Shown: positions 1-64,000 of the stretch, piece by piece
Layout of the letters: each line of letters opens with the position of its first letter
Position numbering within the stretch: position 1 is the stretch's first letter
Source: Cellulophaga sp. RHA19
GTDB taxonomy: Bacteria; Bacteroidota; Bacteroidia; Flavobacteriales; Flavobacteriaceae
Direction of reading: 5' to 3'
Assembly (NCBI RefSeq): GCF_002813425.1
Contig: NZ_PHUL01000001.1
Coordinates: 372,001-436,000, forward strand
DNA: 64,000 nt
Translations under genes and position numbers: made by a program
The notes under the pieces: generated by a model
Told to the model about the DNA's origin: nothing
The model's input: the letters and a program-made list of their open reading frames with translations, nothing else
The model's database searches: none

Positions 1-395
1 GCCCTATTCATCAGTTTTAAATCATCTTCAAAAAAAGACTGCACTCCAATACTAAGTCTATTTACCTTAGAAGCTGCTAATTGTTCAATTTTTAAGGTTG
101 ATAAATCATCCGGATTAGCCTCTAAAGTTATCTCTGGATTACCAATAACATTGTAATTAGCATAAACTGTTTTTATAAGTTGATTTATTTCTTCTGTATC
201 TAAAACAGACGGTGTACCTCCACCAAAATAAATAGTCTCTACGTTAGTATTTGCAAACTCGCTTTTGCGTAAAATAAGTTCTTTAGAAATTGCCTGAAGC
301 ATTTCCTCCTTTTTACCCATTGTGGTAGAAAAATGAAAATCACAATAATGGCAAGCTTGTTTACAAAAAGGAATATGAATATAAATACCAGCCAT
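1..395 (-). CDS. hemW: HemW-like radical SAM protein (partial, N-terminal part)
   Basis: The reading frame starts at 395 on the minus strand and runs off the left edge, so only about 131 N-terminal residues are present. It opens with MAGIYIHIPFCKQACHYC, which carries the CxxxCxxC iron-sulfur motif of radical SAM enzymes with the tyrosine typical of HemW. YFGGGTPS and later EANPDD and SIGVQSF are further conserved blocks of the HemW/oxygen-independent coproporphyrinogen oxidase-like family. HemW is a heme chaperone, and older annotations call it coproporphyrinogen III oxidase. It lies 4 bp downstream of ruvC in the same direction, so it is probably co-transcribed. The C-terminal half cannot be assessed. 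Confidence 0.88.
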   Translation of the reverse strand, partial: MAGIYIHIPFCKQACHYCDFHFSTTMGKKEEMLQAISKELILRKSEFANTNVETIYFGGGTPSVLDTEEINQLIKTVYANYNVIGNPEITLEANPDDLSTLKIEQLAASKVNRLSIGVQSFFEDDLKLMNR

Positions 396-399
396 TTTG

Positions 400-954
400 T
401 TATTTTTTTACTCTGCTTTGGTTTTGCTTCACAAAAGAATCCCAACCAGAATAACTTTTACCAGTATCTATTTTATTGCTATTGTAATAATGACAAACCG
501 CAGCTGCCAAACCATCTGTAGCATCTAAATTTTTAGGTAATTCTTTTAATCCCAACATATTTTGCAACATACCAGCCACTTGCTCTTTACTAGCATTACC
601 ATTACCTGTTATTGCCATTTTTATTTTTTTGGGCATATACTCTGTTACCGTTAATTGCCTAGACAAACCTGCCGCCATAGCAACTCCTTGTGCGCGACCC
701 AACTTTAGCATTGACTGTACATTTTTACCATAAAACGGAGCCTCTAAAGCCATTTCATCTGGGTGATACGTATCAATAAGCTCTATGGTACGCTCAAAAA
801 TAAGTTTTAATTTAGTGTACGGATCCTTATATTTTTGCAATAAAAGCTCATTCATTTGCAAAAATTCCATTTTTTTTCCTACCACTTTTATGATGCCAAA
901 ACCCATAATTGTAGTTCCAGGATCTACTCCTAAAATAATTCTCTCTTTAGACAC
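400..954 (-). CDS. ruvC: Crossover junction endodeoxyribonuclease RuvC
   Basis: 184 residues. RuvC is the Holliday-junction resolvase that acts with RuvAB in homologous recombination. The N-terminus has IILGVDPGTTIMGFGII, containing the first catalytic aspartate. ALEAPFYGKNVQSMLKLGRAQG follows the second acidic position and carries the conserved NVQSMLKLGRAQG block. DATDGLAAAVCHYY near the C-terminus supplies the last catalytic acids. The length is normal for the family. It sits between a TonB-C-like lipoprotein gene (7 bp upstream) and hemW (4 bp downstream), so the three probably form one transcript. Confidence 0.95.
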   Translation of the reverse strand: MSKERIILGVDPGTTIMGFGIIKVVGKKMEFLQMNELLLQKYKDPYTKLKLIFERTIELIDTYHPDEMALEAPFYGKNVQSMLKLGRAQGVAMAAGLSRQLTVTEYMPKKIKMAITGNGNASKEQVAGMLQNMLGLKELPKNLDATDGLAAAVCHYYNSNKIDTGKSYSGWDSFVKQNQSRVKK

Positions 955-961
955 TAATTTG

Positions 962-1438
962 CTATTTGGTATTTATTACTAACGGAATTCTAAACTTAGC
1001 TTTTACAGGAATTCCTCTTTTTAGAGCTGGTTTTAACTTTGGTAGGCTTTTAATACCACGAGTAATTATACCATTAAAACCTGGTATTTGACTATTAACA
1101 ATAGAGTCTTGTTCTATATGCAAAATAGAAATTAAACCCTTGTTATCTATTAATACATCTATGCGTATGGTATCTTTTATTTTTCTATCTAAAACAAACT
1201 CAAAATCCCCTAAAATCTCCGAGTAATGTAACAACAACATCTCCTCAAAACACTTTTTTTGAACTTCTTTTGAAGCGAGTTCATCACACCCTTCAAACAA
1301 CGGAAATTGATCTATAGCATTCCAATCTATACCTCCCATTTCTTGTTCTATTATCTTCTGAGTTTTTTCGGCTCTAGAATCAAAAAAATCGCAAGAAACA
1401 CAAAGAAATATCATAAGAATTAAAGCTGCTCTTTGCAT
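962..1438 (-). CDS. Small lipoprotein with a TonB C-terminal-like domain
   Basis: 158 residues. The N-terminus MQRAALILMIFLCVSCDFF is a lipoprotein signal with a Cys after VSC, so the protein is probably anchored to a periplasmic membrane face. The block FPLFEGCDE...KKCFEEMLLLHYSEI resembles a short domain common in flavobacterial TonB-like proteins (a proline, FxGC, then a second Cys before an amphipathic helix). The C-terminal half, with IRIDVLIDNKGLISIL and a KLKPALKRGIPVKAKFRIPL tail, looks like the TonB C-terminal fold. It lacks the long proline-rich linker of true TonB. Its role is unknown; it could be a partner of a TonB system. It appears to be the first gene of the ruvC-hemW transcript. 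Confidence 0.7.
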   Translation of the reverse strand: MQRAALILMIFLCVSCDFFDSRAEKTQKIIEQEMGGIDWNAIDQFPLFEGCDELASKEVQKKCFEEMLLLHYSEILGDFEFVLDRKIKDTIRIDVLIDNKGLISILHIEQDSIVNSQIPGFNGIITRGIKSLPKLKPALKRGIPVKAKFRIPLVINTK

Positions 1439-1624
1439 AAAAACTGAATTCTAGGCGAAATTTACAATTTTTTAATCAAGTGAACAGCATAGTCACTAAA
1501 TTAGAATCGCAATACAAGCTCTCATTCACAGGCAACAAACAAGTGGCAACACCTTTTAAACACCCTAAAGAATAGTTTTTTCTAGTTAAAACAACATAAC
1601 AAATTACCACACCTAACCACCTAA

Positions 1625-1638
1625 CACTATTTTACCTA
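1625..1638 (-). promoter_or_regulatory. Candidate half-site of the PUL operator upstream of the AraC gene
   Basis: On the minus strand this reads TAGGTAAAATAGTG, the same as the first half of the operators found elsewhere in the locus. A clean second half at the 21 bp spacing is missing; an AGGTG lies two bases out of register. It falls inside the 301 bp divergent gap (1439-1739) between the TonB-C-like lipoprotein and the AraC gene. It could serve autoregulation, but the evidence is one half-site only. I see nothing else in this gap. Confidence 0.35.
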
Positions 1639-1739
1639 AAATTTTAATTTTTAAATTATTTAAGGTTAATTTTCTATATTTATGATCTAATCAAAAGAAA
1701 ACAACCTCCTGTTTTTTAAGATTTTAATACTATCTTACT

Positions 1740-2624
1740 ATGAAATTAACGTATAAACAAACAGAGAAAAGACCCGAAAATTCTTTTCTTGCTCGCCAAG
1801 ACAGAATGCCTTGTATAGAACAAAATTGGCACTTTCATAAAGAGCTAGAGTTAATTTATTTTATTAAAAGCACAGGCACTAGATACGTAGGTAACTCTAT
1901 TGGAAATTTTGCCCCAGGAGAACTATATTTAATAGGAAGCAACGTTCCTCATCTATTTAAAAATCATAAAGAATATTATGCGGACAAACTAGAAGATGAA
2001 GCCGTAGATTTAATTGTTATTAAATTTGAAAACGATTTTCTTGGTTCAGATTTTTTAGATTTAGCAGAAGCAAAAAGACTACAAACTCTTTTTCAGAAAG
2101 CAAATATGGGACTGCAATTTTCTAAAGCTGCAACCTACCTTGTACACAACCACATCCTTGGATTAGTAGGAAATCAAGGTCTTTCTAGAATTATTGGATT
2201 ACTAAAAATACTAGATATATTATCTGTTAGCGAAAACTACAAACCACTATGCACAGAGGTTATAACAAACACATACAACAAAAACGAAAAAGATCGTATG
2301 GCAAGAGTAATTACGTTCTTAACTGAAAATTTTGACAAAAAAATAGAACTAGAAGAGGTATCTTCAATTGCTTTTATGACTCCAAATGCATTTTGCAGAT
2401 ACTTTAAAAAAAGAACTAAAAAATCTTTTACACAATACCTTAATGAAATTAGATTAAGACACGCTTGTAAATTATTAATTGAAGGAGAAATGCAAATCTC
2501 TACTGTCTGCTACCAATCTGGCTTTAATACTTTAACAAACTTTAATAGGCAGTTTAAAACCTTAATGAAGGTTACACCATCTGAATATATGGAAAAATAC
2601 AACCAAAGAATATCTGCATCATAA
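1740..2624 (+). CDS. AraC family transcriptional regulator of the PUL
   Basis: 294 residues. The N-terminal part (about 1-170) has the cupin-like sensor fold: HFHKELELIYFIKSTGTRYVG, then FAPGELYLIGSNVPHLF. The C-terminal part (about 190-290) is a double helix-turn-helix AraC domain: ELEEVSSIAFMTPNAFCRYF for the first motif, then ISTVCYQSGFNTLTNFNRQF and the family signature KVTPSEYMEKY. It should be a cytoplasmic regulator whose N-terminus binds a sugar or sugar acid. It stands at the head of the carbohydrate locus, just before two transporter genes. Five later promoter regions share a direct-repeat site with 21 bp between half-sites, as expected for this family, so it is the best candidate for their regulator. 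The inducer is not evident. Confidence 0.9.
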   Translation: MKLTYKQTEKRPENSFLARQDRMPCIEQNWHFHKELELIYFIKSTGTRYVGNSIGNFAPGELYLIGSNVPHLFKNHKEYYADKLEDEAVDLIVIKFENDFLGSDFLDLAEAKRLQTLFQKANMGLQFSKAATYLVHNHILGLVGNQGLSRIIGLLKILDILSVSENYKPLCTEVITNTYNKNEKDRMARVITFLTENFDKKIELEEVSSIAFMTPNAFCRYFKKRTKKSFTQYLNEIRLRHACKLLIEGEMQISTVCYQSGFNTLTNFNRQFKTLMKVTPSEYMEKYNQRISAS

Positions 2625-2650
2625 GCTAATAAAAGCACACACTTTAAAAA

Positions 2651-2678
2651 GGTATAATAATGCTACTATTAGGTAAGA
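2651..2678 (+). promoter_or_regulatory. Operator 1 (direct repeat, 21 bp period) upstream of the GntP gene
   Basis: First half GGTATAATAATG at 2651-2662, 8 bp spacer, second half AGGTAAGA at 2671-2678. The layout matches the sites at 4074, 15190, 21799 and 25221. A Bacteroidota -7 element of the form TAnnTTTG (TATATTTG) lies at 2708-2715, about 30 bp downstream of the second half. The site would therefore abut the -33 region, a position suited to activation. Confidence 0.65.
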
Positions 2679-2742
2679 GTGCGATATCAAAAATCATTTC
2701 TTGCTATTATATTTGATCCATTAAAAAACAAACATCTTACTT

Positions 2743-4047
2743 ATGTCTGCCCTAATTATATTAATAATCTGCATTATTTTATTAATTGTAACTGTTACCG
2801 TTTTTAAAGTACACCCAATACCAGCGTTACTTGTTTTTGGACTCATATTGGGGTTAGCAACAGGAGAATCTGTTACCGTTGTAACCGAAAGCTTACTAAG
2901 CGGATTTGGCAACACATTAAAATGGATTGGTTTAATTATACTTTTTGGAGCTTTACTAGGAGAAATATTATCTAACACAGGCGGGTCTGACGTTATTGCC
3001 GATAGTATCATTGGTTTATTTGGCACCAAATACCTACCCTTAAGTATGGCTGTTATAGGTTTTTTAATAGGAATTCCTGTTTTTATGGACGTTGCCTACT
3101 TAACTTTACTACCAACATTACATGTTTTATCTAAAAAGTCTGGACACTCTATTTTAGTACTTGGCTTATCTTTAGCAATAAGTCTAACAGTTGCTCATGC
3201 ACTAATACCCCCTACTCCAGGACCACTAGCAGTTGCAGCAGCTTTTAACATTAATGTAGGCACAATTATTCCACTAAACGTTATAGTTGCTATTGCTGCA
3301 ATACTAGGAGGCTTAGCTTGGCTAAAATTTAATAAAAAAAACCTTCAAATAACTAACAAAATAGATAACAGCAAACTAAATCAAACTAAAAAAAAGGTTC
3401 TAACAGGCTATAAAAAAACACTCCCTTTTGCCGCATTATTAATTCCGTTACTTTTAATGTCTATTGGCACTATTTTCAAAGAAGAAAACCAATTAATATC
3501 GTTTATAAAAAATCCTATTTGGGCCTTACTAATTGGTATTTTATTTGCATTACCATTACTTGGAAAAAAGAATTTTTCAACCAAGCTAAACAATTACTTT
3601 AATACTGCAGGGTCTAAAACCGCTATTGTTATTTTAATTACAGGAACTGGTGGTGCATTTGGTCAAGTTATAAAAGATACTGGTATTGTTAGCGACCTAT
3701 TTACAAGCACAGACTCAATTTCATCTATGGGTATAATTGTGCCATTTGCACTAAGCATGCTGTTTACAACAGTTACAGGATCTATAACTGTTTCTTTAAT
3801 AACAACAGCATCTATTGTTGCCCCATTAATTAGTAACGGTACTTTAGAACCTGCCTTTACTACAGCTGCAATTTGCGCAGGCTCTTTAGGAATTATTCAC
3901 GTAAACAGCAGCTTCTTTTGGTTGTTTAAAGAAATACACCAAGTATCTGTACCAAAACTCCTAAAGTCATTTAGCTTACTTACTGCTATTGTTTCTTTAT
4001 CTGGCGGATTAATGGTATTTATTGTCTACATACTTACTAGAAAATAA
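2743..4047 (+). CDS. GntP family sugar-acid:H+ symporter
   Basis: 434 residues, strongly hydrophobic, with about 12 membrane segments. Family blocks include VHPIPALLVFGLILGLATG near the N-terminus, GALLGEILSNTGGSDVIAD, GIPVFMDVAYLTLLP and LIPPTPGPLAVAAAFNINVG, all typical of GntP (gluconate permease and relatives). Known members import aldonic acids such as gluconate, or hydroxy acids, with protons. In this locus a sugar acid such as 3,6-anhydrogalactonate, or galactonate, would be a logical substrate, but that is inference. The gene follows the AraC gene after 118 bp holding operator 1, and is followed by operator 2 and a RhaT family gene, so each transporter appears to have its own regulated promoter. 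Confidence 0.88.
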   Translation: MSALIILIICIILLIVTVTVFKVHPIPALLVFGLILGLATGESVTVVTESLLSGFGNTLKWIGLIILFGALLGEILSNTGGSDVIADSIIGLFGTKYLPLSMAVIGFLIGIPVFMDVAYLTLLPTLHVLSKKSGHSILVLGLSLAISLTVAHALIPPTPGPLAVAAAFNINVGTIIPLNVIVAIAAILGGLAWLKFNKKNLQITNKIDNSKLNQTKKKVLTGYKKTLPFAALLIPLLLMSIGTIFKEENQLISFIKNPIWALLIGILFALPLLGKKNFSTKLNNYFNTAGSKTAIVILITGTGGAFGQVIKDTGIVSDLFTSTDSISSMGIIVPFALSMLFTTVTGSITVSLITTASIVAPLISNGTLEPAFTTAAICAGSLGIIHVNSSFFWLFKEIHQVSVPKLLKSFSLLTAIVSLSGGLMVFIVYILTRK

Positions 4048-4073
4048 AACAATTGTCAATTTTGTGCTTATAG

Positions 4074-4103
4074 GGTAAAATAATGCTGCTCTAAGGTAAA
4101 ATT
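4074..4103 (+). promoter_or_regulatory. Operator 2 (direct repeat, 21 bp period) upstream of the RhaT-type gene
   Basis: First half GGTAAAATAATG at 4074-4085, spacer of 8, second half AGGTAAAATT at 4094-4103. This is the cleanest copy: GGTAAAAT recurs exactly 21 bp apart, two helical turns, as AraC proteins bind. A weak -7-like TACGTTTA lies at 4114-4121. The site stands 108 bp before the transporter start and probably drives the long operon that continues to 15140. Confidence 0.7.
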
Positions 4104-4210
4104 CTTCAATATGTACGTTTAATATTAGGGTTTCTTTGTGTAACAAGGATGAAGAACCTATTACCAACACACACTTCATCCAAATCAACTAACACAAAAA
4201 CCACATAATA

Positions 4211-5221
4211 ATGGACACATACACGCTAGCAATTATACTTGTTGTATTTGCAAGTTTTTTCCAAGGAACCTTTGGATTAGGAATGAAATATATAGCACCA
4301 CTAAAATGGGAAGCTTGGTGGTTAGTACAAGCATTTATTGCTATGATTTTTGTTCCTGTAATTTGGGCATTAATTGTAATTCCTGATTTATTTAGTGTAT
4401 TGGCCAATGTAGACGCTAGCACTTTTTGGACAGCCTCTCTTTATGGTTTTTTATGGGGAATTGGAGGTATACTTTTTGGAGTAAGTGTAGAAAAAACAGG
4501 AATCTCTATAACCTATGGTATTGTAATGGGATTAGCAGCATCTATGGGATGTATTATTCCTCTATTTCAAATTGACGGCGCTTTCTCGCAACCATCTTTC
4601 CCAATTATATTAGTAGGCGTAGCTCTGCTATTAGTAGGCGTAGGTATTACCGCAATAGCTGGCGTTAAAAGAGATAAACTTAAAGGCAATAATGAGTCAT
4701 CTACCAATAAATCTATAAAACTAGGCGTATTAATTGCTGTAGCTTCTGGCGTATTATCGGCTTTTTTAAACGTAGGTTTTTCTAATGCTGCTCCTGTTGC
4801 AAAAATAGCAGTAGACAGTTATGGTACTAGTGCACAAAATGCAAGTTTAGCGTCTTGGGTAGTTGTTTTAATTGGAGCATTTGCTATGAACGGCGGTTAT
4901 GCTATTTACAGACTTGCTAAAAATAAAACTTGGAATTCTTTTAAAGTAAAAAATAGCAAAAAAGCATATATGTGGGCTATTGCCACAGGTATATTTTGGT
5001 TTGCCGCTCTTGGTGTTTATGGCCAAGGAGCTGCTTTAATGGGAGATTTAGGTCCTGTTATTGGATGGCCAATTTTATTAGGTTTAGCATTAATAATAAG
5101 TAACATTTGGGCATATAGATCTGGAGAATGGAATAATGCCAAAGGCCCTTTTAAAATTCTTTTAGGCGGACTAGCTGTACTTATTTCTGCTATTTGCATT
5201 TTAGGATACGCAAACTACTAA
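4211..5221 (+). CDS. RhaT family sugar:H+ symporter
   Basis: 336 residues with about 10 membrane helices. The opening FASFFQGTFGLGMKYIAPLKWEAWWLVQAF and the block GFLWGIGGILFGVSVEKTGISITYGIVMGLAASMG are characteristic of the L-rhamnose/proton symporter RhaT family in the drug/metabolite transporter superfamily. Homologues in other loci carry different deoxy- or modified sugars. Here no rhamnose enzymes are nearby, and the next genes process 3,6-anhydro-D-galactose, so uptake of that neutral sugar across the inner membrane is the likely role (inference). The next gene starts 75 bp downstream. That gap holds a weak hairpin (AAAGC/GCTTT) with a T-run around 5253-5271, perhaps an attenuator. Confidence 0.88.
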   Translation: MDTYTLAIILVVFASFFQGTFGLGMKYIAPLKWEAWWLVQAFIAMIFVPVIWALIVIPDLFSVLANVDASTFWTASLYGFLWGIGGILFGVSVEKTGISITYGIVMGLAASMGCIIPLFQIDGAFSQPSFPIILVGVALLLVGVGITAIAGVKRDKLKGNNESSTNKSIKLGVLIAVASGVLSAFLNVGFSNAAPVAKIAVDSYGTSAQNASLASWVVVLIGAFAMNGGYAIYRLAKNKTWNSFKVKNSKKAYMWAIATGIFWFAALGVYGQGAALMGDLGPVIGWPILLGLALIISNIWAYRSGEWNNAKGPFKILLGGLAVLISAICILGYANY

Positions 5222-5295
5222 AACAAACCAATTAACTATAAAACACAGTTCTAAAGCCGTTCTGCTTTTTTACTTGAAAAAAAATCCAATTTGGT

Positions 5296-6462
5296 ATGAA
5301 AATTAAACACATAGAACCTTACGTAATCAGCCACGAGTTGGATACTCCTTTTTACTTTTCTCAATGGCAATACAATACAAGAAAAATTTGTCTTGTAAAA
5401 ATAACCTTAGAAGATGGCACCTATGGCTGGGGAGAGGGTTATGGCCCAGCAGGTGTAATTAAAGCCGGTATAGAATTTTTTACTCCTTTTCTTATAGGAA
5501 AACAAGCCATTGAAAACGAAGTTTTATGGCAAGAAATGTACCGAAGATCTATGGATTATGCCCGAAGCGGAAGCTTACAAGCCGCATTAAGTGCAATAGA
5601 TGTAGCGCTGTGGGATATAAAAGGTAAACTACTAAATAAATCTGTAGCCGTTTTATTGGGCGGATTAAAAAACCCTACCATACAACCTTATGCAACTGGA
5701 CTATATTTTACAAGAGTAGACAATTTAGAAAAAGTACTTACTGAAGAAGCAAAGCTTTATAAATCTCAAGGTTTTAAAGCCATTAAAATGAAAGTAGGCT
5801 TAAGCATTGAGGAAGACGTAAAATATGTAGCAGCCATACGCAAAGCAATTGGTAATGATGTTAGACTAATGATTGACGCAAACCACGCATATAGCTACCA
5901 AGAAGCAATAGAACTTTGCCGAAGAGTAGAAAAATACAATATCTCATGGTTTGAAGAACCAGTTTCTCCTGAAGATTATAACGGCTACAGAAGATTAAGA
6001 GAAAACACTACAATACCAATTGCTGGTGGCGAGTGTGAGTACCTAAAATTTGGATTTAAAAGGCTACTAGAAAAAGAGTGTGTAGATATTGCACAACCAG
6101 ACATTTGTGCCTCTGGAGGACTGACTGAAGCAAAAAGAATTGCAACCCTAGCCCAAGCATTTAACAAAGATATTGTACCACACTCTTGGGGAACTTGGAT
6201 TGCCATTAGCGCTGCTGCACATTTTGTAGGCAATCTAGATAAAAATCCGGGAAGAATGTATAACGACCTACCAACTATGGAATTAGACAGGTCTGAAAAT
6301 GCATTGAGAGATATAGTTACAAAGTGTGACCTTACCGTAAACAACGGACTATTGTGCGTTCCTAACACCCCTGGTTTAGGCGTAGATGTAAATATGGATG
6401 AATTAGAAAAATACCTTGATAAAGAAATACATCAAAATGAAAAAAGATTTAAAATTCGGTAA
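5296..6462 (+). CDS. dauB: 3,6-anhydro-D-galactonate cycloisomerase-like enolase superfamily enzyme
   Basis: 388 residues, no signal peptide, cytoplasmic. It belongs to the mandelate racemase/muconate lactonising group of the enolase superfamily. Visible active-site parts are a KxK motif (K164-M-K166), metal ligands D194 (in MIDANHAY), E220 or E221 (in FEEP) and E246 (in GGECEY), and H296 in PHSWG, a galactonate dehydratase-like histidine. The partners narrow the function: an aldehyde dehydrogenase, a 2-keto-3-deoxygalactonate kinase and its aldolase follow directly. The known carrageenan route uses a cycloisomerase that turns 3,6-anhydro-D-galactonate into 2-keto-3-deoxygalactonate. Galactonate dehydratase is the main alternative, and would feed the same kinase. 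The next gene starts 26 bp inside this one. Confidence 0.8.
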   Translation: MKIKHIEPYVISHELDTPFYFSQWQYNTRKICLVKITLEDGTYGWGEGYGPAGVIKAGIEFFTPFLIGKQAIENEVLWQEMYRRSMDYARSGSLQAALSAIDVALWDIKGKLLNKSVAVLLGGLKNPTIQPYATGLYFTRVDNLEKVLTEEAKLYKSQGFKAIKMKVGLSIEEDVKYVAAIRKAIGNDVRLMIDANHAYSYQEAIELCRRVEKYNISWFEEPVSPEDYNGYRRLRENTTIPIAGGECEYLKFGFKRLLEKECVDIAQPDICASGGLTEAKRIATLAQAFNKDIVPHSWGTWIAISAAAHFVGNLDKNPGRMYNDLPTMELDRSENALRDIVTKCDLTVNNGLLCVPNTPGLGVDVNMDELEKYLDKEIHQNEKRFKIR

Positions 6463-7885
6463 TAAAAAACTATATATAAATGGCGAATTAAAAGATGCTT
6501 CTAACGGAGCGTCTTTTGATGTAATATGTCCTGCCGATGAAAAACCAGTAGCTAATATTGCTTGGGCTAGTAAAGAAGACACAAAATTAGCGCTACAGAC
6601 TGCCGAAGAAGGATTTAAACACTGGTCTAAACTACCATTAAAAGAACGTTTAAACTGGATAGATAAGCTAAGAAATAAAATACTAGAAAAAAGCGACTTA
6701 CTACGCAGTAGTATTATGCATGAAATGGGGAAAACTTGGGAAGGAAGCGAGGAAGACCTTACAAGTATCACCAATTCTCTAGAATATTACTCTAAGGAAA
6801 TTACTAAACGCCATGACATAAAAATTGAAGATAAAGAAGGTTCTCACGAACATAAAATTGTTTCACAACCTCTTGGTGTTGCTGTAGCCTTTTTGGCTTA
6901 TAATTTTCCTTTACTAAATTTAGGTTTTAAACTAGGTCCTGCGTTAGCTGCCGGTTGCAGCATTATACTTAAACCATCTGAATTTTCACCTTTATCTGCA
7001 TACATTATAGGAGAAATTTGTCACGAGATTAATTTTCCTAAAGGTGTTGTTACTGTTATTTGTGGTGATGTATCTGATGTTGGCATTCCGCTATGCGAAA
7101 GTAAAATTCCACGTTTAATAACAATGATTGGCTCTACAGAAACTGCACAAAAATTAATAGAGCAAAGCAGTAAAACTTCTATAAAAAGATACAGTATGGA
7201 GTGCGGTGGCAATGCTCCTTTTATTGTTTTTGACGATGCAGATTTAGAACTTGCAATAAATATTGGTGCCGCATTAAAAGTTGGCAATACAGGACAAATA
7301 TGTGTTGCTCCAAACAGGTTTTACATTCACACTTCTGTTATCAAAAAATTTACAGAAGGCATTGTAAACAAATTTAAAAGTACAACCATTGGTTTTGGCA
7401 AAGAAAATAAACCACAAATGGGCCCCTTAACCAACAAGCAATCTGTAAACAAAGTACAAAGCATAGTTACAGAAGCTGTTAACCAAGGGGGAGAAATACA
7501 TTATGGCGGCAAAGCAATAGACCAACCCGGTTATTATTTTGAGCCTACAGTAATAACATTTAAAGACTCTAACCCAGAAATTTTACAACATGAAATTTTT
7601 GGTCCTGTAGCACTAATTGTTCCATTTACAACAAAAGAAGAAGTTATAGAATTAGCAAACAATACAGATGCCGGTTTGGCATCTTACGTATTCTCTAAAA
7701 ACGATGAAACTCTTGCTTATTTTTCTAGCAAATTAGAGTTTGGAGAAGTACAACTTAACGGTGTAAAATACGATATTTATTTACCTCACGGCGGTGTAAA
7801 AAACAGCGGAATTGGTGTAGACTGCTCTACATATGCTCTAGATGATTATCTAATTAAAAAAAGAGTTTCTAAAGCACTAAACTAA
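6437..7885 (+). CDS. dauA: 3,6-anhydro-D-galactose dehydrogenase-like aldehyde dehydrogenase
   Basis: About 482 residues from the ATG at 6437; an upstream in-frame ATG at 6416 would add 7 residues. NAD(P)-dependent aldehyde dehydrogenase superfamily: the catalytic Cys is C289 in GNTGQICVAPNRF, the general base E255 in MECGGNAPF, and the cofactor region includes ILKPSEFSPL. The protein is cytoplasmic with no signal. Given its neighbours it should oxidise 3,6-anhydro-D-galactose to the anhydro-acid used by the preceding cycloisomerase. It resembles succinate-semialdehyde dehydrogenases in general build, so a generic annotation would say that. Its start overlaps the previous gene and its stop overlaps the next start (TAATG), which implies translational coupling. 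Confidence 0.8.
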   Translation: MKKDLKFGNKKLYINGELKDASNGASFDVICPADEKPVANIAWASKEDTKLALQTAEEGFKHWSKLPLKERLNWIDKLRNKILEKSDLLRSSIMHEMGKTWEGSEEDLTSITNSLEYYSKEITKRHDIKIEDKEGSHEHKIVSQPLGVAVAFLAYNFPLLNLGFKLGPALAAGCSIILKPSEFSPLSAYIIGEICHEINFPKGVVTVICGDVSDVGIPLCESKIPRLITMIGSTETAQKLIEQSSKTSIKRYSMECGGNAPFIVFDDADLELAINIGAALKVGNTGQICVAPNRFYIHTSVIKKFTEGIVNKFKSTTIGFGKENKPQMGPLTNKQSVNKVQSIVTEAVNQGGEIHYGGKAIDQPGYYFEPTVITFKDSNPEILQHEIFGPVALIVPFTTKEEVIELANNTDAGLASYVFSKNDETLAYFSSKLEFGEVQLNGVKYDIYLPHGGVKNSGIGVDCSTYALDDYLIKKRVSKALN

Positions 7886-8832
7886 TGGCAGCACCAGATT
7901 ATTTTATTAGTTGTGATTGGGGAACATCTAACTTTAGGTTACGTGTTGTAGAAACAGCTACGCTTAGTATTGTTGCTGAACATAAAACAGACTGTGGAAT
8001 AAAATCTCTCTATGAAAAATTCTTAAAACAAAGAGATAAAGAACAAACACAGTTTTTTGCAGACTACCTTAAAACACAAATTTTACTTTTACCCAAAAAG
8101 TATCAAAACTATATTATAATTGCGGCAGGTATGGCCTCTTCTAACATTGGTTTATTTGAGCTTAATTATGCCGACTTTCCTTTAAATACAAATGGCAAAA
8201 ATTTAATTTGGAAACACCTAGTTTTTAACAACAACTTAGAGGTATTGTTAATCTCTGGAGCCAAAACAAATTTTGGGATGATGCGTGGTGAAGAAGTACA
8301 AGCAGTAGGGTTAGAACAACAACTAAACCCTTATAAAAAAGGAATTCTGTTATTACCTGGTACGCATAGCAAACACCTAACATATGATAACGGAATTTAT
8401 ACGCATCTAAAAAATTATATGACAGGTGAGTTATTTGAAGTGATCTCTAAAAAAAGCATCTTAGCAAACTCAGTTAATCTAAACTCTTCAACTTTAATAA
8501 TAACTTCTTTTTTAGAAGGTGTACAACTTGGGCTAAAAGGACAATTAAGCGCTAGTTTATTTTCAATTAGAGCAAAGGATTTACTTCAAACATCAACCAA
8601 AGAAGAAAACTTTTATTTTTTAAGCGGACTCCTTATTGGTGATGAAATTAGCTATCTAAAAAATAATGAAGAAAACATATTTTTAGTAGCACCCGATCCT
8701 GTTTTTAGTTTATATAAAATTGCGTTACAACAAATTATAACACAAGATCAATTAATTCTTTTTAATGATAAAACATTAGAAAATGCACTTTTAATTGGCC
8801 AAAAGAAAATACTACTTCAATATGAAAACTAA
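7885..8832 (+). CDS. dgoK: 2-dehydro-3-deoxygalactonokinase
   Basis: 315 residues. DgoK family kinase of the ASKHA fold. The N-terminus FISCDWGTSNFRLRVVE is the phosphate-1 loop, MASSNIGLFE corresponds to the family's GMIGS-like block, and MMRGEEVQAVG and LLPGTHSKHL are hallmark DgoK segments. It should phosphorylate 2-keto-3-deoxy-D-galactonate to the 6-phospho compound in the cytoplasm. This corresponds to DauC of the anhydrogalactose route. The start codon shares the final A of the preceding stop codon, and the aldolase gene begins 11 bp before this gene ends, so the four catabolic genes are tightly coupled. Confidence 0.92.
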   Translation: MAAPDYFISCDWGTSNFRLRVVETATLSIVAEHKTDCGIKSLYEKFLKQRDKEQTQFFADYLKTQILLLPKKYQNYIIIAAGMASSNIGLFELNYADFPLNTNGKNLIWKHLVFNNNLEVLLISGAKTNFGMMRGEEVQAVGLEQQLNPYKKGILLLPGTHSKHLTYDNGIYTHLKNYMTGELFEVISKKSILANSVNLNSSTLIITSFLEGVQLGLKGQLSASLFSIRAKDLLQTSTKEENFYFLSGLLIGDEISYLKNNEENIFLVAPDPVFSLYKIALQQIITQDQLILFNDKTLENALLIGQKKILLQYEN

Positions 8833-9466
8833 ACATCCTTTTAATTGGAAATCACATAGTAAAGCACCAATTGTAGGTATTGTACGAGGATTACCCTTAG
8901 ATACTGTTATTAGCATTGCAAACGCATATGTTTTGGCTGGTTTATCTACTATAGAAATTACTATGAACACCATTGGAGCTTCAGAAATAATTACAGAAAT
9001 AAGAAACAAGTTCCCAAATTTAAATGTTGGTGCCGGTACAGTTTGCTCTGTAGAAGATTATAATAATGCTATTGCAGCAGGTGCGCAATTTATTGTAACC
9101 CCTGTAATTAATGAAGAAGTTATAAAAAAAGCTGTAGCAGATGACGTTCCTATTTTTCCGGGCGCTTATTCTCCATCAGAAATCTACAAAGCTTGGTCTT
9201 TGGGAGCTTCTGCCGTAAAGATTTTCCCTGCAACGCAGCTAGGTCCTACTTTTGTTAAAGATATACTAGCACCTTTAAATAATATAAAAGTACTACCTAC
9301 TGGTGGTGTTACTAAAGAAAATATTGCTTCGTTTTTTGCCGCAGGTGCTACTGGTGTTGGTATGGGAAGCTCCTTATTAAACAAAGAACTTATTAAACAA
9401 AACGATTTTAATGGTTTGGCAGAACATTTTAAAAACATTAAAGCAGAGATTAAAGCATATTTATAA
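8822..9466 (+). CDS. dgoA: 2-dehydro-3-deoxy-6-phosphogalactonate aldolase
   Basis: About 214 residues from the ATG at 8822; the frame is open further upstream only through a TTG start, which I reject. Class I KDPG/KDPGal aldolase family: GIVRGLPLDTVISIANA, the catalytic-base region STIEITMNT, VGAGTVCS, the Schiff-base lysine in AVKIFPATQLGP, and VLPTGGV. It cleaves KDPGal to pyruvate and glyceraldehyde-3-phosphate, which closes the anhydrogalactose pathway (the DauD step). It overlaps the kinase gene by 11 bp. The LPLD after the arginine and the pairing with a galactonate kinase favour KDPGal over KDPG as substrate. Confidence 0.9.
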   Translation: MKTKHPFNWKSHSKAPIVGIVRGLPLDTVISIANAYVLAGLSTIEITMNTIGASEIITEIRNKFPNLNVGAGTVCSVEDYNNAIAAGAQFIVTPVINEEVIKKAVADDVPIFPGAYSPSEIYKAWSLGASAVKIFPATQLGPTFVKDILAPLNNIKVLPTGGVTKENIASFFAAGATGVGMGSSLLNKELIKQNDFNGLAEHFKNIKAEIKAYL

Positions 9467-9489
9467 TTGAGAACTATAAAAACCAAACT

Positions 9490-11547
9490 ATGAAAATTAT
9501 TGAAAAAATACTCTTAACCTGTGCTATCCTATTGGTACACTCCAGTTTTTTACACGCTCAAAAAGCAATAACACTAGAAGATAGCAACGTAAAAATTACC
9601 GTAGATGGTACTACAGGTAACTTTACTGTAATTGAAAAAACTTCTGGTCAAATATGGAATCCAGATCCTTGGGAAAATGCTGCTGGTTTACTAACACTTA
9701 CAGATAGTAAAAAAACTAAGCAAACAGTAAATATATCTAACAGTAAAAAAATAGAACTTACCAAAAAAGATAAAAATACGGTTGTAATAACATTTACCAA
9801 TCCTGCTTTTAGAGATGGCTCTATAGCTAAAGATGTAACACTACAAACTAAATTAAGTTTAGATCCTAAAACATCTAAACTAAGAGCAGAAATTATAAGC
9901 TACAAATCTAGCAATCATAAACTAATAAATCTAAGGTATCCATCTCGCTACTTTAGCTTAAAAACAGATAAAGATATAGGTGCCGCTGTCATACCACAAA
10001 AGCAAGGCATCATCTGTCCGTCTTATATTTTCCCTATGAATGGTGGTCGTTTTTGTAAATGGGATGATACCACATATAATAATAAATCTATAGGTACTTT
10101 AGAGCTTTTTAATAACGGTACAGGCTTATCTATGCCATGGTGGGGAACCTACAATAAAAAATCTGCAGTAGTTGGTATTATTGACAAAGACGTAAGACCA
10201 AAATTATTTTTTAACATTAATAATAACGGTCAGTACTTATTTAATGCAAAGGGTAAAATGTCTAACTACCAAAGAGTACAGTTTTTAGATCCCGTATGGG
10301 ACATATCAACACCTAACCAAACAATTGGAGGCATAACTTACTCTTTTATTCCTAAGGGAGATTATGTAGATATGGCTAAAGAATACAGAAAAGAAGCTAA
10401 AAAACGTGGTCATTTTGTTTCTTTAAGAGATAAACTAGCAAGAAATCCAGATGTAGATAAACTGCCAGGCTCTATCTACTTTGGTATTTATGGTGGCTAC
10501 CCTCATTATGTAAATATGCCAGGTATGGCTTTTACTTTTGATGATTTAAAAAATATGATTACTACAATACACGACACTCTAAAAGTAGACAATGCTTTTA
10601 TACACGCCTGGGGAACTTTCTCTAACTACGTACCTAACAACTGGCCAATAAGTGAAGAACTTGGTGGTGTTAAAAAACTTAAAGAAGCGGTAGATTTAAC
10701 TAACAAATATGGTTACTTATACTCTTCATACCACTCCTACTCTGCTCTATTAGAGAACGATCCAGATTTTTCTACCGAATTTATGTGGAAAGATGCTAAC
10801 GGTAAATTACAAGAAACTAATAGCAGATGGGCACGTGTAGATAGTAAATACCAATTAGGTTTGGCAAAAAAACACATCACTGAAGAAATAAAAGCATTAA
10901 ACTTAAAAGCAGATATTACAGATATTACGTTTGCTGCATATAGAGAAAAAGGAAAAGAAGGGCGTATTGCTCTTGCCAAATACATAGACTCTTTAAACCT
11001 TGTAAACGGAACAGAACACGGCCAAGAAGCTTGGATTCCTTATTTTGATATGTTTGAAGGCTTAACTTATCTTGGCAATCCTCCACTTTCTACTATTTCT
11101 AAAAAGGCTCCACTTTTTAATCTTGTATACCATGATGCTATTGCTGTTTTTGGAAAAATACAAGATCCAGATAACGAGGTTACTAACAATGGTGATTTTA
11201 GAATAAAGTCATTACGCAGCATACTTTTTGGTAGAGGAACAACTATTTTCTTTGCTCCGTATGAGTTTGACGGTATGTCTAGTATGATTAAAATGGCTAA
11301 CAAATTAGTAGCTCCAATACACAAAGAAACATTTTATGCCGAATTAGAAAGTCACGAATACTTAAGTAAAGATTTTAAAGTGCAACGTACAAAATTTTCT
11401 AATGGAACTACTGTAATTGTTAACGTAGGTAATGTAGACCAAAAAATAGAAAACGGACAAACAATTCCTGGTTATGGCTATTATGTTACCAGAGAAAACG
11501 GAGAAATTAACAAAGGAAGCTACCAAGTTAGTTTGTTAGAAAACTAA
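9490..11547 (+). CDS. GH129-like exo-glycosidase, candidate 3,6-anhydro-D-galactosidase
   Basis: 685 residues with a type I signal peptide (ILLTCAILLVHSSFLHAQ), so periplasmic. After an N-terminal beta-rich part (about 25-300) comes a barrel-like region with SIYFGIYGGYPHY, FIHAWGTFSNYVP, ADITDITFAAY and VNGTEHGQEAWIPYFD. The overall pattern recalls GH129 and related families (alpha-N-acetylgalactosaminidase fold). GH129 members in carrageenan loci of marine Flavobacteriia release 3,6-anhydro-D-galactose from the non-reducing end. I assign the family from memory of its pattern and position, not from a search; the acids in ITDITF and NGTEHGQE are candidate catalytic residues. It lies 23 bp after the aldolase gene and 25 bp before a GH2 gene in the same operon. 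Confidence 0.65.
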   Translation: MKIIEKILLTCAILLVHSSFLHAQKAITLEDSNVKITVDGTTGNFTVIEKTSGQIWNPDPWENAAGLLTLTDSKKTKQTVNISNSKKIELTKKDKNTVVITFTNPAFRDGSIAKDVTLQTKLSLDPKTSKLRAEIISYKSSNHKLINLRYPSRYFSLKTDKDIGAAVIPQKQGIICPSYIFPMNGGRFCKWDDTTYNNKSIGTLELFNNGTGLSMPWWGTYNKKSAVVGIIDKDVRPKLFFNINNNGQYLFNAKGKMSNYQRVQFLDPVWDISTPNQTIGGITYSFIPKGDYVDMAKEYRKEAKKRGHFVSLRDKLARNPDVDKLPGSIYFGIYGGYPHYVNMPGMAFTFDDLKNMITTIHDTLKVDNAFIHAWGTFSNYVPNNWPISEELGGVKKLKEAVDLTNKYGYLYSSYHSYSALLENDPDFSTEFMWKDANGKLQETNSRWARVDSKYQLGLAKKHITEEIKALNLKADITDITFAAYREKGKEGRIALAKYIDSLNLVNGTEHGQEAWIPYFDMFEGLTYLGNPPLSTISKKAPLFNLVYHDAIAVFGKIQDPDNEVTNNGDFRIKSLRSILFGRGTTIFFAPYEFDGMSSMIKMANKLVAPIHKETFYAELESHEYLSKDFKVQRTKFSNGTTVIVNVGNVDQKIENGQTIPGYGYYVTRENGEINKGSYQVSLLEN

Positions 11548-11554
11548 TTACTAA

Positions 11555-14803
<3,249 letters not shown>

Positions 14804-14819
14804 CATTTATAAAAAAAAT

Positions 14820-15140
14820 ATGGAATACAAGTTTAGTCATATTGGAATACCAACTACAGAAGAAAAAGAATGGGACGGTTTTTACGAACCAGGAAAAATA
14901 CACTACACAGAGTTTGATAAAGACGAGTACAATATAGAATGGGTAAAATTTGATGCTGATAGCCCAATGCCAAAGTTAATGCGCACCATACCACACGTTG
15001 CTTATTTTGTAGATAATATGGAAGATGCCTTAAAAGGTAAAGACATTTTAGTTGATACTTTTTCTCCTGGAGAAGGTGTACGCGTTGCTTTTATAAAACA
15101 CAACGGAGCTCCTGTAGAATTTATGGAGGTAAAAGAATAA
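14820..15140 (+). CDS. Small VOC/glyoxalase-like protein of unknown role
   Basis: 106 residues, no signal peptide, cytoplasmic. MEYKFSHIGIPTT, IPHVAYFVDNMEDAL and VAFIKHNGAPVEFMEV have the beta-alpha-beta rhythm of the vicinal oxygen chelate fold, with possible metal ligands at H8, H60 and E103. At this length it would be one half-barrel pair, perhaps dimeric. It is the last gene of the operon that runs from the RhaT-type gene, 16 bp after GH2. A role in isomerising or opening a sugar intermediate is possible, but nothing in the sequence names a substrate. Confidence 0.6.
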   Translation: MEYKFSHIGIPTTEEKEWDGFYEPGKIHYTEFDKDEYNIEWVKFDADSPMPKLMRTIPHVAYFVDNMEDALKGKDILVDTFSPGEGVRVAFIKHNGAPVEFMEVKE

Positions 15141-15189
15141 CTCTCTACCCGTAAATAACTCCATTTTAATAAAAATCTATTACTGTAGA

Positions 15190-15218
15190 GTTAAAATAAT
15201 GTTACAACAAGGTAATTT
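15190..15218 (+). promoter_or_regulatory. Operator 3 (direct repeat, 21 bp period) upstream of sulfatase/GH127
   Basis: First half GTTAAAATAATG at 15190-15201, spacer of 8, second half AGGTAATTT at 15210-15218. The site lies 75 bp before the sulfatase ATG at 15293 and starts a new transcription unit with the GH127 gene. Confidence 0.65.
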
Positions 15219-15292
15219 GCTTTAATCATTTTACCTTTTTTTTCTTTTAATTTGTTGTAATTCACTCATTACTAATAGTGAAACACATACAA

Positions 15293-16747
15293 ATGAAGAA
15301 AAGTATTATTTATCTATTATTAACTTTTATTGCTGTACACCTACAAGCGCAAAAACAACCAAACATTGTTTTCTTATTTTCTGATGATGCTGGTTATGCA
15401 GACTTTGGTTTTCAAGGCAGTAAAATAATGAAAACTCCAAACCTTGATAAGCTAGCAAAGTCTGGAGCTAAATTTACCCAAGGCTATGTTACAGATGCTA
15501 CCTGCGGACCATCTAGGGCCGGCTTAATTACAGGTAAATACCAACAACGTTTTGGATACGAGGAAATTAACGTTCCTGGCTATATGAGTGCCAATTCTAA
15601 ATTTTTGGCAGATGACATGGGCTTACCATTAGACCAGTTAACAATTGCAGATTACCTAAAAAAATTAGGGTACAAAACTGCTATGTATGGCAAATGGCAT
15701 TTAGGCGATGCAGACCGTTACCACCCAACTAAGAGAGGGTTTGATGAGTTTTATGGTTTTAGAGGTGGTGCGCGTAGTTACTTTGGCTACAATGATGTTT
15801 CTAAAGCCAATTTAGACAACAGAATGGAAAGAGGTTTTGGCAACTACCAAGAGCCAACCAAATACGTAACCGATGCTTTGGCAAACGAAGCTGTTTCGTT
15901 TATTCAGAAAAACAAAGACAATCCTTTTTTTATATACTTAGCTTTTAATGCTGTACATACACCAATGCAAGCAACAGCAGAAGATTTAGAAAAATTTCCT
16001 AATTTATATGGCAAACGAAAAGAGCTAGCTGCTATGACATTAGCACTTGACAGAGCTTGTGGCAAAGTAATAAACAAATTAAAAGAACTTGGTTTAGATA
16101 AAAACACAATTATAGTTTTCTCTAACGACAATGGCGGACCAACAGATAAAAATGCATCTTTAAACTTACCATTAAGTGGCACAAAATCTAACCATTTAGA
16201 AGGCGGAATAAGAGTGCCTTATTTAATAAGTTGGCCAAAACAAATAAAGTCTAAAACGGTATACAATTACCCAGTTAGCACTCTAGACTTACTACCTACT
16301 TTTTACGCAGCAGGAGGTGGAAAAACTGAAGACTTAAAAGACATAGATGGCGTAAATCTTTTGCCATATATAAATGGTGAAAATAATGCTAGACCGCATA
16401 ATACCTTATTTTGGAAAAAAGAAGTAAGACTTGCCTATAGAGAAGGCGACTGGAAATTAATACGTTTTGCAGACAGACCAGCAGAGTTATATGATTTATC
16501 TACAGACACTGCAGAACTAAATAATATTGCTTTTAAACATCCAGAAAAAGTAAAATCTATGTTTAAAAAAATGTTTGAATGGGAGTCTACATTACAACGA
16601 CCACTTTGGATGCTAAAAAGAAGTTTTGAAAATTACGACATTGACCGTATGGATAGGTACAGAACTCCCGAAAAAGTAAAAAAAGAGATGCAACAGTACA
16701 ACTCTCCAATAAAAGAGAAACGTCAATTTGAAAAAAACAACAAATAA
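15293..16747 (+). CDS. S1 family sulfatase (arylsulfatase A-like), signal peptide
   Basis: About 484 residues from the ATG at 15293; a GTG 15 bp upstream is the alternative. Signal peptide [17 protein letters not shown], so periplasmic. Type I formylglycine sulfatase: metal ligands in FLFSDDAGY, maturation motif [11 protein letters not shown] with C71 to be converted to formylglycine, GKWHLG, and FSNDNGG for the distal metal pair. In this setting it should remove ester sulfate from carrageenan oligosaccharides. The build fits the arylsulfatase A-like subfamilies, possibly S1_19, whose members include carrageenan exo-4-sulfatases; the subfamily is a guess. It is followed by GH127 after 28 bp. 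No formylglycine-generating enzyme is in the window. Confidence 0.9.
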
Positions 16748-16775
16748 CAAACTAACTTATACTCAATTTTAAAAT

Positions 16776-18881
16776 ATGAAACAATTTACACTTATAGCCT
16801 TTAGCGCTCTGGTTCTTTCCTCTTGCGGACAGGATAAAAAAGCAAAGATTCCGGAAGCAACTGCAAATACAGAAAGTAAAGATCTAGCTCTAAACTTAGA
16901 TCCTAACGCAGGTATTATAAATAATGCCAATAGTCCGCATGTTGCTTTTAAAAGTATAGATATGGGAGATTGCCAATGGACAGAAGGTTTTTGGGCAGAT
17001 AAATTTAAAATTGCCGAAACAAAAATGGTTCCCTATATGCGAAGTTTACTAACTGGTGATACTGGCCACGCATTAAACAACTTTAAAATTGCTGCTGGCT
17101 TAAAAGAAGGTGAACACAAAGGTATGCATTGGCACGATGGTGACTTTTATAAGTTTATGGAAGCCACAATGTATGTTTATGCACAAAATAAAGACGAAGC
17201 TTTATTAAAAGAAATAGATAGTTATATTGACATCATTGGAAAAGCACAAGAAAAAGATGGCTACCTACAGACTCAAATTCAGTTAAAAGATGATCGTTCT
17301 AGGTATGAAAACCGAAAGTTTCATGAAATGTACAATTCTGGACACTTATTAACTAGTGCTTGTATTCATTACCGAATTACGGGTCAGACTAACTTTTTAG
17401 ATATAGCTGTTAAACACGCAGATTTGTTACACTCCTTATTTATGACAGATGATGAGCGATATGGTCGTTTTGGTTTTAACCAAACACAAATTATGGGCTT
17501 AGTAGAATTGTACAGAACAACAAAAGACAAACGCTATTTAGAGTTAGCAGAGAAATTTATTAACAACAGAGGATCTTATAAAGTTGCAGAAACACCAGAA
17601 ACAAAAGGATATCCTATTGGAGATATGGTGCAAGAGCGCACACCTTTACGTAAATCTGATGAAGCAGTTGGCCACGCGGTTTTAGCCTTGTATTATTATG
17701 CCGGAGCTGCAGATGTTTATGCAGAAACAGGAGAACAAGCCTTAATTGATGCTTTAGATAAATTATGGATGAATGTTGCACTTAAAAAAATGTACGTAAC
17801 CGGTGCTGTTGGTCAAACTCACTACGGAGCATCAACTAATAGAGATAAGATTGAAGAAGGTTTTATAGACGAGTACATGATGCCAAATATGACTGCATAT
17901 AATGAGACTTGCGCCAATGTGTGCAACTCTATGTTTAGCTATCGTATGCTTGGCGTACACGGTGAATCTAAATATGCAGATATTATGGAAACCGTATTAT
18001 ACAACAGTGCATTATCTGGTATTAATTTAGAAGGAGACAGGTATTACTACGCTAATCCACTTAGAGTAATTCACGGCTCTAGAGACTATGACAAAATGAA
18101 CACAGAGTTCCCAACAAGACAAGCTTATTTAGACTGTTTTTGTTGTCCTCCAAACCTAGTTCGTACAATTGCAAAAGTATCTGGCTGGGCATATAGCAAA
18201 TCTAAAAATGGTATTGCTATAAACCTTTATGGTGGTAACACATTAAAAACAACACTTGCTGATGGCTCTAAGTTAGAGTTGAAACAAGAAACAGCTTACC
18301 CTTGGAATGGAGATGTAAAAATAACAATGCAAGCCTGTAAAAGCACTCCTTTTGATGTGCTTGTTAGAATTCCGGATTGGGCAGAAAACACAAAAGTACT
18401 AGTAAATGGCAAAGAGATTAACGCTACTGTAAAAGCTGGTGAGTTTACTACTATTACCCGACAATGGAAAAAAGATGATGTAATACGTGTTGCAATGCCA
18501 TTAGATATAAATTTTGTAGAAGGTCATGAACGTATTGAAGAAGTACGTAACCAAGTAGCCATAAAAAGAGGTCCTCTTATATATTGTGTAGAATCTGCAG
18601 ATTTACCTAAAGACACTAGTATTTTAGATGTATTTATTAAAGGTGATGCGTCCCAACTAAAATCTGAGTACAGGCCAGACTTTTTAGGTGGAGTATCTGC
18701 AATAACAGGAAACGTTTTACTACGTAAGGATGCTAGTAAGGCAGATAAAATGTATCACAAAGTAAAAAAACCAGAGTGGAACACTTACAATACAACCTTT
18801 GTTCCTTATTATGCTTGGTCTAACAGAAACAATGAAAAAGAAAGTGAAATGACTGTGTTTTTACCAGTTGTTTGGGAATAA
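16776..18881 (+). CDS. GH127 lipoprotein, candidate 3,6-anhydro-D-galactosidase
   Basis: 701 residues, lipoprotein signal ending LSSCGQ. GH127 fold with the zinc-thiolate active site fully present: E361 (acid/base) in KIEEGF, E377 and C379 in NETCANVC, and C456-C457 in CFCCPPN. The spacings 16, 2 and 79 equal those between E322, E338, C340 and C417 of the Bifidobacterium enzyme HypBA1, a beta-L-arabinofuranosidase whose C417 is the nucleophile. In marine carrageenan loci GH127 members instead act as 3,6-anhydro-D-galactosidases, and the dau-type genes upstream argue for that activity here. There are no arabinose genes nearby. It is co-transcribed with the preceding sulfatase and ends at a strong terminator. 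Confidence 0.88.
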   Translation: MKQFTLIAFSALVLSSCGQDKKAKIPEATANTESKDLALNLDPNAGIINNANSPHVAFKSIDMGDCQWTEGFWADKFKIAETKMVPYMRSLLTGDTGHALNNFKIAAGLKEGEHKGMHWHDGDFYKFMEATMYVYAQNKDEALLKEIDSYIDIIGKAQEKDGYLQTQIQLKDDRSRYENRKFHEMYNSGHLLTSACIHYRITGQTNFLDIAVKHADLLHSLFMTDDERYGRFGFNQTQIMGLVELYRTTKDKRYLELAEKFINNRGSYKVAETPETKGYPIGDMVQERTPLRKSDEAVGHAVLALYYYAGAADVYAETGEQALIDALDKLWMNVALKKMYVTGAVGQTHYGASTNRDKIEEGFIDEYMMPNMTAYNETCANVCNSMFSYRMLGVHGESKYADIMETVLYNSALSGINLEGDRYYYANPLRVIHGSRDYDKMNTEFPTRQAYLDCFCCPPNLVRTIAKVSGWAYSKSKNGIAINLYGGNTLKTTLADGSKLELKQETAYPWNGDVKITMQACKSTPFDVLVRIPDWAENTKVLVNGKEINATVKAGEFTTITRQWKKDDVIRVAMPLDINFVEGHERIEEVRNQVAIKRGPLIYCVESADLPKDTSILDVFIKGDASQLKSEYRPDFLGGVSAITGNVLLRKDASKADKMYHKVKKPEWNTYNTTFVPYYAWSNRNNEKESEMTVFLPVVWE

Positions 18882-18901
18882 ATAACACGTTAGTTTTTAT
18901 T

Positions 18902-18938
18902 AAAAAAGGGGATAAGTTGTACAACTTATCCCCTTTTT
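18902..18938. terminator. Bidirectional rho-independent terminator
   Basis: A perfect 13 bp stem, GGGGATAAGTTGT paired with ACAACTTATCCCC (18908-18933), is flanked by an A-run and a T-run. It lies between the converging GH127 and molybdo-hydroxylase genes and can serve both strands. Confidence 0.93.
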
Positions 18939-18961
18939 ATATTTTAATTAAATATAGGTAA

Positions 18962-21142
18962 TTACACTAACTTATGATCTTTTAATGGTAAACTTCTATA
19001 CCTATCTCCTGTTGCTTTAAAAATTGCATTAACAATTGCTGGCGCAATAACAGGTACTCCTGGCTCACCAACACCCGTTGGTTTTTCATTATTTTCTACT
19101 ATTTCTACATGAATTTTTGGTGCTTGTGGCATACGTAACATTTGATAATCACCAAAATTGGTTTGTTCTATGGCACCATCCTTAGCCGTTATTTTACCAT
19201 AGAAAGCTAAAGACATACCAAAAATAGCAGCACCTTCCATTTGTGCAATAATTGTATTTTTATTTACAGCCAAGCCACAATCTATAACAGAATGTATGTT
19301 GTGCACTTTTACTTTATTATTTATAACAGACACCTCAACTACAGAAGCCACATAAGATAAAAAACTATAATGTACAGCAAGTCCCATTGCATGACCTTCT
19401 GGTAACTTTTTACCCCAATCTGCATTTTTAGCAGCCTGTTTTAGCACGTGTTTTAAACGAGCAGTATCATATTTATATTCATTTTTTGTATCTTCAATAC
19501 GGTCACTACCAATTAAATTTAACCTAAACTCTAACGGATCTACTCCTGCCTCATTAGCTAATTCATCAGCAAAAACATTTATTGCAAAACCGTGCGGAAT
19601 ATTTATAACAGAACGCATCCAACCTATTCTAACGTGTGCTGGCGCTTCACCGGTTTCTACTTGCATATTAGGAATTTCAAAAGGTACATTAGTTGCACTT
19701 GAAGCTTCAAACGGAGCAGGATGCAAAATACCAGGAGAAAATGTAGAACCTATAGATGGTAATGCAAAACGATGCAACCAACCTGTTACTTTTCCGTCTT
19801 TATCTAAACCACCTTTCATATATTGTGCAGCTACGGTATGGTAATATCCGTGTTTTACATCATCTTCTCTTGTCCAAACAACCTGTACAGGAGCATTAAT
19901 TGCCTTAGAAATAGCTGCTGCTTCTACCACATAATCTGGTTTAGATTTTCTACCAAAACCACCACCTAAAAATGTCACATTTACAGTAACATTCTTTTCG
20001 TCTGTATTTAAATAAGCACTAACCTCAGTCCTTGTACGTTGTGGCTCCTGTGTTGGTGCCCAAATTTCACAATTATCACCTTGCACCCAAGCAACAGCAT
20101 TAGGCACCTCCATTGGCGTATGTACCAAATGTGGCAGTTGGTAGGTACTTTCTATTGTTTTAGATGCTTTTTTAAATGCATCATCTACATTACCAACAGA
20201 CTTAGCAACCTTACCTTTTTTATGTACGTTAGCTGTTAACTCTTCCATATAAGCATCTGAGTTATAACCTTTGTTATCACCCAAATCCCACTCTACTTTT
20301 AAAGCCTCTTTACCTTTAAAAGCTGCCCAAGTATTTGTAGCAACAACAGCCACACCACCTAAAGGACCAAAAGGTTTTTCTACTCTAGGAATTTCTACAA
20401 CATCTATAACACCTGCAATTTTTAAGGCTTCAGTTTTGTCAAAAGACTTTACTGTACCAAAAGTAACAGGACAACGTTTTATTGCCGCAAATTTCATATT
20501 ATCTAAACGCTTGTCTAAACCAAAAATAGCGCTTCCGTTAGATAAGTTTTCTACATCCTTACTTGGTAAATACTTACCAATATATTTAAAATCTTTAGGA
20601 TCTTTTAAAACAACATCTTTGGGAACCTCTATAGTTTTTGCTACCTCTACAAGTTCTCCAAATCCTATTTTTTTACCACTATTACTTATAACAAAATGGT
20701 TTTCTGCTTTTAATTCTGATGCAGGAACCTCCCATTTTTTAGCAGCAGCAGCAATTAAAACTGCTTTTGTAGCAGCACCAATTTTACGCATTTCTTCATA
20801 CAAAAGACGTACACTTTTAGAGCCATCTGTATTTTGATCGCCATATTTAGCATCACCTACAGCTTGTTTAATACTTACTCTATCCCAATCTGCCTCCATC
20901 TCATCTGCAATAACAGACGTTAGAGAAGTACGTACACCTTGTCCCATTTCTGATCTTGATGCTACTAAAATTAGGTTACCATCAGAATTAAGCTGAACAA
21001 ATAAATTAGGATTAAACTCTATTATTTCTTTTGGCTCACAACCTGTAAAAAGCGTTGTACCAGAAGCTATTATTAAACCTCCTGAAGCCAAACCTAGACC
21101 TTTTAAAAAACTTCTACGACTCACATTTTTAACATCCATCAT
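18962..21142 (-). CDS. Tat-exported molybdopterin hydroxylase large subunit (IorB/aldehyde oxidase type)
   Basis: 726 residues. The N-terminus has a twin-arginine signal, SRRSFLKGLGLASGG, so the folded enzyme is sent to the periplasm. Xanthine oxidase-family blocks are seen: SEMGQGVRTSLT, GGGFGRKSKPDYVVEAA, and the late GEPGVPVIAPAIVNAI with the catalytic-glutamate type GVGEPG. It resembles isoquinoline 1-oxidoreductase beta subunits and periplasmic aldehyde oxidases, which pass electrons to a membrane carrier and lack a FAD subunit. The substrate is unknown; within this locus an aldose such as 3,6-anhydrogalactose, which readily exposes its aldehyde, is a reasonable guess. It follows the 2Fe-2S subunit gene by 2 bp. 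The minus orientation sets it apart from the rest of the PUL. Confidence 0.88.
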   Translation of the reverse strand: MMDVKNVSRRSFLKGLGLASGGLIIASGTTLFTGCEPKEIIEFNPNLFVQLNSDGNLILVASRSEMGQGVRTSLTSVIADEMEADWDRVSIKQAVGDAKYGDQNTDGSKSVRLLYEEMRKIGAATKAVLIAAAAKKWEVPASELKAENHFVISNSGKKIGFGELVEVAKTIEVPKDVVLKDPKDFKYIGKYLPSKDVENLSNGSAIFGLDKRLDNMKFAAIKRCPVTFGTVKSFDKTEALKIAGVIDVVEIPRVEKPFGPLGGVAVVATNTWAAFKGKEALKVEWDLGDNKGYNSDAYMEELTANVHKKGKVAKSVGNVDDAFKKASKTIESTYQLPHLVHTPMEVPNAVAWVQGDNCEIWAPTQEPQRTRTEVSAYLNTDEKNVTVNVTFLGGGFGRKSKPDYVVEAAAISKAINAPVQVVWTREDDVKHGYYHTVAAQYMKGGLDKDGKVTGWLHRFALPSIGSTFSPGILHPAPFEASSATNVPFEIPNMQVETGEAPAHVRIGWMRSVINIPHGFAINVFADELANEAGVDPLEFRLNLIGSDRIEDTKNEYKYDTARLKHVLKQAAKNADWGKKLPEGHAMGLAVHYSFLSYVASVVEVSVINNKVKVHNIHSVIDCGLAVNKNTIIAQMEGAAIFGMSLAFYGKITAKDGAIEQTNFGDYQMLRMPQAPKIHVEIVENNEKPTGVGEPGVPVIAPAIVNAIFKATGDRYRSLPLKDHKLV

Positions 21143-21144
21143 AA

Positions 21145-21603
21145 CTAGCCTTTGTTTTTTAATTCAACAGAATGGTTTATTGCCTTTTTTATACGCGGAT
21201 ATGTACCACATCTACATATGTTACGCACCATTGCATTATTAATATCTTCATCAGACGGGTTGCTATTACCATTTAACAAAGCAGTTGCAGTTATTAATTG
21301 TCCAGATTGGCAAAATCCACATTGTGGTACATTATGTTCTGCCCAAGACTTTTGTAATAACTGAAGGTTTTCTGTTTGCCCCTCTACTGTAATTAATTCA
21401 TTTTCTCCCACCGCAGAAACAGGTAATTGACAAGAATTTACAGCATTGCCGTCCATTAAAACCATACAAGCACCACAAAAACCTTTACCGCAACCAAATT
21501 TGGTTCCAGTAAAACCTATAATATCTCTTATTGCCCACAACAAAGGCATATCCGGATCTACATCTATAGTATGTATTTCTCCATTAATTTTTAGCTTGGT
21601 CAT
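21145..21603 (-). CDS. 2Fe-2S subunit of the molybdo-hydroxylase (IorA type)
   Basis: 152 residues. Two [2Fe-2S] clusters are visible: the plant-ferredoxin type CGKGFCGACMV with a later Cys in NSCQLP, and the C-terminal CGFCQSG plus NICRCGTYPRI cluster. This is the standard small subunit of the xanthine dehydrogenase family. It lacks a signal peptide and would be carried out with its Tat-bearing partner. It is first in the two-gene minus operon, divergent from the sulfatase at 21898. The 294 bp gap between them carries operator 4, 196 bp from this start, so co-regulation is possible but not shown. Confidence 0.93.
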   Translation of the reverse strand: MTKLKINGEIHTIDVDPDMPLLWAIRDIIGFTGTKFGCGKGFCGACMVLMDGNAVNSCQLPVSAVGENELITVEGQTENLQLLQKSWAEHNVPQCGFCQSGQLITATALLNGNSNPSDEDINNAMVRNICRCGTYPRIKKAINHSVELKNKG

Positions 21604-21798
21604 AAATCTTAATATTTAGTTTTGTAAAGATGTCTATGTTTTAAATTTACACAAAAATAAGTAGAACAATGCAGCGTAAAGACTGTATTAACACTTTATT
21701 TTAACACAGATAAAAGATACTAATTTATAGCAACAAAGCTTTTATTACCTCTAAAAACTAAACATACACCCTAAAGCACTTACAAAGAACATAAAAAA

Positions 21799-21826
21799 GG
21801 TAAAATAGTGTATGCTATAGATAAAT
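21799..21826 (+). promoter_or_regulatory. Operator 4 (direct repeat, 21 bp period) upstream of paired sulfatases
   Basis: First half GGTAAAATAGTG at 21799-21810, spacer of 8, second half AGATAAAT at 21819-21826, the weakest second half of the five. It lies 72 bp before the sulfatase start at 21898, in the divergent gap with the molybdo-hydroxylase operon. Confidence 0.55.
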
Positions 21827-21897
21827 TATAAGCATATTAAATTGCTACTTTTAAGTTCTTTTGATAGTATCAAATATTAACTTTTCTGAAGCAAATA

Positions 21898-23550
21898 ATG
21901 AAATACGCACCAATAATACTTCTACTTTTTATTATTAGTAGTTGTCAATCTCAAAAAGAAAACAAAAAGCAAGTAAAGCAAAAGCCCAACATTTTATTTA
22001 TTGCTATTGATGATTTACGCCCAGAACTTGGTACGTATGGCTCTAAAATTGCACAAAGTCCAAACATAGATGCCTTGGCAAATACAGGCTTACAATTTAA
22101 CAATGCCTATTGTCAAGAAGCTATTTGTAGTCCGTCTAGAGCTAGTTTAATGACAGGAGCCAGACCAGAAAGCATTAATGTAATAGAAAACTTTACCTAT
22201 TTTAGAGATGCCAATCCAGATATAGTAACACTACCCCAACAACTATGGGCTAATGGATATGAGACAGTGCATACTGGTAAAATTTTTCACGGAAAATATA
22301 ATGATCCTAAGTTATCATGGAGCAGAAAACCAGTACCGCATAGCGTATTGAGCGGTGAAAAAAAGCCAAAATTTGGCTTTAAATTACCCGAAAATATAAA
22401 AATGCAAAAAGAAAATAGCGCAGCTATGATTGCTAAATATGGCAAAAATGCATTGCGTAATGGACTAGGAAAAGGTCCTGCTTATGAATTTGCAGACTAC
22501 CCTGATAATACATATGAAGACGGTTATAACACAGACTTAGCAATTGCTACATTAAAAGATATGCTGCGTAAAAACCCAGACAAACCATTTTTTTTAGGTT
22601 TAGGAATGAAAAAGCCACATTTAGATTGGCAAGCTCCAAAAAAATATTGGGATTTATACAATGAAGATGATATAAAGTTAGCTGCACAAAAAAATGCTCC
22701 AAAAGACGGTGCAACTATGGGTTTACACGCATCATTTGAATTAAGAGCAAGAGCCGATATTCCTAAAAAAGGTGGTATTAGTGACGAGCAAGCTATAAAA
22801 TTAAAGCATGCATATTTGGCTTGCGTTAGTTACATAGATGCACAAATTGGACGTATGTTAAAAGCGTTAGATGAATCTGGACAAAGAGATAATACCATTA
22901 TTATTTTATGGAGTGATCACGGTTGGCATTTAGGAGATATGGGCATTTGGGGAAAAGCAACTAATTATGAAATTGCCACTAGGGTACCTTTAATTATCTC
23001 TGCTCCTAGTATGTCTAAAAATATTAGAGGTACAAAAACAGATGCCCTAGTAGAACTTGTAGATATGTACCCTACTCTTTGCGACTTGGTAGATGTTGCA
23101 GTACCTAACACTGTAGAAGGACAGAGTTTTAAACCTCTTTTAACCAACCCTAAACAAGACTGGAAAACAGCCGTTTTTAGTCAGTTTCCTACGCCCGCAT
23201 TAAGAGAATGGGCTGCAAACCCGCTGTCTAAAGGAATGAAAGAAACTTCTTTTGGTCCTTTAATAGAAGAAGTAGAGGCTAAAATTAAAAAACAGCAAGG
23301 AGATAAATGGAATAGAGACCTATTTGAAAATAAATTAATGGGCTACTCTATGCGCACAAAAAACTACAGATTTATAGTATGGAAAGATTATACTAACAAA
23401 AATGCTGAGCCTATTTTTATAGAATTATACGATCATATAAAAGACCCAACAGAAACTATAAATATTGCGAAAGAAAACCCTGAACTAGTAACTAAGTTAT
23501 TAGCTCAATTTAATAAAGGTTGGAAAGGAAACTTAGCACAACTTAACTAA
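21898..23550 (+). CDS. S1_7-like sulfatase (iduronate-2-sulfatase type), lipoprotein
   Basis: 550 residues with a lipoprotein signal ending ISSCQS. Sulfatase motifs: FIAIDDLRPELG, AICSPSRASLMTG with C77 as the formylglycine site, TGKIFH, and LWSDHGWHLGDMGIWGK. The opening and the DHGWHLG block match the iduronate-2-sulfatase group (SulfAtlas S1_7), which in marine loci includes carrageenan sulfatases. Sulfate position is not readable from the sequence. It has a close paralogue at 32243. It is followed after 8 bp by a second, different sulfatase, and preceded by operator 4. Confidence 0.9.
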   Translation: MKYAPIILLLFIISSCQSQKENKKQVKQKPNILFIAIDDLRPELGTYGSKIAQSPNIDALANTGLQFNNAYCQEAICSPSRASLMTGARPESINVIENFTYFRDANPDIVTLPQQLWANGYETVHTGKIFHGKYNDPKLSWSRKPVPHSVLSGEKKPKFGFKLPENIKMQKENSAAMIAKYGKNALRNGLGKGPAYEFADYPDNTYEDGYNTDLAIATLKDMLRKNPDKPFFLGLGMKKPHLDWQAPKKYWDLYNEDDIKLAAQKNAPKDGATMGLHASFELRARADIPKKGGISDEQAIKLKHAYLACVSYIDAQIGRMLKALDESGQRDNTIIILWSDHGWHLGDMGIWGKATNYEIATRVPLIISAPSMSKNIRGTKTDALVELVDMYPTLCDLVDVAVPNTVEGQSFKPLLTNPKQDWKTAVFSQFPTPALREWAANPLSKGMKETSFGPLIEEVEAKIKKQQGDKWNRDLFENKLMGYSMRTKNYRFIVWKDYTNKNAEPIFIELYDHIKDPTETINIAKENPELVTKLLAQFNKGWKGNLAQLN

Positions 23551-23558
23551 TCTTAATT

Positions 23559-25043
23559 ATGATTTTACTTAAAAACTCTAAAACTATTTTTTTTGCAGCA
23601 TCATTGTTGGTATTAAGCTGTACTAATAAACCAAAAAAAGTAGCGCAAATAACTCCAAAAGTTGACACAAACACAAAGCAACCCAATATTTTACTTGTGC
23701 TTTGTGATGATTTAGGCTATTCTGATGTTGGTTTTAATGGCAGTACAGATATTAAAACTCCTGAGTTAGATAAATTAGCTAGTAATGGCACAATGTTTAC
23801 CTCGGCTTATGTTGCACATCCGTTTTGTGGCCCAAGTAGAGCAGCATTGTTAACAGGTAGGTATCCGCATACAATTGGCTCACAGTTTAATTTACCTGCT
23901 AACGGAGAATCTTTGGGCAAAGGTATTTCTACTAACGAGCAATTTATAGCAAAAACACTACAAGAATCTGGCTATTACACAGGAGCTATTGGAAAATGGC
24001 ATTTAGGAGCAACACAAGAGTTTCATCCCAACCAAAGAGGTTTTACAGATTTTTATGGTTTTTTAGGTGGAGGACATAACTACTTTCCTGAAGAATACCG
24101 TCCTAAATATGAAAAACAAAAGAAGGCCAACAAAAAAATAATTAGAGATTACATACTGCCTTTAGAACACAATGGCAAAGAAGTTAAAGAAACAGAATAT
24201 TTAACCGATGCCTTTTCTAGAGAAGCTTCTCGTTTTATTAAAGAGGCTTCAAATAAAGAGAAACCCTTCTTTTTATATTTAGCCTACAACGCACCACACG
24301 TACCGCTTGAAGCCAAAGAAGAAGATTTAAAAATATTTTTAGATATAAAAGACAAAGACAGAAAAACCTATGCGGCAATGGTCTATGCTGTAGACAGAGG
24401 AGTTGGCGCCATTGTAAACACATTAAAAGAAACAAATCAATTAAAAAATACTTTAATTATATTTTTAAGTGATAACGGCGGAAATACAGACCATGGCGCA
24501 ACCAATTTTCCATTACACGGAAGAAAAGGAGATACTTGGGAAGGTGGTTACCGCGTACCAATGTTTATGTATTGGCCAAAACACATTGCCAAAGGAGAAA
24601 AAAATAATTTTCCAATTAACAGTTTAGACCTCTACCCTACCTTGGCTCATTTAGCAAAAGCAAGGATTCCCAACAATAAAATTTTAGACGGAAAAAATGC
24701 TTGGGAATCTATATTAACTAATAAAGATCTACATAAAAAAGAAACTTTATTTGCTATGCGCCACAGAGAAGGCTACACAGATGTATCTGCAAGAAAAGAC
24801 GAATGGAAAGCACTAAAAGTTAGCAAACAACCTTGGAAGCTTTTTAAAATAACAGAAGACATTGGAGAAGAAAATGACTTAAGTACAAAACACCCAGACA
24901 TATTAAACTCACTTGTTAGTGATGCAGAAAAATGGAGTAAAACACATACAGAACCACTTTGGTTTGACCCTACGTATTTGCAAGAAATGTGGAAAGACAG
25001 CACAATGGCTACTTTTAATAACACATTTCTTATTCCTAAATAA
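23559..25043 (+). CDS. S1 family sulfatase (arylsulfatase A-like), lipoprotein
   Basis: 494 residues, lipoprotein signal ending VLSCTN. Motifs: LVLCDDLGYSDVGFNG, FCGPSRAALLTGRYPH with C90 as the formylglycine site, IGKWHLG, and FLSDNGGNTDHG. It is of the arylsulfatase A-like type, like the protein at 15293 but clearly divergent from it, and unlike its partner at 21898. Paired with that partner by 8 bp, it should remove a second sulfate position in the periplasm. The exact ester is not determinable. A terminator follows. Confidence 0.9.
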   Translation: MILLKNSKTIFFAASLLVLSCTNKPKKVAQITPKVDTNTKQPNILLVLCDDLGYSDVGFNGSTDIKTPELDKLASNGTMFTSAYVAHPFCGPSRAALLTGRYPHTIGSQFNLPANGESLGKGISTNEQFIAKTLQESGYYTGAIGKWHLGATQEFHPNQRGFTDFYGFLGGGHNYFPEEYRPKYEKQKKANKKIIRDYILPLEHNGKEVKETEYLTDAFSREASRFIKEASNKEKPFFLYLAYNAPHVPLEAKEEDLKIFLDIKDKDRKTYAAMVYAVDRGVGAIVNTLKETNQLKNTLIIFLSDNGGNTDHGATNFPLHGRKGDTWEGGYRVPMFMYWPKHIAKGEKNNFPINSLDLYPTLAHLAKARIPNNKILDGKNAWESILTNKDLHKKETLFAMRHREGYTDVSARKDEWKALKVSKQPWKLFKITEDIGEENDLSTKHPDILNSLVSDAEKWSKTHTEPLWFDPTYLQEMWKDSTMATFNNTFLIPK

Positions 25044-25070
25044 CTAGCTATTAAAATTACAATACACTAA

Positions 25071-25103
25071 ACTCCTTATTAAATACAGTAAGGAGTTTTT
25101 TTA
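25071..25103 (+). terminator. Rho-independent terminator after the sulfatase pair
   Basis: Stem ACTCCTTA (25071-25078) pairs with TAAGGAGT (25089-25096), followed by a T-run. It closes the sulfatase pair transcript. Confidence 0.85.
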
Positions 25104-25220
25104 CACCTCATCTTATTACCTACTAACAAGCCATTTAGACCTTAAAACAACTACAATCAAGGGTCATTTACCCCTATTTACATCTCCTTACCTTAAAATA
25201 AGCCCTTTTTAATCAAAAAG

Positions 25221-25250
25221 GTTAAAATAATGTTATCGAAAGGTAAAATT
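25221..25250 (+). promoter_or_regulatory. Operator 5 (direct repeat, 21 bp period) upstream of susCD
   Basis: First half GTTAAAATAATG at 25221-25232, spacer of 8, second half AGGTAAAATT at 25241-25250. A -7-like TACGTTTC lies at 25273-25280. The site is 223 bp upstream of the SusC ATG but only 40 bp before a 43-codon reading frame at 25290. Confidence 0.68.
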
Positions 25251-25289
25251 GATAAATAGACACCCTGTTTTTTACGTTTCTTTTGGGAT

Positions 25290-25421
25290 ATGAAACTAAT
25301 TTTTATGATGTCCGCATTTTTTTCAATAACACTTTTTCTTTGTAAAAGAATAAATGCAATTCATCTTAAAGAAAATGAACTACAAAAACCACGTATTAAT
25401 GTTCAAGTATTTAATGCTTAG
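25290..25421 (+). CDS. Possible 43-residue leader or small exported peptide
   Basis: An ATG at 25290 opens a 43-codon frame with a hydrophobic start (MKLIFMMSAFFSITLFLCKR) and a polar tail. It stands between operator 5 and susC in a 429 bp stretch that otherwise holds only the terminator and the operator. It could be an expressed leader, a small secreted peptide or chance. I do not recognise it, and no Shine-Dalgarno sequence can help because this phylum does not rely on one. Confidence 0.3.
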   Translation: MKLIFMMSAFFSITLFLCKRINAIHLKENELQKPRINVQVFNA

Positions 25422-25472
25422 CATACAAAACACTATGTAACTAAAAAACTCCTAACGTAACAACTCAGAATT

Positions 25473-28400
25473 ATGAAAAAACCAAAAAATGAACAAAGTA
25501 GAAATTACTTTTCCTTATTTAATAAGTTGTTTTTATTGCAACTTATTTTATTTAGTTCATTAGCAATACCATTACAAGCTAGCGCTAATGACAGTACAAC
25601 TTTAAACACACAAGAAAAAACAATTACAGGTAGCGTATCTGATGATATGGGACCAATGCTTGGTGTTAGTATTGTTGTAAAAGGAACAACTAACGGAACA
25701 ACAACAGATTTTGATGGTAATTACAGTATAACAGTAGATGGCAATGATACTGTTTTAGTATTTACATATATTGGCTACAAAACACAAGAAGTAACTGTAG
25801 GCAGTAAATCTACCATTAATTTAAAAATGGAAACAGATGCTGAAAACCTAGAAGAAGTAGTTGTTTTAGGATATACAACAAGAAAAAAAGGAGAAGTTAC
25901 TGGCTCTGTTAGTGCTATTAAAAGTGAAGATATAGAAAAAACATCTAATAAAGATTTAGCCAAATCTTTAGCAGGTAAAGTGTCTGGTTTAATTGTGAAT
26001 GATAGAGGTGGTTATCCTGGATCTACAGGAGACGTATCTTTATTAATTAGAGGTAAATCTACCTTAAACAATAACTCACCCTTAATATTAATAGATGGTG
26101 TAGTATCAGGGTCTTTTTCTCAATTAGCTCCACAAGATGTAGCATCTATTACAATACTTAAAGATGGTGCTGCAGCAATTTATGGTGCAAGAGCAGCAAA
26201 CGGTGTAATTTTAGTAACTACTAAAAGAGGTAAATCTGGAAAACCAAGAATTAACATTTCATCATCATATAACTTATCATCATTTTCTGTAAGACCAGAT
26301 CTTATGTCGTCAGAACAATATGCAATTTATGAAAATGAAATTACAGATAGGTTAGGACAAGCTCCTCGTTTTACACAAGAACAAATAGACAATTACGCAG
26401 CAGGAACAGATCCTATAAATTTTCCAAGTACAGATTGGAGCGATTTAACTTTTGCTAAAACATCTCCAGAGTCTAGAAACTCAATCTCTATTTCTGGTGG
26501 TAGTGAAAATGTAAAATATTTTGTTAGTGGTGACTTTATAAAGCAAGTAGGTTTATTTAAATCTGGCGATTTAAAATTTAGACAAAACCAAGTACGCTCT
26601 AACTTAGATATTAAAATTACAGATGATATTAAATTAGGTGTAGATATTTCTGGAAGATTTGGAAACACACAAGAACCTGGTGTAGATGCAGGTTTTATTT
26701 ACAAGCATATTTATACTAACGAGCCTACAGAAGTTGGCATTTACCCAAATGGTTTACCTGGTTGGGGTGGCGAAAACGGAGCTAACCCATATGTAATGTC
26801 TAGTAACGAGTCTGGCTTTTTAAAAAGAATAGACAATACTTTACGTGGACGTTTTTCTTTAGATTGGGACTTAAAAAAAATAACTCCAGGATTAACGTTT
26901 AAAACCTTTGTTGGTATACGCAGACAAAATAACGATCAGAAATCATGGTACACACCATGGACTGTATACACTTACCAAGGAGACACAGGAGAATATGTAC
27001 CATCTACTGGTAAATCTCAAAGAGGTGGAGAAAGAATACTTAGAGAAGGTTTTTGGAAATTTGATGAAGTACAAGCAAATGCAACATTATACTATAAGAA
27101 AAAGCTAGGAGAAAACCATTCTATAAGCACCTTTGTAGGTTATGAGCAAGCACAATCTGAACAAAGACAGTTTTGGGCTCAACGTCAAGGTTTTCCAACA
27201 AAAGAGCACACAGAATTATTTGCTGGTAGTGATGATGGGCAACAATCATATGGAACATCTCAAGAATGGGGAAGAGTCAATTACTTTGGGGCTTTCTCTT
27301 ACGATTACAAAAAGAAATATTTTGTAGACTTTACAATTCGCCATGACGGTTCTAGTAACTTTGGACCTGGCAAAAGATATGGTACCTTCCCTGGTGTTGC
27401 AGCATCATGGGCAATTAACAAAGAATCTTTTTTAGACAATGCAGATTGGTTAACAGATTTAAGACTAAGAGGATCTTGGGCAAAAATGGGTAACGATCGT
27501 ATTGGAGCTTTCCAATACTTAACACGTTTTGATTATGGAGGACCAACTAATACTGCTAACCCAAATTTTTATGTATTTGGAGCTCCTGGTGTTAGCTACA
27601 ATGGTTACACACCAGACAATGTACCAAACCCTAACATTACATGGGAAACAGCTTATATGAAAAATATTGGCTTGGCTTTCTCTATGTTTGACAGTAAGCT
27701 AACAGGTGATTTTAATTATTTCTATCAAAACAGAGAAGACATATTGGTTACAAGAGCAGCTGCTATACCAGATGCAGCAGGTTTAACTTTACCTGCAGAA
27801 AATATTGGTAAAGTAGATAACTTTGGATGGGAACTAGAACTTGGTTGGAGCCAGCAAGTAACAGATAACTTTAGCTATAATATTGGTGGTAATGTTACCA
27901 AAGCAAAAAATGAAGTTGTTTACTTAGCAGAAGCTGAAGACGTACCAGAATGGAGAAAAAGAGAAGGATACTCTATAGACTCTTATATTACATACCCAAC
28001 TGCTGGTATTTTTAGAGACCAAGCACAAGTAGACGCTACAGATGTTAAACTTAATGGTACTGTAGAAGGTGAGCCTATTTATTTAGATACAGATGGCAAC
28101 GGAAAAATAGACGCTAATGATAGAGTAAGAGATTTTAGCTCTAACATACCACAAATACAATATGGCGTATTTGGAGGATTTAAATACAAAAATTTTGACA
28201 TGAGCTTCCTTTTTCAAGGGCAAGCAGAAGCTAAAATGTTAGTGTTTTTTGATCAGGCTGGAGCAAAACCAGAATATGTATTTAACCAAAGATGGACACC
28301 AACAAACAGAGACTCTAAATACCCAAGAGCTTTTGGGCAAAGTGATAGTTTTAGCGGAAACCAAAGTGGTAATTCTGCTAATTTTCAAGGAGCAGATTTA

Positions 28401-28640
28401 TACTTAGAAGATGCATCTTTCTTAAGACTTAAAGAAATAGAAGTTGGCTACACCATACCTAAAGACAAAATTAAATTTTGTGACATTAAAATATTTGCTA
28501 AAGGCTTAAACTTATTTACAATGTTTTCTGATGTTTACAAGCTTGGCTTAGATCCAGAGGCAGCAGGTTACAACAACTTTATAGGTAGTACATACCCATC
28601 TTTAAAAACATATACGTTAGGTGTAAACTTTAGTTTCTAA
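25473..28640 (+). CDS. SusC-type TonB-dependent outer-membrane transporter
   Basis: 1055 residues with an N-terminal signal (LFLLQLILFSSLAIPLQASA). A carboxypeptidase-regulatory-like domain follows (about 45-120: TITGSVSDDMGPMLGVSIVV, YIGYKTQEV), then the plug (LAKSLAGKVSGLIV, LLIRGKSTLNNNSPLILIDG, IYGARAANGVILVTTKRG) and a 22-strand barrel ending in the aromatic LGVNFSF. It should import sulfated oligosaccharides with the SusD lipoprotein encoded 17 bp downstream. It is probably the only glycan importer of the locus. Control by operator 5 is inferred. No anti-sigma/ECF pair accompanies it. Confidence 0.95.
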   Translation: MKKPKNEQSRNYFSLFNKLFLLQLILFSSLAIPLQASANDSTTLNTQEKTITGSVSDDMGPMLGVSIVVKGTTNGTTTDFDGNYSITVDGNDTVLVFTYIGYKTQEVTVGSKSTINLKMETDAENLEEVVVLGYTTRKKGEVTGSVSAIKSEDIEKTSNKDLAKSLAGKVSGLIVNDRGGYPGSTGDVSLLIRGKSTLNNNSPLILIDGVVSGSFSQLAPQDVASITILKDGAAAIYGARAANGVILVTTKRGKSGKPRINISSSYNLSSFSVRPDLMSSEQYAIYENEITDRLGQAPRFTQEQIDNYAAGTDPINFPSTDWSDLTFAKTSPESRNSISISGGSENVKYFVSGDFIKQVGLFKSGDLKFRQNQVRSNLDIKITDDIKLGVDISGRFGNTQEPGVDAGFIYKHIYTNEPTEVGIYPNGLPGWGGENGANPYVMSSNESGFLKRIDNTLRGRFSLDWDLKKITPGLTFKTFVGIRRQNNDQKSWYTPWTVYTYQGDTGEYVPSTGKSQRGGERILREGFWKFDEVQANATLYYKKKLGENHSISTFVGYEQAQSEQRQFWAQRQGFPTKEHTELFAGSDDGQQSYGTSQEWGRVNYFGAFSYDYKKKYFVDFTIRHDGSSNFGPGKRYGTFPGVAASWAINKESFLDNADWLTDLRLRGSWAKMGNDRIGAFQYLTRFDYGGPTNTANPNFYVFGAPGVSYNGYTPDNVPNPNITWETAYMKNIGLAFSMFDSKLTGDFNYFYQNREDILVTRAAAIPDAAGLTLPAENIGKVDNFGWELELGWSQQVTDNFSYNIGGNVTKAKNEVVYLAEAEDVPEWRKREGYSIDSYITYPTAGIFRDQAQVDATDVKLNGTVEGEPIYLDTDGNGKIDANDRVRDFSSNIPQIQYGVFGGFKYKNFDMSFLFQGQAEAKMLVFFDQAGAKPEYVFNQRWTPTNRDSKYPRAFGQSDSFSGNQSGNSANFQGADLYLEDASFLRLKEIEVGYTIPKDKIKFCDIKIFAKGLNLFTMFSDVYKLGLDPEAAGYNNFIGSTYPSLKTYTLGVNFSF

Positions 28641-28657
28641 TATAAAAAAATACAGAT

Positions 28658-30394
28658 ATGAAAAATTTAAAATTAATATACGCGTTATTGACAATTGCCG
28701 TATTTAGCTTATCTAGTTGTAATGATGTATTAGATGTAGAAGCTAGAGATGCTTTTGCAGAAGATCTAATATACAATGATCCAGAACAGCTAGAAAGACT
28801 AGTATACACTGTTTACAACAGTACAGAAAGCTGGGGAGTAAACAAAAGACAATGGTGGGGACGTAGATTTAATTTAGAAGTAGGTTCTTACGAGGCTATT
28901 TTTAACTTTAAACTATTAGACCAGTTTAGATTAAGAGCAGGTATGACGCCTGGTACTGTTGGTATGCTAAACGGAAAATGGGATAATTATTGGGATTATG
29001 TGCGTTTAGCTAATGAGTTTTTAGACAAAGTAGATGATAGTGCTGCTATGGAAAAAGACCCAGAAACAGTAACTCTTTTAAAAGCCGAAATGCGTTTTTT
29101 ACGTGCTAATATCTACAGTAAGTTAATTCGTTTTTATGGCGGAGTACCAATTTTAGAAAATGCTTTAGGTTTAGATGATGATTTTGCATTAACACGTAAC
29201 AGTTATGAGGAGTGCGTAGATTTTATTGTAAGTGAACTAAATGATGTTGCAACAGTTTTACCTGAAACAAGACCTGGTGGAGAATTTGGTAGAGCTACCA
29301 AATTAGCAGCTTTAGCTGTAAAATCTAGAACATTATTATATGCAGCTAGTAAATTACATGACCCTGCATTTGCACCTAGTAACGATCCACTTTATGTTTA
29401 CACAAAACCTAACAAATGGCAAGATGCTGCAGACGCCGCAAAAGCAATAATAGATATTGTTGGCGCTAGAGATTTAATTGCCGTAGCAAATGCAAAAGAA
29501 TATCAGAACTTATTTTTATCACCAAATAACGATATTCTATTTGCTAGACCATACAGTGCACTTTATTACGATTTTGGTACCGATACCAATTCGCTTCCAG
29601 ACCAGACTTTTTCTCCTAGCGGATATAGTGGCTGGGCATTAGCCGCACCAACACATAACTTTGCTTTGCAATTTAATATGGCAGATGGTACCACAACTAA
29701 TGATGCTGGTTTTGATCCTAATAATCCTAATGATGGTAGAGAAATGAGATACTATGCAGACCTTAATTACAACGGTGCAGAATTTAGAGGTCGTAAAGTA
29801 CAATATTTTTTATCAGAAGACGTAACTGCAAACCCTCATGGGTTAGATTCACCTGAAGGATTAGGAAACAAACAACACTCTTCTAAAACAGGATACAATA
29901 TTAGAAAGTTTCAAGATGAAAGTGTTGGTACATTAAATGAAGAAGGTATGATTGATGGCTTAACTGGTATATCTCCAGAACGCCCATACATTTTATACAG
30001 ACTAGCAGAGGTATATTTAAACTATGCAGAGGCACAATACCATTTGGGTAATGAAGGTGTTGCTACAACTTATTTAAACAAAGTTTCTAGCAGGGCATTA
30101 CAGCCAGCAATAACTGCAACAGGAAATGATTTATTAGAATCCATAAAAAGAGAAAGACGTATAGAACTTTGTTTTGAAGGTCACAACTTTTTTGATGAAA
30201 GAAGATGGATGAATGAAGACCACTTAGGTTTTGATGTAAAAGGACTACAGTGGACAAAAGCAACAGACGGCACAGAAACAAGCCAAGAAGTAACAGTAGT
30301 AGAAAGACCATGGTTAACACAACATTATTACTTGCCACTACCAGCATCTGAAGTAGAAAAGGCACCAACAATGTCACAAAACTTTGGATATTAA
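28658..30394 (+). CDS. SusD/RagB family glycan-binding lipoprotein
   Basis: 578 residues, lipoprotein signal ending LSSCNDVLDVE, expected on the cell surface as the lid of the SusC barrel. TPR-rich helical SusD fold is suggested by ANEFLDKVDD, LRANIYSKLIRFYGGVPIL and the C-terminal KRERRIELCFEGHNFFDERRW, a signature of the family. AEVYLNYAEAQY is another family block. It ends with a short tail and a terminator 54 bp after the stop. It forms a two-gene transcript with susC. Confidence 0.95.
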   Translation: MKNLKLIYALLTIAVFSLSSCNDVLDVEARDAFAEDLIYNDPEQLERLVYTVYNSTESWGVNKRQWWGRRFNLEVGSYEAIFNFKLLDQFRLRAGMTPGTVGMLNGKWDNYWDYVRLANEFLDKVDDSAAMEKDPETVTLLKAEMRFLRANIYSKLIRFYGGVPILENALGLDDDFALTRNSYEECVDFIVSELNDVATVLPETRPGGEFGRATKLAALAVKSRTLLYAASKLHDPAFAPSNDPLYVYTKPNKWQDAADAAKAIIDIVGARDLIAVANAKEYQNLFLSPNNDILFARPYSALYYDFGTDTNSLPDQTFSPSGYSGWALAAPTHNFALQFNMADGTTTNDAGFDPNNPNDGREMRYYADLNYNGAEFRGRKVQYFLSEDVTANPHGLDSPEGLGNKQHSSKTGYNIRKFQDESVGTLNEEGMIDGLTGISPERPYILYRLAEVYLNYAEAQYHLGNEGVATTYLNKVSSRALQPAITATGNDLLESIKRERRIELCFEGHNFFDERRWMNEDHLGFDVKGLQWTKATDGTETSQEVTVVERPWLTQHYYLPLPASEVEKAPTMSQNFGY

Positions 30395-30447
30395 TATAAA
30401 AGTTAGTTTAGTTCTCAATTGTTTGAGTTAGTTTATTTGTAAACTAT

Positions 30448-30480
30448 AAAGAGTCGTACATACAGTACGACTCTTTTGTT
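30448..30480. terminator. Bidirectional rho-independent terminator
   Basis: Stem AAAGAGTCGTAC (30448-30459) pairs with GTACGACTCTTT (30465-30476) around a 5-base loop. It separates converging susD and the TPR-LuxR regulator gene. Confidence 0.92.
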
Positions 30481-30492
30481 TTATACAGTAAT

Positions 30493-32100
30493 TTAAATAG
30501 AGTTTATATAATTAACCAAATTTACATCCCTGTCTATCTTCATTTTTTTACGTAACCTATGCCTTGCTACGTGCACACTACCAATAGAAATGCCTAGTAA
30601 ATAAGCCATTTCTTTTCCACTAAAATTTAACTTAATTAAGGCACACACTTTTAAATCTGCAGAACTTAAATCTGGAACTTTATGTTTTAAACGCTCATAA
30701 AAGCCTTCATTCTGAGCTAAAAATCTATTATTAAAAGACTCCCAAAGTGTAACAGAACGTTTTCTTATCAATTTTAAAATTGCTGGTGCTTTAGTAGTTG
30801 TGTTTTCTTTTTCTATATAATCACTTAGTTCTTTTATTACTTTTTCACGTTCTATTAATTGTAACGTATTAATCATTAACTCACTATTTTTAATTGCAAT
30901 CTGCTCATTAGAGTCCTGCTGTTTTTTCTGGTGTTTTAAAAACCGTACCCTAGACCTAATTACTAATGCTGCTATTATTAATAAAAACACAATTACAAAA
31001 AACAAGATTCTAAAACGCAATATTTCTTGTGTCTGGCTAGCCAACTCTAATTTTTGTTGGTTTAGTATTTTATTCTTTTCGTTTAGTTGAACATTGTAAT
31101 GATCATGAATTGTTAAAAAACCCTGATTGCTATCGTTCCTAGGGTTAAGATACTCATCATTAATATCATTAGCTTTACGTAAATTAATATATGAATTTTT
31201 ATAATCTTTAAGTTTATATAATATACTTGCATATTTTGCATACACATAGCTCATATAAAAAGTTAATTCCCCCTCAATGTCTTTTATAACTAGTGCTTTT
31301 TCATAATACTGTTTTGCTAATTCTAGATTGTTTTTCTTTCTGTAAATTTTTCCTAGTCTTGCGTAAAGCACAATTAAAAAACTCTTGTGTATAGATGCCG
31401 GACTTTCATCAATAATTTTTTCAGAGCTTATTAATAATTTTAAGGCTTCATTTAAGTTATTATTCTTTTCTAATATAGATGCTTTTTTCTCATTTAAATA
31501 AGCCTTATAAATTGGGTTTATTTTTGTCTTAACAGCAATCTCTTCACAATTAGCAATATATTTTTCTAGCATTTTTGTGTTAGATTTTCGCTGATAATAC
31601 AAGGCTAAATTATAATTAGCACTATACATATCAGAAAGCTGAATTTTATTTTTATAAAAAGAAATTCTATAAAAAGTATTTGCTTTTTTAAAGTTATCTC
31701 CCGCTAAATCATCTTGCTTAAAAAGGTAATTTAAGTATCCTAATTCTTCATTTGATTTGGCCATTAAAAGAGTATCTTTTATTTCTTCTGCCATTAATAA
31801 AGCATCACCTCCGTACCTAAAAGCATCACTATAATTAAGATTAACACGCTCTAAAAAACATAAATTTAGCAACCTATTAATTGCTTTAGAAGAGTCTTTA
31901 TTTTTTAAAGCAGCATCATACTCTTTTTTAATATCAGTTACACTACTGTTATAATAAACAGCACGCTTTTTAACATCTACCTTAAATGCATGAAATTGTT
32001 GCGCCTGTAAGGTGCTTATAAGCGACGCATTAAGTAATACAAAAAAAATAATAACAATATTTAAGCGCAATAACCCCCTGTAAAACATAAACTTAAACAC
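30493..32100 (-). CDS. TPR membrane sensor with LuxR-type HTH
   Basis: 535 residues. A signal or anchor helix at the N-terminus (LNIVIIFFVLLNASLISTLQA) is followed by tetratricopeptide repeats (about 50-340), one membrane helix (ILFFVIVFLLIIAALVI), a coiled coil, and a C-terminal helix-turn-helix: LSSADLKVCALIKLNFSGKE then AYLLGISIGSVHVARHRLRKK. The topology places the TPR part in the periplasm and the HTH in the cytoplasm, a one-component sensor layout frequent in Flavobacteriia. It lies opposite susCD and divergent from the sulfatase operon at 32243, so it may sense an oligosaccharide or envelope state for this locus. Its target is not shown by the sequence. Confidence 0.85.
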   Translation of the reverse strand: MFKFMFYRGLLRLNIVIIFFVLLNASLISTLQAQQFHAFKVDVKKRAVYYNSSVTDIKKEYDAALKNKDSSKAINRLLNLCFLERVNLNYSDAFRYGGDALLMAEEIKDTLLMAKSNEELGYLNYLFKQDDLAGDNFKKANTFYRISFYKNKIQLSDMYSANYNLALYYQRKSNTKMLEKYIANCEEIAVKTKINPIYKAYLNEKKASILEKNNNLNEALKLLISSEKIIDESPASIHKSFLIVLYARLGKIYRKKNNLELAKQYYEKALVIKDIEGELTFYMSYVYAKYASILYKLKDYKNSYINLRKANDINDEYLNPRNDSNQGFLTIHDHYNVQLNEKNKILNQQKLELASQTQEILRFRILFFVIVFLLIIAALVIRSRVRFLKHQKKQQDSNEQIAIKNSELMINTLQLIEREKVIKELSDYIEKENTTTKAPAILKLIRKRSVTLWESFNNRFLAQNEGFYERLKHKVPDLSSADLKVCALIKLNFSGKEMAYLLGISIGSVHVARHRLRKKMKIDRDVNLVNYINSI

Positions 32101-32147
32101 ATTTTAAATAATTAATAACCTTTTTTAAAGTTAAGTAAAAAAAGACA

Positions 32148-32217
32148 GTAAAATAGTAATGTTAAGTTTTTGTAAGGTGATTTTTTAGTCCTTTTATAAG
32201 AGTTTGTTCTAGATTTG
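32148..32217 (+). promoter_or_regulatory. Promoter region of the third sulfatase operon
   Basis: TAGATTTG at 32210-32217 matches the Bacteroidota -7 consensus TAnnTTTG, 25 bp before the sulfatase ATG. Upstream, GTAAAATAGT (32148) and AAGGTGA (32174) resemble the operator halves but are 29 bp apart instead of 21, so this may be a degenerate or different site. Confidence 0.45.
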
Positions 32218-32242
32218 AGAAGACTCACCAACTCAATTTAGA

Positions 32243-33865
32243 ATGAAAAAATTAATTAAAATAATCTGTTTTATTTTGATAACAATTAGCTGTTATTCTC
32301 AAAAAAAAACTAATATACTTTTTATTGCAATAGATGATTTAAGACCAGAATTGGGTTGTTACGGATCTAACATTGCCATTACTCCAAATATAGACAAACT
32401 AGCAAGCGAAGGTTTATTGTTTAACAATGCATATTGCCAACAAGCAATCTGCGGACCATCTAGAGCAAGTTTGCTTACAGGCATACGGCCAGAGACAAGT
32501 GGTGTTTATCATAACTACATAAAGTTTAGAGACGTAAATCCGGATGTAGTTACTCTACCACAGCAATTTAAAAATAACGGTTATGAAACTGTGTATTGTG
32601 GTAAAATTTTTCATCATGGAGATTTAGATGATGAATTGTCATGGAGCAGACAACCTGCAATAGATAGTATGCTTGTAAAAAACATTAAAAGACCTGGCGG
32701 TTTTGCTTTAGAAGAAAATAATAAAAATAGAAAAGAACAAAGAACTAAAATGATTGCCAAATATGGTGAAGTAGCCAAATACGGATTGGCAATGGGTCCG
32801 GCTTATGAAAATGCAGATGTAGAAGACAATGAATATTTAGATGGATACAATACCGAATTAGCCATTGCAACTATGAAAGAAATGAGCGCTAAAAGCAATA
32901 CCCCCTTTTTTCTTGGATTAGGATTTAACAAGCCACATTTAAACTGGACATCTCCAAAAAAATACTGGGACTTATACAGCCCAGACAAAATTAAATTAGC
33001 ATTAGAAAAACAAGGACCAAAACAAGGTGCAGAAATGGGCTTACACGCTTCTTTTGAGTTAAGAACTAGAAGCGGCATACCAAAAAAAGAAGAAATTAGT
33101 AGCGAGCAAGCTCTTAAATTAAAGCACGCATATTTAGCTTGTGTAAGCTATGTAGATGCTCAAATAGGAAAAATAATAACTGAGCTAGAGAAAGAAGGTT
33201 TAAGAGAAAACACCATTATTATTCTTTGGAGTGATCATGGCTACCATTTAGGAGATATGGGAATTTGGGGCAAAGCCACAAATTATGAAATTGCAACTAG
33301 AGTTCCTTTAATTATTTGGACACCAGATATGCCTAGCAAAAATAAAGGTAAAAAAACCAATGCTTTAGTAGAGTTGGTAGACATTTACCCTACCCTATGC
33401 GACTACGCAAATATACCAGTGCCAAATTATGTAGAAGGGTATAGTTTTAAACCACTAATAAACAACCCTGCACAAAAATGGAAATCTGCTGCTTTTAGTC
33501 AGTTTCCTACTCCTGCATTAAGAGAATGGGGAGCATACCCATTAAGACCCGCAATGAAAGAAACTTTTTTTGGGCCGCTAATTAAAGATGTTGAAGACAG
33601 AATAATTAACCAGCAAAAAGAAAATTGGGATAGAGACTTGTTTGAAAATAAACTTATGGGATATGCAATGCGCACAAAAAAGCATCGATTTATTGTATGG
33701 AAAAATAGAGACAACCCACAGAAACAACCTCTTTTTATAGAATTATATGATCATGATAATGATCCGTTAGAAACCACAAATATTGCCAATATTAAACCAA
33801 AACTAGTAAAAAAACTAATGACAAAGTTTAATAAAGGATGGCAAGGAAATAGACCAAAAAAATAA
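32243..33865 (+). CDS. S1_7-like sulfatase (iduronate-2-sulfatase type), paralogue of the one at 21898
   Basis: 540 residues with a signal peptide (IKIICFILITISCYSQ); the Cys in ISCYS may also make it a lipoprotein. Motifs: FIAIDDLRPELG, AICGPSRASLLTG with C70 as the formylglycine site, CGKIFHHG, and LWSDHGYHLGDMGIWGK. The C-terminal half runs nearly parallel to the protein at 21898 (FSQFPTPALREWG, LFENKLMGYAMRTK). The two are clear paralogues whose start regions and inserts differ. It heads an operon with a flavoprotein (32 bp) and an FMN-attachment-motif protein (2 bp), an unusual partnership for a sulfatase. Confidence 0.9.
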   Translation: MKKLIKIICFILITISCYSQKKTNILFIAIDDLRPELGCYGSNIAITPNIDKLASEGLLFNNAYCQQAICGPSRASLLTGIRPETSGVYHNYIKFRDVNPDVVTLPQQFKNNGYETVYCGKIFHHGDLDDELSWSRQPAIDSMLVKNIKRPGGFALEENNKNRKEQRTKMIAKYGEVAKYGLAMGPAYENADVEDNEYLDGYNTELAIATMKEMSAKSNTPFFLGLGFNKPHLNWTSPKKYWDLYSPDKIKLALEKQGPKQGAEMGLHASFELRTRSGIPKKEEISSEQALKLKHAYLACVSYVDAQIGKIITELEKEGLRENTIIILWSDHGYHLGDMGIWGKATNYEIATRVPLIIWTPDMPSKNKGKKTNALVELVDIYPTLCDYANIPVPNYVEGYSFKPLINNPAQKWKSAAFSQFPTPALREWGAYPLRPAMKETFFGPLIKDVEDRIINQQKENWDRDLFENKLMGYAMRTKKHRFIVWKNRDNPQKQPLFIELYDHDNDPLETTNIANIKPKLVKKLMTKFNKGWQGNRPKK

Positions 33866-33897
33866 ACCAAGCTACTTATTATACAAAATACTGAATT

Positions 33898-35823
33898 ATG
33901 GAAAGAAGAGATTTTTTTAAAAAAGGAACTAAAGCTGCTGTTGCTGCTAGTGTTATTCCTATGATAACAACAGCACACTCTGGCCCAGAAGATATTGTTT
34001 ACAATAGAGATACTGACAAGTGGTATCATTTAGGAAGCGGCAAAACAGGTATGCCAAACAGAAAAAAGACAGCAACCTATGACGTAGTTGTTATTGGTGG
34101 TGGAGCAGCTGGTATTAGTGCCGCAGTTTCATCTGCTCGTAACGGATCTAAAACCGTACTTGTACAAGACAGAGCTGTATTAGGCGGAAATGCATCAAGC
34201 GAAATGCGAGTGCATTTAAACGGTGTAAACAGATTAAAAAGTGGCAAAGCAGAAAGAGAAACGGGTATTATTGAAGAAATGTTGCTTTTAAACAGGTTTT
34301 ATAATGAGCAAGAATCTTTTCCTGTTTTTGATCATGTTTTATACGAGTTTGTAACCCGCGAGCCAAACTTAACACTAATGCTAAATACACAAGCAATAGA
34401 AGCTGTTATGGATGGCAACAAAATTACGGCTGCAATGTGTTGGCAATCTTCTACAGAAATGCTGTACACACTTAATGCCTCTATTTTTATAGACTGTTCT
34501 GGAGATGGCTTACTTGCAGCAACCGCAGGAGCAGAATACAGAACAGGAAGAGAAGCTGCATCAGAATTTAATGAAACCTACGCGCCAAAAGTTGCAGATG
34601 GATGGCAAATGGGTGCCACATTATTAATGTCTTCTGTAGATATGGGAAAACCTATGAAATATAGTCCACCGTCATTTGCAATAAAGTATGATTTTGAAAA
34701 AGCACATCCTAAACGCAAATTTGCTGGTTTCCAAGACGGACTTTGGTGGGTAGAGCTTGGTAGTGATAATGATATTATTGCAGATTTTGAAAAAAACAGA
34801 CATCGTTTAATGGGGTATTTGCACGGAGTATGGGATTTTATTAAAAATTCCGGGAAATTTCCTGAGGCAGAAAACTTAGCTTTAGACTGGGTTGGTTCTT
34901 TGCCTTGCCGTAGAGAATCTCGTCGTTTTATAGGTGATTATATTGTGTCTGAAAAAGATTTAACAGAGCACAAACATTACCCAGATGCAGTTGCTTTTGG
35001 TGGTTGGCCAATAGACGAACACATTCCTGGAGGCATAGATAATATCTCTGAACCACCAACTCATTTTCATTATCATTTTCATAATATTTATGAATTTCCG
35101 TTTAGAAGTTTATACTCTAAAAATATTTCTAATTTAATGTTTGCTGGTCGTAATGCTAGTCAAACCCACATAGCATTATCATCTAGCCGTATAATGGCAA
35201 CTTGTGCACTAATGGGGCAAGCTGTTGGTACCGCAGCCAGTATTTGTACTAAAAAGAAAATATTACCCAGAGAAGTAGGCAAAAACCATATAAACGATTT
35301 GCAAGAACAATTGCTTAGAGATGATGTTTACATACCTAAAAGACCTGCAAATGACCTTAAAGACTTAGCAAAAAAAGCAAGCTTAATTTTTGCCTCTACA
35401 ACTTCTTCTGGCGATGCCAAACTACTTACCAACGGAATTTCTAGAGATATAGATGGTAAAATTAACCATTGGATGTCTAAAGGCTTACCTGCAGAATTAC
35501 AATTAGAGTGGGATGCACCTACAGCATTGTCTGCCGTAGAAATAAAATGCGACACAAATGTAAACCGTAATATTATGATGCGTAAAGACAGCAGAAATGA
35601 TGAGTTATTTACAAATGGTGTACCAAAAGAAATGGTAAAAGCTATTAAAATTGAAGGTAGGATAAATGGTAAATGGACAGACTTAGGAGCTATTGACAAT
35701 AACCAAACTAGGCTTATTAAATTTAAGTTTAACAGTAGCAAAGTAACCGCTGTTAAAATAAAAGTAACAGAAACCTACGGAGCTAATGATGTAAAACTGT
35801 TTGAGGTTCGTTGTTATAAATAA
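33898..35823 (+). CDS. Tat-exported FAD-dependent oxidoreductase
   Basis: 641 residues. The N-terminus MERRDFFKKGTKAAVAASV is a twin-arginine signal, so the cofactor-loaded protein is exported. The dinucleotide fold is at about 60-90: VVVIGGGAAGISAAVSSARNG. LGGNASSEMRVHLNG, DCSGDGLLAATAGAEYR and MFAGRNASQTHIALSSSRIM fit the FAD_oxidored family (PF12831), common in glycan loci of Bacteroidota. The last 130 residues (about 510-641) look like a beta-sandwich, possibly carbohydrate-binding. The substrate is unknown; a sugar oxidation or elimination is plausible. Coupling to the next gene, 2 bp downstream, suggests a shared redox task. Confidence 0.85.
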   Translation: MERRDFFKKGTKAAVAASVIPMITTAHSGPEDIVYNRDTDKWYHLGSGKTGMPNRKKTATYDVVVIGGGAAGISAAVSSARNGSKTVLVQDRAVLGGNASSEMRVHLNGVNRLKSGKAERETGIIEEMLLLNRFYNEQESFPVFDHVLYEFVTREPNLTLMLNTQAIEAVMDGNKITAAMCWQSSTEMLYTLNASIFIDCSGDGLLAATAGAEYRTGREAASEFNETYAPKVADGWQMGATLLMSSVDMGKPMKYSPPSFAIKYDFEKAHPKRKFAGFQDGLWWVELGSDNDIIADFEKNRHRLMGYLHGVWDFIKNSGKFPEAENLALDWVGSLPCRRESRRFIGDYIVSEKDLTEHKHYPDAVAFGGWPIDEHIPGGIDNISEPPTHFHYHFHNIYEFPFRSLYSKNISNLMFAGRNASQTHIALSSSRIMATCALMGQAVGTAASICTKKKILPREVGKNHINDLQEQLLRDDVYIPKRPANDLKDLAKKASLIFASTTSSGDAKLLTNGISRDIDGKINHWMSKGLPAELQLEWDAPTALSAVEIKCDTNVNRNIMMRKDSRNDELFTNGVPKEMVKAIKIEGRINGKWTDLGAIDNNQTRLIKFKFNSSKVTAVKIKVTETYGANDVKLFEVRCYK

Positions 35824-35825
35824 TT

Positions 35826-36941
35826 ATGCTAAATAAACTACACATACTTATTGTGATTTTCTTCTTGATTTTTTTTCAAAAAGAGAATCACAATAATCTT
35901 AACTACATAGAGCACAAGGTTACTATTCATCATCCTGGAGAAAAAATGCCTGTTAATACGGTATTAACCCAAGTAAAAGATAAAGCCGGTTTTACTACAG
36001 GGTATTTTATGGATGTAGAATCTGTAATATGTTTAGAAAATGTGTGTAAAATAATTCCTGTACGTTTACATTGGGATGACATAGGTAATTACCAACGTTA
36101 CGAGCTTGAAGAATTAGCTACCCTAGAAAAATACGAAGCAGATGTGTTTACTGCTAACGACTACAAAAAACTACACCGTATTCTTTTAAATAAAAACTCG
36201 CCATTTAAAGAGGTTTTTATAGACGATATATTAACCGTAGAAAATGAACTTAGCACTAATGTAGACGCAATATCTGGTGCCACAGCTTTAGAACTAGACA
36301 CCAAAGATACAGTGCCCGGAGCTGCACTTACCTGTTTTACTCTATGGCATTGGGCAAACGGAGATGTAGTTACTACCATACAACACTTAACCGCTAAAAC
36401 TGCTTCTGCAAAACAATTAGCAGCTTACATAAAAACCAAAAAGCCTACGTATTACGCCTTAGCTTTAAAAGAACTAACCCACAGAAAACTATATAAAAAA
36501 ACGTATTTAGAAGCTATTTTTAAACATATTAATAATACAACAGCAATTGCAAAACCAACAATTACTTATTTTGAAAACGCTACAAAAAACATCTATTTTA
36601 AAAGCATAAAAAAGTTATTTATTAAAGGAAATTCTGAGCAAAAAATAGCGGCTTTAAAATCTATTACAACAACAAGTAAACAAGCAACTCCCACTTATTT
36701 AGAAAGCATTAGCAGCTATGCAAATACATTACAAACTTACCAAGAAGTAGATGCTTTAATACATATGCTAGAAGAAAAACAATACTTCTCTAACCAAACG
36801 GCAAACAACCTAACTCCTTTACTAAACGGAGATTTTTTAACTGCAAGGCGTGTATACTGGTTTTTATCAAACAAAAAGCTAAGCAACACACAAAACCAAG
36901 CAGTTATTAAGTTTAAAAAATTATACAAGAACAAAATATAA
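35826..36941 (+). CDS. Exported protein with an FMN-attachment (ApbE-type) motif
   Basis: 371 residues with a hydrophobic N-terminus (ILIVIFFLIFFQ) acting as signal or anchor. Residues 140-160 hold VDAISGATALELDT, where DAISGAT (147-153) matches the DxxSGAT motif that the flavin transferase ApbE modifies on a threonine in FMN_bind domains. If so, FMN would be linked to T153. The C-terminal part (about 180-371) is helical with many Lys residues and looks repeat-like (HEAT-type alpha-solenoid is possible). It begins 2 bp after the exported flavoprotein. I infer an electron-transfer partner; the family as a whole I do not recognise. Confidence 0.6.
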   Translation: MLNKLHILIVIFFLIFFQKENHNNLNYIEHKVTIHHPGEKMPVNTVLTQVKDKAGFTTGYFMDVESVICLENVCKIIPVRLHWDDIGNYQRYELEELATLEKYEADVFTANDYKKLHRILLNKNSPFKEVFIDDILTVENELSTNVDAISGATALELDTKDTVPGAALTCFTLWHWANGDVVTTIQHLTAKTASAKQLAAYIKTKKPTYYALALKELTHRKLYKKTYLEAIFKHINNTTAIAKPTITYFENATKNIYFKSIKKLFIKGNSEQKIAALKSITTTSKQATPTYLESISSYANTLQTYQEVDALIHMLEEKQYFSNQTANNLTPLLNGDFLTARRVYWFLSNKKLSNTQNQAVIKFKKLYKNKI

Positions 36942-37330
36942 ACTTCTTCCCTACAGTTTAAACCATCCATTTTTAGAAAAAAAATACAAACTTAAAGTTA
37001 TGTACTAATTAAACTTTAGATACATTTATTAGGTTATAAAATGTGACCATATAACTAACATACTTAAAAAACTAGAAACAACTACTAAAACGTTATATGT
37101 TAATTAATTAGAAAGTTTTTTTAGATTTGAGAGAATAACCTTATTTTTGTGACCTAAATAACTTACCTTTAAGGTGGTAAACACCCAGTTATTAACTAAT
37201 AAAAGATTGTAAATGAAATAAAATTAAATGTTCTTTTTAACCGTTCTTCTTTTCCCCAAAAGAGGTTTTATAATATTTGAACACTATTATAGGTAAAAAA
37301 GAAAATATACAAACCTAAGAACTTTAACCT
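36942..37330. other. Gene-free stretch with candidate promoter elements
   Basis: 389 bp without a convincing gene. Two elements match TAnnTTTG: TAGATTTG at 37122-37129 and TATTTTTG at 37142-37149. The sequence around the first resembles the region before the sulfatase at 32243 (TTAGATTTGAGA or TCTAGATTTGAGA). The TPR gene starts 200 bp later, so a long leader or a small RNA is possible. I see no terminator after the FMN-motif gene. Confidence 0.35.
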
Positions 37331-37951
37331 ATGAAAATGAAGAACTTACTACAGATTTCTGTATTTGTGCTTCTGTTAACTAGTTGCTCCCCATCTAATG
37401 AGTCATTAGCAGACAAGTACAAACAAAACGGAGAAACCGAAAAAGCCATAGAATACTACAAATTGGCTATTGAGGACGGCAGCACTAGGTCTATGAACAA
37501 GTTAGCCCTACTCTACGTTAACAACCACAACCTTAGCGAAGCTAAAAAATACTATAAGATGAGTTTTGAGCAAGGCAATAGTTCTGCTGCTCAGATATTA
37601 GCATCTTTGTGCGCCAGTAATGAAGATTATGAAGGCACTATAAAATATAGTAAAAAATTAGCAGATAACGGAAACTTAGATGTGGTATACAATTTAGGAA
37701 ATGCTTATTTAAAATTAAAAAAGTACGACCAAGCTATTAAATACCTAGAGTTAGACTCTACATCTGTTTTTACTAAAAACCTATTAGGAGAAGCATATTA
37801 CAAAAAAGGAGATTTAGCAAATGCCGAAAAAGTATGGAAATCTGCTGTAGACAACCATAAAAAAGGACGCGCAAATTCTCATCAAAAATTATTAAAACTA
37901 TACCTAAAACTAGGCAAAACAGAGCAATACAATAAATACAAAAATATATAG
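37331..37951 (+). CDS. TPR/Sel1-like lipoprotein
   Basis: 206 residues, lipoprotein signal ending LLTSCSPS. The rest is built of tetratricopeptide or Sel1-type repeats: EKAIEYYKLAIEDGSTRSMN, EAKKYYKMSFEQGNSSAAQI, GTIKYSKKLADNGNLDVVYN and ANAEKVWKSAVDN. Such proteins scaffold envelope complexes. Starts at 37331 or 37337 are both possible (MKMKN). It is a single gene with 135 bp before the histidine kinase. No link to the PUL is apparent apart from position. Confidence 0.8.
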   Translation: MKMKNLLQISVFVLLLTSCSPSNESLADKYKQNGETEKAIEYYKLAIEDGSTRSMNKLALLYVNNHNLSEAKKYYKMSFEQGNSSAAQILASLCASNEDYEGTIKYSKKLADNGNLDVVYNLGNAYLKLKKYDQAIKYLELDSTSVFTKNLLGEAYYKKGDLANAEKVWKSAVDNHKKGRANSHQKLLKLYLKLGKTEQYNKYKNI

Positions 37952-38086
37952 TGTAATTGTAGTTGGCAAGCTATTGACTATTGTACAATATAATGCACAA
38001 ATCATCGTTTAAAGGTATGTAAAGTCCTGTGAAATACGTTTTTTTCGTTTTTTACAACCTACTGTAAGTAAAAAAAGCTACTACCT

Positions 38087-39289
38087 ATGATAGCACCAAA
38101 AGAACATATTAAAGAACGAGAAAGGTTAGATTCTCTACAATCTTACTCTATATTAGATTCCTTACCAGAGTCTGACTACGATAACATTACAGCTATAGCT
38201 GCAGAAATCTGCAATATGCCTATGGCCATGATAACGTTTATAGATAAAGATAGGCAGTGGTTTAAGTCTAGCTATGGTATAGATGTAGATGAAATGGACA
38301 GACAAATATCGTTCTGTGGGCACGCCATACACAAAAACAATCAGGTTTTTATGGTACCAAATACTAGTGAGGACGAACGTTTTCATGATAACCCATTGGT
38401 AACCGGAGACACTAGTGTAATGTTTTACGCAGGCGTACCATTTACTACAGAAGAAGGTTTGCCACTAGGCACATTATGTGTTGTAGACCAAAAACCAAAC
38501 ACACTTACAGAGCATCAGCAAAAATCTTTACAAGCACTATCTAAACAAGTAATGAACTTACTTAGCCTTAGAAAAAGTAAAAAAAGATTAGAAGAAGAGC
38601 TACAAAAGCAAGAAGAAAAAAATGTAGACCTAGAACGCTTTGCCTTTATTGCTGCACACGATTTAAAGTCTCCTTTAAACAACGTATCTAGTTTAACAAG
38701 TATGTTTTTAGACATATATGAAGCTAAAATAGATGATGAGGGCAAACAAATTTTAAAGATGATTATAGACTCATCAGACAAGTTAAAAGGCTTAATAGAA
38801 GGTTTGTTAGATTACAGCAGAAGCGAAAGTATTTTAGGTAAAAATAAAGTAGACGTAAAAGTAGAAACTGTTAAAAACACCATTTTTGGACTCTTTTCTT
38901 TTGAACAAAATATAGATTTTACTTTAAAAAATACAATTACAGACTTGTACCTTAATGAAACTGCATTAGACCAAATATTAATAAACTTGGTAACCAATGC
39001 CATTAAATATAATGATAAAGAACAAATAAAAATAGAGCTAGGTGTATCTGACTCTGATACTCATTACTATTTTTATGTATTAGATAATGGCCCAGGAATA
39101 CCTACAGAAAAGCAAGAACAGATATTTAAAATATTTGAAGTTAATGCCAACCAAGACAAATACGGCGTACGTGGTAATGGTATAGGTTTGGCTACAGTAA
39201 AAAAAATAGTAGAAAAATCTGGTGGCAGCATTTATGTAACCTCTAAAGTTGGCGAAGGAGCAAAATTTAGTTTTAGCATAAAAAAATAA
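38087..39289 (+). CDS. GAF domain histidine kinase
   Basis: 400 residues, no membrane segment, so cytoplasmic. A GAF domain (about 20-160) includes ICNMPMAMITFIDKDRQWF, ISFCGHAI and LGTLCVVD, the layout of phytochrome-like GAF sensor kinases. The HisKA domain carries the phosphorylated H191 in AAHDLKSPLNN, and the ATPase domain has LINLVTNAIKYN (N box), VLDNGPGI (G1) and GIGLATVKKIVEKSGG (G2). A coiled coil joins GAF and HisKA. No response regulator is beside it, so it is an orphan kinase. Signal and target are unknown. Confidence 0.92.
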   Translation: MIAPKEHIKERERLDSLQSYSILDSLPESDYDNITAIAAEICNMPMAMITFIDKDRQWFKSSYGIDVDEMDRQISFCGHAIHKNNQVFMVPNTSEDERFHDNPLVTGDTSVMFYAGVPFTTEEGLPLGTLCVVDQKPNTLTEHQQKSLQALSKQVMNLLSLRKSKKRLEEELQKQEEKNVDLERFAFIAAHDLKSPLNNVSSLTSMFLDIYEAKIDDEGKQILKMIIDSSDKLKGLIEGLLDYSRSESILGKNKVDVKVETVKNTIFGLFSFEQNIDFTLKNTITDLYLNETALDQILINLVTNAIKYNDKEQIKIELGVSDSDTHYYFYVLDNGPGIPTEKQEQIFKIFEVNANQDKYGVRGNGIGLATVKKIVEKSGGSIYVTSKVGEGAKFSFSIKK

Positions 39290-39329
39290 AAACTTTAATT
39301 ATAAGTAAAGTTGTAGCCATACAACAAAG

Positions 39330-39357
39330 GCCTTGGTATTTTACCAAGGCTTTTTTT
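39330..39357 (+). terminator. Rho-independent terminator after the histidine kinase
   Basis: Stem GCCTTGGTA (39330-39338) pairs with TACCAAGGC (39342-39350), followed by seven T. Confidence 0.92.
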
Positions 39358-39564
39358 ACATACAAACTATACACGTATTAACACCAAAAAAGTAATAAAA
39401 TGGCACAACCATACATTTTATTTTTTGCTGTAAAAAAACATTTATAAATTGTAAGAAAAATAAACTAAAAACCAAAATGTGCGTTTACACAGCCATATTG
39501 GAGGAATAAACGCAATTAATTGTGTTTATTTATAGTTAGCATTAATACCGAAAAACCAATCTGA

Positions 39565-40173
39565 ATGGAAAACGAATTTGCGAAAACAATGTCGGAACGA
39601 ACCGATGAAGAGTTAGTAAAGATTGTAACAGCCGAAAGAGATAAATATAACCCAATTGCAATTGAGGCTGCTGAATCGGAAATCGCAAAACGGAATATTG
39701 ACACGAATAAATTTGAGGAAATAAAAGAAAAAACAACTAAGGAAAGAATTGAGAAGGATAAAGTTGACTCGAAGGTAGTTGGTTCTGGAATACGGTTTTT
39801 GAATTTAATAATTGACTCAATTATTTGGTATATTCTTATTGTTATTACCTATTTCCTTTTTTGGATAATTATTCCAACTAGTGTTTCAACCAGCAATGGC
39901 TTTATTGTTGGAATTATTAATCTAGTAATAATATTTGTCCCTTTTTTCGCATATCATTCATTGATGGAAATTAAATTTCAAAAAACTATTGGAAAATTTA
40001 TTACGAAAACACGAGTTGTGAAATTGAACGGAGAAAAGCCTGAAAGTGCTGATATAATTTCTCGAACTTTTTGCAGATTAATTCCTTTTGACCGAATTTC
40101 ATTTTTATTTATGAAAAATGGAATTCACGATTTTTTATCGAAAACAAAAGTGATTAAAGACAAAAGTGAATAA
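39565..40173 (+). CDS. RDD family membrane protein
   Basis: 202 residues. The N-terminal third is soluble (EFAKTMSERTDEELVKIVTA), a short helical part seen on other flavobacterial RDD proteins. The RDD domain follows: SGIRFLNLIIDSIIWYILIV, a second helix around GFIVGIINLVIIFVPFFAYH, then GKFITKTRVVKLNGEKP and a membrane-proximal RTFCRLIPFDRISFLF. The motif arginine and aspartate are at the start of helix 1. Function of the family is poorly known. It is the first gene of the accessory cassette-like region. Upstream, TGCGTTTA and TAAACGCA (39480-39514) form a short inverted repeat that may belong to a boundary element. Confidence 0.82.
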   Translation: MENEFAKTMSERTDEELVKIVTAERDKYNPIAIEAAESEIAKRNIDTNKFEEIKEKTTKERIEKDKVDSKVVGSGIRFLNLIIDSIIWYILIVITYFLFWIIIPTSVSTSNGFIVGIINLVIIFVPFFAYHSLMEIKFQKTIGKFITKTRVVKLNGEKPESADIISRTFCRLIPFDRISFLFMKNGIHDFLSKTKVIKDKSE

Positions 40174-40182
40174 AGTACTAAT

Positions 40183-40378
40183 GCTAACAATGTATAAGAA
40201 AACATAGGGCGTTTGTGCTAAATTGAAAGGTCTGTAAATATTTACAAAGTCCGCTAAATATAAAATTTGGCGTTTATAGAACAAAAGATAAAAGCAAAAT
40301 ATTTATATTTAGCTAAGTAATAAATCGAAACGATAGTGCTTATCACCTGCCCTACGTTTCTTATACTTAACGTTAGCC
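40183..40378 (+). repeat. Cassette-boundary palindrome, long family (site B)
   Basis: Starts GCTAACAATGTATAAGAAA and ends TTTCTTATACTTAACGTTAGCC. The ends are inverted copies over about 28 bp (…CATAGGGC against GCCCTACG…). The interior is AT-rich and shared with site E at 44065-44268 (GATAAAA, GTGCTT and GTGCC blocks in the same order). It separates the RDD gene from the next gene and has the AAC…GTT ends of integron attC sites, though not the strict GTTRRRY core. Confidence 0.6.
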
Positions 40379-40393
40379 ACAAGCTGAAAAAAA

Positions 40394-41641
40394 ATGACGA
40401 TAAAAGATTTAAGAATAGAAATTAACCAATCTGAACATAAAGACTTTTTTAAAAGTTGCACTGTACATATAAATTATCCTCATATAGATTTCACTATTGA
40501 CTTAAAAGGAATTGATGCAATTTATGGTTTTGTACTAAGGCAAAATAAAGGATGGAATAGCACAGAACTTCCTTCTTATCTTAATAATTCTAAAGAACAT
40601 TTCAAAAAATTAAAATCTCAATTACTTGATTTAGTAAATGGAGGTCATTACAATATTGAAAGTAAATGGCAACAAATTAAAGCTCTAATCCAAAAACAAG
40701 AAACAAATAATAGAACGAAAGTATTTACATCTGATTCAAGTATCACAAAATTTCTTGAAGAACTACATAAAGAAAATCCAAACTATGTAAAAGGCGCATA
40801 TAACTTTATAATAGGTCAAAATGAAACAATAAACACAAATGATTTATTAACAGGTTTAATAAGAGCTTATGAGTATAAAAATCAAGGAAGGACTGATATT
40901 TCAAAAAGACGTTCAAATGAAAGAGCTGCAATTTCAACAATAAGAAACTCATTTGAAAATTACGTTTCCGAAACTGAAGGAGAGATTAATGAAGTTCTTG
41001 ACAAGTCTAAAGAAAATTTAATTGGTCAAACAGCAGAAATAGACGGATTACTTGAATCTAAAAAAACTGAATTTAATGAGTGGTTAAAATCTTCTCAAAA
41101 TGGTTTTTCCGAATTTGATGTTGACTCAAAGAAAAAAATAACAGATTTAGAGGATACATATCGTAAAAAACTACAATTAGAAGCACCTGCACGATATTGG
41201 AGAACTAAATCCAATAAATATAGAGAAGATGCAATTAAAGCGAGGAATATATTATTAACTATGGTTGCAGTTTCTGGAATATTCTTTGCCATAATCTTAA
41301 TCACTTCACCTGATTGGATATTTAAGACAGTATTTAAAGGAAATGCAACAGCAATAGTTAGATGGTCTATTGTTTTTATTGCTTTAATTTCACTTTTAGC
41401 ATTTGCTGTCAAGGCAATAACTAAAGTTATGTTTAGTTCTTTTCACCTTGCAAGAGACGCAGAAGAAAGACACACTTTAACTTTTTTCTATTTAGCTTTA
41501 CTCAAGGATACGAATATAAATGACGATGACAGAAAGTTAATTTTACAATCTCTTTTTAGTAGAGCGGAAACAGGATTACTTAAAGATGATTCGGGTCCAA
41601 CAATGCCGAATGATTTAATAGGAAAAATAATTGGAAAATAA
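40394..41641 (+). CDS. Membrane protein with coiled coil, DUF6161-like
   Basis: 415 residues. The soluble N-terminal 150 residues are followed by a helical, partly coiled-coil part (about 170-270, with ENYVSETEGEINEVLDKSKE). Two membrane helices follow, NILLTMVAVSGIFFAIILIT and IVRWSIVFIALISLLAFAVK, then a conserved-looking RDAEERHTLTFFYLALLKD and a glycine-rich tail. The C-terminal half recalls DUF6161 proteins, which occur in defence-like and accessory regions; I am unsure of this. Function unknown. It is bounded by boundary repeats on both sides as a single-gene cassette. Confidence 0.65.
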   Translation: MTIKDLRIEINQSEHKDFFKSCTVHINYPHIDFTIDLKGIDAIYGFVLRQNKGWNSTELPSYLNNSKEHFKKLKSQLLDLVNGGHYNIESKWQQIKALIQKQETNNRTKVFTSDSSITKFLEELHKENPNYVKGAYNFIIGQNETINTNDLLTGLIRAYEYKNQGRTDISKRRSNERAAISTIRNSFENYVSETEGEINEVLDKSKENLIGQTAEIDGLLESKKTEFNEWLKSSQNGFSEFDVDSKKKITDLEDTYRKKLQLEAPARYWRTKSNKYREDAIKARNILLTMVAVSGIFFAIILITSPDWIFKTVFKGNATAIVRWSIVFIALISLLAFAVKAITKVMFSSFHLARDAEERHTLTFFYLALLKDTNINDDDRKLILQSLFSRAETGLLKDDSGPTMPNDLIGKIIGK

Positions 41642-41650
41642 AGCCAGATG

Positions 41651-41780
41651 GCTAACACCGTGTATAATTCATTGCTAGTTATAGCCTACTTACGAAAGTC
41701 CTCGCGGACTTTCTATCTGTGATTTATTTGCTAACTTTAGTGCTTAAACACGCAGCAAACCATATACAATTACGTTGGCC
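41651..41780 (+). repeat. attC-like boundary palindrome, 130 bp family (site C)
   Basis: Starts GCTAACACCGTGTATAAT and ends ACCATATACAATTACGTTGGCC; the two ends are inverted. At the centre GAAAGTCC-TCGC-GGACTTTC (41694-41713) is a perfect hairpin. Closely similar copies lie at 42356 and 45401. The last bases are the spacer before the next gene's ATG at 41800. Confidence 0.68.
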
Positions 41781-41799
41781 ACAAGTTGAACAAACTGCT

Positions 41800-42360
41800 A
41801 TGAAAGAAACATTCATCGGACATAAATGTAAATTATTGAATTCCGAAAAGACAGGAATTACTCTTGAACTGAATAGTTGGAGTTCTGAAAATATGGCGGA
41901 AAAATATTCTGTCAGTTTCGATAAAGAAAATAATATTGAGCGAATAACTGAAAACCAACTTTCTTTTGGAGAAAAAATCTCAAAAACTGATTTTTTTAAG
42001 CGGTTAATAAAAGATACTCAAGCATCAGAGGAAAAAACAAGAGAATTTGCATCTGCAATTCTTTGTGATTTTCTTGAATTTGACATTGCCGATTTTGACT
42101 TAAACATATTGAAACTCGGAATTGAAAAAATAATTGAACAATTAAAAACCGAAAAAAATGTTAATGCTGAACAAAAGTTAGCAGAAGGACTTTTTGAATT
42201 TATTTGGTCAGAAAAATTAAATAAAAAAGAGGAATTAAAACTGTTGGAAAGATTGACTGAAATTGACTCTTATCAAATATGTAAGTATTTGGATGACGAA
42301 GATTATTTGAAAATTCCGAAAGTAAAAAAATATGTAGAACTGAATAAAACCAGTGGCTAA
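41800..42360 (+). CDS. Hypothetical soluble protein
   Basis: 186 residues from the ATG at 41800; a longer frame opens at a TTG inside the preceding repeat, which I reject. No signal or membrane segment. The N-terminal third is beta-rich (GHKCKLLNSEKTGITLELN), and the rest helical with two repeated-looking blocks (FLEFDIADFDLNILKLGIEK, IWSEKLNKKEELKLLERL). I do not recognise a family. Its stop codon TAA at 42358-42360 is the TAA of GCTAAC in the next boundary repeat, so gene and repeat are fused at the edge, which is typical of compact integron cassettes. Confidence 0.6.
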   Translation: MKETFIGHKCKLLNSEKTGITLELNSWSSENMAEKYSVSFDKENNIERITENQLSFGEKISKTDFFKRLIKDTQASEEKTREFASAILCDFLEFDIADFDLNILKLGIEKIIEQLKTEKNVNAEQKLAEGLFEFIWSEKLNKKEELKLLERLTEIDSYQICKYLDDEDYLKIPKVKKYVELNKTSG

Positions 42361-42484
42361 CACTGTATATAATTTATTGCTAGTCCTCGCCTACTCACGA
42401 AAATCCTCGCGGATTTTCTATTTGGTTTGTATTTGCTAAATTAGTTGCTTAAACACGCAACTAACCATATACAAACACGTTACC
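42356..42484 (+). repeat. attC-like boundary palindrome, 130 bp family (site D)
   Basis: Starts GCTAACACTGTATATAAT and ends ACCATATACAAACACGTTACC. The central hairpin is GAAAATCC-TCGC-GGATTTTC (42399-42418), differing from site C by a compensated pair (G-C to A-T). A second internal stem, AGTTGC with GCAACT, flanks TTAAACAC. It overlaps the stop of the upstream gene. Confidence 0.68.
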
Positions 42485-42490
42485 ACAATT

Positions 42491-43483
42491 ATGAAAAAAA
42501 CTTTTTTGCTTATTTTATTATTTTGTTTTGCAATCGTTAGTTCTCAGAATATTTATGATTATGAAAAAGAAATTAGTAATAAAGAATACTATGATTTTAA
42601 AGAAATTGACTTTGAAAATACAAATGATAATTTAAAACTTTCTGGAACCTTAATAACACCAAAAACTGTTTTTGAAAAAATAGTAATTATCGTACCTGGA
42701 AGTGGACGAGACACAAGACACTCTCATTTTGTGTTAGCAGAAGAATTTTTAAAAAACAATATTGCCGTTTACAGATTTGACGAGCGTGGAATTGGGAAAT
42801 CTGAAGGAGATTATTCTGAGTTAGCGGGAGATTTGTCAACTGATTTAAGCTACGCATTAAAGGAATTACAAAAACAATTTCTCGATAAAAAATTTGGCAT
42901 AATAGGACACAGCCTTGGTGGAATTGCAACTCTTAATGTTATTAACAATGATTTAGATTTCGTCATTTTAATTGAAACACCAATTATAAAAAATGGAGCT
43001 TTTCTAGTTAACCAATTTGAAAGGAATTATGAAAATAGTATTCCAGAAGTAATGCGCAAGGAAAAAACCAAAACAGAAATTACGTCATTTTTGAAAGGAT
43101 ATATAGACTTAATAAGTAAAAGCACACCTAATTCTTGTAAAAAGGAAATAAAGAAGTATATCAGAGAAAAAGGATTTAATAAAAGGTTTATAGTATTGTT
43201 AAAAGACACTTTTTTAGTAGAAATGGCTAGAACTAATTTAGAAGATACAGTTAAGGATCTTTCTATAAAAACTTTATATCTTACAGGAACAAAGGATAAA
43301 ATTATTAATCACAAGCAAGAAGTTGATTTAGTAAAATCTTTTAGAAATCCTAATATTGAAATAAGAGAATTTGATAGTCTGAATCATTATTTAACCAATA
43401 GAAATGGTAAAGTTGGCTCATCACTTTACGAAATGGATAAAGAACCGCTCAATATGATTATTAATTGGATAATAGAAAAATAA
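42491..43483 (+). CDS. Exported alpha/beta hydrolase
   Basis: 330 residues with a signal peptide (FLLILLFCFAIVSSQ), so periplasmic. Alpha/beta hydrolase fold: oxyanion region IVPGSGRDTRHSHF, DERGIGKSEGDYSE, nucleophile elbow IGHSLGGIATL with the catalytic Ser, an acid candidate in LTGTKDKIINH, and the histidine in SLNHYLTN. It resembles the acyl peptidase and BAAT-like esterase branch (Hydrolase_4). Substrate unknown. It starts 7 bp after boundary site D. Confidence 0.82.
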   Translation: MKKTFLLILLFCFAIVSSQNIYDYEKEISNKEYYDFKEIDFENTNDNLKLSGTLITPKTVFEKIVIIVPGSGRDTRHSHFVLAEEFLKNNIAVYRFDERGIGKSEGDYSELAGDLSTDLSYALKELQKQFLDKKFGIIGHSLGGIATLNVINNDLDFVILIETPIIKNGAFLVNQFERNYENSIPEVMRKEKTKTEITSFLKGYIDLISKSTPNSCKKEIKKYIREKGFNKRFIVLLKDTFLVEMARTNLEDTVKDLSIKTLYLTGTKDKIINHKQEVDLVKSFRNPNIEIREFDSLNHYLTNRNGKVGSSLYEMDKEPLNMIINWIIEK

Positions 43484-43524
43484 CTGTCTACAACATTTTA
43501 CTAAAAATCAAAAACCCTCTTAAA

Positions 43525-44061
43525 TTGACCATTAGAAAAAGAAATATTGGATTAAAAAAACAGAACGCAGATGGACTTTTCATTCAAACACAACTGTTAC
43601 GCAGATGGACTTTTGCCTTAATACTTTTCATTTCACTAATTTCTTGTAAAAATGTAAAAACAGAATCGAGTTGCGGATTTGAGTTCTTTGAAAAAACAAG
43701 CGGATTTAAGTTTCCAAAAAATATTTTAATAATTGACTGTTACGATAGTTTAGAAGGAATGATATGGGTGCATCTAGAATTTGACCCGAAAACCGCATCA
43801 GAGTTCATTATACAAAACGAAATGCATCAATATTCTGATAAGATAGAAAACGAACTCTTTAAACTACATGGCTCAGAGGATGACCAAATGATTAAAAGTT
43901 TAACAACTTTTATGAATGACAGTATTCAACCGATTACTAAAAATCAACATACATACTTAAAGACAATTAAAAGAGAGCATCAGTATGTAATTTATATTAT
44001 TAATAAAAATAGCGGATATTTTTGGGGACTAATACAATATCCTGATTGGGGCGGAGAATAA
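43525..44061 (+). CDS. Lipoprotein-like hypothetical with unclear start
   Basis: The open frame from 43465 to 44061 has no ATG before the mature part; only TTG codons (43465, 43525) are available. The lipoprotein signal is clear further in: RRWTFALILFISLISCKNVK. The mature domain, about 140 residues, has ILIIDCYDSLEGMIWVHLEF and YLKTIKREHQYVIYIINKNS and an aromatic end (GYFWGLIQYPDWGGE). I do not recognise it. A 16 bp direct repeat, ACGCAGATGGACTTTT at 43565 and 43599, lies just before the signal and suggests that the 5' end was disturbed by a recombination. There is no boundary repeat between this gene and the hydrolase before it. Confidence 0.5.
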   Translation: MTIRKRNIGLKKQNADGLFIQTQLLRRWTFALILFISLISCKNVKTESSCGFEFFEKTSGFKFPKNILIIDCYDSLEGMIWVHLEFDPKTASEFIIQNEMHQYSDKIENELFKLHGSEDDQMIKSLTTFMNDSIQPITKNQHTYLKTIKREHQYVIYIINKNSGYFWGLIQYPDWGGE

Positions 44062-44064
44062 AAA

Positions 44065-44268
44065 CGTTGGAAAAAAAAGTCTACACGTAATGCAGGTTTT
44101 AGTACTTAACTCAAAGTTTAGTGTATTTTTATAAAGTCTACCAAATCTTTTGTTTTGGCTTTTAATAATGAAAAGATAAAAACAAACAAAAACATTTGGC
44201 TAATCACTTAAACGGAAACAAAAGTGCCTTTTTATTCCCTTACTAATCATAGCCAAAGCCGTTAGGGG
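44065..44268 (+). repeat. Cassette-boundary element, long family (site E)
   Basis: About 204 bp starting CGTTGG and ending CCGTTAGGGG. Its interior aligns by eye with site B (shared blocks around AAAGATAAAA, TTTGGC, CTAA and GTGCC). It holds no gene. It fills most of the 339 bp gap 44062-44400; the remainder, 44269-44400, shows only AT-rich sequence before the esterase start. Confidence 0.5.
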
Positions 44269-44400
44269 CAATTCCACTCATTTCCAAAAAGAATCGGTTA
44301 TTTTGAGGAAACGTTTTACAAGAATTAAAAAATTTACAATAATCAAATTAACAAAAAGTTACTCAAGATTTGAAAAACCAATTAAAAAATTAAACACAAA

Positions 44401-45387
44401 ATGAAATTAATAGTATCAATTTTTTTATTATTCTTAACAACAAATTCTTTTTGTCAATCTCACTCATTTTATTCTAAGCCAGATACCTTAATCATAAAAT
44501 CTAAAATATTTGATACAGAACGAAAAATAACGGTTAGTTTACCATTAGATTATGAAAAAATAAAAGAACCAAAAAACCTTATCGTTTATGTAGATGGCGA
44601 TAATGAGGAAATTACTGGAACAATTTTACAAGCAACGAATAATTTATATCTATACGATGATATTCCTCAAAGTATTTTAGTAGGTATTTTTCACCAAGAC
44701 AGAAATGAAGAATTGGTAGAAAAAAAGAAACTTTTTAAGTTTTTAGATAGTGATGTCATTCCAATGATAGCCAATAAGTACAATATCAAAAAGAAAATTA
44801 CTATTGTGGGACATTCCTTTGGTGGTTATTTTTCAACTTACTGTTTCTTGAAAAATAATACAGTTTTTAATAATTGCATATCTATAAGTCCAGCGTATTG
44901 GCCAAATGATTCCGACATTTATGACATTGTAAAAAAAGAACTTGGAAAAGAATCAAAACTAACTGGTAATCTCTATCTAGCAATTGGCGACAAAAGATGG
45001 GATGACATTTCATTACGTGAAGATTTTTTCAAATTCACAACCATTTTAGAGAAAGGAGACAATAATATCAACTTTCAATACAATGATTTGGTTGGTTTTA
45101 ATCATAATTCTTCACCGACTGTTGGCTTTGGTTTAGGTTTAAATTTTTGTTTTGATCAACTAGAATGGAATAGCGTTATTATCGACCAAAATAATCGAAT
45201 AAAGTCATTTCCCGATTTCTGGCAACATTACGAACTAAAAGCTGACGCACTAAAACACCTCGAAAAATATAAAGAAGCAAACGAAGCCTATAAAGTAGCT
45301 TTAAACAAACTAAAATTAGATAAAGAAGTTTCAGTTTCCGACAAAGAAAAAATTGAAAATAGATTACAAAAGAAAATGAAAAAATAG
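44401..45387 (+). CDS. Exported putative esterase (Fes/esterase D-like)
   Basis: 328 residues with a signal peptide (LIVSIFLLFLTTNSFCQS). Esterase family PF00756 pattern: KIFDTERKITVSLPLDYE, NLIVYVDGDNEE, ILVGIFHQDRNEE, and the nucleophile elbow IVGHSFGGYFSTYCF with the catalytic Ser. Histidine and acid are probably in FNHNSSP and AIGDKRWDD. The last 60 residues are helical, a TPR-like end (LKHLEKYKEANEAYKVALNK). Related enzymes cleave siderophore or acyl esters. Substrate unknown. Single-gene cassette between sites E and F. Confidence 0.82.
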   Translation: MKLIVSIFLLFLTTNSFCQSHSFYSKPDTLIIKSKIFDTERKITVSLPLDYEKIKEPKNLIVYVDGDNEEITGTILQATNNLYLYDDIPQSILVGIFHQDRNEELVEKKKLFKFLDSDVIPMIANKYNIKKKITIVGHSFGGYFSTYCFLKNNTVFNNCISISPAYWPNDSDIYDIVKKELGKESKLTGNLYLAIGDKRWDDISLREDFFKFTTILEKGDNNINFQYNDLVGFNHNSSPTVGFGLGLNFCFDQLEWNSVIIDQNNRIKSFPDFWQHYELKADALKHLEKYKEANEAYKVALNKLKLDKEVSVSDKEKIENRLQKKMKK

Positions 45388-45400
45388 CAGAAAACTACCT

Positions 45401-45530
45401 CTAACAGCGTATATAATTTATTGCTAGTTCTAGCCTAATTACGAAAATCTTCGTGGATTTTCTATTCGGTTTTTATTTGTTAATTTAGTTGCTTAACCAC
45501 GAAACAAACCATATACAAAACCGTTGTGTG
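45401..45530 (+). repeat. attC-like boundary palindrome, 130 bp family (site F)
   Basis: Starts CTAACAGCGTATATAAT and ends ACCATATACAAAACCGTTGTG. The central hairpin GAAAATCT-TCGT-GGATTTTC (45443-45462) keeps pairing with a T-G wobble at the position that is C-G in sites C and D. Confidence 0.66.
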
Positions 45531-45557
45531 TAATTTAACAAAACCTATAGAAAACTA

Positions 45558-45974
45558 ATGAGCGAAATAACTTTACCATATCACTTAATAATTCCAAGCC
45601 TGATTTCAATAATAGCTTTGGGAGTAATATTTCTTAAAAGAAAAAAGTTATTCGCGAATGGGAAATGGAAATGGTTTTGGATAAGCACAACTGTATTTTT
45701 AGGACTTTATCTTCTGATTGTTGGAGGAGCGACGTATTCTGACTTTACATCGGAACTGACTCTACAAAAATTTGACTTAAATAAAGACGGATTTTTTAGC
45801 GGAAATGAAATTACGCCTGAACAGCAAGAAGCAATGAAAAATATGACAAGTGATACTGGAAGAAATTTTTCATTTATAACTGGATTAATTTTTTCTGGAA
45901 TTATTGCGCTCTTTGTTTTTGGAATTGGAAAAATAACTGAATTAATAAAAAAGAAAAAAATGATGGCATCTTAA
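45558..45974 (+). CDS. Small membrane protein with an EF-hand-like loop
   Basis: 138 residues. Three membrane helices: about 9-25 (IIPSLISIIALGVIFL), 37-57 (WFWISTTVFLGLYLLIVGGA) and 105-128 (FITGLIFSGIIALFVFGIG). Between helices 2 and 3 lies an EF-hand-type calcium loop, DLNKDGFFSGNEI, which would face one side of the membrane. I do not know a family with this arrangement. It stands alone after boundary site F. The end of the frame overlaps by 16 bp a start-less fragment in another frame. Confidence 0.6.
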   Translation: MSEITLPYHLIIPSLISIIALGVIFLKRKKLFANGKWKWFWISTTVFLGLYLLIVGGATYSDFTSELTLQKFDLNKDGFFSGNEITPEQQEAMKNMTSDTGRNFSFITGLIFSGIIALFVFGIGKITELIKKKKMMAS

Positions 45975-46162
45975 TTCAACTAAATAATGATAGCGGTAAA
46001 GAATTGAATCTACTTTTTATAAAAACGGATAATAAATTAGTATATAAACTTAAAGTAATTGGTGAATTTCCGCATAATTATATTGGTGCTAGAGTAACTG
46101 ATTATTTCACTTTTAAAGAAGACAAATTTGAATTTGAAGATTGTGGTGACTTTGAAGGGTAA
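45959..46162 (+). pseudogene. Start-less 3' gene fragment
   Basis: A 67-codon frame reads NDGILIQLNNDSGKELNLLF and goes on to ADKF-like acidic residues (DKFEFEDCGDFEG) before a stop at 46160. It has no start codon of its own and begins inside the end of the EF-hand-like gene. The coherent protein-like composition suggests the tail of a lost gene, left when another cassette was joined to it. Family not recognised. Confidence 0.45.
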
Positions 46163-46249
46163 AACATTTTATAAAAATGATTATAAAACATAAAGCGGTT
46201 TAAATTTAATTGCCTAAAACCTATACAAACAACCGCTAAACAAAAATAA

Positions 46250-47305
46250 ATGAACAGAATAGCAATACTATACCAAGCTCAAATTACGCCTGTAAAAGAT
46301 GGAATTCAAAAACCTATGAAACCAGGAGGTTATTCTGATAGCGGAGCTGATATTGCCTTTGAATTAATAAAAAACAATATTAATGTAATTACACCTGTGG
46401 AAAATCCAAATCAAAACAATGATAAAGATTGGGTTTTTCCTGATACAAAAATAGGGATTGAAGCGGCATTACAAAAGGGTGCAAAAATCTTTTGGCTAAA
46501 TACCGTTTTATATAAACACCATAACATAGAAAATTACTTTAACAAAGGGTTAGAATTTGTAGGACAAACAACTAAATTAGTTGATGTTTATGATGATAAA
46601 ATGTTTACTAATAGTTTATTAAAATCTAATAATATTCCTATTCCTAAAAATGAATTAATAACTATAGAGAACTACAATAATTTATTGCTAGAATTAGAGT
46701 TTCCGGTTGTTCTTAAACCTATTAGAGGAAGAGGTAGTCAAGGAGTTACTAAGATTGAAAACAGTAAAGAACTCACAAACAATCTTAACAAGATATTTAA
46801 AAAAAGTAGTTACGGAAATGCTGCCTATGTAGAACAATATTTATATGGACAAGAAATTACAATTACTGTAATGCCTCAGGGGAATTATGTAATCAATAAC
46901 AAAAAAGAATATTTTAATAGACCTTGGTGTTTGCCTGCTGTTAAACGATTTAATCACAATAATGGAATTGCACCTTACAACGGAACCGTAGCTGTGATGG
47001 AAAACAGTGAAGTTTTGAGCGATAAGGAGTTGCAAACAACTGAAATCCAAGAAGTATATGAGCATTGTATTAAGTCGGCCCAACTAATTGAAATAAAGGC
47101 ACCAATTAGAATAGATTGTAGAGCTAACGATGAAGGAAAATATTTTTTATTTGACCTAAATATGAAACCGAATATGACTGGACCTTCTAGACCTCATAGA
47201 AAAAAACAAGACAGCCTAACTCTACTTTCTGCAAGAAAAATAGGATGGAATTACTTTGATTTATTAAGTAATATCTTGAATCAAAAATGGAAATTCAACA
47301 GCTAA
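46250..47305 (+). CDS. ATP-grasp ligase-like protein
   Basis: 351 residues, cytoplasmic. ATP-grasp fold of the D-Ala-D-Ala ligase/carbamoyl-phosphate type: LEFPVVLKPIRGRGSQGV (nucleotide loop with the Lys), AAYVEQYLYGQEITITVMPQ, and the metal-binding IRIDCRANDEGKYFLFDLNMKPNMTG. The N-terminal part (about 1-120) is a pre-ATP-grasp domain with GYSDSGADIAFELIKNNINV. Family members join a carboxylate to an amine through an acyl phosphate; the substrates here are unknown. It is a single gene whose stop abuts boundary site H. Confidence 0.82.
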   Translation: MNRIAILYQAQITPVKDGIQKPMKPGGYSDSGADIAFELIKNNINVITPVENPNQNNDKDWVFPDTKIGIEAALQKGAKIFWLNTVLYKHHNIENYFNKGLEFVGQTTKLVDVYDDKMFTNSLLKSNNIPIPKNELITIENYNNLLLELEFPVVLKPIRGRGSQGVTKIENSKELTNNLNKIFKKSSYGNAAYVEQYLYGQEITITVMPQGNYVINNKKEYFNRPWCLPAVKRFNHNNGIAPYNGTVAVMENSEVLSDKELQTTEIQEVYEHCIKSAQLIEIKAPIRIDCRANDEGKYFLFDLNMKPNMTGPSRPHRKKQDSLTLLSARKIGWNYFDLLSNILNQKWKFNS

Positions 47306-47441
47306 CAAAGTTTAAATATAATAGCTAGTTGTAGGCTGCTTACAAATCCCGAAACGTAGGAGTTAGCAGATTTTTTATTTGGTTTGTATTTGCTAAATTG
47401 GTTTATGAAACACGCGATAAACCATATACAAACACGTAAAC
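47301..47441 (+). repeat. attC-like boundary element, diverged copy (site H)
   Basis: Starts GCTAACAAAG and ends ACCATATACAAACACGTAAAC. The right half matches sites C, D and F closely (TTTGGTTTGTATTTGCTAAAT, AAACACGC). The left half has a different central part around AAATCCCG that it shares with site J. It overlaps the stop of the ATP-grasp gene. Confidence 0.55.
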
Positions 47442-47466
47442 AATTAAAAAACTAACCTTACAGAAT

Positions 47467-49131
47467 ATGAATTGGATTTTAGGAGTTATTATCATTTTAA
47501 TTTTACTCTATCTTTTAAGTAATTACCGAAAGAAAAAAAGAAGAAAAAAAACTCTAAATAATTTAGTAAACAATTGGAGTAAACAAAAAAGCAAAGATGA
47601 ATTTCATTTTGTGTCAATAGAAAAATATTTTAATAATAACAACGAAAAAAAAGATGCCTTTCATACCATATCTGATAGATGCGCAACTGATTTAGACATT
47701 AATGAAACTTTTAAAATAATTGACAGAACTTCTTCAAAAATTGGACAACAATATCTGTATTACAAATTAAGGTCAATTAAAAACAAAGATAAATTAAAGG
47801 ATTTTAGTAATTTAACACTTCTATTTGAAGAAAATGAAGATTTAAGATTAAAAGCTCAATTAAATTTAACGAGTTTAAATTCTAATGATTCTTACTCACT
47901 TGAAAGTTTAGTTACATCACAACCAATTGAAAAACCAAAAATTATTTGGTTAATTTATACATTATCTATTTTATCAATATCTTTTATTTTTTTAGGTTTT
48001 TTCTTTCCTATATTTTTCATTTTCCTTATTCCTATACTTGCAACAAATATGGTATTTCATTATAAGAATAAATGGGAAGTTTCAAATTATATTGATGGTG
48101 TAAGCCAACTTTCTAAAGCACTTGTTGTTTCGAAAAATCTTGTCAGTTATCCAAAAATTAAAAATCACTTTAACAACACTTCATTTATAAAAGAAATTGA
48201 AGCAATTAGTTTAAAAACAGCTTTTATAAGTTTTGAGAAAAAAGTTGATAATGAATTTGCAATTGCTTTTTGGATAGTAACAGAATTTATAAAAGTTCTT
48301 TTAAATTTTGAGTATATTATTTTTTATAGTTTTATTGATTCAATTACAAAAAGGAAAAAAGACCTTAAAAATATGTTTCATTTTATAGGCGAAATTGATT
48401 CTGCTATATCGACAGCTTCATTAAAAGCAAGTGAATATGAATTGTGCGAACCGAAATTTATAGAAGAAAAGGAATTAGTTGTAAAAGATATTTATCATCC
48501 ATTGATTAAAAACTGTATAGTCAACAGTTTAGATTTATTAAATAAAAGCTTATTACTAACTGGTTCAAATATGTCTGGGAAAACAACATTTATTAGAAGT
48601 GTATCAATAAACAGTGTTTTAGCACAAACAATCAATATTTGTTTTGCAAAAGAATATGTTGCTCCATTTTTTAAATTGTATTCTTCAATAAGAATTACTG
48701 ATGACATATTAGAAAACACAAGTTATTATCTTGAGGAAGTTTTAACTATTAAAGAATTAACAGATGCCTCTAACAGTAAAAATCCTTGTCTTTTTGTATT
48801 AGATGAAATTTTTAAAGGAACTAATACAATAGAGAGAATTTCGGGAGGAAAAGCTATATTATCATATCTTAATAAAGGAAATAACGTTGTTTTAGTTTCG
48901 ACACACGACATTGAATTAACCAATATTTTAAATAAAGAGAATTTTGAATTATTTCATTTTAGTGAGTTAATAGAAAACAATGAGCTCACTTTTGACCATA
49001 AACTAAAAGAAGGAAAATTAAAAACTAGAAACGCAATTAAGATATTAGAATTATACAATTTTCCGAAGGAAATAATAGGAGACGCAAGAGAAACTGAAAA
49101 AATAACATTTGCCAATACCATATGTAATTAA
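47467..49131 (+). CDS. Membrane-anchored MutS-like ATPase
   Basis: 554 residues. An N-terminal membrane helix (WILGVIIILILLYLLSNY), a helical lever part and a pair of membrane helices (about 157-198: IIWLIYTLSILSISFIFLGF and on) precede a MutS domain V ATPase. Walker A is GSNMSGKTT at 366-374, the Walker B acids D446-E447 are in FVLDEIFKGTN, and VLVSTHDIEL is the switch. It has no mismatch-binding domains I-II. Such proteins are frequent in Bacteroidota and their role is not known; they are not the mismatch-repair MutS. Single gene between boundary sites H and J. Confidence 0.85.
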   Translation: MNWILGVIIILILLYLLSNYRKKKRRKKTLNNLVNNWSKQKSKDEFHFVSIEKYFNNNNEKKDAFHTISDRCATDLDINETFKIIDRTSSKIGQQYLYYKLRSIKNKDKLKDFSNLTLLFEENEDLRLKAQLNLTSLNSNDSYSLESLVTSQPIEKPKIIWLIYTLSILSISFIFLGFFFPIFFIFLIPILATNMVFHYKNKWEVSNYIDGVSQLSKALVVSKNLVSYPKIKNHFNNTSFIKEIEAISLKTAFISFEKKVDNEFAIAFWIVTEFIKVLLNFEYIIFYSFIDSITKRKKDLKNMFHFIGEIDSAISTASLKASEYELCEPKFIEEKELVVKDIYHPLIKNCIVNSLDLLNKSLLLTGSNMSGKTTFIRSVSINSVLAQTINICFAKEYVAPFFKLYSSIRITDDILENTSYYLEEVLTIKELTDASNSKNPCLFVLDEIFKGTNTIERISGGKAILSYLNKGNNVVLVSTHDIELTNILNKENFELFHFSELIENNELTFDHKLKEGKLKTRNAIKILELYNFPKEIIGDARETEKITFANTICN

Positions 49132-49251
49132 TTGCCTGTCTAGTGGCTACTTACAAATCCCGAAGCCTTGGCACTCTCGGAATATTCTATTCGATTTTTA
49201 TTTACTAAATTAGGTACTTAAACTAGTAACTACCCAAAGCCTAACTGTTAG
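49118..49251 (+). repeat. attC-like boundary element, diverged copy (site J)
   Basis: Left part CATATGTAATTAATTGCC overlaps the end of the MutS-like gene, and the right part ends CTAACTGTTAG. The middle shares CTACTTACAAATCCCGAA with site H and TTTTTATTTACTAAATTAG with site F. It is the last member of the series. Confidence 0.45.
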
Positions 49252-49281
49252 TAAATATTAAAATGAAACAATCTTATCCAA

Positions 49282-50001
49282 ATGAAATATAGAAGTATAA
49301 TTACATTCTGTTTGCTAATACTTTTGCTCCTGTTTGCATCAATGACTAACTCAACAGGCCCTTCCTATGTTCATGCAGAAATTAAACCTATTTCAATTAA
49401 TAAAAAAGGTGAGATACTTTGCAAAACTCGTTTTACAAAAAACGAAATGGGCGCTTATAGTCCTATGAAAATAGAATATGGATTTTGCGTTATTACTAAA
49501 GATACAATTATAGAATTTAAAACAAAAACAATTAACCCTAGTCCTGAGGCTTCTTATTATGACCAAACAAAGTATTGGTATGATAAATTTGAATCTGAAA
49601 CAAACCAAAAACAATTAGACGAAATAAAAAAAAGTATTCTTAAAAACGAATATGATTTCTCTTTAAATCAAATTGACTCTTTTAAAATAGACAAAGTAAT
49701 GTCAATTTCAGATTTTGAAAAAACTAAAAAAATATCTCTAAAAAATAATAAACAAAAAGCATTACATAACGCTTACAGCAAAGAATATTATAGTGATAAA
49801 AAGGTTCATTTACTGTATGATTTTGGAGATATTCTAATTTTTAACAATAATAATGATATTGATAATAATAAATTAGAACTAGAACTGGGAGCTGAATTTA
49901 ACTACTATAATTCTTCTAATAGTTTAATTAATGATAAGGGTGAAAATATAAACTTAGGGTTTGAAATTAATAAAGTGACAGGTATATTAATAGTCAAATA
50001 A
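49282..50001 (+). CDS. Exported hypothetical protein
   Basis: 239 residues with a strongly hydrophobic N-terminus (IITFCLLILLLLFASM) acting as signal or anchor. The mature part opens with GPSYVHAEIKPISINKKGEI and is rich in Asn, Asp, Lys and Tyr, with beta-like segments (KVHLLYDFGDILIFNNNNDI). Low-complexity Asn/Asp stretches occur near the end. I recognise no family. It is a single gene following boundary site J and is the last intact gene of the accessory region. Confidence 0.6.
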   Translation: MKYRSIITFCLLILLLLFASMTNSTGPSYVHAEIKPISINKKGEILCKTRFTKNEMGAYSPMKIEYGFCVITKDTIIEFKTKTINPSPEASYYDQTKYWYDKFESETNQKQLDEIKKSILKNEYDFSLNQIDSFKIDKVMSISDFEKTKKISLKNNKQKALHNAYSKEYYSDKKVHLLYDFGDILIFNNNNDIDNNKLELELGAEFNYYNSSNSLINDKGENINLGFEINKVTGILIVK

Positions 50002-50081
50002 AGAGTATAAAAAAACATCATATATAGCAATGTGATAACCTTTAAATGTTGCTTTAAACAACAATCTATATTGCTCTAATA

Positions 50082-50311
50082 ATGAAAGTAGCAATTATAA
50101 CATTATCTTTAGTTCTGTGTATTTCTTCTTGTAAAAAGAAACATAAAAACACAGAAAAAAGTGTTACATCTGCTGCCAGTCTGGAGATAGAAAAAAAGAA
50201 TTTAAGGCTATTATTAATTCTTTTAATGTTAAAGGAGCAATATTAATTTATGACTTAAAACAAGACACCTACTTTTTTGCAACCAATTTAGAGCCAAATA
50301 AAGATTTTTAA
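50082..50311 (+). pseudogene. Decayed N-terminal fragment resembling a class D beta-lactamase
   Basis: The first frame (ATG at 50082) encodes a lipoprotein-like start, MKVAIITLSLVLCISSCKKK, and stops at 50246. In the +2-shifted frame the sequence continues EFKAIINSFNVKGAILIYDL followed by KQDTYFFATNLEPNKDF and a stop at 50311. The motif NVKGAILIYDLKxDTYF is like the segment preceding the STFK serine motif of class D (OXA-type) enzymes. The STFK region and everything after it are missing. So this would be a frameshifted, truncated and inactive remnant. The identification rests on about 35 residues. Confidence 0.5.
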
Positions 50312-50601
50312 TTAAATACTTTTATAAAAAAAAGAATGAATTTAACTCTTATGGCTTTAAAAAAGTTAAACGTTCTAAAATAAATATATCTATAGCTTAA
50401 GCCATTTTTTATAGTTTTTTTAAGCCTTATAATACATATAATTTACTCTTAGTAAAAAATTTAAGAATTAAATTCGGTATTCTATTTTCTCATTAATAAA
50501 AACAATACTAAATTGCCCTACATAAATATCACCCAAAAATAAAGTATTTACGCACTAAGTATTTAATAAAAACCAACGTTTATTAGGCCAATTAAAGAAT
50601 T
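50312..50601. other. Remnant sequence before the DUF3137 gene
   Basis: 290 bp without an intact gene. One frame (about 50321-50400) reads FYKKKNEFNSYGFKKVKRSK and ends INISIA before a stop. This looks like the tail of a further lost gene. The rest is AT-rich. No boundary palindrome was found. Confidence 0.35.
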
Positions 50602-52260
50602 ATGACAACTACACAATTAAAACAACAACTGTTAAGCGCACACCAAAGAGATAAAAAACTTTCATTATTAGGTTTCATATTAATAATAGTTGCCATAGCA
50701 ATTGTTGCAAGTTTAGTATACGTATATGCTTATGACGCTGTTGCCAGCTATATACAAAATATGCTAAAAGGAATTACAGACACTGCAAATAGTGACGAAA
50801 CCCCTTTTTACTACAAATTAATTGTGCCTGCTATACTAGTTTCTATGTTAGCTGCACCAGTATTAAAGCTTATTGCCTTAACAAAAAGGCCTAAATTAAT
50901 AGATGAACTTATTCTTAAAATTGATAATGGTGCTATAGCATCTAACATAGAACAAAGAACTGTATATAAAATTATAATACCGCTTTTAAAAATTAACATA
51001 AGGCTAGCTCCTGTAGAATATGTTACCATAGTACTAGACCAAGATACCAAATACAAACCTTACGACTTACCTATTGAAGCCTATGACATTCCAGATTTAA
51101 AGCTAATATTAAGTGGTGTAAACACAGAACAAATAAATAAAGCTTGGGATGAATTATACAGTACCAGTGAAAATAAAAACGAAGAAATAGAGTATCCACT
51201 AAAGCCTAAAGATGAATTTAAAAAATTTATAGATACTACATTATTTAATGAGATTAACCAGTTAGAGCAAGATAGAAACAAAGACAAAAAGAAGTACATA
51301 AAATACCTTATATTTTCTGTCATAATTGTTCTTATTTTCGGAGGCGGATATGCTTATCTACAGTTATCAAACACTCCATTTAAATCAGAATATATCATTT
51401 ATGCTTTCTTTATAGCATTTGGACTTTCATACGCCTATATAATTGCTCTTAGCACTAGCAAAGTTAAACCAGGTACAGTTACAGTTGCTAATTCTAGTAA
51501 TAGTTTTAAAACTAAAATTTTAAAACCGATGATTGACTTTATTAACCCCAATTTTCATTTTGTATTACACGGACATATTACCTTACCAGAGTTACTAGAA
51601 ACTGGTCTATTGCAAAACAAACAATACATTATAGATGGTAATGACCAAATATTGGGAGCGCACAAAGGAGTACCTTTTCAGATGAGTGATCTTGATGTAG
51701 CATACCAAGAAAACTTTTCTAGTGAAAAAAGTGGTCCAGACCAAGTTTTTTATGGTCAGGCTTTTATTGCTAAATTCAACAAAAAATTTAGCTCAGAGTT
51801 ATATTTAGTTCCAAAGAAAACTTCTAAAAAGAAGGTTATAGATTCTGTTTCTGAAACCTTAACACTAGGAATGGCAGGTACAAGAACCACAGATATAGAT
51901 ATGTATACTAGTTATGATTTTGGCTCTAAAGTAATGCTAGAAGACCCAGAGTTTTCTAAATTATTTAATGTGTATTGTAATGACCAAACTGAAGCTAGGT
52001 ACATTTTAACTCCGGCTTTAATGGACAAAATAAAATCAATAGCCAATAGAACCAAAGGAGATTTATTTATCTCTTTTAAAAATAATAGAATATCAATCTT
52101 AAATAATAGCGGTTTAAATAATTTTGAACCTGGAAGATTTAAATCTTTAAGTAAAAATGACAATGAACTCTTATTAGAGTTTTATTCTAATTTACACAAC
52201 CAATTATCAATTATAGACGATTTAAAATTAAACATTAACATCTGGAATAAAAACAATTAA
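50602..52260 (+). CDS. DUF3137 family membrane protein
   Basis: 552 residues. Two membrane pairs: one near the N-terminus (LSLLGFILIIVAIAIVASLV, and about 72-90) and one in the middle (YLIFSVIIVLIFGGGYAYLQ, YIIYAFFIAFGLSYAYIIAL). The C-terminal part carries the DUF3137 domain: ILGAHKGVPFQMSDLDVAYQ, VFYGQAFIAKFNKKFSSELY. Function of the family is not established. It is coupled to lemA (1 bp apart). LemA and DUF3137 are often neighbours, which suggests a joint envelope role. GC and codon use look like the core again, so this gene marks the end of the accessory stretch. Confidence 0.85.
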   Translation: MTTTQLKQQLLSAHQRDKKLSLLGFILIIVAIAIVASLVYVYAYDAVASYIQNMLKGITDTANSDETPFYYKLIVPAILVSMLAAPVLKLIALTKRPKLIDELILKIDNGAIASNIEQRTVYKIIIPLLKINIRLAPVEYVTIVLDQDTKYKPYDLPIEAYDIPDLKLILSGVNTEQINKAWDELYSTSENKNEEIEYPLKPKDEFKKFIDTTLFNEINQLEQDRNKDKKKYIKYLIFSVIIVLIFGGGYAYLQLSNTPFKSEYIIYAFFIAFGLSYAYIIALSTSKVKPGTVTVANSSNSFKTKILKPMIDFINPNFHFVLHGHITLPELLETGLLQNKQYIIDGNDQILGAHKGVPFQMSDLDVAYQENFSSEKSGPDQVFYGQAFIAKFNKKFSSELYLVPKKTSKKKVIDSVSETLTLGMAGTRTTDIDMYTSYDFGSKVMLEDPEFSKLFNVYCNDQTEARYILTPALMDKIKSIANRTKGDLFISFKNNRISILNNSGLNNFEPGRFKSLSKNDNELLLEFYSNLHNQLSIIDDLKLNINIWNKNN

Positions 52261-52261
52261 A

Positions 52262-52810
52262 ATGGGAGCAGGAATAATAGTAACATTAGTAGTACTTGCA
52301 GTTATAGTCATTACAATCATTTCAATTTTTAATAAAATGACAAGGGCCAAAAACCAAATTGAAAACTCAATTTCATCATTGGACGCATCCTATATAAAAC
52401 GAAGCGACCTTATACCCAATTTGGTTGAAACAGTAAAGCAATATATGACTTATGAAAAAGGTACATTAGAAAAAATTACGGCGCTAAGATCATCAAAATC
52501 TAACTCAGACCCAGCAATAGAGAAAGAAGGAAGTCAGGCTTTAAAAAATTTAATGATACAAGTAGAAAATTACCCAGAACTTAAAGCAAACTCACAATTT
52601 ACCAACTTACAGTATAGTTGGAACGAGTCTGAAGAGCAAATTGCAGCTGGCAGAAGATACATTAGTTCCTCTATTACACATTATAACAATTCTATTAGCA
52701 CATTCCCAGCAAATACTGTTGCTAAGCTATTTGGATTTAAAAGCTACCAATGGCAATACGCAACTAAAGAGCAACAAGAGAACATAAATGCTAATGAATT
52801 GTTTAATTAA
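52262..52810 (+). CDS. lemA: LemA family protein
   Basis: 182 residues. One N-terminal membrane helix (IIVTLVVLAVIVITIISIF), then a helical bundle with the LemA signature: NQIENSISSLDASYIKRSDL, IPNLVETVKQYMTYEKGTLE, LMIQVENYPELKANSQF and ARRYISSSITHYNNSISTFP-type residues. It normally ends with AKLFGFKSYQ. All these blocks are present and the length is typical. The molecular function is unknown. It starts 1 bp after the DUF3137 gene, so translation is probably coupled. Confidence 0.92.
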   Translation: MGAGIIVTLVVLAVIVITIISIFNKMTRAKNQIENSISSLDASYIKRSDLIPNLVETVKQYMTYEKGTLEKITALRSSKSNSDPAIEKEGSQALKNLMIQVENYPELKANSQFTNLQYSWNESEEQIAAGRRYISSSITHYNNSISTFPANTVAKLFGFKSYQWQYATKEQQENINANELFN

Positions 52811-52878
52811 ACAAAGTATTACCAATATTTATACTTAAAAATAAATTATATTGCTACAATCATTAAAAAGTATAAAAA

Positions 52879-53253
52879 ATGGAACGATTTAGTAAAAAAT
52901 TTATTACCACAAAGGATTTAGAATGGGAAGAACTTGGCGGAGGAGTGTCAAGAAAATTCTTAGGTTATGACAACCAAATTATGATGGTAAAAGTAAAGTT
53001 TAACAAAGGTGCACTAGGTGCTCCACACCAACACTTTCATACGCAAGCTACCTACTGTGTATCTGGTAAGTTTGAATTTGAAATTAATGGTGAAAAGAAA
53101 ATTGTTGAAGCAGGAGATGGTGTTTACATAGAACCTAATCTACTGCACAGCGCTGTTTGCCTAGAAGAAGGTATGCTTATAGACACGTTTAGTCCTGTTA
53201 GAGAAGATTTCTTAAGCGGTGACGGTGTTTCTTATTTTGGAGATAAGAAATAA
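52879..53253 (+). CDS. Small cupin, KdgF-like
   Basis: 124 residues, single cupin domain, no signal. Metal-binding motif HQHFHTQATYCVSGKFEFEI (motif 1, with three His) and PNLLHSAV (motif 2, His). The tail MLIDTFSPVREDFL resembles KdgF, which opens 4,5-unsaturated uronates in pectin and alginate breakdown. Nothing nearby handles uronates, so the function in this organism is unsure; a general small cupin is the safe call. It follows lemA by 68 bp and is followed by a terminator. Confidence 0.75.
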   Translation: MERFSKKFITTKDLEWEELGGGVSRKFLGYDNQIMMVKVKFNKGALGAPHQHFHTQATYCVSGKFEFEINGEKKIVEAGDGVYIEPNLLHSAVCLEEGMLIDTFSPVREDFLSGDGVSYFGDKK

Positions 53254-53303
53254 CACTTAAAAAATGCTGTTATAAAAACAAACAGTACCTTATTATTAAA
53301 ATT

Positions 53304-53347
53304 TCCGAAGCTTTGTTGCACGCGTTCCTGAGCTTCGGATTTTTTTT
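53304..53347 (+). terminator. Rho-independent terminator after the cupin gene
   Basis: Stem TCCGAAGCT (53304-53312) pairs with AGCTTCGGA (53331-53339), then eight T. It decides against the longer start of the next gene, which would begin inside it. Confidence 0.9.
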
Positions 53348-53366
53348 GGCTTATATTAAAAAAACT

Positions 53367-54302
53367 ATGAAACAAATTATACTGTTATTAGCTTTAATTT
53401 TATTTTCAAACTTATTAAGTGGCCAATCTGAAAATGACATTACTACGTTTAGCAAAAAACTAGATCAATTTTATAATGTGCGCGATTTTTGCATTTCTAA
53501 AAACGGTAATGAAGCTTATTTTACAATACAGAGTCCTTCTGCAGAAATTTCTAAAATAGTAACACTAAAAAAAGAAGGCAATCAATGGTTAGAACCCAAA
53601 CTACTACCCTTTTGTGATGAGTTTATGTATCTAGAACCTTTTTTATCTCCAGATCAAAATAGGCTATTTTTTGTATCAGACAGGCCTTTGGATGATACTG
53701 CTAAACAAAAAAAAGATTTTGATATTTGGTATGTAGATAAAGATACCAAAAACAATAGTTGGTCTAAACCAAAAAACTTAGGCAAGCCTGTAAATTCTAA
53801 TTTAGATGAGTTTTACCCTACAGTAAGTAGCAACAACAATTTGTACTTTACAATGGCATCACCAGATGGCTTAGGTAAAGACGATATTTATTTTTGTGAG
53901 TGGAAATTAGGCGCATACCAACCTCCTGTTATATTAAATGAAAATATAAATAGTGATGGTTATGAGTTTAATGCCTTTGTATCTAAAAATGAAGACTTTT
54001 TGTTATTTACAAAATACAACACTGCAGACGGTCAAGGAAGTGGTGATTTATACATTTCTAAAAAAGATAAAAATAACAATTGGGCTAAAGCCAAAAACTT
54101 AGGCTTACCAATAAACACAAAATACATGGAGTATTGTCCTTTTTATGATGAAGAAAACCAAAAACTATACTTCACCAGTAAAAGAAAAAGTTTAAAACCA
54201 CAAGAGTTTAAAACAGTTTTAGATTTTACAAACTACGTAAAAGAAGCCAAAAACGGTTTAAGTAAAATATACGTTACCACTTTAAAAATTCTAAAAAATT
54301 AA
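53367..54302 (+). CDS. PD40 beta-propeller protein, exported
   Basis: About 311 residues from the ATG at 53367; an in-frame TTG at 53313 lies inside the terminator and is rejected. Signal peptide IILLLALILFSNLLSGQ. Several PD40 (TolB-like) propeller blades: EPFLSPDQNRLFFVSDRPLD, FYPTVSSNNNLYFTMASPDG, AFVSKNEDFLLFTKYNTADG and CPFYDEENQKLYFTSKRKS. Such domains bind partners in the periplasm; no catalytic residues are expected. Function unknown. Single gene. Confidence 0.83.
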   Translation: MKQIILLLALILFSNLLSGQSENDITTFSKKLDQFYNVRDFCISKNGNEAYFTIQSPSAEISKIVTLKKEGNQWLEPKLLPFCDEFMYLEPFLSPDQNRLFFVSDRPLDDTAKQKKDFDIWYVDKDTKNNSWSKPKNLGKPVNSNLDEFYPTVSSNNNLYFTMASPDGLGKDDIYFCEWKLGAYQPPVILNENINSDGYEFNAFVSKNEDFLLFTKYNTADGQGSGDLYISKKDKNNNWAKAKNLGLPINTKYMEYCPFYDEENQKLYFTSKRKSLKPQEFKTVLDFTNYVKEAKNGLSKIYVTTLKILKN

Positions 54303-54364
54303 ACTAAAAAAACATACGTGGTACAATAATTGTTTAAGACACACAGAACCAAAAATCTTATTTT

Positions 54365-54853
54365 ATGAATAACTCAAAACTATTACTATTATCATTATTT
54401 ATTTTAATAACTACAGCCTCTTGTAGTAGTGATGATGACGACGCCAGTCAAGAACTATACACACAAGAAGACTTAATCATTATGCACAACAATAGCTCTA
54501 AAACCTGGCAATTAGAAGCATATTACAGTGATTATAATTACAAGCAAAAAAGTAAACAAAATGATTGTCTTGTAGATGATATTTACACATTTAAACCAGA
54601 CGGAATTATAGAAGTAGTAGCGGGATTAGAAAATTGTTACTACGGAGATAACGAAATTGCTGAAGCGGAATATCGTTTTTATGAAGATGAAGGGCTCTTA
54701 TACATAACTATAATAAGAGGCGAAGTAACTGAAGATCTTGTCAAAACTACTTCTTTTTCCTTACATCTTATAGAGCTAACAGAAAACAGAATGGTGTTTG
54801 CTAGTGGAGACAAAGACAACTATAAAATATCTTTAATTTTTATAACAGAATAA
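54365..54853 (+). CDS. Lipoprotein, lipocalin-like
   Basis: 162 residues, lipoprotein signal ending TTASCSSDDDD; an acidic stretch right after the Cys is common for surface-exposed lipoproteins in this phylum. The rest is beta-rich: SKTWQLEAYYSDYNYKQ, DIYTFKPDGIIEVV and MVFASGDKDNYKISLIF, like the lipocalin-type domain of many flavobacterial lipoproteins. Two Cys (in NDCLVDD and LENCYYG) may bridge. Function unknown. A terminator follows. Confidence 0.75.
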   Translation: MNNSKLLLLSLFILITTASCSSDDDDASQELYTQEDLIIMHNNSSKTWQLEAYYSDYNYKQKSKQNDCLVDDIYTFKPDGIIEVVAGLENCYYGDNEIAEAEYRFYEDEGLLYITIIRGEVTEDLVKTTSFSLHLIELTENRMVFASGDKDNYKISLIFITE

Positions 54854-54865
54854 GTCTAAAAACTT

Positions 54866-54898
54866 AAAAAGCCTTGATATCACTATCAAGGCTTTTTT
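54866..54898. terminator. Rho-independent terminator between the lipoprotein gene and tRNA-Leu
   Basis: Stem AAAAAGCCTTGATA pairs with TATCAAGGC (54884-54892) and a T-run. It sits between converging genes and may serve both. Confidence 0.9.
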
Positions 54899-54902
54899 AT
54901 TG

Positions 54903-54982
54903 TACTCGAGGTGGGAATCGAACCCACACTCCGAAGAACTGGATTTTGAATCCAGCGCGTCTACCAGTTCCGCCACTCGAGC
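54903..54982 (-). tRNA. tRNA-Leu (anticodon CAA)
   Basis: Read on the minus strand: acceptor GCTCGAG with CTCGAGT (a G-U end pair), D arm GCGG..GGTAGACGC, anticodon stem CTGGA/TCCAG with loop TTCAAAA giving anticodon CAA, a long variable region of 11 bases, and T arm GTGGGTTCGATTCCCAC. The CCA end is not encoded. About 80 nt. Confidence 0.95.
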
Positions 54983-55071
54983 AATTGTAACGGACTGCAA
55001 AAATAAAAATAATTTCTTGTTTTTTTGCAAAAAATAAGAACAATTATCCTTTAGCTTAACAAATAAATTTT

Positions 55072-55079
55072 TAAATTTG
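55072..55079 (+). promoter_or_regulatory. Promoter -7 element of prs
   Basis: TAAATTTG fits the Bacteroidota consensus TAnnTTTG, 67 bp before the ATG at 55146. A -33 element is not clear. Confidence 0.55.
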
Positions 55080-55145
55080 CACCTCGTTAAAAAAAGGACA
55101 TTTAAGCCCTTGATTACGACCAACATAGAAATCAACAACACAACA

Positions 55146-56087
55146 ATGTCATACTCGGTCCCAGAACCTAAAATTTTTGCTTGTACACAAAGTACAGCTT
55201 TAGCTGAAAAAATAGCCAAATCATTTGGATCAGACTTAGGAAAAGTAAAATTTTCAAGATATAGCGACGGCGAATTTCAGCCTTCTTTTGAAGAGTCTGT
55301 TCGTGGCGCAAGAGTCTTTATTATTGGATCTACAAATCCAAGTTCAGAAAACTTAATGGAAATGTTACTTATGTTAGATGCTGCTAAAAGAGCATCTGCT
55401 AGGCATATTACTGCTGTTTTACCATATTTTGGTTGGGCAAGACAAGACCGTAAAGACAAACCTAGAGTGCCAATTGCAGCAAAACTAGTAGCAAAAATGC
55501 TAGAATCTGCAGGTGCAACAAGGATTATTACAATGGACTTGCACGCAGATCAAATTCAAGGTTTCTTTGAAAAACCAGTAGATCATTTATTTGCTTCTAC
55601 TTTATTTTTACCTTACTTAAAAAGTTTAAAGTTAGATAACCTTACAATTGCTTCTCCAGATATGGGTGGTTCTAAAAGAGCGTACGCATACTCTAAAGCA
55701 TTAGAGAGTGATGTTGTTATCTGCTACAAACAAAGAGAAAAAGCCAATATAATTTCTCATATGGAACTTATTGGTAATGTAGAAGGTAAAAATGTTGTTC
55801 TTGTAGACGATATGGTAGATACCGCAGGTACATTAACAAAAGCAGCAGACCTTATGATGGAAAGAGGTGCGCTTAGCGTAAGAGCTATTACAACGCACGC
55901 CTTACTTTCTGGTGACGCTTACGAAAAAATTGAAAAATCTAAACTTTCAGAACTTATAGTAACAGATTCAATTCCGTTAAAAAAGCAAAGTCCTAAAGTT
56001 AAAGTTGTAGAATCTGCTGAGTTATTTGCAGATGTTATGACTAGAGTTCACAACAATACATCTATTAGTTCAAAATTTTTAATGTAA
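55146..56087 (+). CDS. prs: Ribose-phosphate pyrophosphokinase
   Basis: 313 residues from the ATG at 55146 (MSYSVPEPKIFACTQ). A longer frame from a TTG at 55077 would start within the promoter element, so I reject it. PRPP synthase makes 5-phosphoribosyl diphosphate from ribose-5-phosphate and ATP. Visible parts: SDGEFQPSFEESVRG, PYFGWARQDRKDKPRVPI, and the PRPP-binding loop VVLVDDMVDTAGTL. It is followed by rplY, a common order in Flavobacteriia. Confidence 0.96.
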   Translation: MSYSVPEPKIFACTQSTALAEKIAKSFGSDLGKVKFSRYSDGEFQPSFEESVRGARVFIIGSTNPSSENLMEMLLMLDAAKRASARHITAVLPYFGWARQDRKDKPRVPIAAKLVAKMLESAGATRIITMDLHADQIQGFFEKPVDHLFASTLFLPYLKSLKLDNLTIASPDMGGSKRAYAYSKALESDVVICYKQREKANIISHMELIGNVEGKNVVLVDDMVDTAGTLTKAADLMMERGALSVRAITTHALLSGDAYEKIEKSKLSELIVTDSIPLKKQSPKVKVVESAELFADVMTRVHNNTSISSKFLM

Positions 56088-56103
56088 AACCGAACTAATA
56101 CAC

Positions 56104-56111
56104 TAATTTTG
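56104..56111 (+). promoter_or_regulatory. Promoter -7 element of rplY
   Basis: TAATTTTG fits TAnnTTTG, 21 bp before the ATG at 56133. Confidence 0.55.
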
Positions 56112-56132
56112 CACATTAATTAAATATATATA

Positions 56133-56744
56133 ATGAAGTCAATTACAATTACAGGATCAAAAAGAGAAAGCGTAGGCAAAAAAGCAACAAAAGCCTTACG
56201 TAATGCTGGAATGGTTCCTTGCGTAGTATACGGAGGAAAACAACCACTACATTTTTCAGCACCAGAATTAGCTTTTAAAAATTTAGTGTACACTCCAAAC
56301 GCGCACACAGTTGTAGTAGAGATGGAAAACGGAGAAAAAGTGAACGCTGTTGTTCAGGATATCCAATTTCACCCAGTATCTGACAGAATTATCCACGTAG
56401 ATTTTTACCAATTATTTGATGATAAAGCGGTAACTATGGATATTCCTGTTCGTTTAGTAGGTAACTCTCCAGGTGTTAAAAACGGTGGTAGATTATTATT
56501 TAGAAAAAGAAAGCTTACTATTAAAGCTTTACCTGGTAAATTACCAGATTTCTTTGATATCGATATAAACAAATTAAAAATTGGTGGTAACATAGCAGTT
56601 GCTTCATTATTAAATGATGATTTTGCTATTTTACACCCAGATAATACAGTTGTAGTACAAGTTAAATCATCTCGTAACGTTGTTGCTTCTGATGATGAAG
56701 AAGAAGAAGGTGAAGCTGCGGCTGAAGCTCCTGCTGCTGAATAA
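56133..56744 (+). CDS. rplY: 50S ribosomal protein L25, Ctc form
   Basis: 203 residues. Ribosomal L25 binds 5S rRNA. The N-terminal half holds the L25 domain ([53 protein letters not shown]), and the C-terminal TL5/CTC domain follows ([20 protein letters not shown]). A short acidic Ala/Glu tail ends the protein, as often seen in this group. Length fits the long CTC form. Confidence 0.95.
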
Positions 56745-56763
56745 ATTACTGCACAAACAAAAT

Positions 56764-56806
56764 AAAGCATCCTGCCTTGGAATTTACCAAGTTTCAGGAT
56801 GCTTTT
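56764..56806 (+). terminator. Rho-independent terminator after rplY
   Basis: Stem AAAGCATCCTG (56764-56774) pairs with CAGGATGCTTT (56795-56805), with an inner stem CTTGG/CCAAG and a short T-run. It overlaps the extended upstream start of pth and argues for a start at 56831 or 56900. Confidence 0.88.
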
Positions 56807-56830
56807 GTATTTTTAATACTTTTATATAGT

Positions 56831-57466
56831 ATGATAGTACAATTTTTTAAATCAATTTTTAGAACAAAACCCTTGTTCCAATTAGAAGAAAAAGATCCTA
56901 TGAAAAAGTTTTTAGTTGTTGGCCTTGGCAATATTGGCGCAGAATACACAGAAACAAGACATAATATTGGCTTTAAAATACTCGATGCTTTTGCAAAAAA
57001 AGAATCATTAACATTTGAGTCTCAAAAATTAGGAGCCGTTACCACATATAAAATAAAAGGGCGTACTATTCTTTTTTTAAAACCATCTACCTATATGAAT
57101 CTAAGCGGTAAAGCCATTAGATATTGGTTAGAAAAAGAAAAAATACCACAAGAAAATCTATTAGTTATTACAGACGATATTAATTTACCTTTTGGAACTA
57201 TTAGAGTTAAAACAAAGGGTAGCGACGGTGGTCATAACGGACTAAAAGATACACAAAACGTGCTACAGACAACAACCTACAATAGGTATAGGTTTGGTGT
57301 TGGCGCAGATTTTGGTAAAGGCAGACAAGTAGACTACGTTTTAGGCGAATGGAACCAAGAAGAGCAAGATAAAATGCCAGAACGTTTAGAACGCTCTATA
57401 GAGCTTATTAAATCTTTTGTATTGGCTGGTGTTAAAACTACCATGAACCATTTTAACAACTCTTAA
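56831..57466 (+). CDS. pth: Peptidyl-tRNA hydrolase
   Basis: About 211 residues from the ATG at 56831. The catalytic domain itself begins at M at 56900 (MKKFLVVGLGNIGAEY); the extra 23 residues (MIVQFFKSIFRTK...) are an extension seen on many flavobacterial Pth proteins, so 56831 is preferred. A farther start at 56777 lies inside a terminator. The enzyme frees tRNA from peptidyl-tRNA. Motifs: ETRHNIGFKIL with the catalytic His, LFLKPSTYMNLSG, and TDDINLPFGTIRVKTKGSDG. Its stop abuts the converging gene at 57467. Confidence 0.93.
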   Translation: MIVQFFKSIFRTKPLFQLEEKDPMKKFLVVGLGNIGAEYTETRHNIGFKILDAFAKKESLTFESQKLGAVTTYKIKGRTILFLKPSTYMNLSGKAIRYWLEKEKIPQENLLVITDDINLPFGTIRVKTKGSDGGHNGLKDTQNVLQTTTYNRYRFGVGADFGKGRQVDYVLGEWNQEEQDKMPERLERSIELIKSFVLAGVKTTMNHFNNS

Positions 57467-58144
57467 TTAACGTGCTTTAAACTGGTAAACTCCAGAGTCG
57501 GACGCATTGCCTTCTGCATCTGTAGTAACTACTTTCCAATAATACACTGTATTTATTACCACACCTACTTTAACAGTAGTATTATTAGGCGCATTTGTTG
57601 CTAGCAAACCACTTGGCGGTGTAGTTGTTCCAAAGTAAACTTTATAATTTGCTATGTCATTATCTACATCTTCAGCAAGCCACTCTAAAGCAACATCATT
57701 ATTTGTATCTTTAAATACAGTTTGCCCAGATTTAGGAGAAATTATTTCTGCTGCAAAAGGCGGATATGTAGTTTGTGATCCTGCGTTGTAAAACTTCCAA
57801 ATTTCACTAGCAGTAGTCTCAGAAACCTCATCGTTTTTAGCAGTTACAAACCAAGAATAAGCAACACCTTTATCTAATACTACTTTTTGCTTTGTAGTTG
57901 TGGTACTTAGTGTCTGCGTTAAATTAGTATTTAAGTTAGTTATTTTAACCTCATACAAATCTGTTCTTGCAGAAGCATTCCACGCCAACTCTACTTCACT
58001 TGTATTTGTTGTACCTAAAGTAACACCTGTAGTACACTCGGAGCTCTTTAACGGAAAAAGTAGCTCTGGCGTAGTTGGTGGTTTGGGTGAACTTTTAGAA
58101 CAAGACAGTGCCAATAAACACACAAGTATTAATATTTTTTTCAT
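57467..58144 (-). CDS. Lipoprotein with two fibronectin type III-like domains
   Basis: 225 residues, lipoprotein signal ending LALSCSKSS, a proline linker (PKPPTTPELLFP), then two FN3-like beta domains: about 30-125 (VELAWNASARTDLYEVKITN) and 130-225 (VALEWLAEDVDNDIANYKVY, TVYYWKVVTTDAEGN). The ATG overlaps the stop of the protease gene (ATGA), so it is translationally coupled to it. It might bind the secreted protease or its substrate, but no enzyme motif is visible. Confidence 0.78.
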   Translation of the reverse strand: MKKILILVCLLALSCSKSSPKPPTTPELLFPLKSSECTTGVTLGTTNTSEVELAWNASARTDLYEVKITNLNTNLTQTLSTTTTKQKVVLDKGVAYSWFVTAKNDEVSETTASEIWKFYNAGSQTTYPPFAAEIISPKSGQTVFKDTNNDVALEWLAEDVDNDIANYKVYFGTTTPPSGLLATNAPNNTTVKVGVVINTVYYWKVVTTDAEGNASDSGVYQFKAR

Positions 58145-61100
58145 TTCTTAATTAATTTTGTTTCTCCATTAACCTCAGCACCATTAAACTTTACCACATA
58201 CACACCTTTTGCTAAACCAGATACGTCTAATGTAACCGTACCATTATTTATAGTATGCTTCTTTTGCTGTAATACCTGTCCGCCTAACGTATAAATAGCA
58301 ACTGTAACCTTTCCAGTCAAAGTTTCTAAATAAGCTATTGCTTCACCTGCGGTAGGGTTTGGAGAAATTACCGGATTAGCTGCAATATAAATTTGCTTTT
58401 CATACATCCCTTGACACTCTAAACCTGTAGATACTTTTATTGTATTTAATCCGTTTTTAAGTGCTAGATTTTTTGTTTTATCTGTAGTTTGCACTACTAC
58501 ACCATTTAACTCTACATTGTACAATTTTGCTCCACTGAGCTCTAATTTAAGTGTTCGATTTGTTACGGCTGATAGTACAGAAAGTACATCTGGTTCTTTA
58601 ATTACAACAGTAACACAATAATCTTCGTATACTTTTACACCATCTGTTCCTGTAAAGCACAACACATAAATACCTGCATTTAAATTATCTAAAGTAAGTG
58701 TGTTGGTAAATTCCTGTGTAATATTAACTCCCGCACCTGTTATTGTAACACTATAATTTATTTCCTCTATTGCATCAATAAAAATTTCTCCATCATTACT
58801 AGTAGTACATGCTTCACTAGCTACAGAAATAGCAAAATTATCTGGCATAAACCTGTAAACAGCACAACCATTAACATCTACCTCTACCCCATTTGGTGTT
58901 CCCAAACACGCATCATCACCATCATCAAAAACTCCATCATTATCTGCATCTGGACGCAACATTCCCTCTACACAAATCTCTAAATTAAAATCTTTTATTT
59001 CTCCTCCGTCAGATGATGCTCCGTCTTTTACTTCTAAAATCCACTCCCCTAAAATAGACTCACCATTTAAAGATGCCAATGAACCCAAAGGCCTAACCGT
59101 ACCACCAATTGCCGCTCCTGCTCCACTACCACATACAAAACTGGCACTGTCATCATCAAAAACGGCATTTATATCTTGAAAATCGCCACAAGAGTTAGAT
59201 GTTAAAACGACTCTTGTACCTTGTGGAGATATTAGACTTACTGTTAAATCACTTAAAAAGCTATGGGTAATATCTACAGTTACATTTACATCTGTAATTG
59301 GTAAATCATCTAAAAAAGTAATTTTAGATTGTAGTACAGATGTACCTACTGTTGGTATTGTTTTAGGTAAATCATCTGCTTCTTTTATTGCACAACTAAC
59401 CAAGGCTGTTGTAAAACTGTAAGCGGGTCCAAAAGTACCTTCTGCACATAAACTTTTTGGTTTAACACGCCAGTAATAAGTTGTTTCTGCCTGTAAACTA
59501 GTAGGTTTGTAATATGTAAACGGAGTAGATTTTGTTTCTATAATATTAGTAAAAGCAGCATCTGTTGCAATTTCTAAGTCATAAGATGAGTATGCAACAT
59601 TCTCCTCCCAAGAAAGTGTCTGATTCATATTGACACTCATAGCTCCGTTTCCTGGAGAAATTAAACCTACATCTGCAAAAGTGGTGTTTCCAATAACCAG
59701 AGTTAAAACAACCCCAGTTGAATTGGATGTTGAGTTAGACAATACTGTTACCTCATAAGTGCCTGGAGCAACATTTGCAGTATTAGAAAAAGTTAAGTCT
59801 ACATTGGTATTATTTGTATCTGCAGTAGGCACAGAAAAGTTAACTCCTAAATTTGCTGGAGCACCAAAAACGCTAAACGTAGAGGTTTCATCAAAACCAT
59901 TATTTACAGTATATTTAAAAGGAACTAATACATCGTTAGGCTGGCAAACATTATAGGTTAACGCCTCAAACTCTAGGTTAACATCTGACGTATTTATAGT
60001 AAAGTTTGTTGTATTTATAGCATAATACACATTATTAGTAGGCATCACTTTTATCCTTGCTGTTGTGGTAACTACGTTTGGTATTTGCACAATGTGCGAC
60101 CCGTCATTAACCACATTCTCTGCTAATAAAGTAGGAAAAGACAAACCAGAATCTATAGACAAGTATATATTTACAGTTTCTGTATTTATAGGCGCAGCGC
60201 TAGTACCTGCCACATCCCAAGTTACTTGCTGTACAGAACCAGACTGGTACACCTGGTTAGTTGATTGAGATGTTACCGCAAAAGGACCGGCTGAATTTAT
60301 AACACGCACATTCATAGTTTCAGACACAACTTGTCCGCCTCCAACAACATTATCTCTTACTGTTAATGCAAAATTTAAATCTCTCTCTACATCAGAAATA
60401 GTTTCCCAAGAAGCTCCTTCTGACGGGTTAGTTTGTGTTAAGTTACCCTGAATTACACGTTCTATTTTTGGAAAATAACGTTCTTTTTTTGTTGTTGGTT
60501 TTAATGACCTAAAATTTGCTCCACTTGGGTTCTCTGGTCCAAAGTTACTACGTGTTACAACACCATTATCTATTTGTTCCCAGGTATAAGTTAACACATC
60601 TGCTGTATCAGGATCTGTAGCATCACCCGTTAACACAAAAGGGGTTGATTTAGGAATTATATAGTTTGATAAAGGACTTATTACTGGCGGATTGTTAGTT
60701 ATTGAAGTATTGACACCACAACTTAAACTACTAACATATTCTGCTATCTGAAAAATACTGTAATAATGAAAATAATCGTCACCATTGGCTTGCACATTGT
60801 TGCCATCTGCAATACCTGCATACCCCATAATTGTAGATCCGCTAGCTGGTTCTGCTTGCACTAAAGTACCTTCAGAATCAAAAGACCACGTATGGTTAGC
60901 CCCAAACTGATGCCCTATTTCATGTGCAACAAAATCAACATCAAACAAATCTCCTTCTGGTGTACTACGAGAGGAGTATGCTCTACCTTTCCAGTTGTCA
61001 TCACATACAGAACCTACAGTACCAGCATTACCTCCGTTTGGTCCTTGATGAAAAAGATGTCCTACATCATAATTAGCAGAACCAATTACGGTAGAAAATG

Positions 61101-61914
61101 TATTTTGAGCTTGTGTATTTAAACTACCAGAGTACGGATCTGTAGATGCATCTGTGTAAATTACTTGATCTGTATTGGCAATTAACTCTAAATGTATTCC
61201 TAAATCAGTTTCAAAAACCTCATTAACTCTTGTTAACGTAGCATTTATTGCTGCCAAGGCGTCTACTACCGTACCTCCGTGGTATGTTGTATACTCTCCT
61301 GAAGCCGAAATTGCTATTCTATACGTTCTAAGCGTTTGGTCATTTATTTGCTTAGCTGCAGAAGCTTTTTTGTTGGCTGCAAGTACTGCTTTTGTATCAC
61401 AAACAAATTCATCTTTATGCTGGTGCGCATCTGCTCCGTAAACAATATATTGTCCATCTTTTATTTTAGATGGTTGCATATAAATAGCCTCTTCTCTATC
61501 TCCATGTACAATCATACTCTGCACGCCTTTGTGAGACACACTAAAACGCACACGCTCTTTAGAGTTTTTTACACCGTAACCAACGTAAGACTTTATATCT
61601 GGGTATTTTAAAGCTAATTCTGGAGCAAAAACAGCGTGCTCTTCTACATAAAAAGCTTCTAACTCTCCATCATTATGAGGAAAGTAAACTACATTTTTTC
61701 CTTTAGCACTAGAATTTGACTCTTCTAGTTTAGATAAAAAAGCAGATTCATCTAAATAAAACGTTTTTGCTTTATTTGCATCTATATTTTGCATAGATTT
61801 AGCCACTGAATTTTGTTCCAAAACACCAGTTTTCCAGTAATTCTGTTGCGCAATACCGTAAAAGCTACCAAATAATATGGTTATTGAAAAAACAAGGCGT
61901 AGTTTTGTAATCAT
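58141..61914 (-). CDS. Secreted reprolysin-like metalloprotease with T9SS sorting signal
   Basis: 1257 residues. Signal peptide (VFSITILFGSFYGIAQ), a propeptide to about residue 190, and a reprolysin-type zinc protease domain (about 195-400) with HEIGHQFGANH near 326-336 and the Met-turn IMGYAG at about 358. Then come bacterial Ig or FN3-like domains (about 410-830), a proprotein-convertase P-domain (about 840-985, with ITHSFLSDLTVSLISPQGTR), a further beta part and a C-terminal type A sorting domain (about 1180-1257: NPVISPNPTAGEAIAYLE, GLAKGVYVVKFNG). It should be exported by the type IX system to the surface or medium. It is first in a two-gene minus operon with the FN3 lipoprotein. Confidence 0.92.
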   Translation of the reverse strand: MITKLRLVFSITILFGSFYGIAQQNYWKTGVLEQNSVAKSMQNIDANKAKTFYLDESAFLSKLEESNSSAKGKNVVYFPHNDGELEAFYVEEHAVFAPELALKYPDIKSYVGYGVKNSKERVRFSVSHKGVQSMIVHGDREEAIYMQPSKIKDGQYIVYGADAHQHKDEFVCDTKAVLAANKKASAAKQINDQTLRTYRIAISASGEYTTYHGGTVVDALAAINATLTRVNEVFETDLGIHLELIANTDQVIYTDASTDPYSGSLNTQAQNTFSTVIGSANYDVGHLFHQGPNGGNAGTVGSVCDDNWKGRAYSSRSTPEGDLFDVDFVAHEIGHQFGANHTWSFDSEGTLVQAEPASGSTIMGYAGIADGNNVQANGDDYFHYYSIFQIAEYVSSLSCGVNTSITNNPPVISPLSNYIIPKSTPFVLTGDATDPDTADVLTYTWEQIDNGVVTRSNFGPENPSGANFRSLKPTTKKERYFPKIERVIQGNLTQTNPSEGASWETISDVERDLNFALTVRDNVVGGGQVVSETMNVRVINSAGPFAVTSQSTNQVYQSGSVQQVTWDVAGTSAAPINTETVNIYLSIDSGLSFPTLLAENVVNDGSHIVQIPNVVTTTARIKVMPTNNVYYAINTTNFTINTSDVNLEFEALTYNVCQPNDVLVPFKYTVNNGFDETSTFSVFGAPANLGVNFSVPTADTNNTNVDLTFSNTANVAPGTYEVTVLSNSTSNSTGVVLTLVIGNTTFADVGLISPGNGAMSVNMNQTLSWEENVAYSSYDLEIATDAAFTNIIETKSTPFTYYKPTSLQAETTYYWRVKPKSLCAEGTFGPAYSFTTALVSCAIKEADDLPKTIPTVGTSVLQSKITFLDDLPITDVNVTVDITHSFLSDLTVSLISPQGTRVVLTSNSCGDFQDINAVFDDDSASFVCGSGAGAAIGGTVRPLGSLASLNGESILGEWILEVKDGASSDGGEIKDFNLEICVEGMLRPDADNDGVFDDGDDACLGTPNGVEVDVNGCAVYRFMPDNFAISVASEACTTSNDGEIFIDAIEEINYSVTITGAGVNITQEFTNTLTLDNLNAGIYVLCFTGTDGVKVYEDYCVTVVIKEPDVLSVLSAVTNRTLKLELSGAKLYNVELNGVVVQTTDKTKNLALKNGLNTIKVSTGLECQGMYEKQIYIAANPVISPNPTAGEAIAYLETLTGKVTVAIYTLGGQVLQQKKHTINNGTVTLDVSGLAKGVYVVKFNGAEVNGETKLIKK

Positions 61915-61962
61915 TCAAAGCAGTTTAATATTCAAAAATAGTCTTTTTATTATTTTAGTCTC

Positions 61963-62892
61963 GTGATAACAATTAAAAGCATTTCAAAATTCGACAAAGC
62001 ACACGCTACAGTTATTACTATTGGTACTTTTGATGGTGTGCACATTGGTCATAAAAAGATACTAGAAAGACTCATAAATAGTGCCAAACTATTAGAAATA
62101 GAAAGTACAGTACTTACTTTTTTTCCGCACCCTAGAATGGTTTTGCAACAAGATAGCAATATTAAACTACTTAACACTATTGAAGAGAAAGAAATGATAC
62201 TAAGCAACTTAGGCTTAGATTTTTTAATTATTCATCCTTTTTCTAAAGAGTTTTCTAGATTAAGCGCCATAGAATTTGTTCGTGACCTCCTAGTTAATAA
62301 ACTCAATACTAAAAAAATTATTATAGGTTATGACCATAGATTTGGACGTAACCGTAATGCAGACATTAACGATTTAAGAAACTACGGCACTACGTTTGAT
62401 TTTAATGTTGAGGAAATTACCGCACAAGAAATTGATGATGTCTCTGTTAGCTCTACTAAAATAAGAAAAGCACTTGCAGAAGGTGATGTAAGTAAAGCAA
62501 ATAGTTATTTGGGCTACAATTATATGCTAACAGGTATAGTTACCAAAGGCAAAGGCTTAGGCAGACAATTAAATTACCCCACAGCAAATATTTATATCAA
62601 AGAAGAATACAAACTAATTCCTAAAAACGGAGTATACGCTGTTAAAGCAAAACTAAACAACTCTACAGTTTTTGGAATGATGAATATTGGCTACAACCCA
62701 ACTGTAAACGGTACAGAAAAAACCATAGAAGTTAATTTCTTTAATTTTGATGGTGACCTTTACGGTAAAAAAATACAAGTAGATATTTTAGACCGTATTA
62801 GAGATGAAGTAAAATTTAACTCTTTAGACGATTTAAAAGAGCAACTTGCAAAAGACCAAGAAACTGCCACTAGTTTAATTGCTAAACTATGA
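61963..62892 (+). CDS. ribF: Bifunctional riboflavin kinase/FAD synthetase
   Basis: 309 residues with a GTG start at 61963. RibF makes FMN from riboflavin and FAD from FMN. The N-terminal adenylyltransferase part shows TIGTFDGVHIGHKKIL and GYDHRFGRNRNADI, then VSSTKIRKAL. The C-terminal kinase domain shows GKGLGRQLNYPTANIYI, NGVYAV and GMMNIGYNPTVNG. Length is normal. The next gene overlaps its stop by ATGA. Confidence 0.95.
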   Translation: MITIKSISKFDKAHATVITIGTFDGVHIGHKKILERLINSAKLLEIESTVLTFFPHPRMVLQQDSNIKLLNTIEEKEMILSNLGLDFLIIHPFSKEFSRLSAIEFVRDLLVNKLNTKKIIIGYDHRFGRNRNADINDLRNYGTTFDFNVEEITAQEIDDVSVSSTKIRKALAEGDVSKANSYLGYNYMLTGIVTKGKGLGRQLNYPTANIYIKEEYKLIPKNGVYAVKAKLNNSTVFGMMNIGYNPTVNGTEKTIEVNFFNFDGDLYGKKIQVDILDRIRDEVKFNSLDDLKEQLAKDQETATSLIAKL

Positions 62893-64000
62893 ACTCCTTT
62901 CTTTTTAAAAAAATAGACAACGCGGGCCTAATTCTCTTTAGGACTTTTTTTGGTATTTTAATTAGTTTAGAGTCTTTTGGCGCTATACTTACTGGCTGGG
63001 TAAGAACAAATCTTGTAGAACCTACTTTTAATTTTAGTTTTATAGGTTTTGAGTGGCTAACAGTGTTTACAGGTCCAGGTATGTACGCCTACTTTGTTTT
63101 AATGGGTATTACCGGTATTTTTATTTCTATAGGTTACAAGTACAAATACAGTATGCTTGCCTTTGCTATTTTATGGACAAGCGTATATTTAATGCAAAAA
63201 ACATCGTACAACAACCATTACTACCTTCTAATGCTAATTTCGTGGATAATGGTATTTTTTCCGGCAAACGCAGACAATTCTGTAGATGCTAGAAAAAAAC
63301 CCGAATTGCGCACTAATAAAATGTATGCTTACTACAAGTATATTATTGTGCTGCAATTAATTATAGTTTACACGTATGCCTCTGTAGCAAAATTATATGC
63401 AGACTGGCTAGATTTTGGTTTTATAAAAGTATTGATGCAAAATAAAGCAGATTACTTTTTAATTGGAGACTTTTTACAACTTGCTTGGGTACACAAAATT
63501 GTAGCTGTTTTTGGTATTTTGTTTGATTTACTAATTATTCCGGCACTGTTGTGGAAACCAAGTAGAAAAATTGCATTTATACTCGCTATATTTTTTCATT
63601 TGTTTAACTCTATTGTTTTTCAAATTGGTATTTTCCCTTACTTAGCTTTAGCTTTCACTGTTTTCTTTTTTGAACCACAAAAGCTTAGAAATATCTTTTT
63701 CTTAAAAGAAAAAAAACATAAAGAATACTCATCAGCAATTCCAAAACACAAAACTATTATTATTGGTGTTTGGGTAATTTATTTTTTGTTTCAATTAGGC
63801 TTGCCCATAAGGCATCACTTTTTTAAAGATGATGTACTTTGGAATGAAGAAGGCCACAGGCTTAGTTGGCGTATGATGTTGCGCTCGCGTAGCGGAAGTG
63901 TTAGTTTTACTACTGTAGACAAAAACACAAATAAAAAAACACGCATCAATCTAAACAATTATCTTACAAAAAAACAACGTAGAAAAATTGGTGCCTACCC
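62889..64000 (+). CDS. HTTM domain membrane protein (partial, N-terminal part)
   Basis: The frame starts at 62889, overlapping the ribF stop, and runs off the right edge; about 370 residues are seen. It has several membrane helices and the opening of HTTM (vitamin K-dependent gamma-carboxylase-like) proteins: GLILFRTFFGILISLESFGA, TSYNNHYYLLMLISWIMVFF, and the block YIIVLQLIIVYTYASVAKLY, plus IFFHLFNSIVFQIGIFPYLA. The catalytic function is unclear for bacterial members. A role beyond a membrane enzyme cannot be read from the fragment. It is coupled to ribF by overlap. Confidence 0.85.
   Translation, partial: MNSFLFKKIDNAGLILFRTFFGILISLESFGAILTGWVRTNLVEPTFNFSFIGFEWLTVFTGPGMYAYFVLMGITGIFISIGYKYKYSMLAFAILWTSVYLMQKTSYNNHYYLLMLISWIMVFFPANADNSVDARKKPELRTNKMYAYYKYIIVLQLIIVYTYASVAKLYADWLDFGFIKVLMQNKADYFLIGDFLQLAWVHKIVAVFGILFDLLIIPALLWKPSRKIAFILAIFFHLFNSIVFQIGIFPYLALAFTVFFFEPQKLRNIFFLKEKKHKEYSSAIPKHKTIIIGVWVIYFLFQLGLPIRHHFFKDDVLWNEEGHRLSWRMMLRSRSGSVSFTTVDKNTNKKTRINLNNYLTKKQRRKIGAY

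Follow-up and report, generated by a model that had tools for sequence, protein, structure and literature searches.

A 21-bp direct repeat at a fixed distance from the -7 box precedes five carrageenan transcription units of Cellulophaga sp. RHA19 and is a predicted operator of the AraC-family regulator CgrA

The carrageenan PUL of Cellulophaga sp. RHA19 lies within the stretch of 64,000 nucleotides analysed here (contig NZ_PHUL01000001.1, positions 372,001 to 436,000), called the window, and it raises the question of what switches its transcription units on. Five near-identical sites in front of them are very probably where one regulator docks to switch the carrageenan genes on. The whole explanation, to which we assign a probability of about 90%, is that they are operators, predicted from sequence, for CgrA, an AraC-family activator with its gene at 1740, which would activate sigma-A type promoters. 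The features are listed in Table 1. The core genes dauA-D, dagA (GH127), the S1 sulfatases and susCD were all found in the locus by Pfam and by BLAST of the site-bearing Zobellia genes. The Dau names behind site B were assigned from Pfam and gene order, and the spacing of these genes suggests that they form one operon.

Table 1. Coordinates (positions in the window) and supporting evidence of the features of the locus.
Feature	Position	Strand	Evidence
AraC-family regulator, CgrA orthologue	1740..2624	+	Pfam, predicted model, identity to Z. galactanivorans gene
Operator A	2651..2680 (half-sites 2651-2658 and 2672-2679)	+	R1 36.9 bits
-7 box A, TATATTTG	2708..2715	+	fixed geometry, orthologous promoters
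GntP-family permease, first gene downstream of site A	2743..4047	+	Pfam 2.4e-84
Operator B	4074..4103	+	R1 47.9 bits
-7 box B, TTTCTTTG	4131..4138	+	fixed geometry, orthologous promoters
Site B genes: RhaT-like symporter, DauB-, DauA-, DauC- and DauD-like enzymes, GH129-like (DUF5696), GH2, 106-aa protein	4211..15140	+	
Operator C	15190..15219	+	R1 38.0 bits
-7 box C, TTAATTTG	15247..15254	+	fixed geometry, orthologous promoters
Sulfatase and GH127 behind site C	15293..18881	+	
Operator D, weakest core	21799..21828	+	R1 33.7 bits; orthologous promoters
-7 box D, TTCTTTTG	21856..21863	+	fixed geometry, orthologous promoters
Two sulfatases behind site D	21898..25043	+	
Operator E	25221..25250	+	R1 45.7 bits
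-7 box E, TTCTTTTG	25278..25285	+	fixed geometry, orthologous promoters
SusC/SusD pair (CgtA/CgtB-like) behind site E	25473..30394	+	
PUL-encoded TPR protein with a weak LuxR-like match at its C-terminus	30493-32100	minus	GerE E 0.0065, below cut-off

The five sites are 21-bp direct repeats of the form GGTAAAATARTG-N9-GGTAAAAT. Each is counted from a G[GT] two bases 5' of the TAAAAT core, and the pattern TAAAATAATG-N8-AGGTAA occurs exactly in three of the five, with one mismatch in another and with two in the site at 21799. A sequence-only reading had placed the sites at 2651, 4074, 15190, 21799 and 25221, with half-sites 21 bp apart and each before a PUL transcription unit, and all five were recovered with these coordinates, this spacing and this position. 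It had also described exactly eight unrelated bases between the half-sites; these are not wholly unrelated, as a pyrimidine is favoured at the first of them. The arrangement of tandem half-sites about 21 bp apart near a promoter is that of AraC/XylS-type regulators, and the 21-bp direct repeat is a form reported for AraC-type proteins, in line with the same reading. No other place in the window, flanking regions included, combines the core (up to three mismatches) with TTTG at the right offset; the sequence-only reading had likewise noticed no site in the flanking core regions.

The TTTG of the -7 box starts 61 bp after the site start in all five cases, and this fixed distance is a feature absent from the sequence-only reading. 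In a held-out test, a matrix built from the Cellulophaga cores only gave 39 matches above 12 bits at 21 loci outside the genus, of which 34 carried TTTG at the expected offset, while other offsets averaged 0.22; the count is given without L123, L126 and L127, which are the same DNA as L105/L106 and L109. Because the 55-site alignment was picked from TTTG-bearing matches, its TTTG columns are no evidence for the box. The genome scan proposed in the sequence-only reading, where random scatter was to count against the motif, was performed on the 3.93-Mb genome with a degenerate operator-plus-promoter pattern, and the matches were confined to exactly these five sites at zero mismatches, with none at one or two. 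Profile R1, whose training set includes the five own-genome sites, scored them at 33.7-47.9 bits, the next among the scored candidates listed reaching 19.4; it was applied to 150 of about 3,000-12,400 first-look candidates per genome, so that weak sites can be missed. No further full site was found in the genome within the mismatch settings of the core, pattern and R1 scans.

The scan of related genomes, likewise proposed beforehand, was based on a sample of 397 genomes of the family, and the sites were concentrated in those with CgrA: three to six site matches were present in all 11 CgrA genomes, and three matches were present in 3 of the 386 genomes without it. Ten genomes of the same genus without CgrA gave no composite match at up to one mismatch. 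In Kriegella (L128), CgrA is present but there is no match above 9 bits within 10 kb. Co-occurrence alone cannot separate CgrA from another product of the PUL, because the two are co-inherited.

Induction by carrageenan or anhydrogalactose has been published for Z. galactanivorans (PMC5698469), and there sites precede all six transcription units listed as 3,6-anhydro-D-galactose-induced in Table 1 of that paper. Two of the six are distant from the PUL, and both are orthologous to site-bearing genes of the window; the first sulfatase behind site D is 78% identical to the distant, operator-bearing sulfatase of Z. galactanivorans. All nine Zobellia genomes carry the operator at the orthologue of this distant sulfatase, and all three examined for the distant SusC gene carry it there too. 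By sequence comparison, the operator travels with the gene. The exception is an iota-carrageenase gene of Z. galactanivorans near 2.30 Mb, probably cgiA3, which has a strong site, although cgiA3 is reported as not anhydrogalactose-induced (0.1; PMC5698469).

The protein encoded at 1740 is 80% identical over residues 1-292 to CgrA of Z. galactanivorans, the reference genome being taken as that species on the basis of a 693-aa PUL protein identical to PDB 5opq, a 3,6-anhydro-D-galactosidase. CgrA (ZGAL_3159) is known from genetics as the carrageenan regulator of Zobellia galactanivorans, in which deletion of cgrA causes a lag and reduced growth on carrageenan (PMC5698469). A C-terminal double helix-turn-helix was recognised by Pfam HTH_18 (PF12833, 2.8e-21, 76 bits), PDB profile matches, the predicted model (pLDDT 79, HTH helices 204-226 and 253-276) and Foldseek. 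The N-terminus is only cupin-like, with strands at 16-96 in the model, Foldseek matches to the sensor domains of RhaR, AraC and BgaR (E 5e-5 to 9e-4), and Cupin_2 at 19.9 bits, below the cut-off of 27.2. At 294 aa and with no kinase match in Pfam, the protein is not a hybrid two-component system. The earlier choice of this protein as the ligand gains independent but indirect support, as a candidate assignment, from co-occurrence, orthologous promoters and the helix 3 of its paralogues.

Duplicated promoter regions or chance similarity might be considered in DNA that is 68% A+T, in which short matches are frequent, but this account is extremely improbable. Among 400 windows simulated with a third-order Markov model and searched on both strands, core matches with up to one mismatch averaged 0.025 (maximum 1) against four in the window, and those with up to two mismatches averaged 0.44 (maximum 4) against six, the sixth being a minus-strand match within the GH127 gene. 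The own-genome core scan at up to one mismatch gave four matches, every one inside the window. The core of site 21799 alone is unexceptional, since it is one of 11 two-mismatch matches in the genome; this site is backed by promoter geometry and orthologous promoters. Compared with one another, the five sites have an identity of 0.67 over the core and 0.75 over the -7 box but close to background elsewhere (0.38 for the spacer, 0.32 and 0.31 for the flanks), and therefore the sites are not duplicated promoters; conservation across genera contradicts both duplication and chance. The fixed distance from the -7 box would also suit a core-promoter variant, a sigma or upstream element with no regulator site. 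However, the motif is found mainly in CgrA loci and next to related araC genes, and the ten CgrA-less genomes of the genus lack it at that strength although they presumably use the same primary sigma factor, which makes this account very improbable.

Somewhat less remote, though still unlikely, is the binding of another regulator, e.g., the TPR protein encoded inside the PUL with its weak LuxR-like match, or another AraC or HTCS protein of the genome, as AraC paralogues elsewhere have similar operators. Against it, no such TPR protein is among the 15 Z. galactanivorans PUL genes given by type in PMC5698469 and the sites are present there; moreover, the repeat has the form reported for AraC-type regulators, the sites cluster in CgrA genomes, and helix 3 of CgrA shows at most two residue differences in 22 of 23 orthologues (the script did not locate it in the other one). 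The paralogues themselves also bear on this point. Operator score increased with helix-3 identity (rho 0.59 for 41 loci, 0.53 for 22 cluster representatives) but not with overall identity (-0.56 and -0.61) or with helix 6 (-0.14 and -0.31). Paralogues whose first recognition helix is similar tend to adjoin similar operators, and this favours CgrA as the protein that binds.

Outside sites were taken as the first site from each of the first 20 listed CgrA-less genomes, of 51 such; the control, 25 own-genome loci, was shorter and weaker. Twelve of the 20 adjoin an araC gene whose helix 3 is like that of CgrA at 8-12 of 13 residues, and eight have no araC gene within about 3 kb. Paralogues sharing 11-12 of the 13 residues have a strong adjacent operator in L056 and L059 and none that is strong in L053 and L055; L042 has the strongest operator, yet shares 9 of 13. 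One outside-type site stands beside an AraC paralogue in Z. galactanivorans, and the motif is therefore not exclusive to CgrA. When 21-bp repeats were sought without a matrix in the vicinity of paralogue araC genes, the signal was only modest: the divergent strand had on average 3.5-3.7 matches at spacing 21 and 2.2-3.4 at other spacings.

The sequence-only reading expected the motif to find the missing carrageenase genes elsewhere in the genome, and this held for one iota-carrageenase (GH82, C1:2930682), which has a degenerate site, but not for the others: the matrix found no site before the three GH16 genes or the second GH82, and the third GH82 had no match in the pattern scan, the only one applied to it. 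Z. galactanivorans has a full site at one iota-carrageenase and a degenerate site at the kappa-carrageenase (upstream score 14.4, identity from a PDB match), whose Z. uliginosa counterpart, identified only as such, scores 9.9. GH16 genes were rejected as general targets, the upstream score being above 0 in only two of the 30 loci obtained for 39 matches. For 20 GH82 loci, including the weak matches L223-L225 that may not be GH82, nine scores were above 0, two between -6 and 0, and nine below -7. We lean slightly towards an AraC subgroup across the Flavobacteriaceae with one operator-promoter grammar, in which a GRTAAWATARTR half-site is directly repeated at 21 bp, the repeat is locked in its distance from the -7 box, and membership is set by a first recognition helix like TPNAFCRYFKKRT. 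Within the carrageenan system, graded decay of the second half-site and the -7 box would distinguish most carrageenases from the anhydrogalactose-driven core. If this is true, sequence could reveal where many as yet unstudied sugar regulators bind and which regulons they control.

For CgrA as activator, the proposed mechanism is as follows. Two subunits would sit on one face of the DNA at half-sites 21 bp apart, where the first helix-turn-helix may read GGTAAAATA, upstream of promoters of the sigma-A type with the -7 box held in constant phase. If the box spans -12 to -5, as in Flavobacterium data, the proximal half-site would cover about -48 to -41 and the distal half-site about -69 to -62, a position suited to an activator touching RNA polymerase where the promoter has no clear -33 box. 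Inside the cell, 3,6-anhydro-D-galactose would be released from carrageenan fragments, and this sugar or a derivative may switch CgrA on, after which the transporters, the anhydrogalactose pathway, the sulfatases/GH127 and susCD would be expressed.

CgrA has so far been known from the slower growth on carrageenan that follows its loss, and the operator would name the promoters that it controls. The operator suggests direct control by CgrA of the distant susCD and sulfatase genes, and it separates the anhydrogalactose-driven core from most carrageenases. Being short stretches of DNA, the sites are open to immediate testing, and a grammar common to some AraC paralogues would offer a way to map the regulons of other marine sugar regulators.

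No published CgrA operator was found in a literature search, and the main text of PMC5698469, in which the word "operator" occurs 0 times, yielded no CgrA binding site. The locus resembles the Z. galactanivorans CgrA regulon described there in its orthologous regulator and pathway genes and in distant members with the same operator; it differs in that susCD and the sulfatase, distant in that species, are inside the locus in this window. In Bacteroides, direct repeats of about two helical turns (21 bp) have been ascribed to the AraC-type DNA-binding domains of hybrid two-component systems (PMC3878776) and of RhaR (PMC3870299), and the present operators are similar, although neither GGTAAAATARTG nor the rigid link to the -7 box was found in the available text of these two papers. 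Unlike the Bacteroides hybrid systems, CgrA is a one-component regulator. The 21-bp architecture is thus already known for AraC-type regulators, while the present analysis describes GGTAAAATARTG and its rigid link to the -7 box. In E. coli, AraC activates from the tandem araI1-araI2 half-sites, 21 bp apart and next to the polymerase site. The sites of this locus share the tandem half-sites, their 21-bp spacing and their place near the promoter, which is of the sigma-70 type in E. coli and a TAnnTTTG promoter here.

All five direct-repeat sites claimed in the sequence-only reading were present, and each has its half-sites 21 bp apart. The half-sites resemble GGTAAAAT, the first copy being extended to GGTAAAATARTG. 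Absent from that reading was the fixed position of the promoter: the TTTG ending the -7 box (TAnnTTTG) starts 61 bp past the site start in five of five cases. At the TTTG frequency of the window, 0.0075 per position, the expected number of offsets, among 60, shared by all five sites is about 1.4e-9. Identity between the five sites drops near background beyond the operator and the -7 box, and no conserved -33 TTTG was found in the aligned sites. With the -7 box set at -12 to -5, the two half-sites would span roughly -48 to -41 and -69 to -62. Judged from the sequence, this operator layout is that of a putative activator adjoining RNA polymerase.

Features of the carrageenan-type PUL and its candidate operators in the window
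Feature	Position	Strand	Content
Carrageenan-type PUL	1740-30394		AraC regulator, GntP and RhaT-like transporters, four enzymes likened to DauB, DauA, DauC and DauD, GH129-like, GH2, sulfatases, GH127, SusC/SusD
CgrA orthologue	1740-2624	+	AraC-family regulator
Sites A to E	2651, 4074, 15190, 21799, 25221		Candidate operators, each before a PUL transcription unit
Xanthine dehydrogenase-like pair	18962-21603	-	Reversed within the PUL; no operator found before it in the window scan

The regulator is 80% identical to its Zobellia galactanivorans orthologue, CgrA (ZGAL_3159), which was examined by deletion in that species (PMC5698469, available part). Genome G103 was taken as Z. galactanivorans because its 693-aa PUL protein is identical over the full length to PDB 5opq, a 3,6-anhydro-D-galactosidase.

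The genome-wide search proposed from the sequence alone bore the motif out. In the 3.93 Mb genome, the core pattern gave 71 matches at up to three mismatches versus 38 with the reversed pattern, and its four matches at up to one mismatch are all inside the window. The composite pattern (core and promoter box, natural variation permitted) matched five places without a mismatch and six with 3 mismatches, with nothing at 1 or 2; its reversed form gave three matches in all. Against a 71-column profile derived from 55 sites, the window's five, themselves training sites, scored 33.7-47.9 bits, and the next among the matches listed scored 19.4.

The promoter position was also recovered in a held-out test, in which a 32-column matrix without the promoter, derived from 38 Cellulophaga sites, was applied to 21 loci outside that genus. 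Among 39 matches above 12 bits, TTTG stood at the expected offset in 34, the average at other offsets being 0.22. The remaining five carried TTTA (two), TTAG (one) and TATCTTGC (two), the last of which fits the TAnnTTGY box at -12 to -5 described for another promoter class in Flavobacterium psychrophilum (PMC9723704, available part). TAnnTTGY replaces TAnnTTTG at the same place behind the operators at L117:14126, L118:14121, L221, L227, L231 and L262. The site is retained at orthologous genes across genera; in Pricia and in the Saprospirales locus it precedes the DauB gene, not RhaT, and no match above 9 bits was found in the Kriegella CgrA locus.

The site accompanies CgrA. Among 28 genomes, the best profile E-value was at most 2.6e-10 in the 18 with CgrA and at least 0.00257 in the ten same-genus genomes without it. 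In a family sample of 397 genomes from a larger group, CgrA (called at E<=1e-100) was present in 11, and the scan of related genomes suggested earlier found 3-6 matches at up to one mismatch in each of these 11, location at a carrageenan gene being checked for part of the matches. At least one match occurred in 51 of the 386 genomes without CgrA (63 matches), and three matches in three of the 386; the reversed pattern gave five matches in all.

CgrA-like operators of at least 10 bits also stood beside paralogous araC genes at 6 of 41 loci versus 0.09 expected, three of the six being closely related Zobellia copies. The divergent-strand operator score correlated positively with helix-3 identity (rho 0.59 for 41 loci, 0.53 for 22 cluster representatives), but not with overall identity (-0.56 and -0.61) or helix 6 identity (-0.14 and -0.31). 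Helix 3, which falls in the first HTH of the predicted structure of the CgrA orthologue, shares 5-12 of 13 residues with CgrA in the 41 paralogues (median 7); of four paralogues with 11-12, two had a strong operator and two had none. Twelve of 20 outside sites, sampled from genomes without CgrA, lay 46-209 bp from an araC gene, divergently in 11, versus 0 of 25 weaker control loci with an adjoining araC gene. The 12 encoded proteins retain 8-12 of 13 CgrA residues in helix 3 at 27-36% overall identity. These comparisons of sequence tie the half-site to a putative CgrA-type recognition helix.

In Zobellia, a second AraC paralogue adjoins a similar operator (L198:6102 and L200:5279); the genes behind it, judged by eye from their first residues, seem to encode a dihydrodipicolinate synthase-like enzyme, a dehydrogenase and a racemase-like protein, perhaps serving hydroxyproline breakdown. 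In three Zobellia genomes (L202:5127, L203:5322, L211:4409), an operator-like site also lies roughly 500 bp upstream of a further SusC gene (28-38% to the SusC of the window).

Eight places in the Z. galactanivorans genome match at up to two mismatches. Seven of them stand before the GntP, RhaT and two GH127 transcription units, a distant sulfatase (0.21 Mb), a distant SusC/SusD pair (4.15 Mb) and, at 2.30 Mb, an iota-carrageenase gene that is probably cgiA3; the eighth match, at 4.72 Mb, adjoins an AraC paralogue. The sulfatase site is kept in nine of nine Zobellia genomes, and the SusC site was confirmed against its gene in the three compared. Anhydrogalactose is the effector suggested in PMC5698469, whose Table 1, covering selected genes, gives significant induction by it for the units starting at ZGAL_181, 3147, 3150, 3157, 3158 and 3581. 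With locus tags assigned by order, size and position, a site is present at all six. In the available part of that source, anhydrogalactose significantly induces neither cgrA nor 3151-3154, which lie in the same run and lack their own site. The ZGAL_3629-3638 cluster responds to carrageenans and not to anhydrogalactose there, and gene number would place it in the interval from 4.15 to 4.72 Mb, in which the pattern scan listed no match. The exception is the 2.30-Mb iota-carrageenase, which has a strong site and no anhydrogalactose response in that source. Most of the site distribution fits anhydrogalactose as effector.

The expectation that the motif would find missing carrageenase genes held in part. 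A degenerate site of 14.8 bits stands upstream of a GH82 gene of the same genome (C1:2930682), whose product matches a PDB iota-carrageenase at 1e-72. Among GH16 loci only 2 of 30 scored above 0: the kappa-carrageenase of Z. galactanivorans, at 14.4, and the gene corresponding to it in Z. uliginosa, at 9.9. GH82 upstream regions scored above 0 at 9 of 20 loci; simulation gave an expectation of 0.6 such matches per whole genome. The locus matching cgiA2 by position scored -12.5, and cgiA2 is not induced according to the available part of PMC5698469; that matching cgiA1 scored -3.3, with a good first and a poor second half-site. Given these low scores, most carrageenase genes having any site carry a decayed version of the operator.

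In front of the iota-carrageenase gene at C1:2930682, a palindrome, CTACATATGTAG (L229:1329-1340, C1:2930510-2930521), stands between the -7 box and the degenerate operator; it is similar in some related Cellulophaga and may be a site for a second regulator. The full-operator iota-carrageenase gene of Z. galactanivorans (L194:5521-7503, minus strand) forms two open pieces in the genome record and may be interrupted. A same-genus genome without CgrA has an iota-carrageenase-like fragment with a 21.8-bit operator-like site (L263, G010:C1:4659993), which may be left over from a system since lost.

No published CgrA operator was found in a literature search whose coverage left out most subscription journals and supplements. 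Direct repeats of 21 bp are known for the AraC-type HTCS regulators and RhaR of Bacteroides, according to the available parts of PMC3878776 and PMC3870299, and this repeat is common to those systems and the present one. The candidate CgrA operator adds to these known AraC-type repeats and may belong to a wider operator-promoter grammar.
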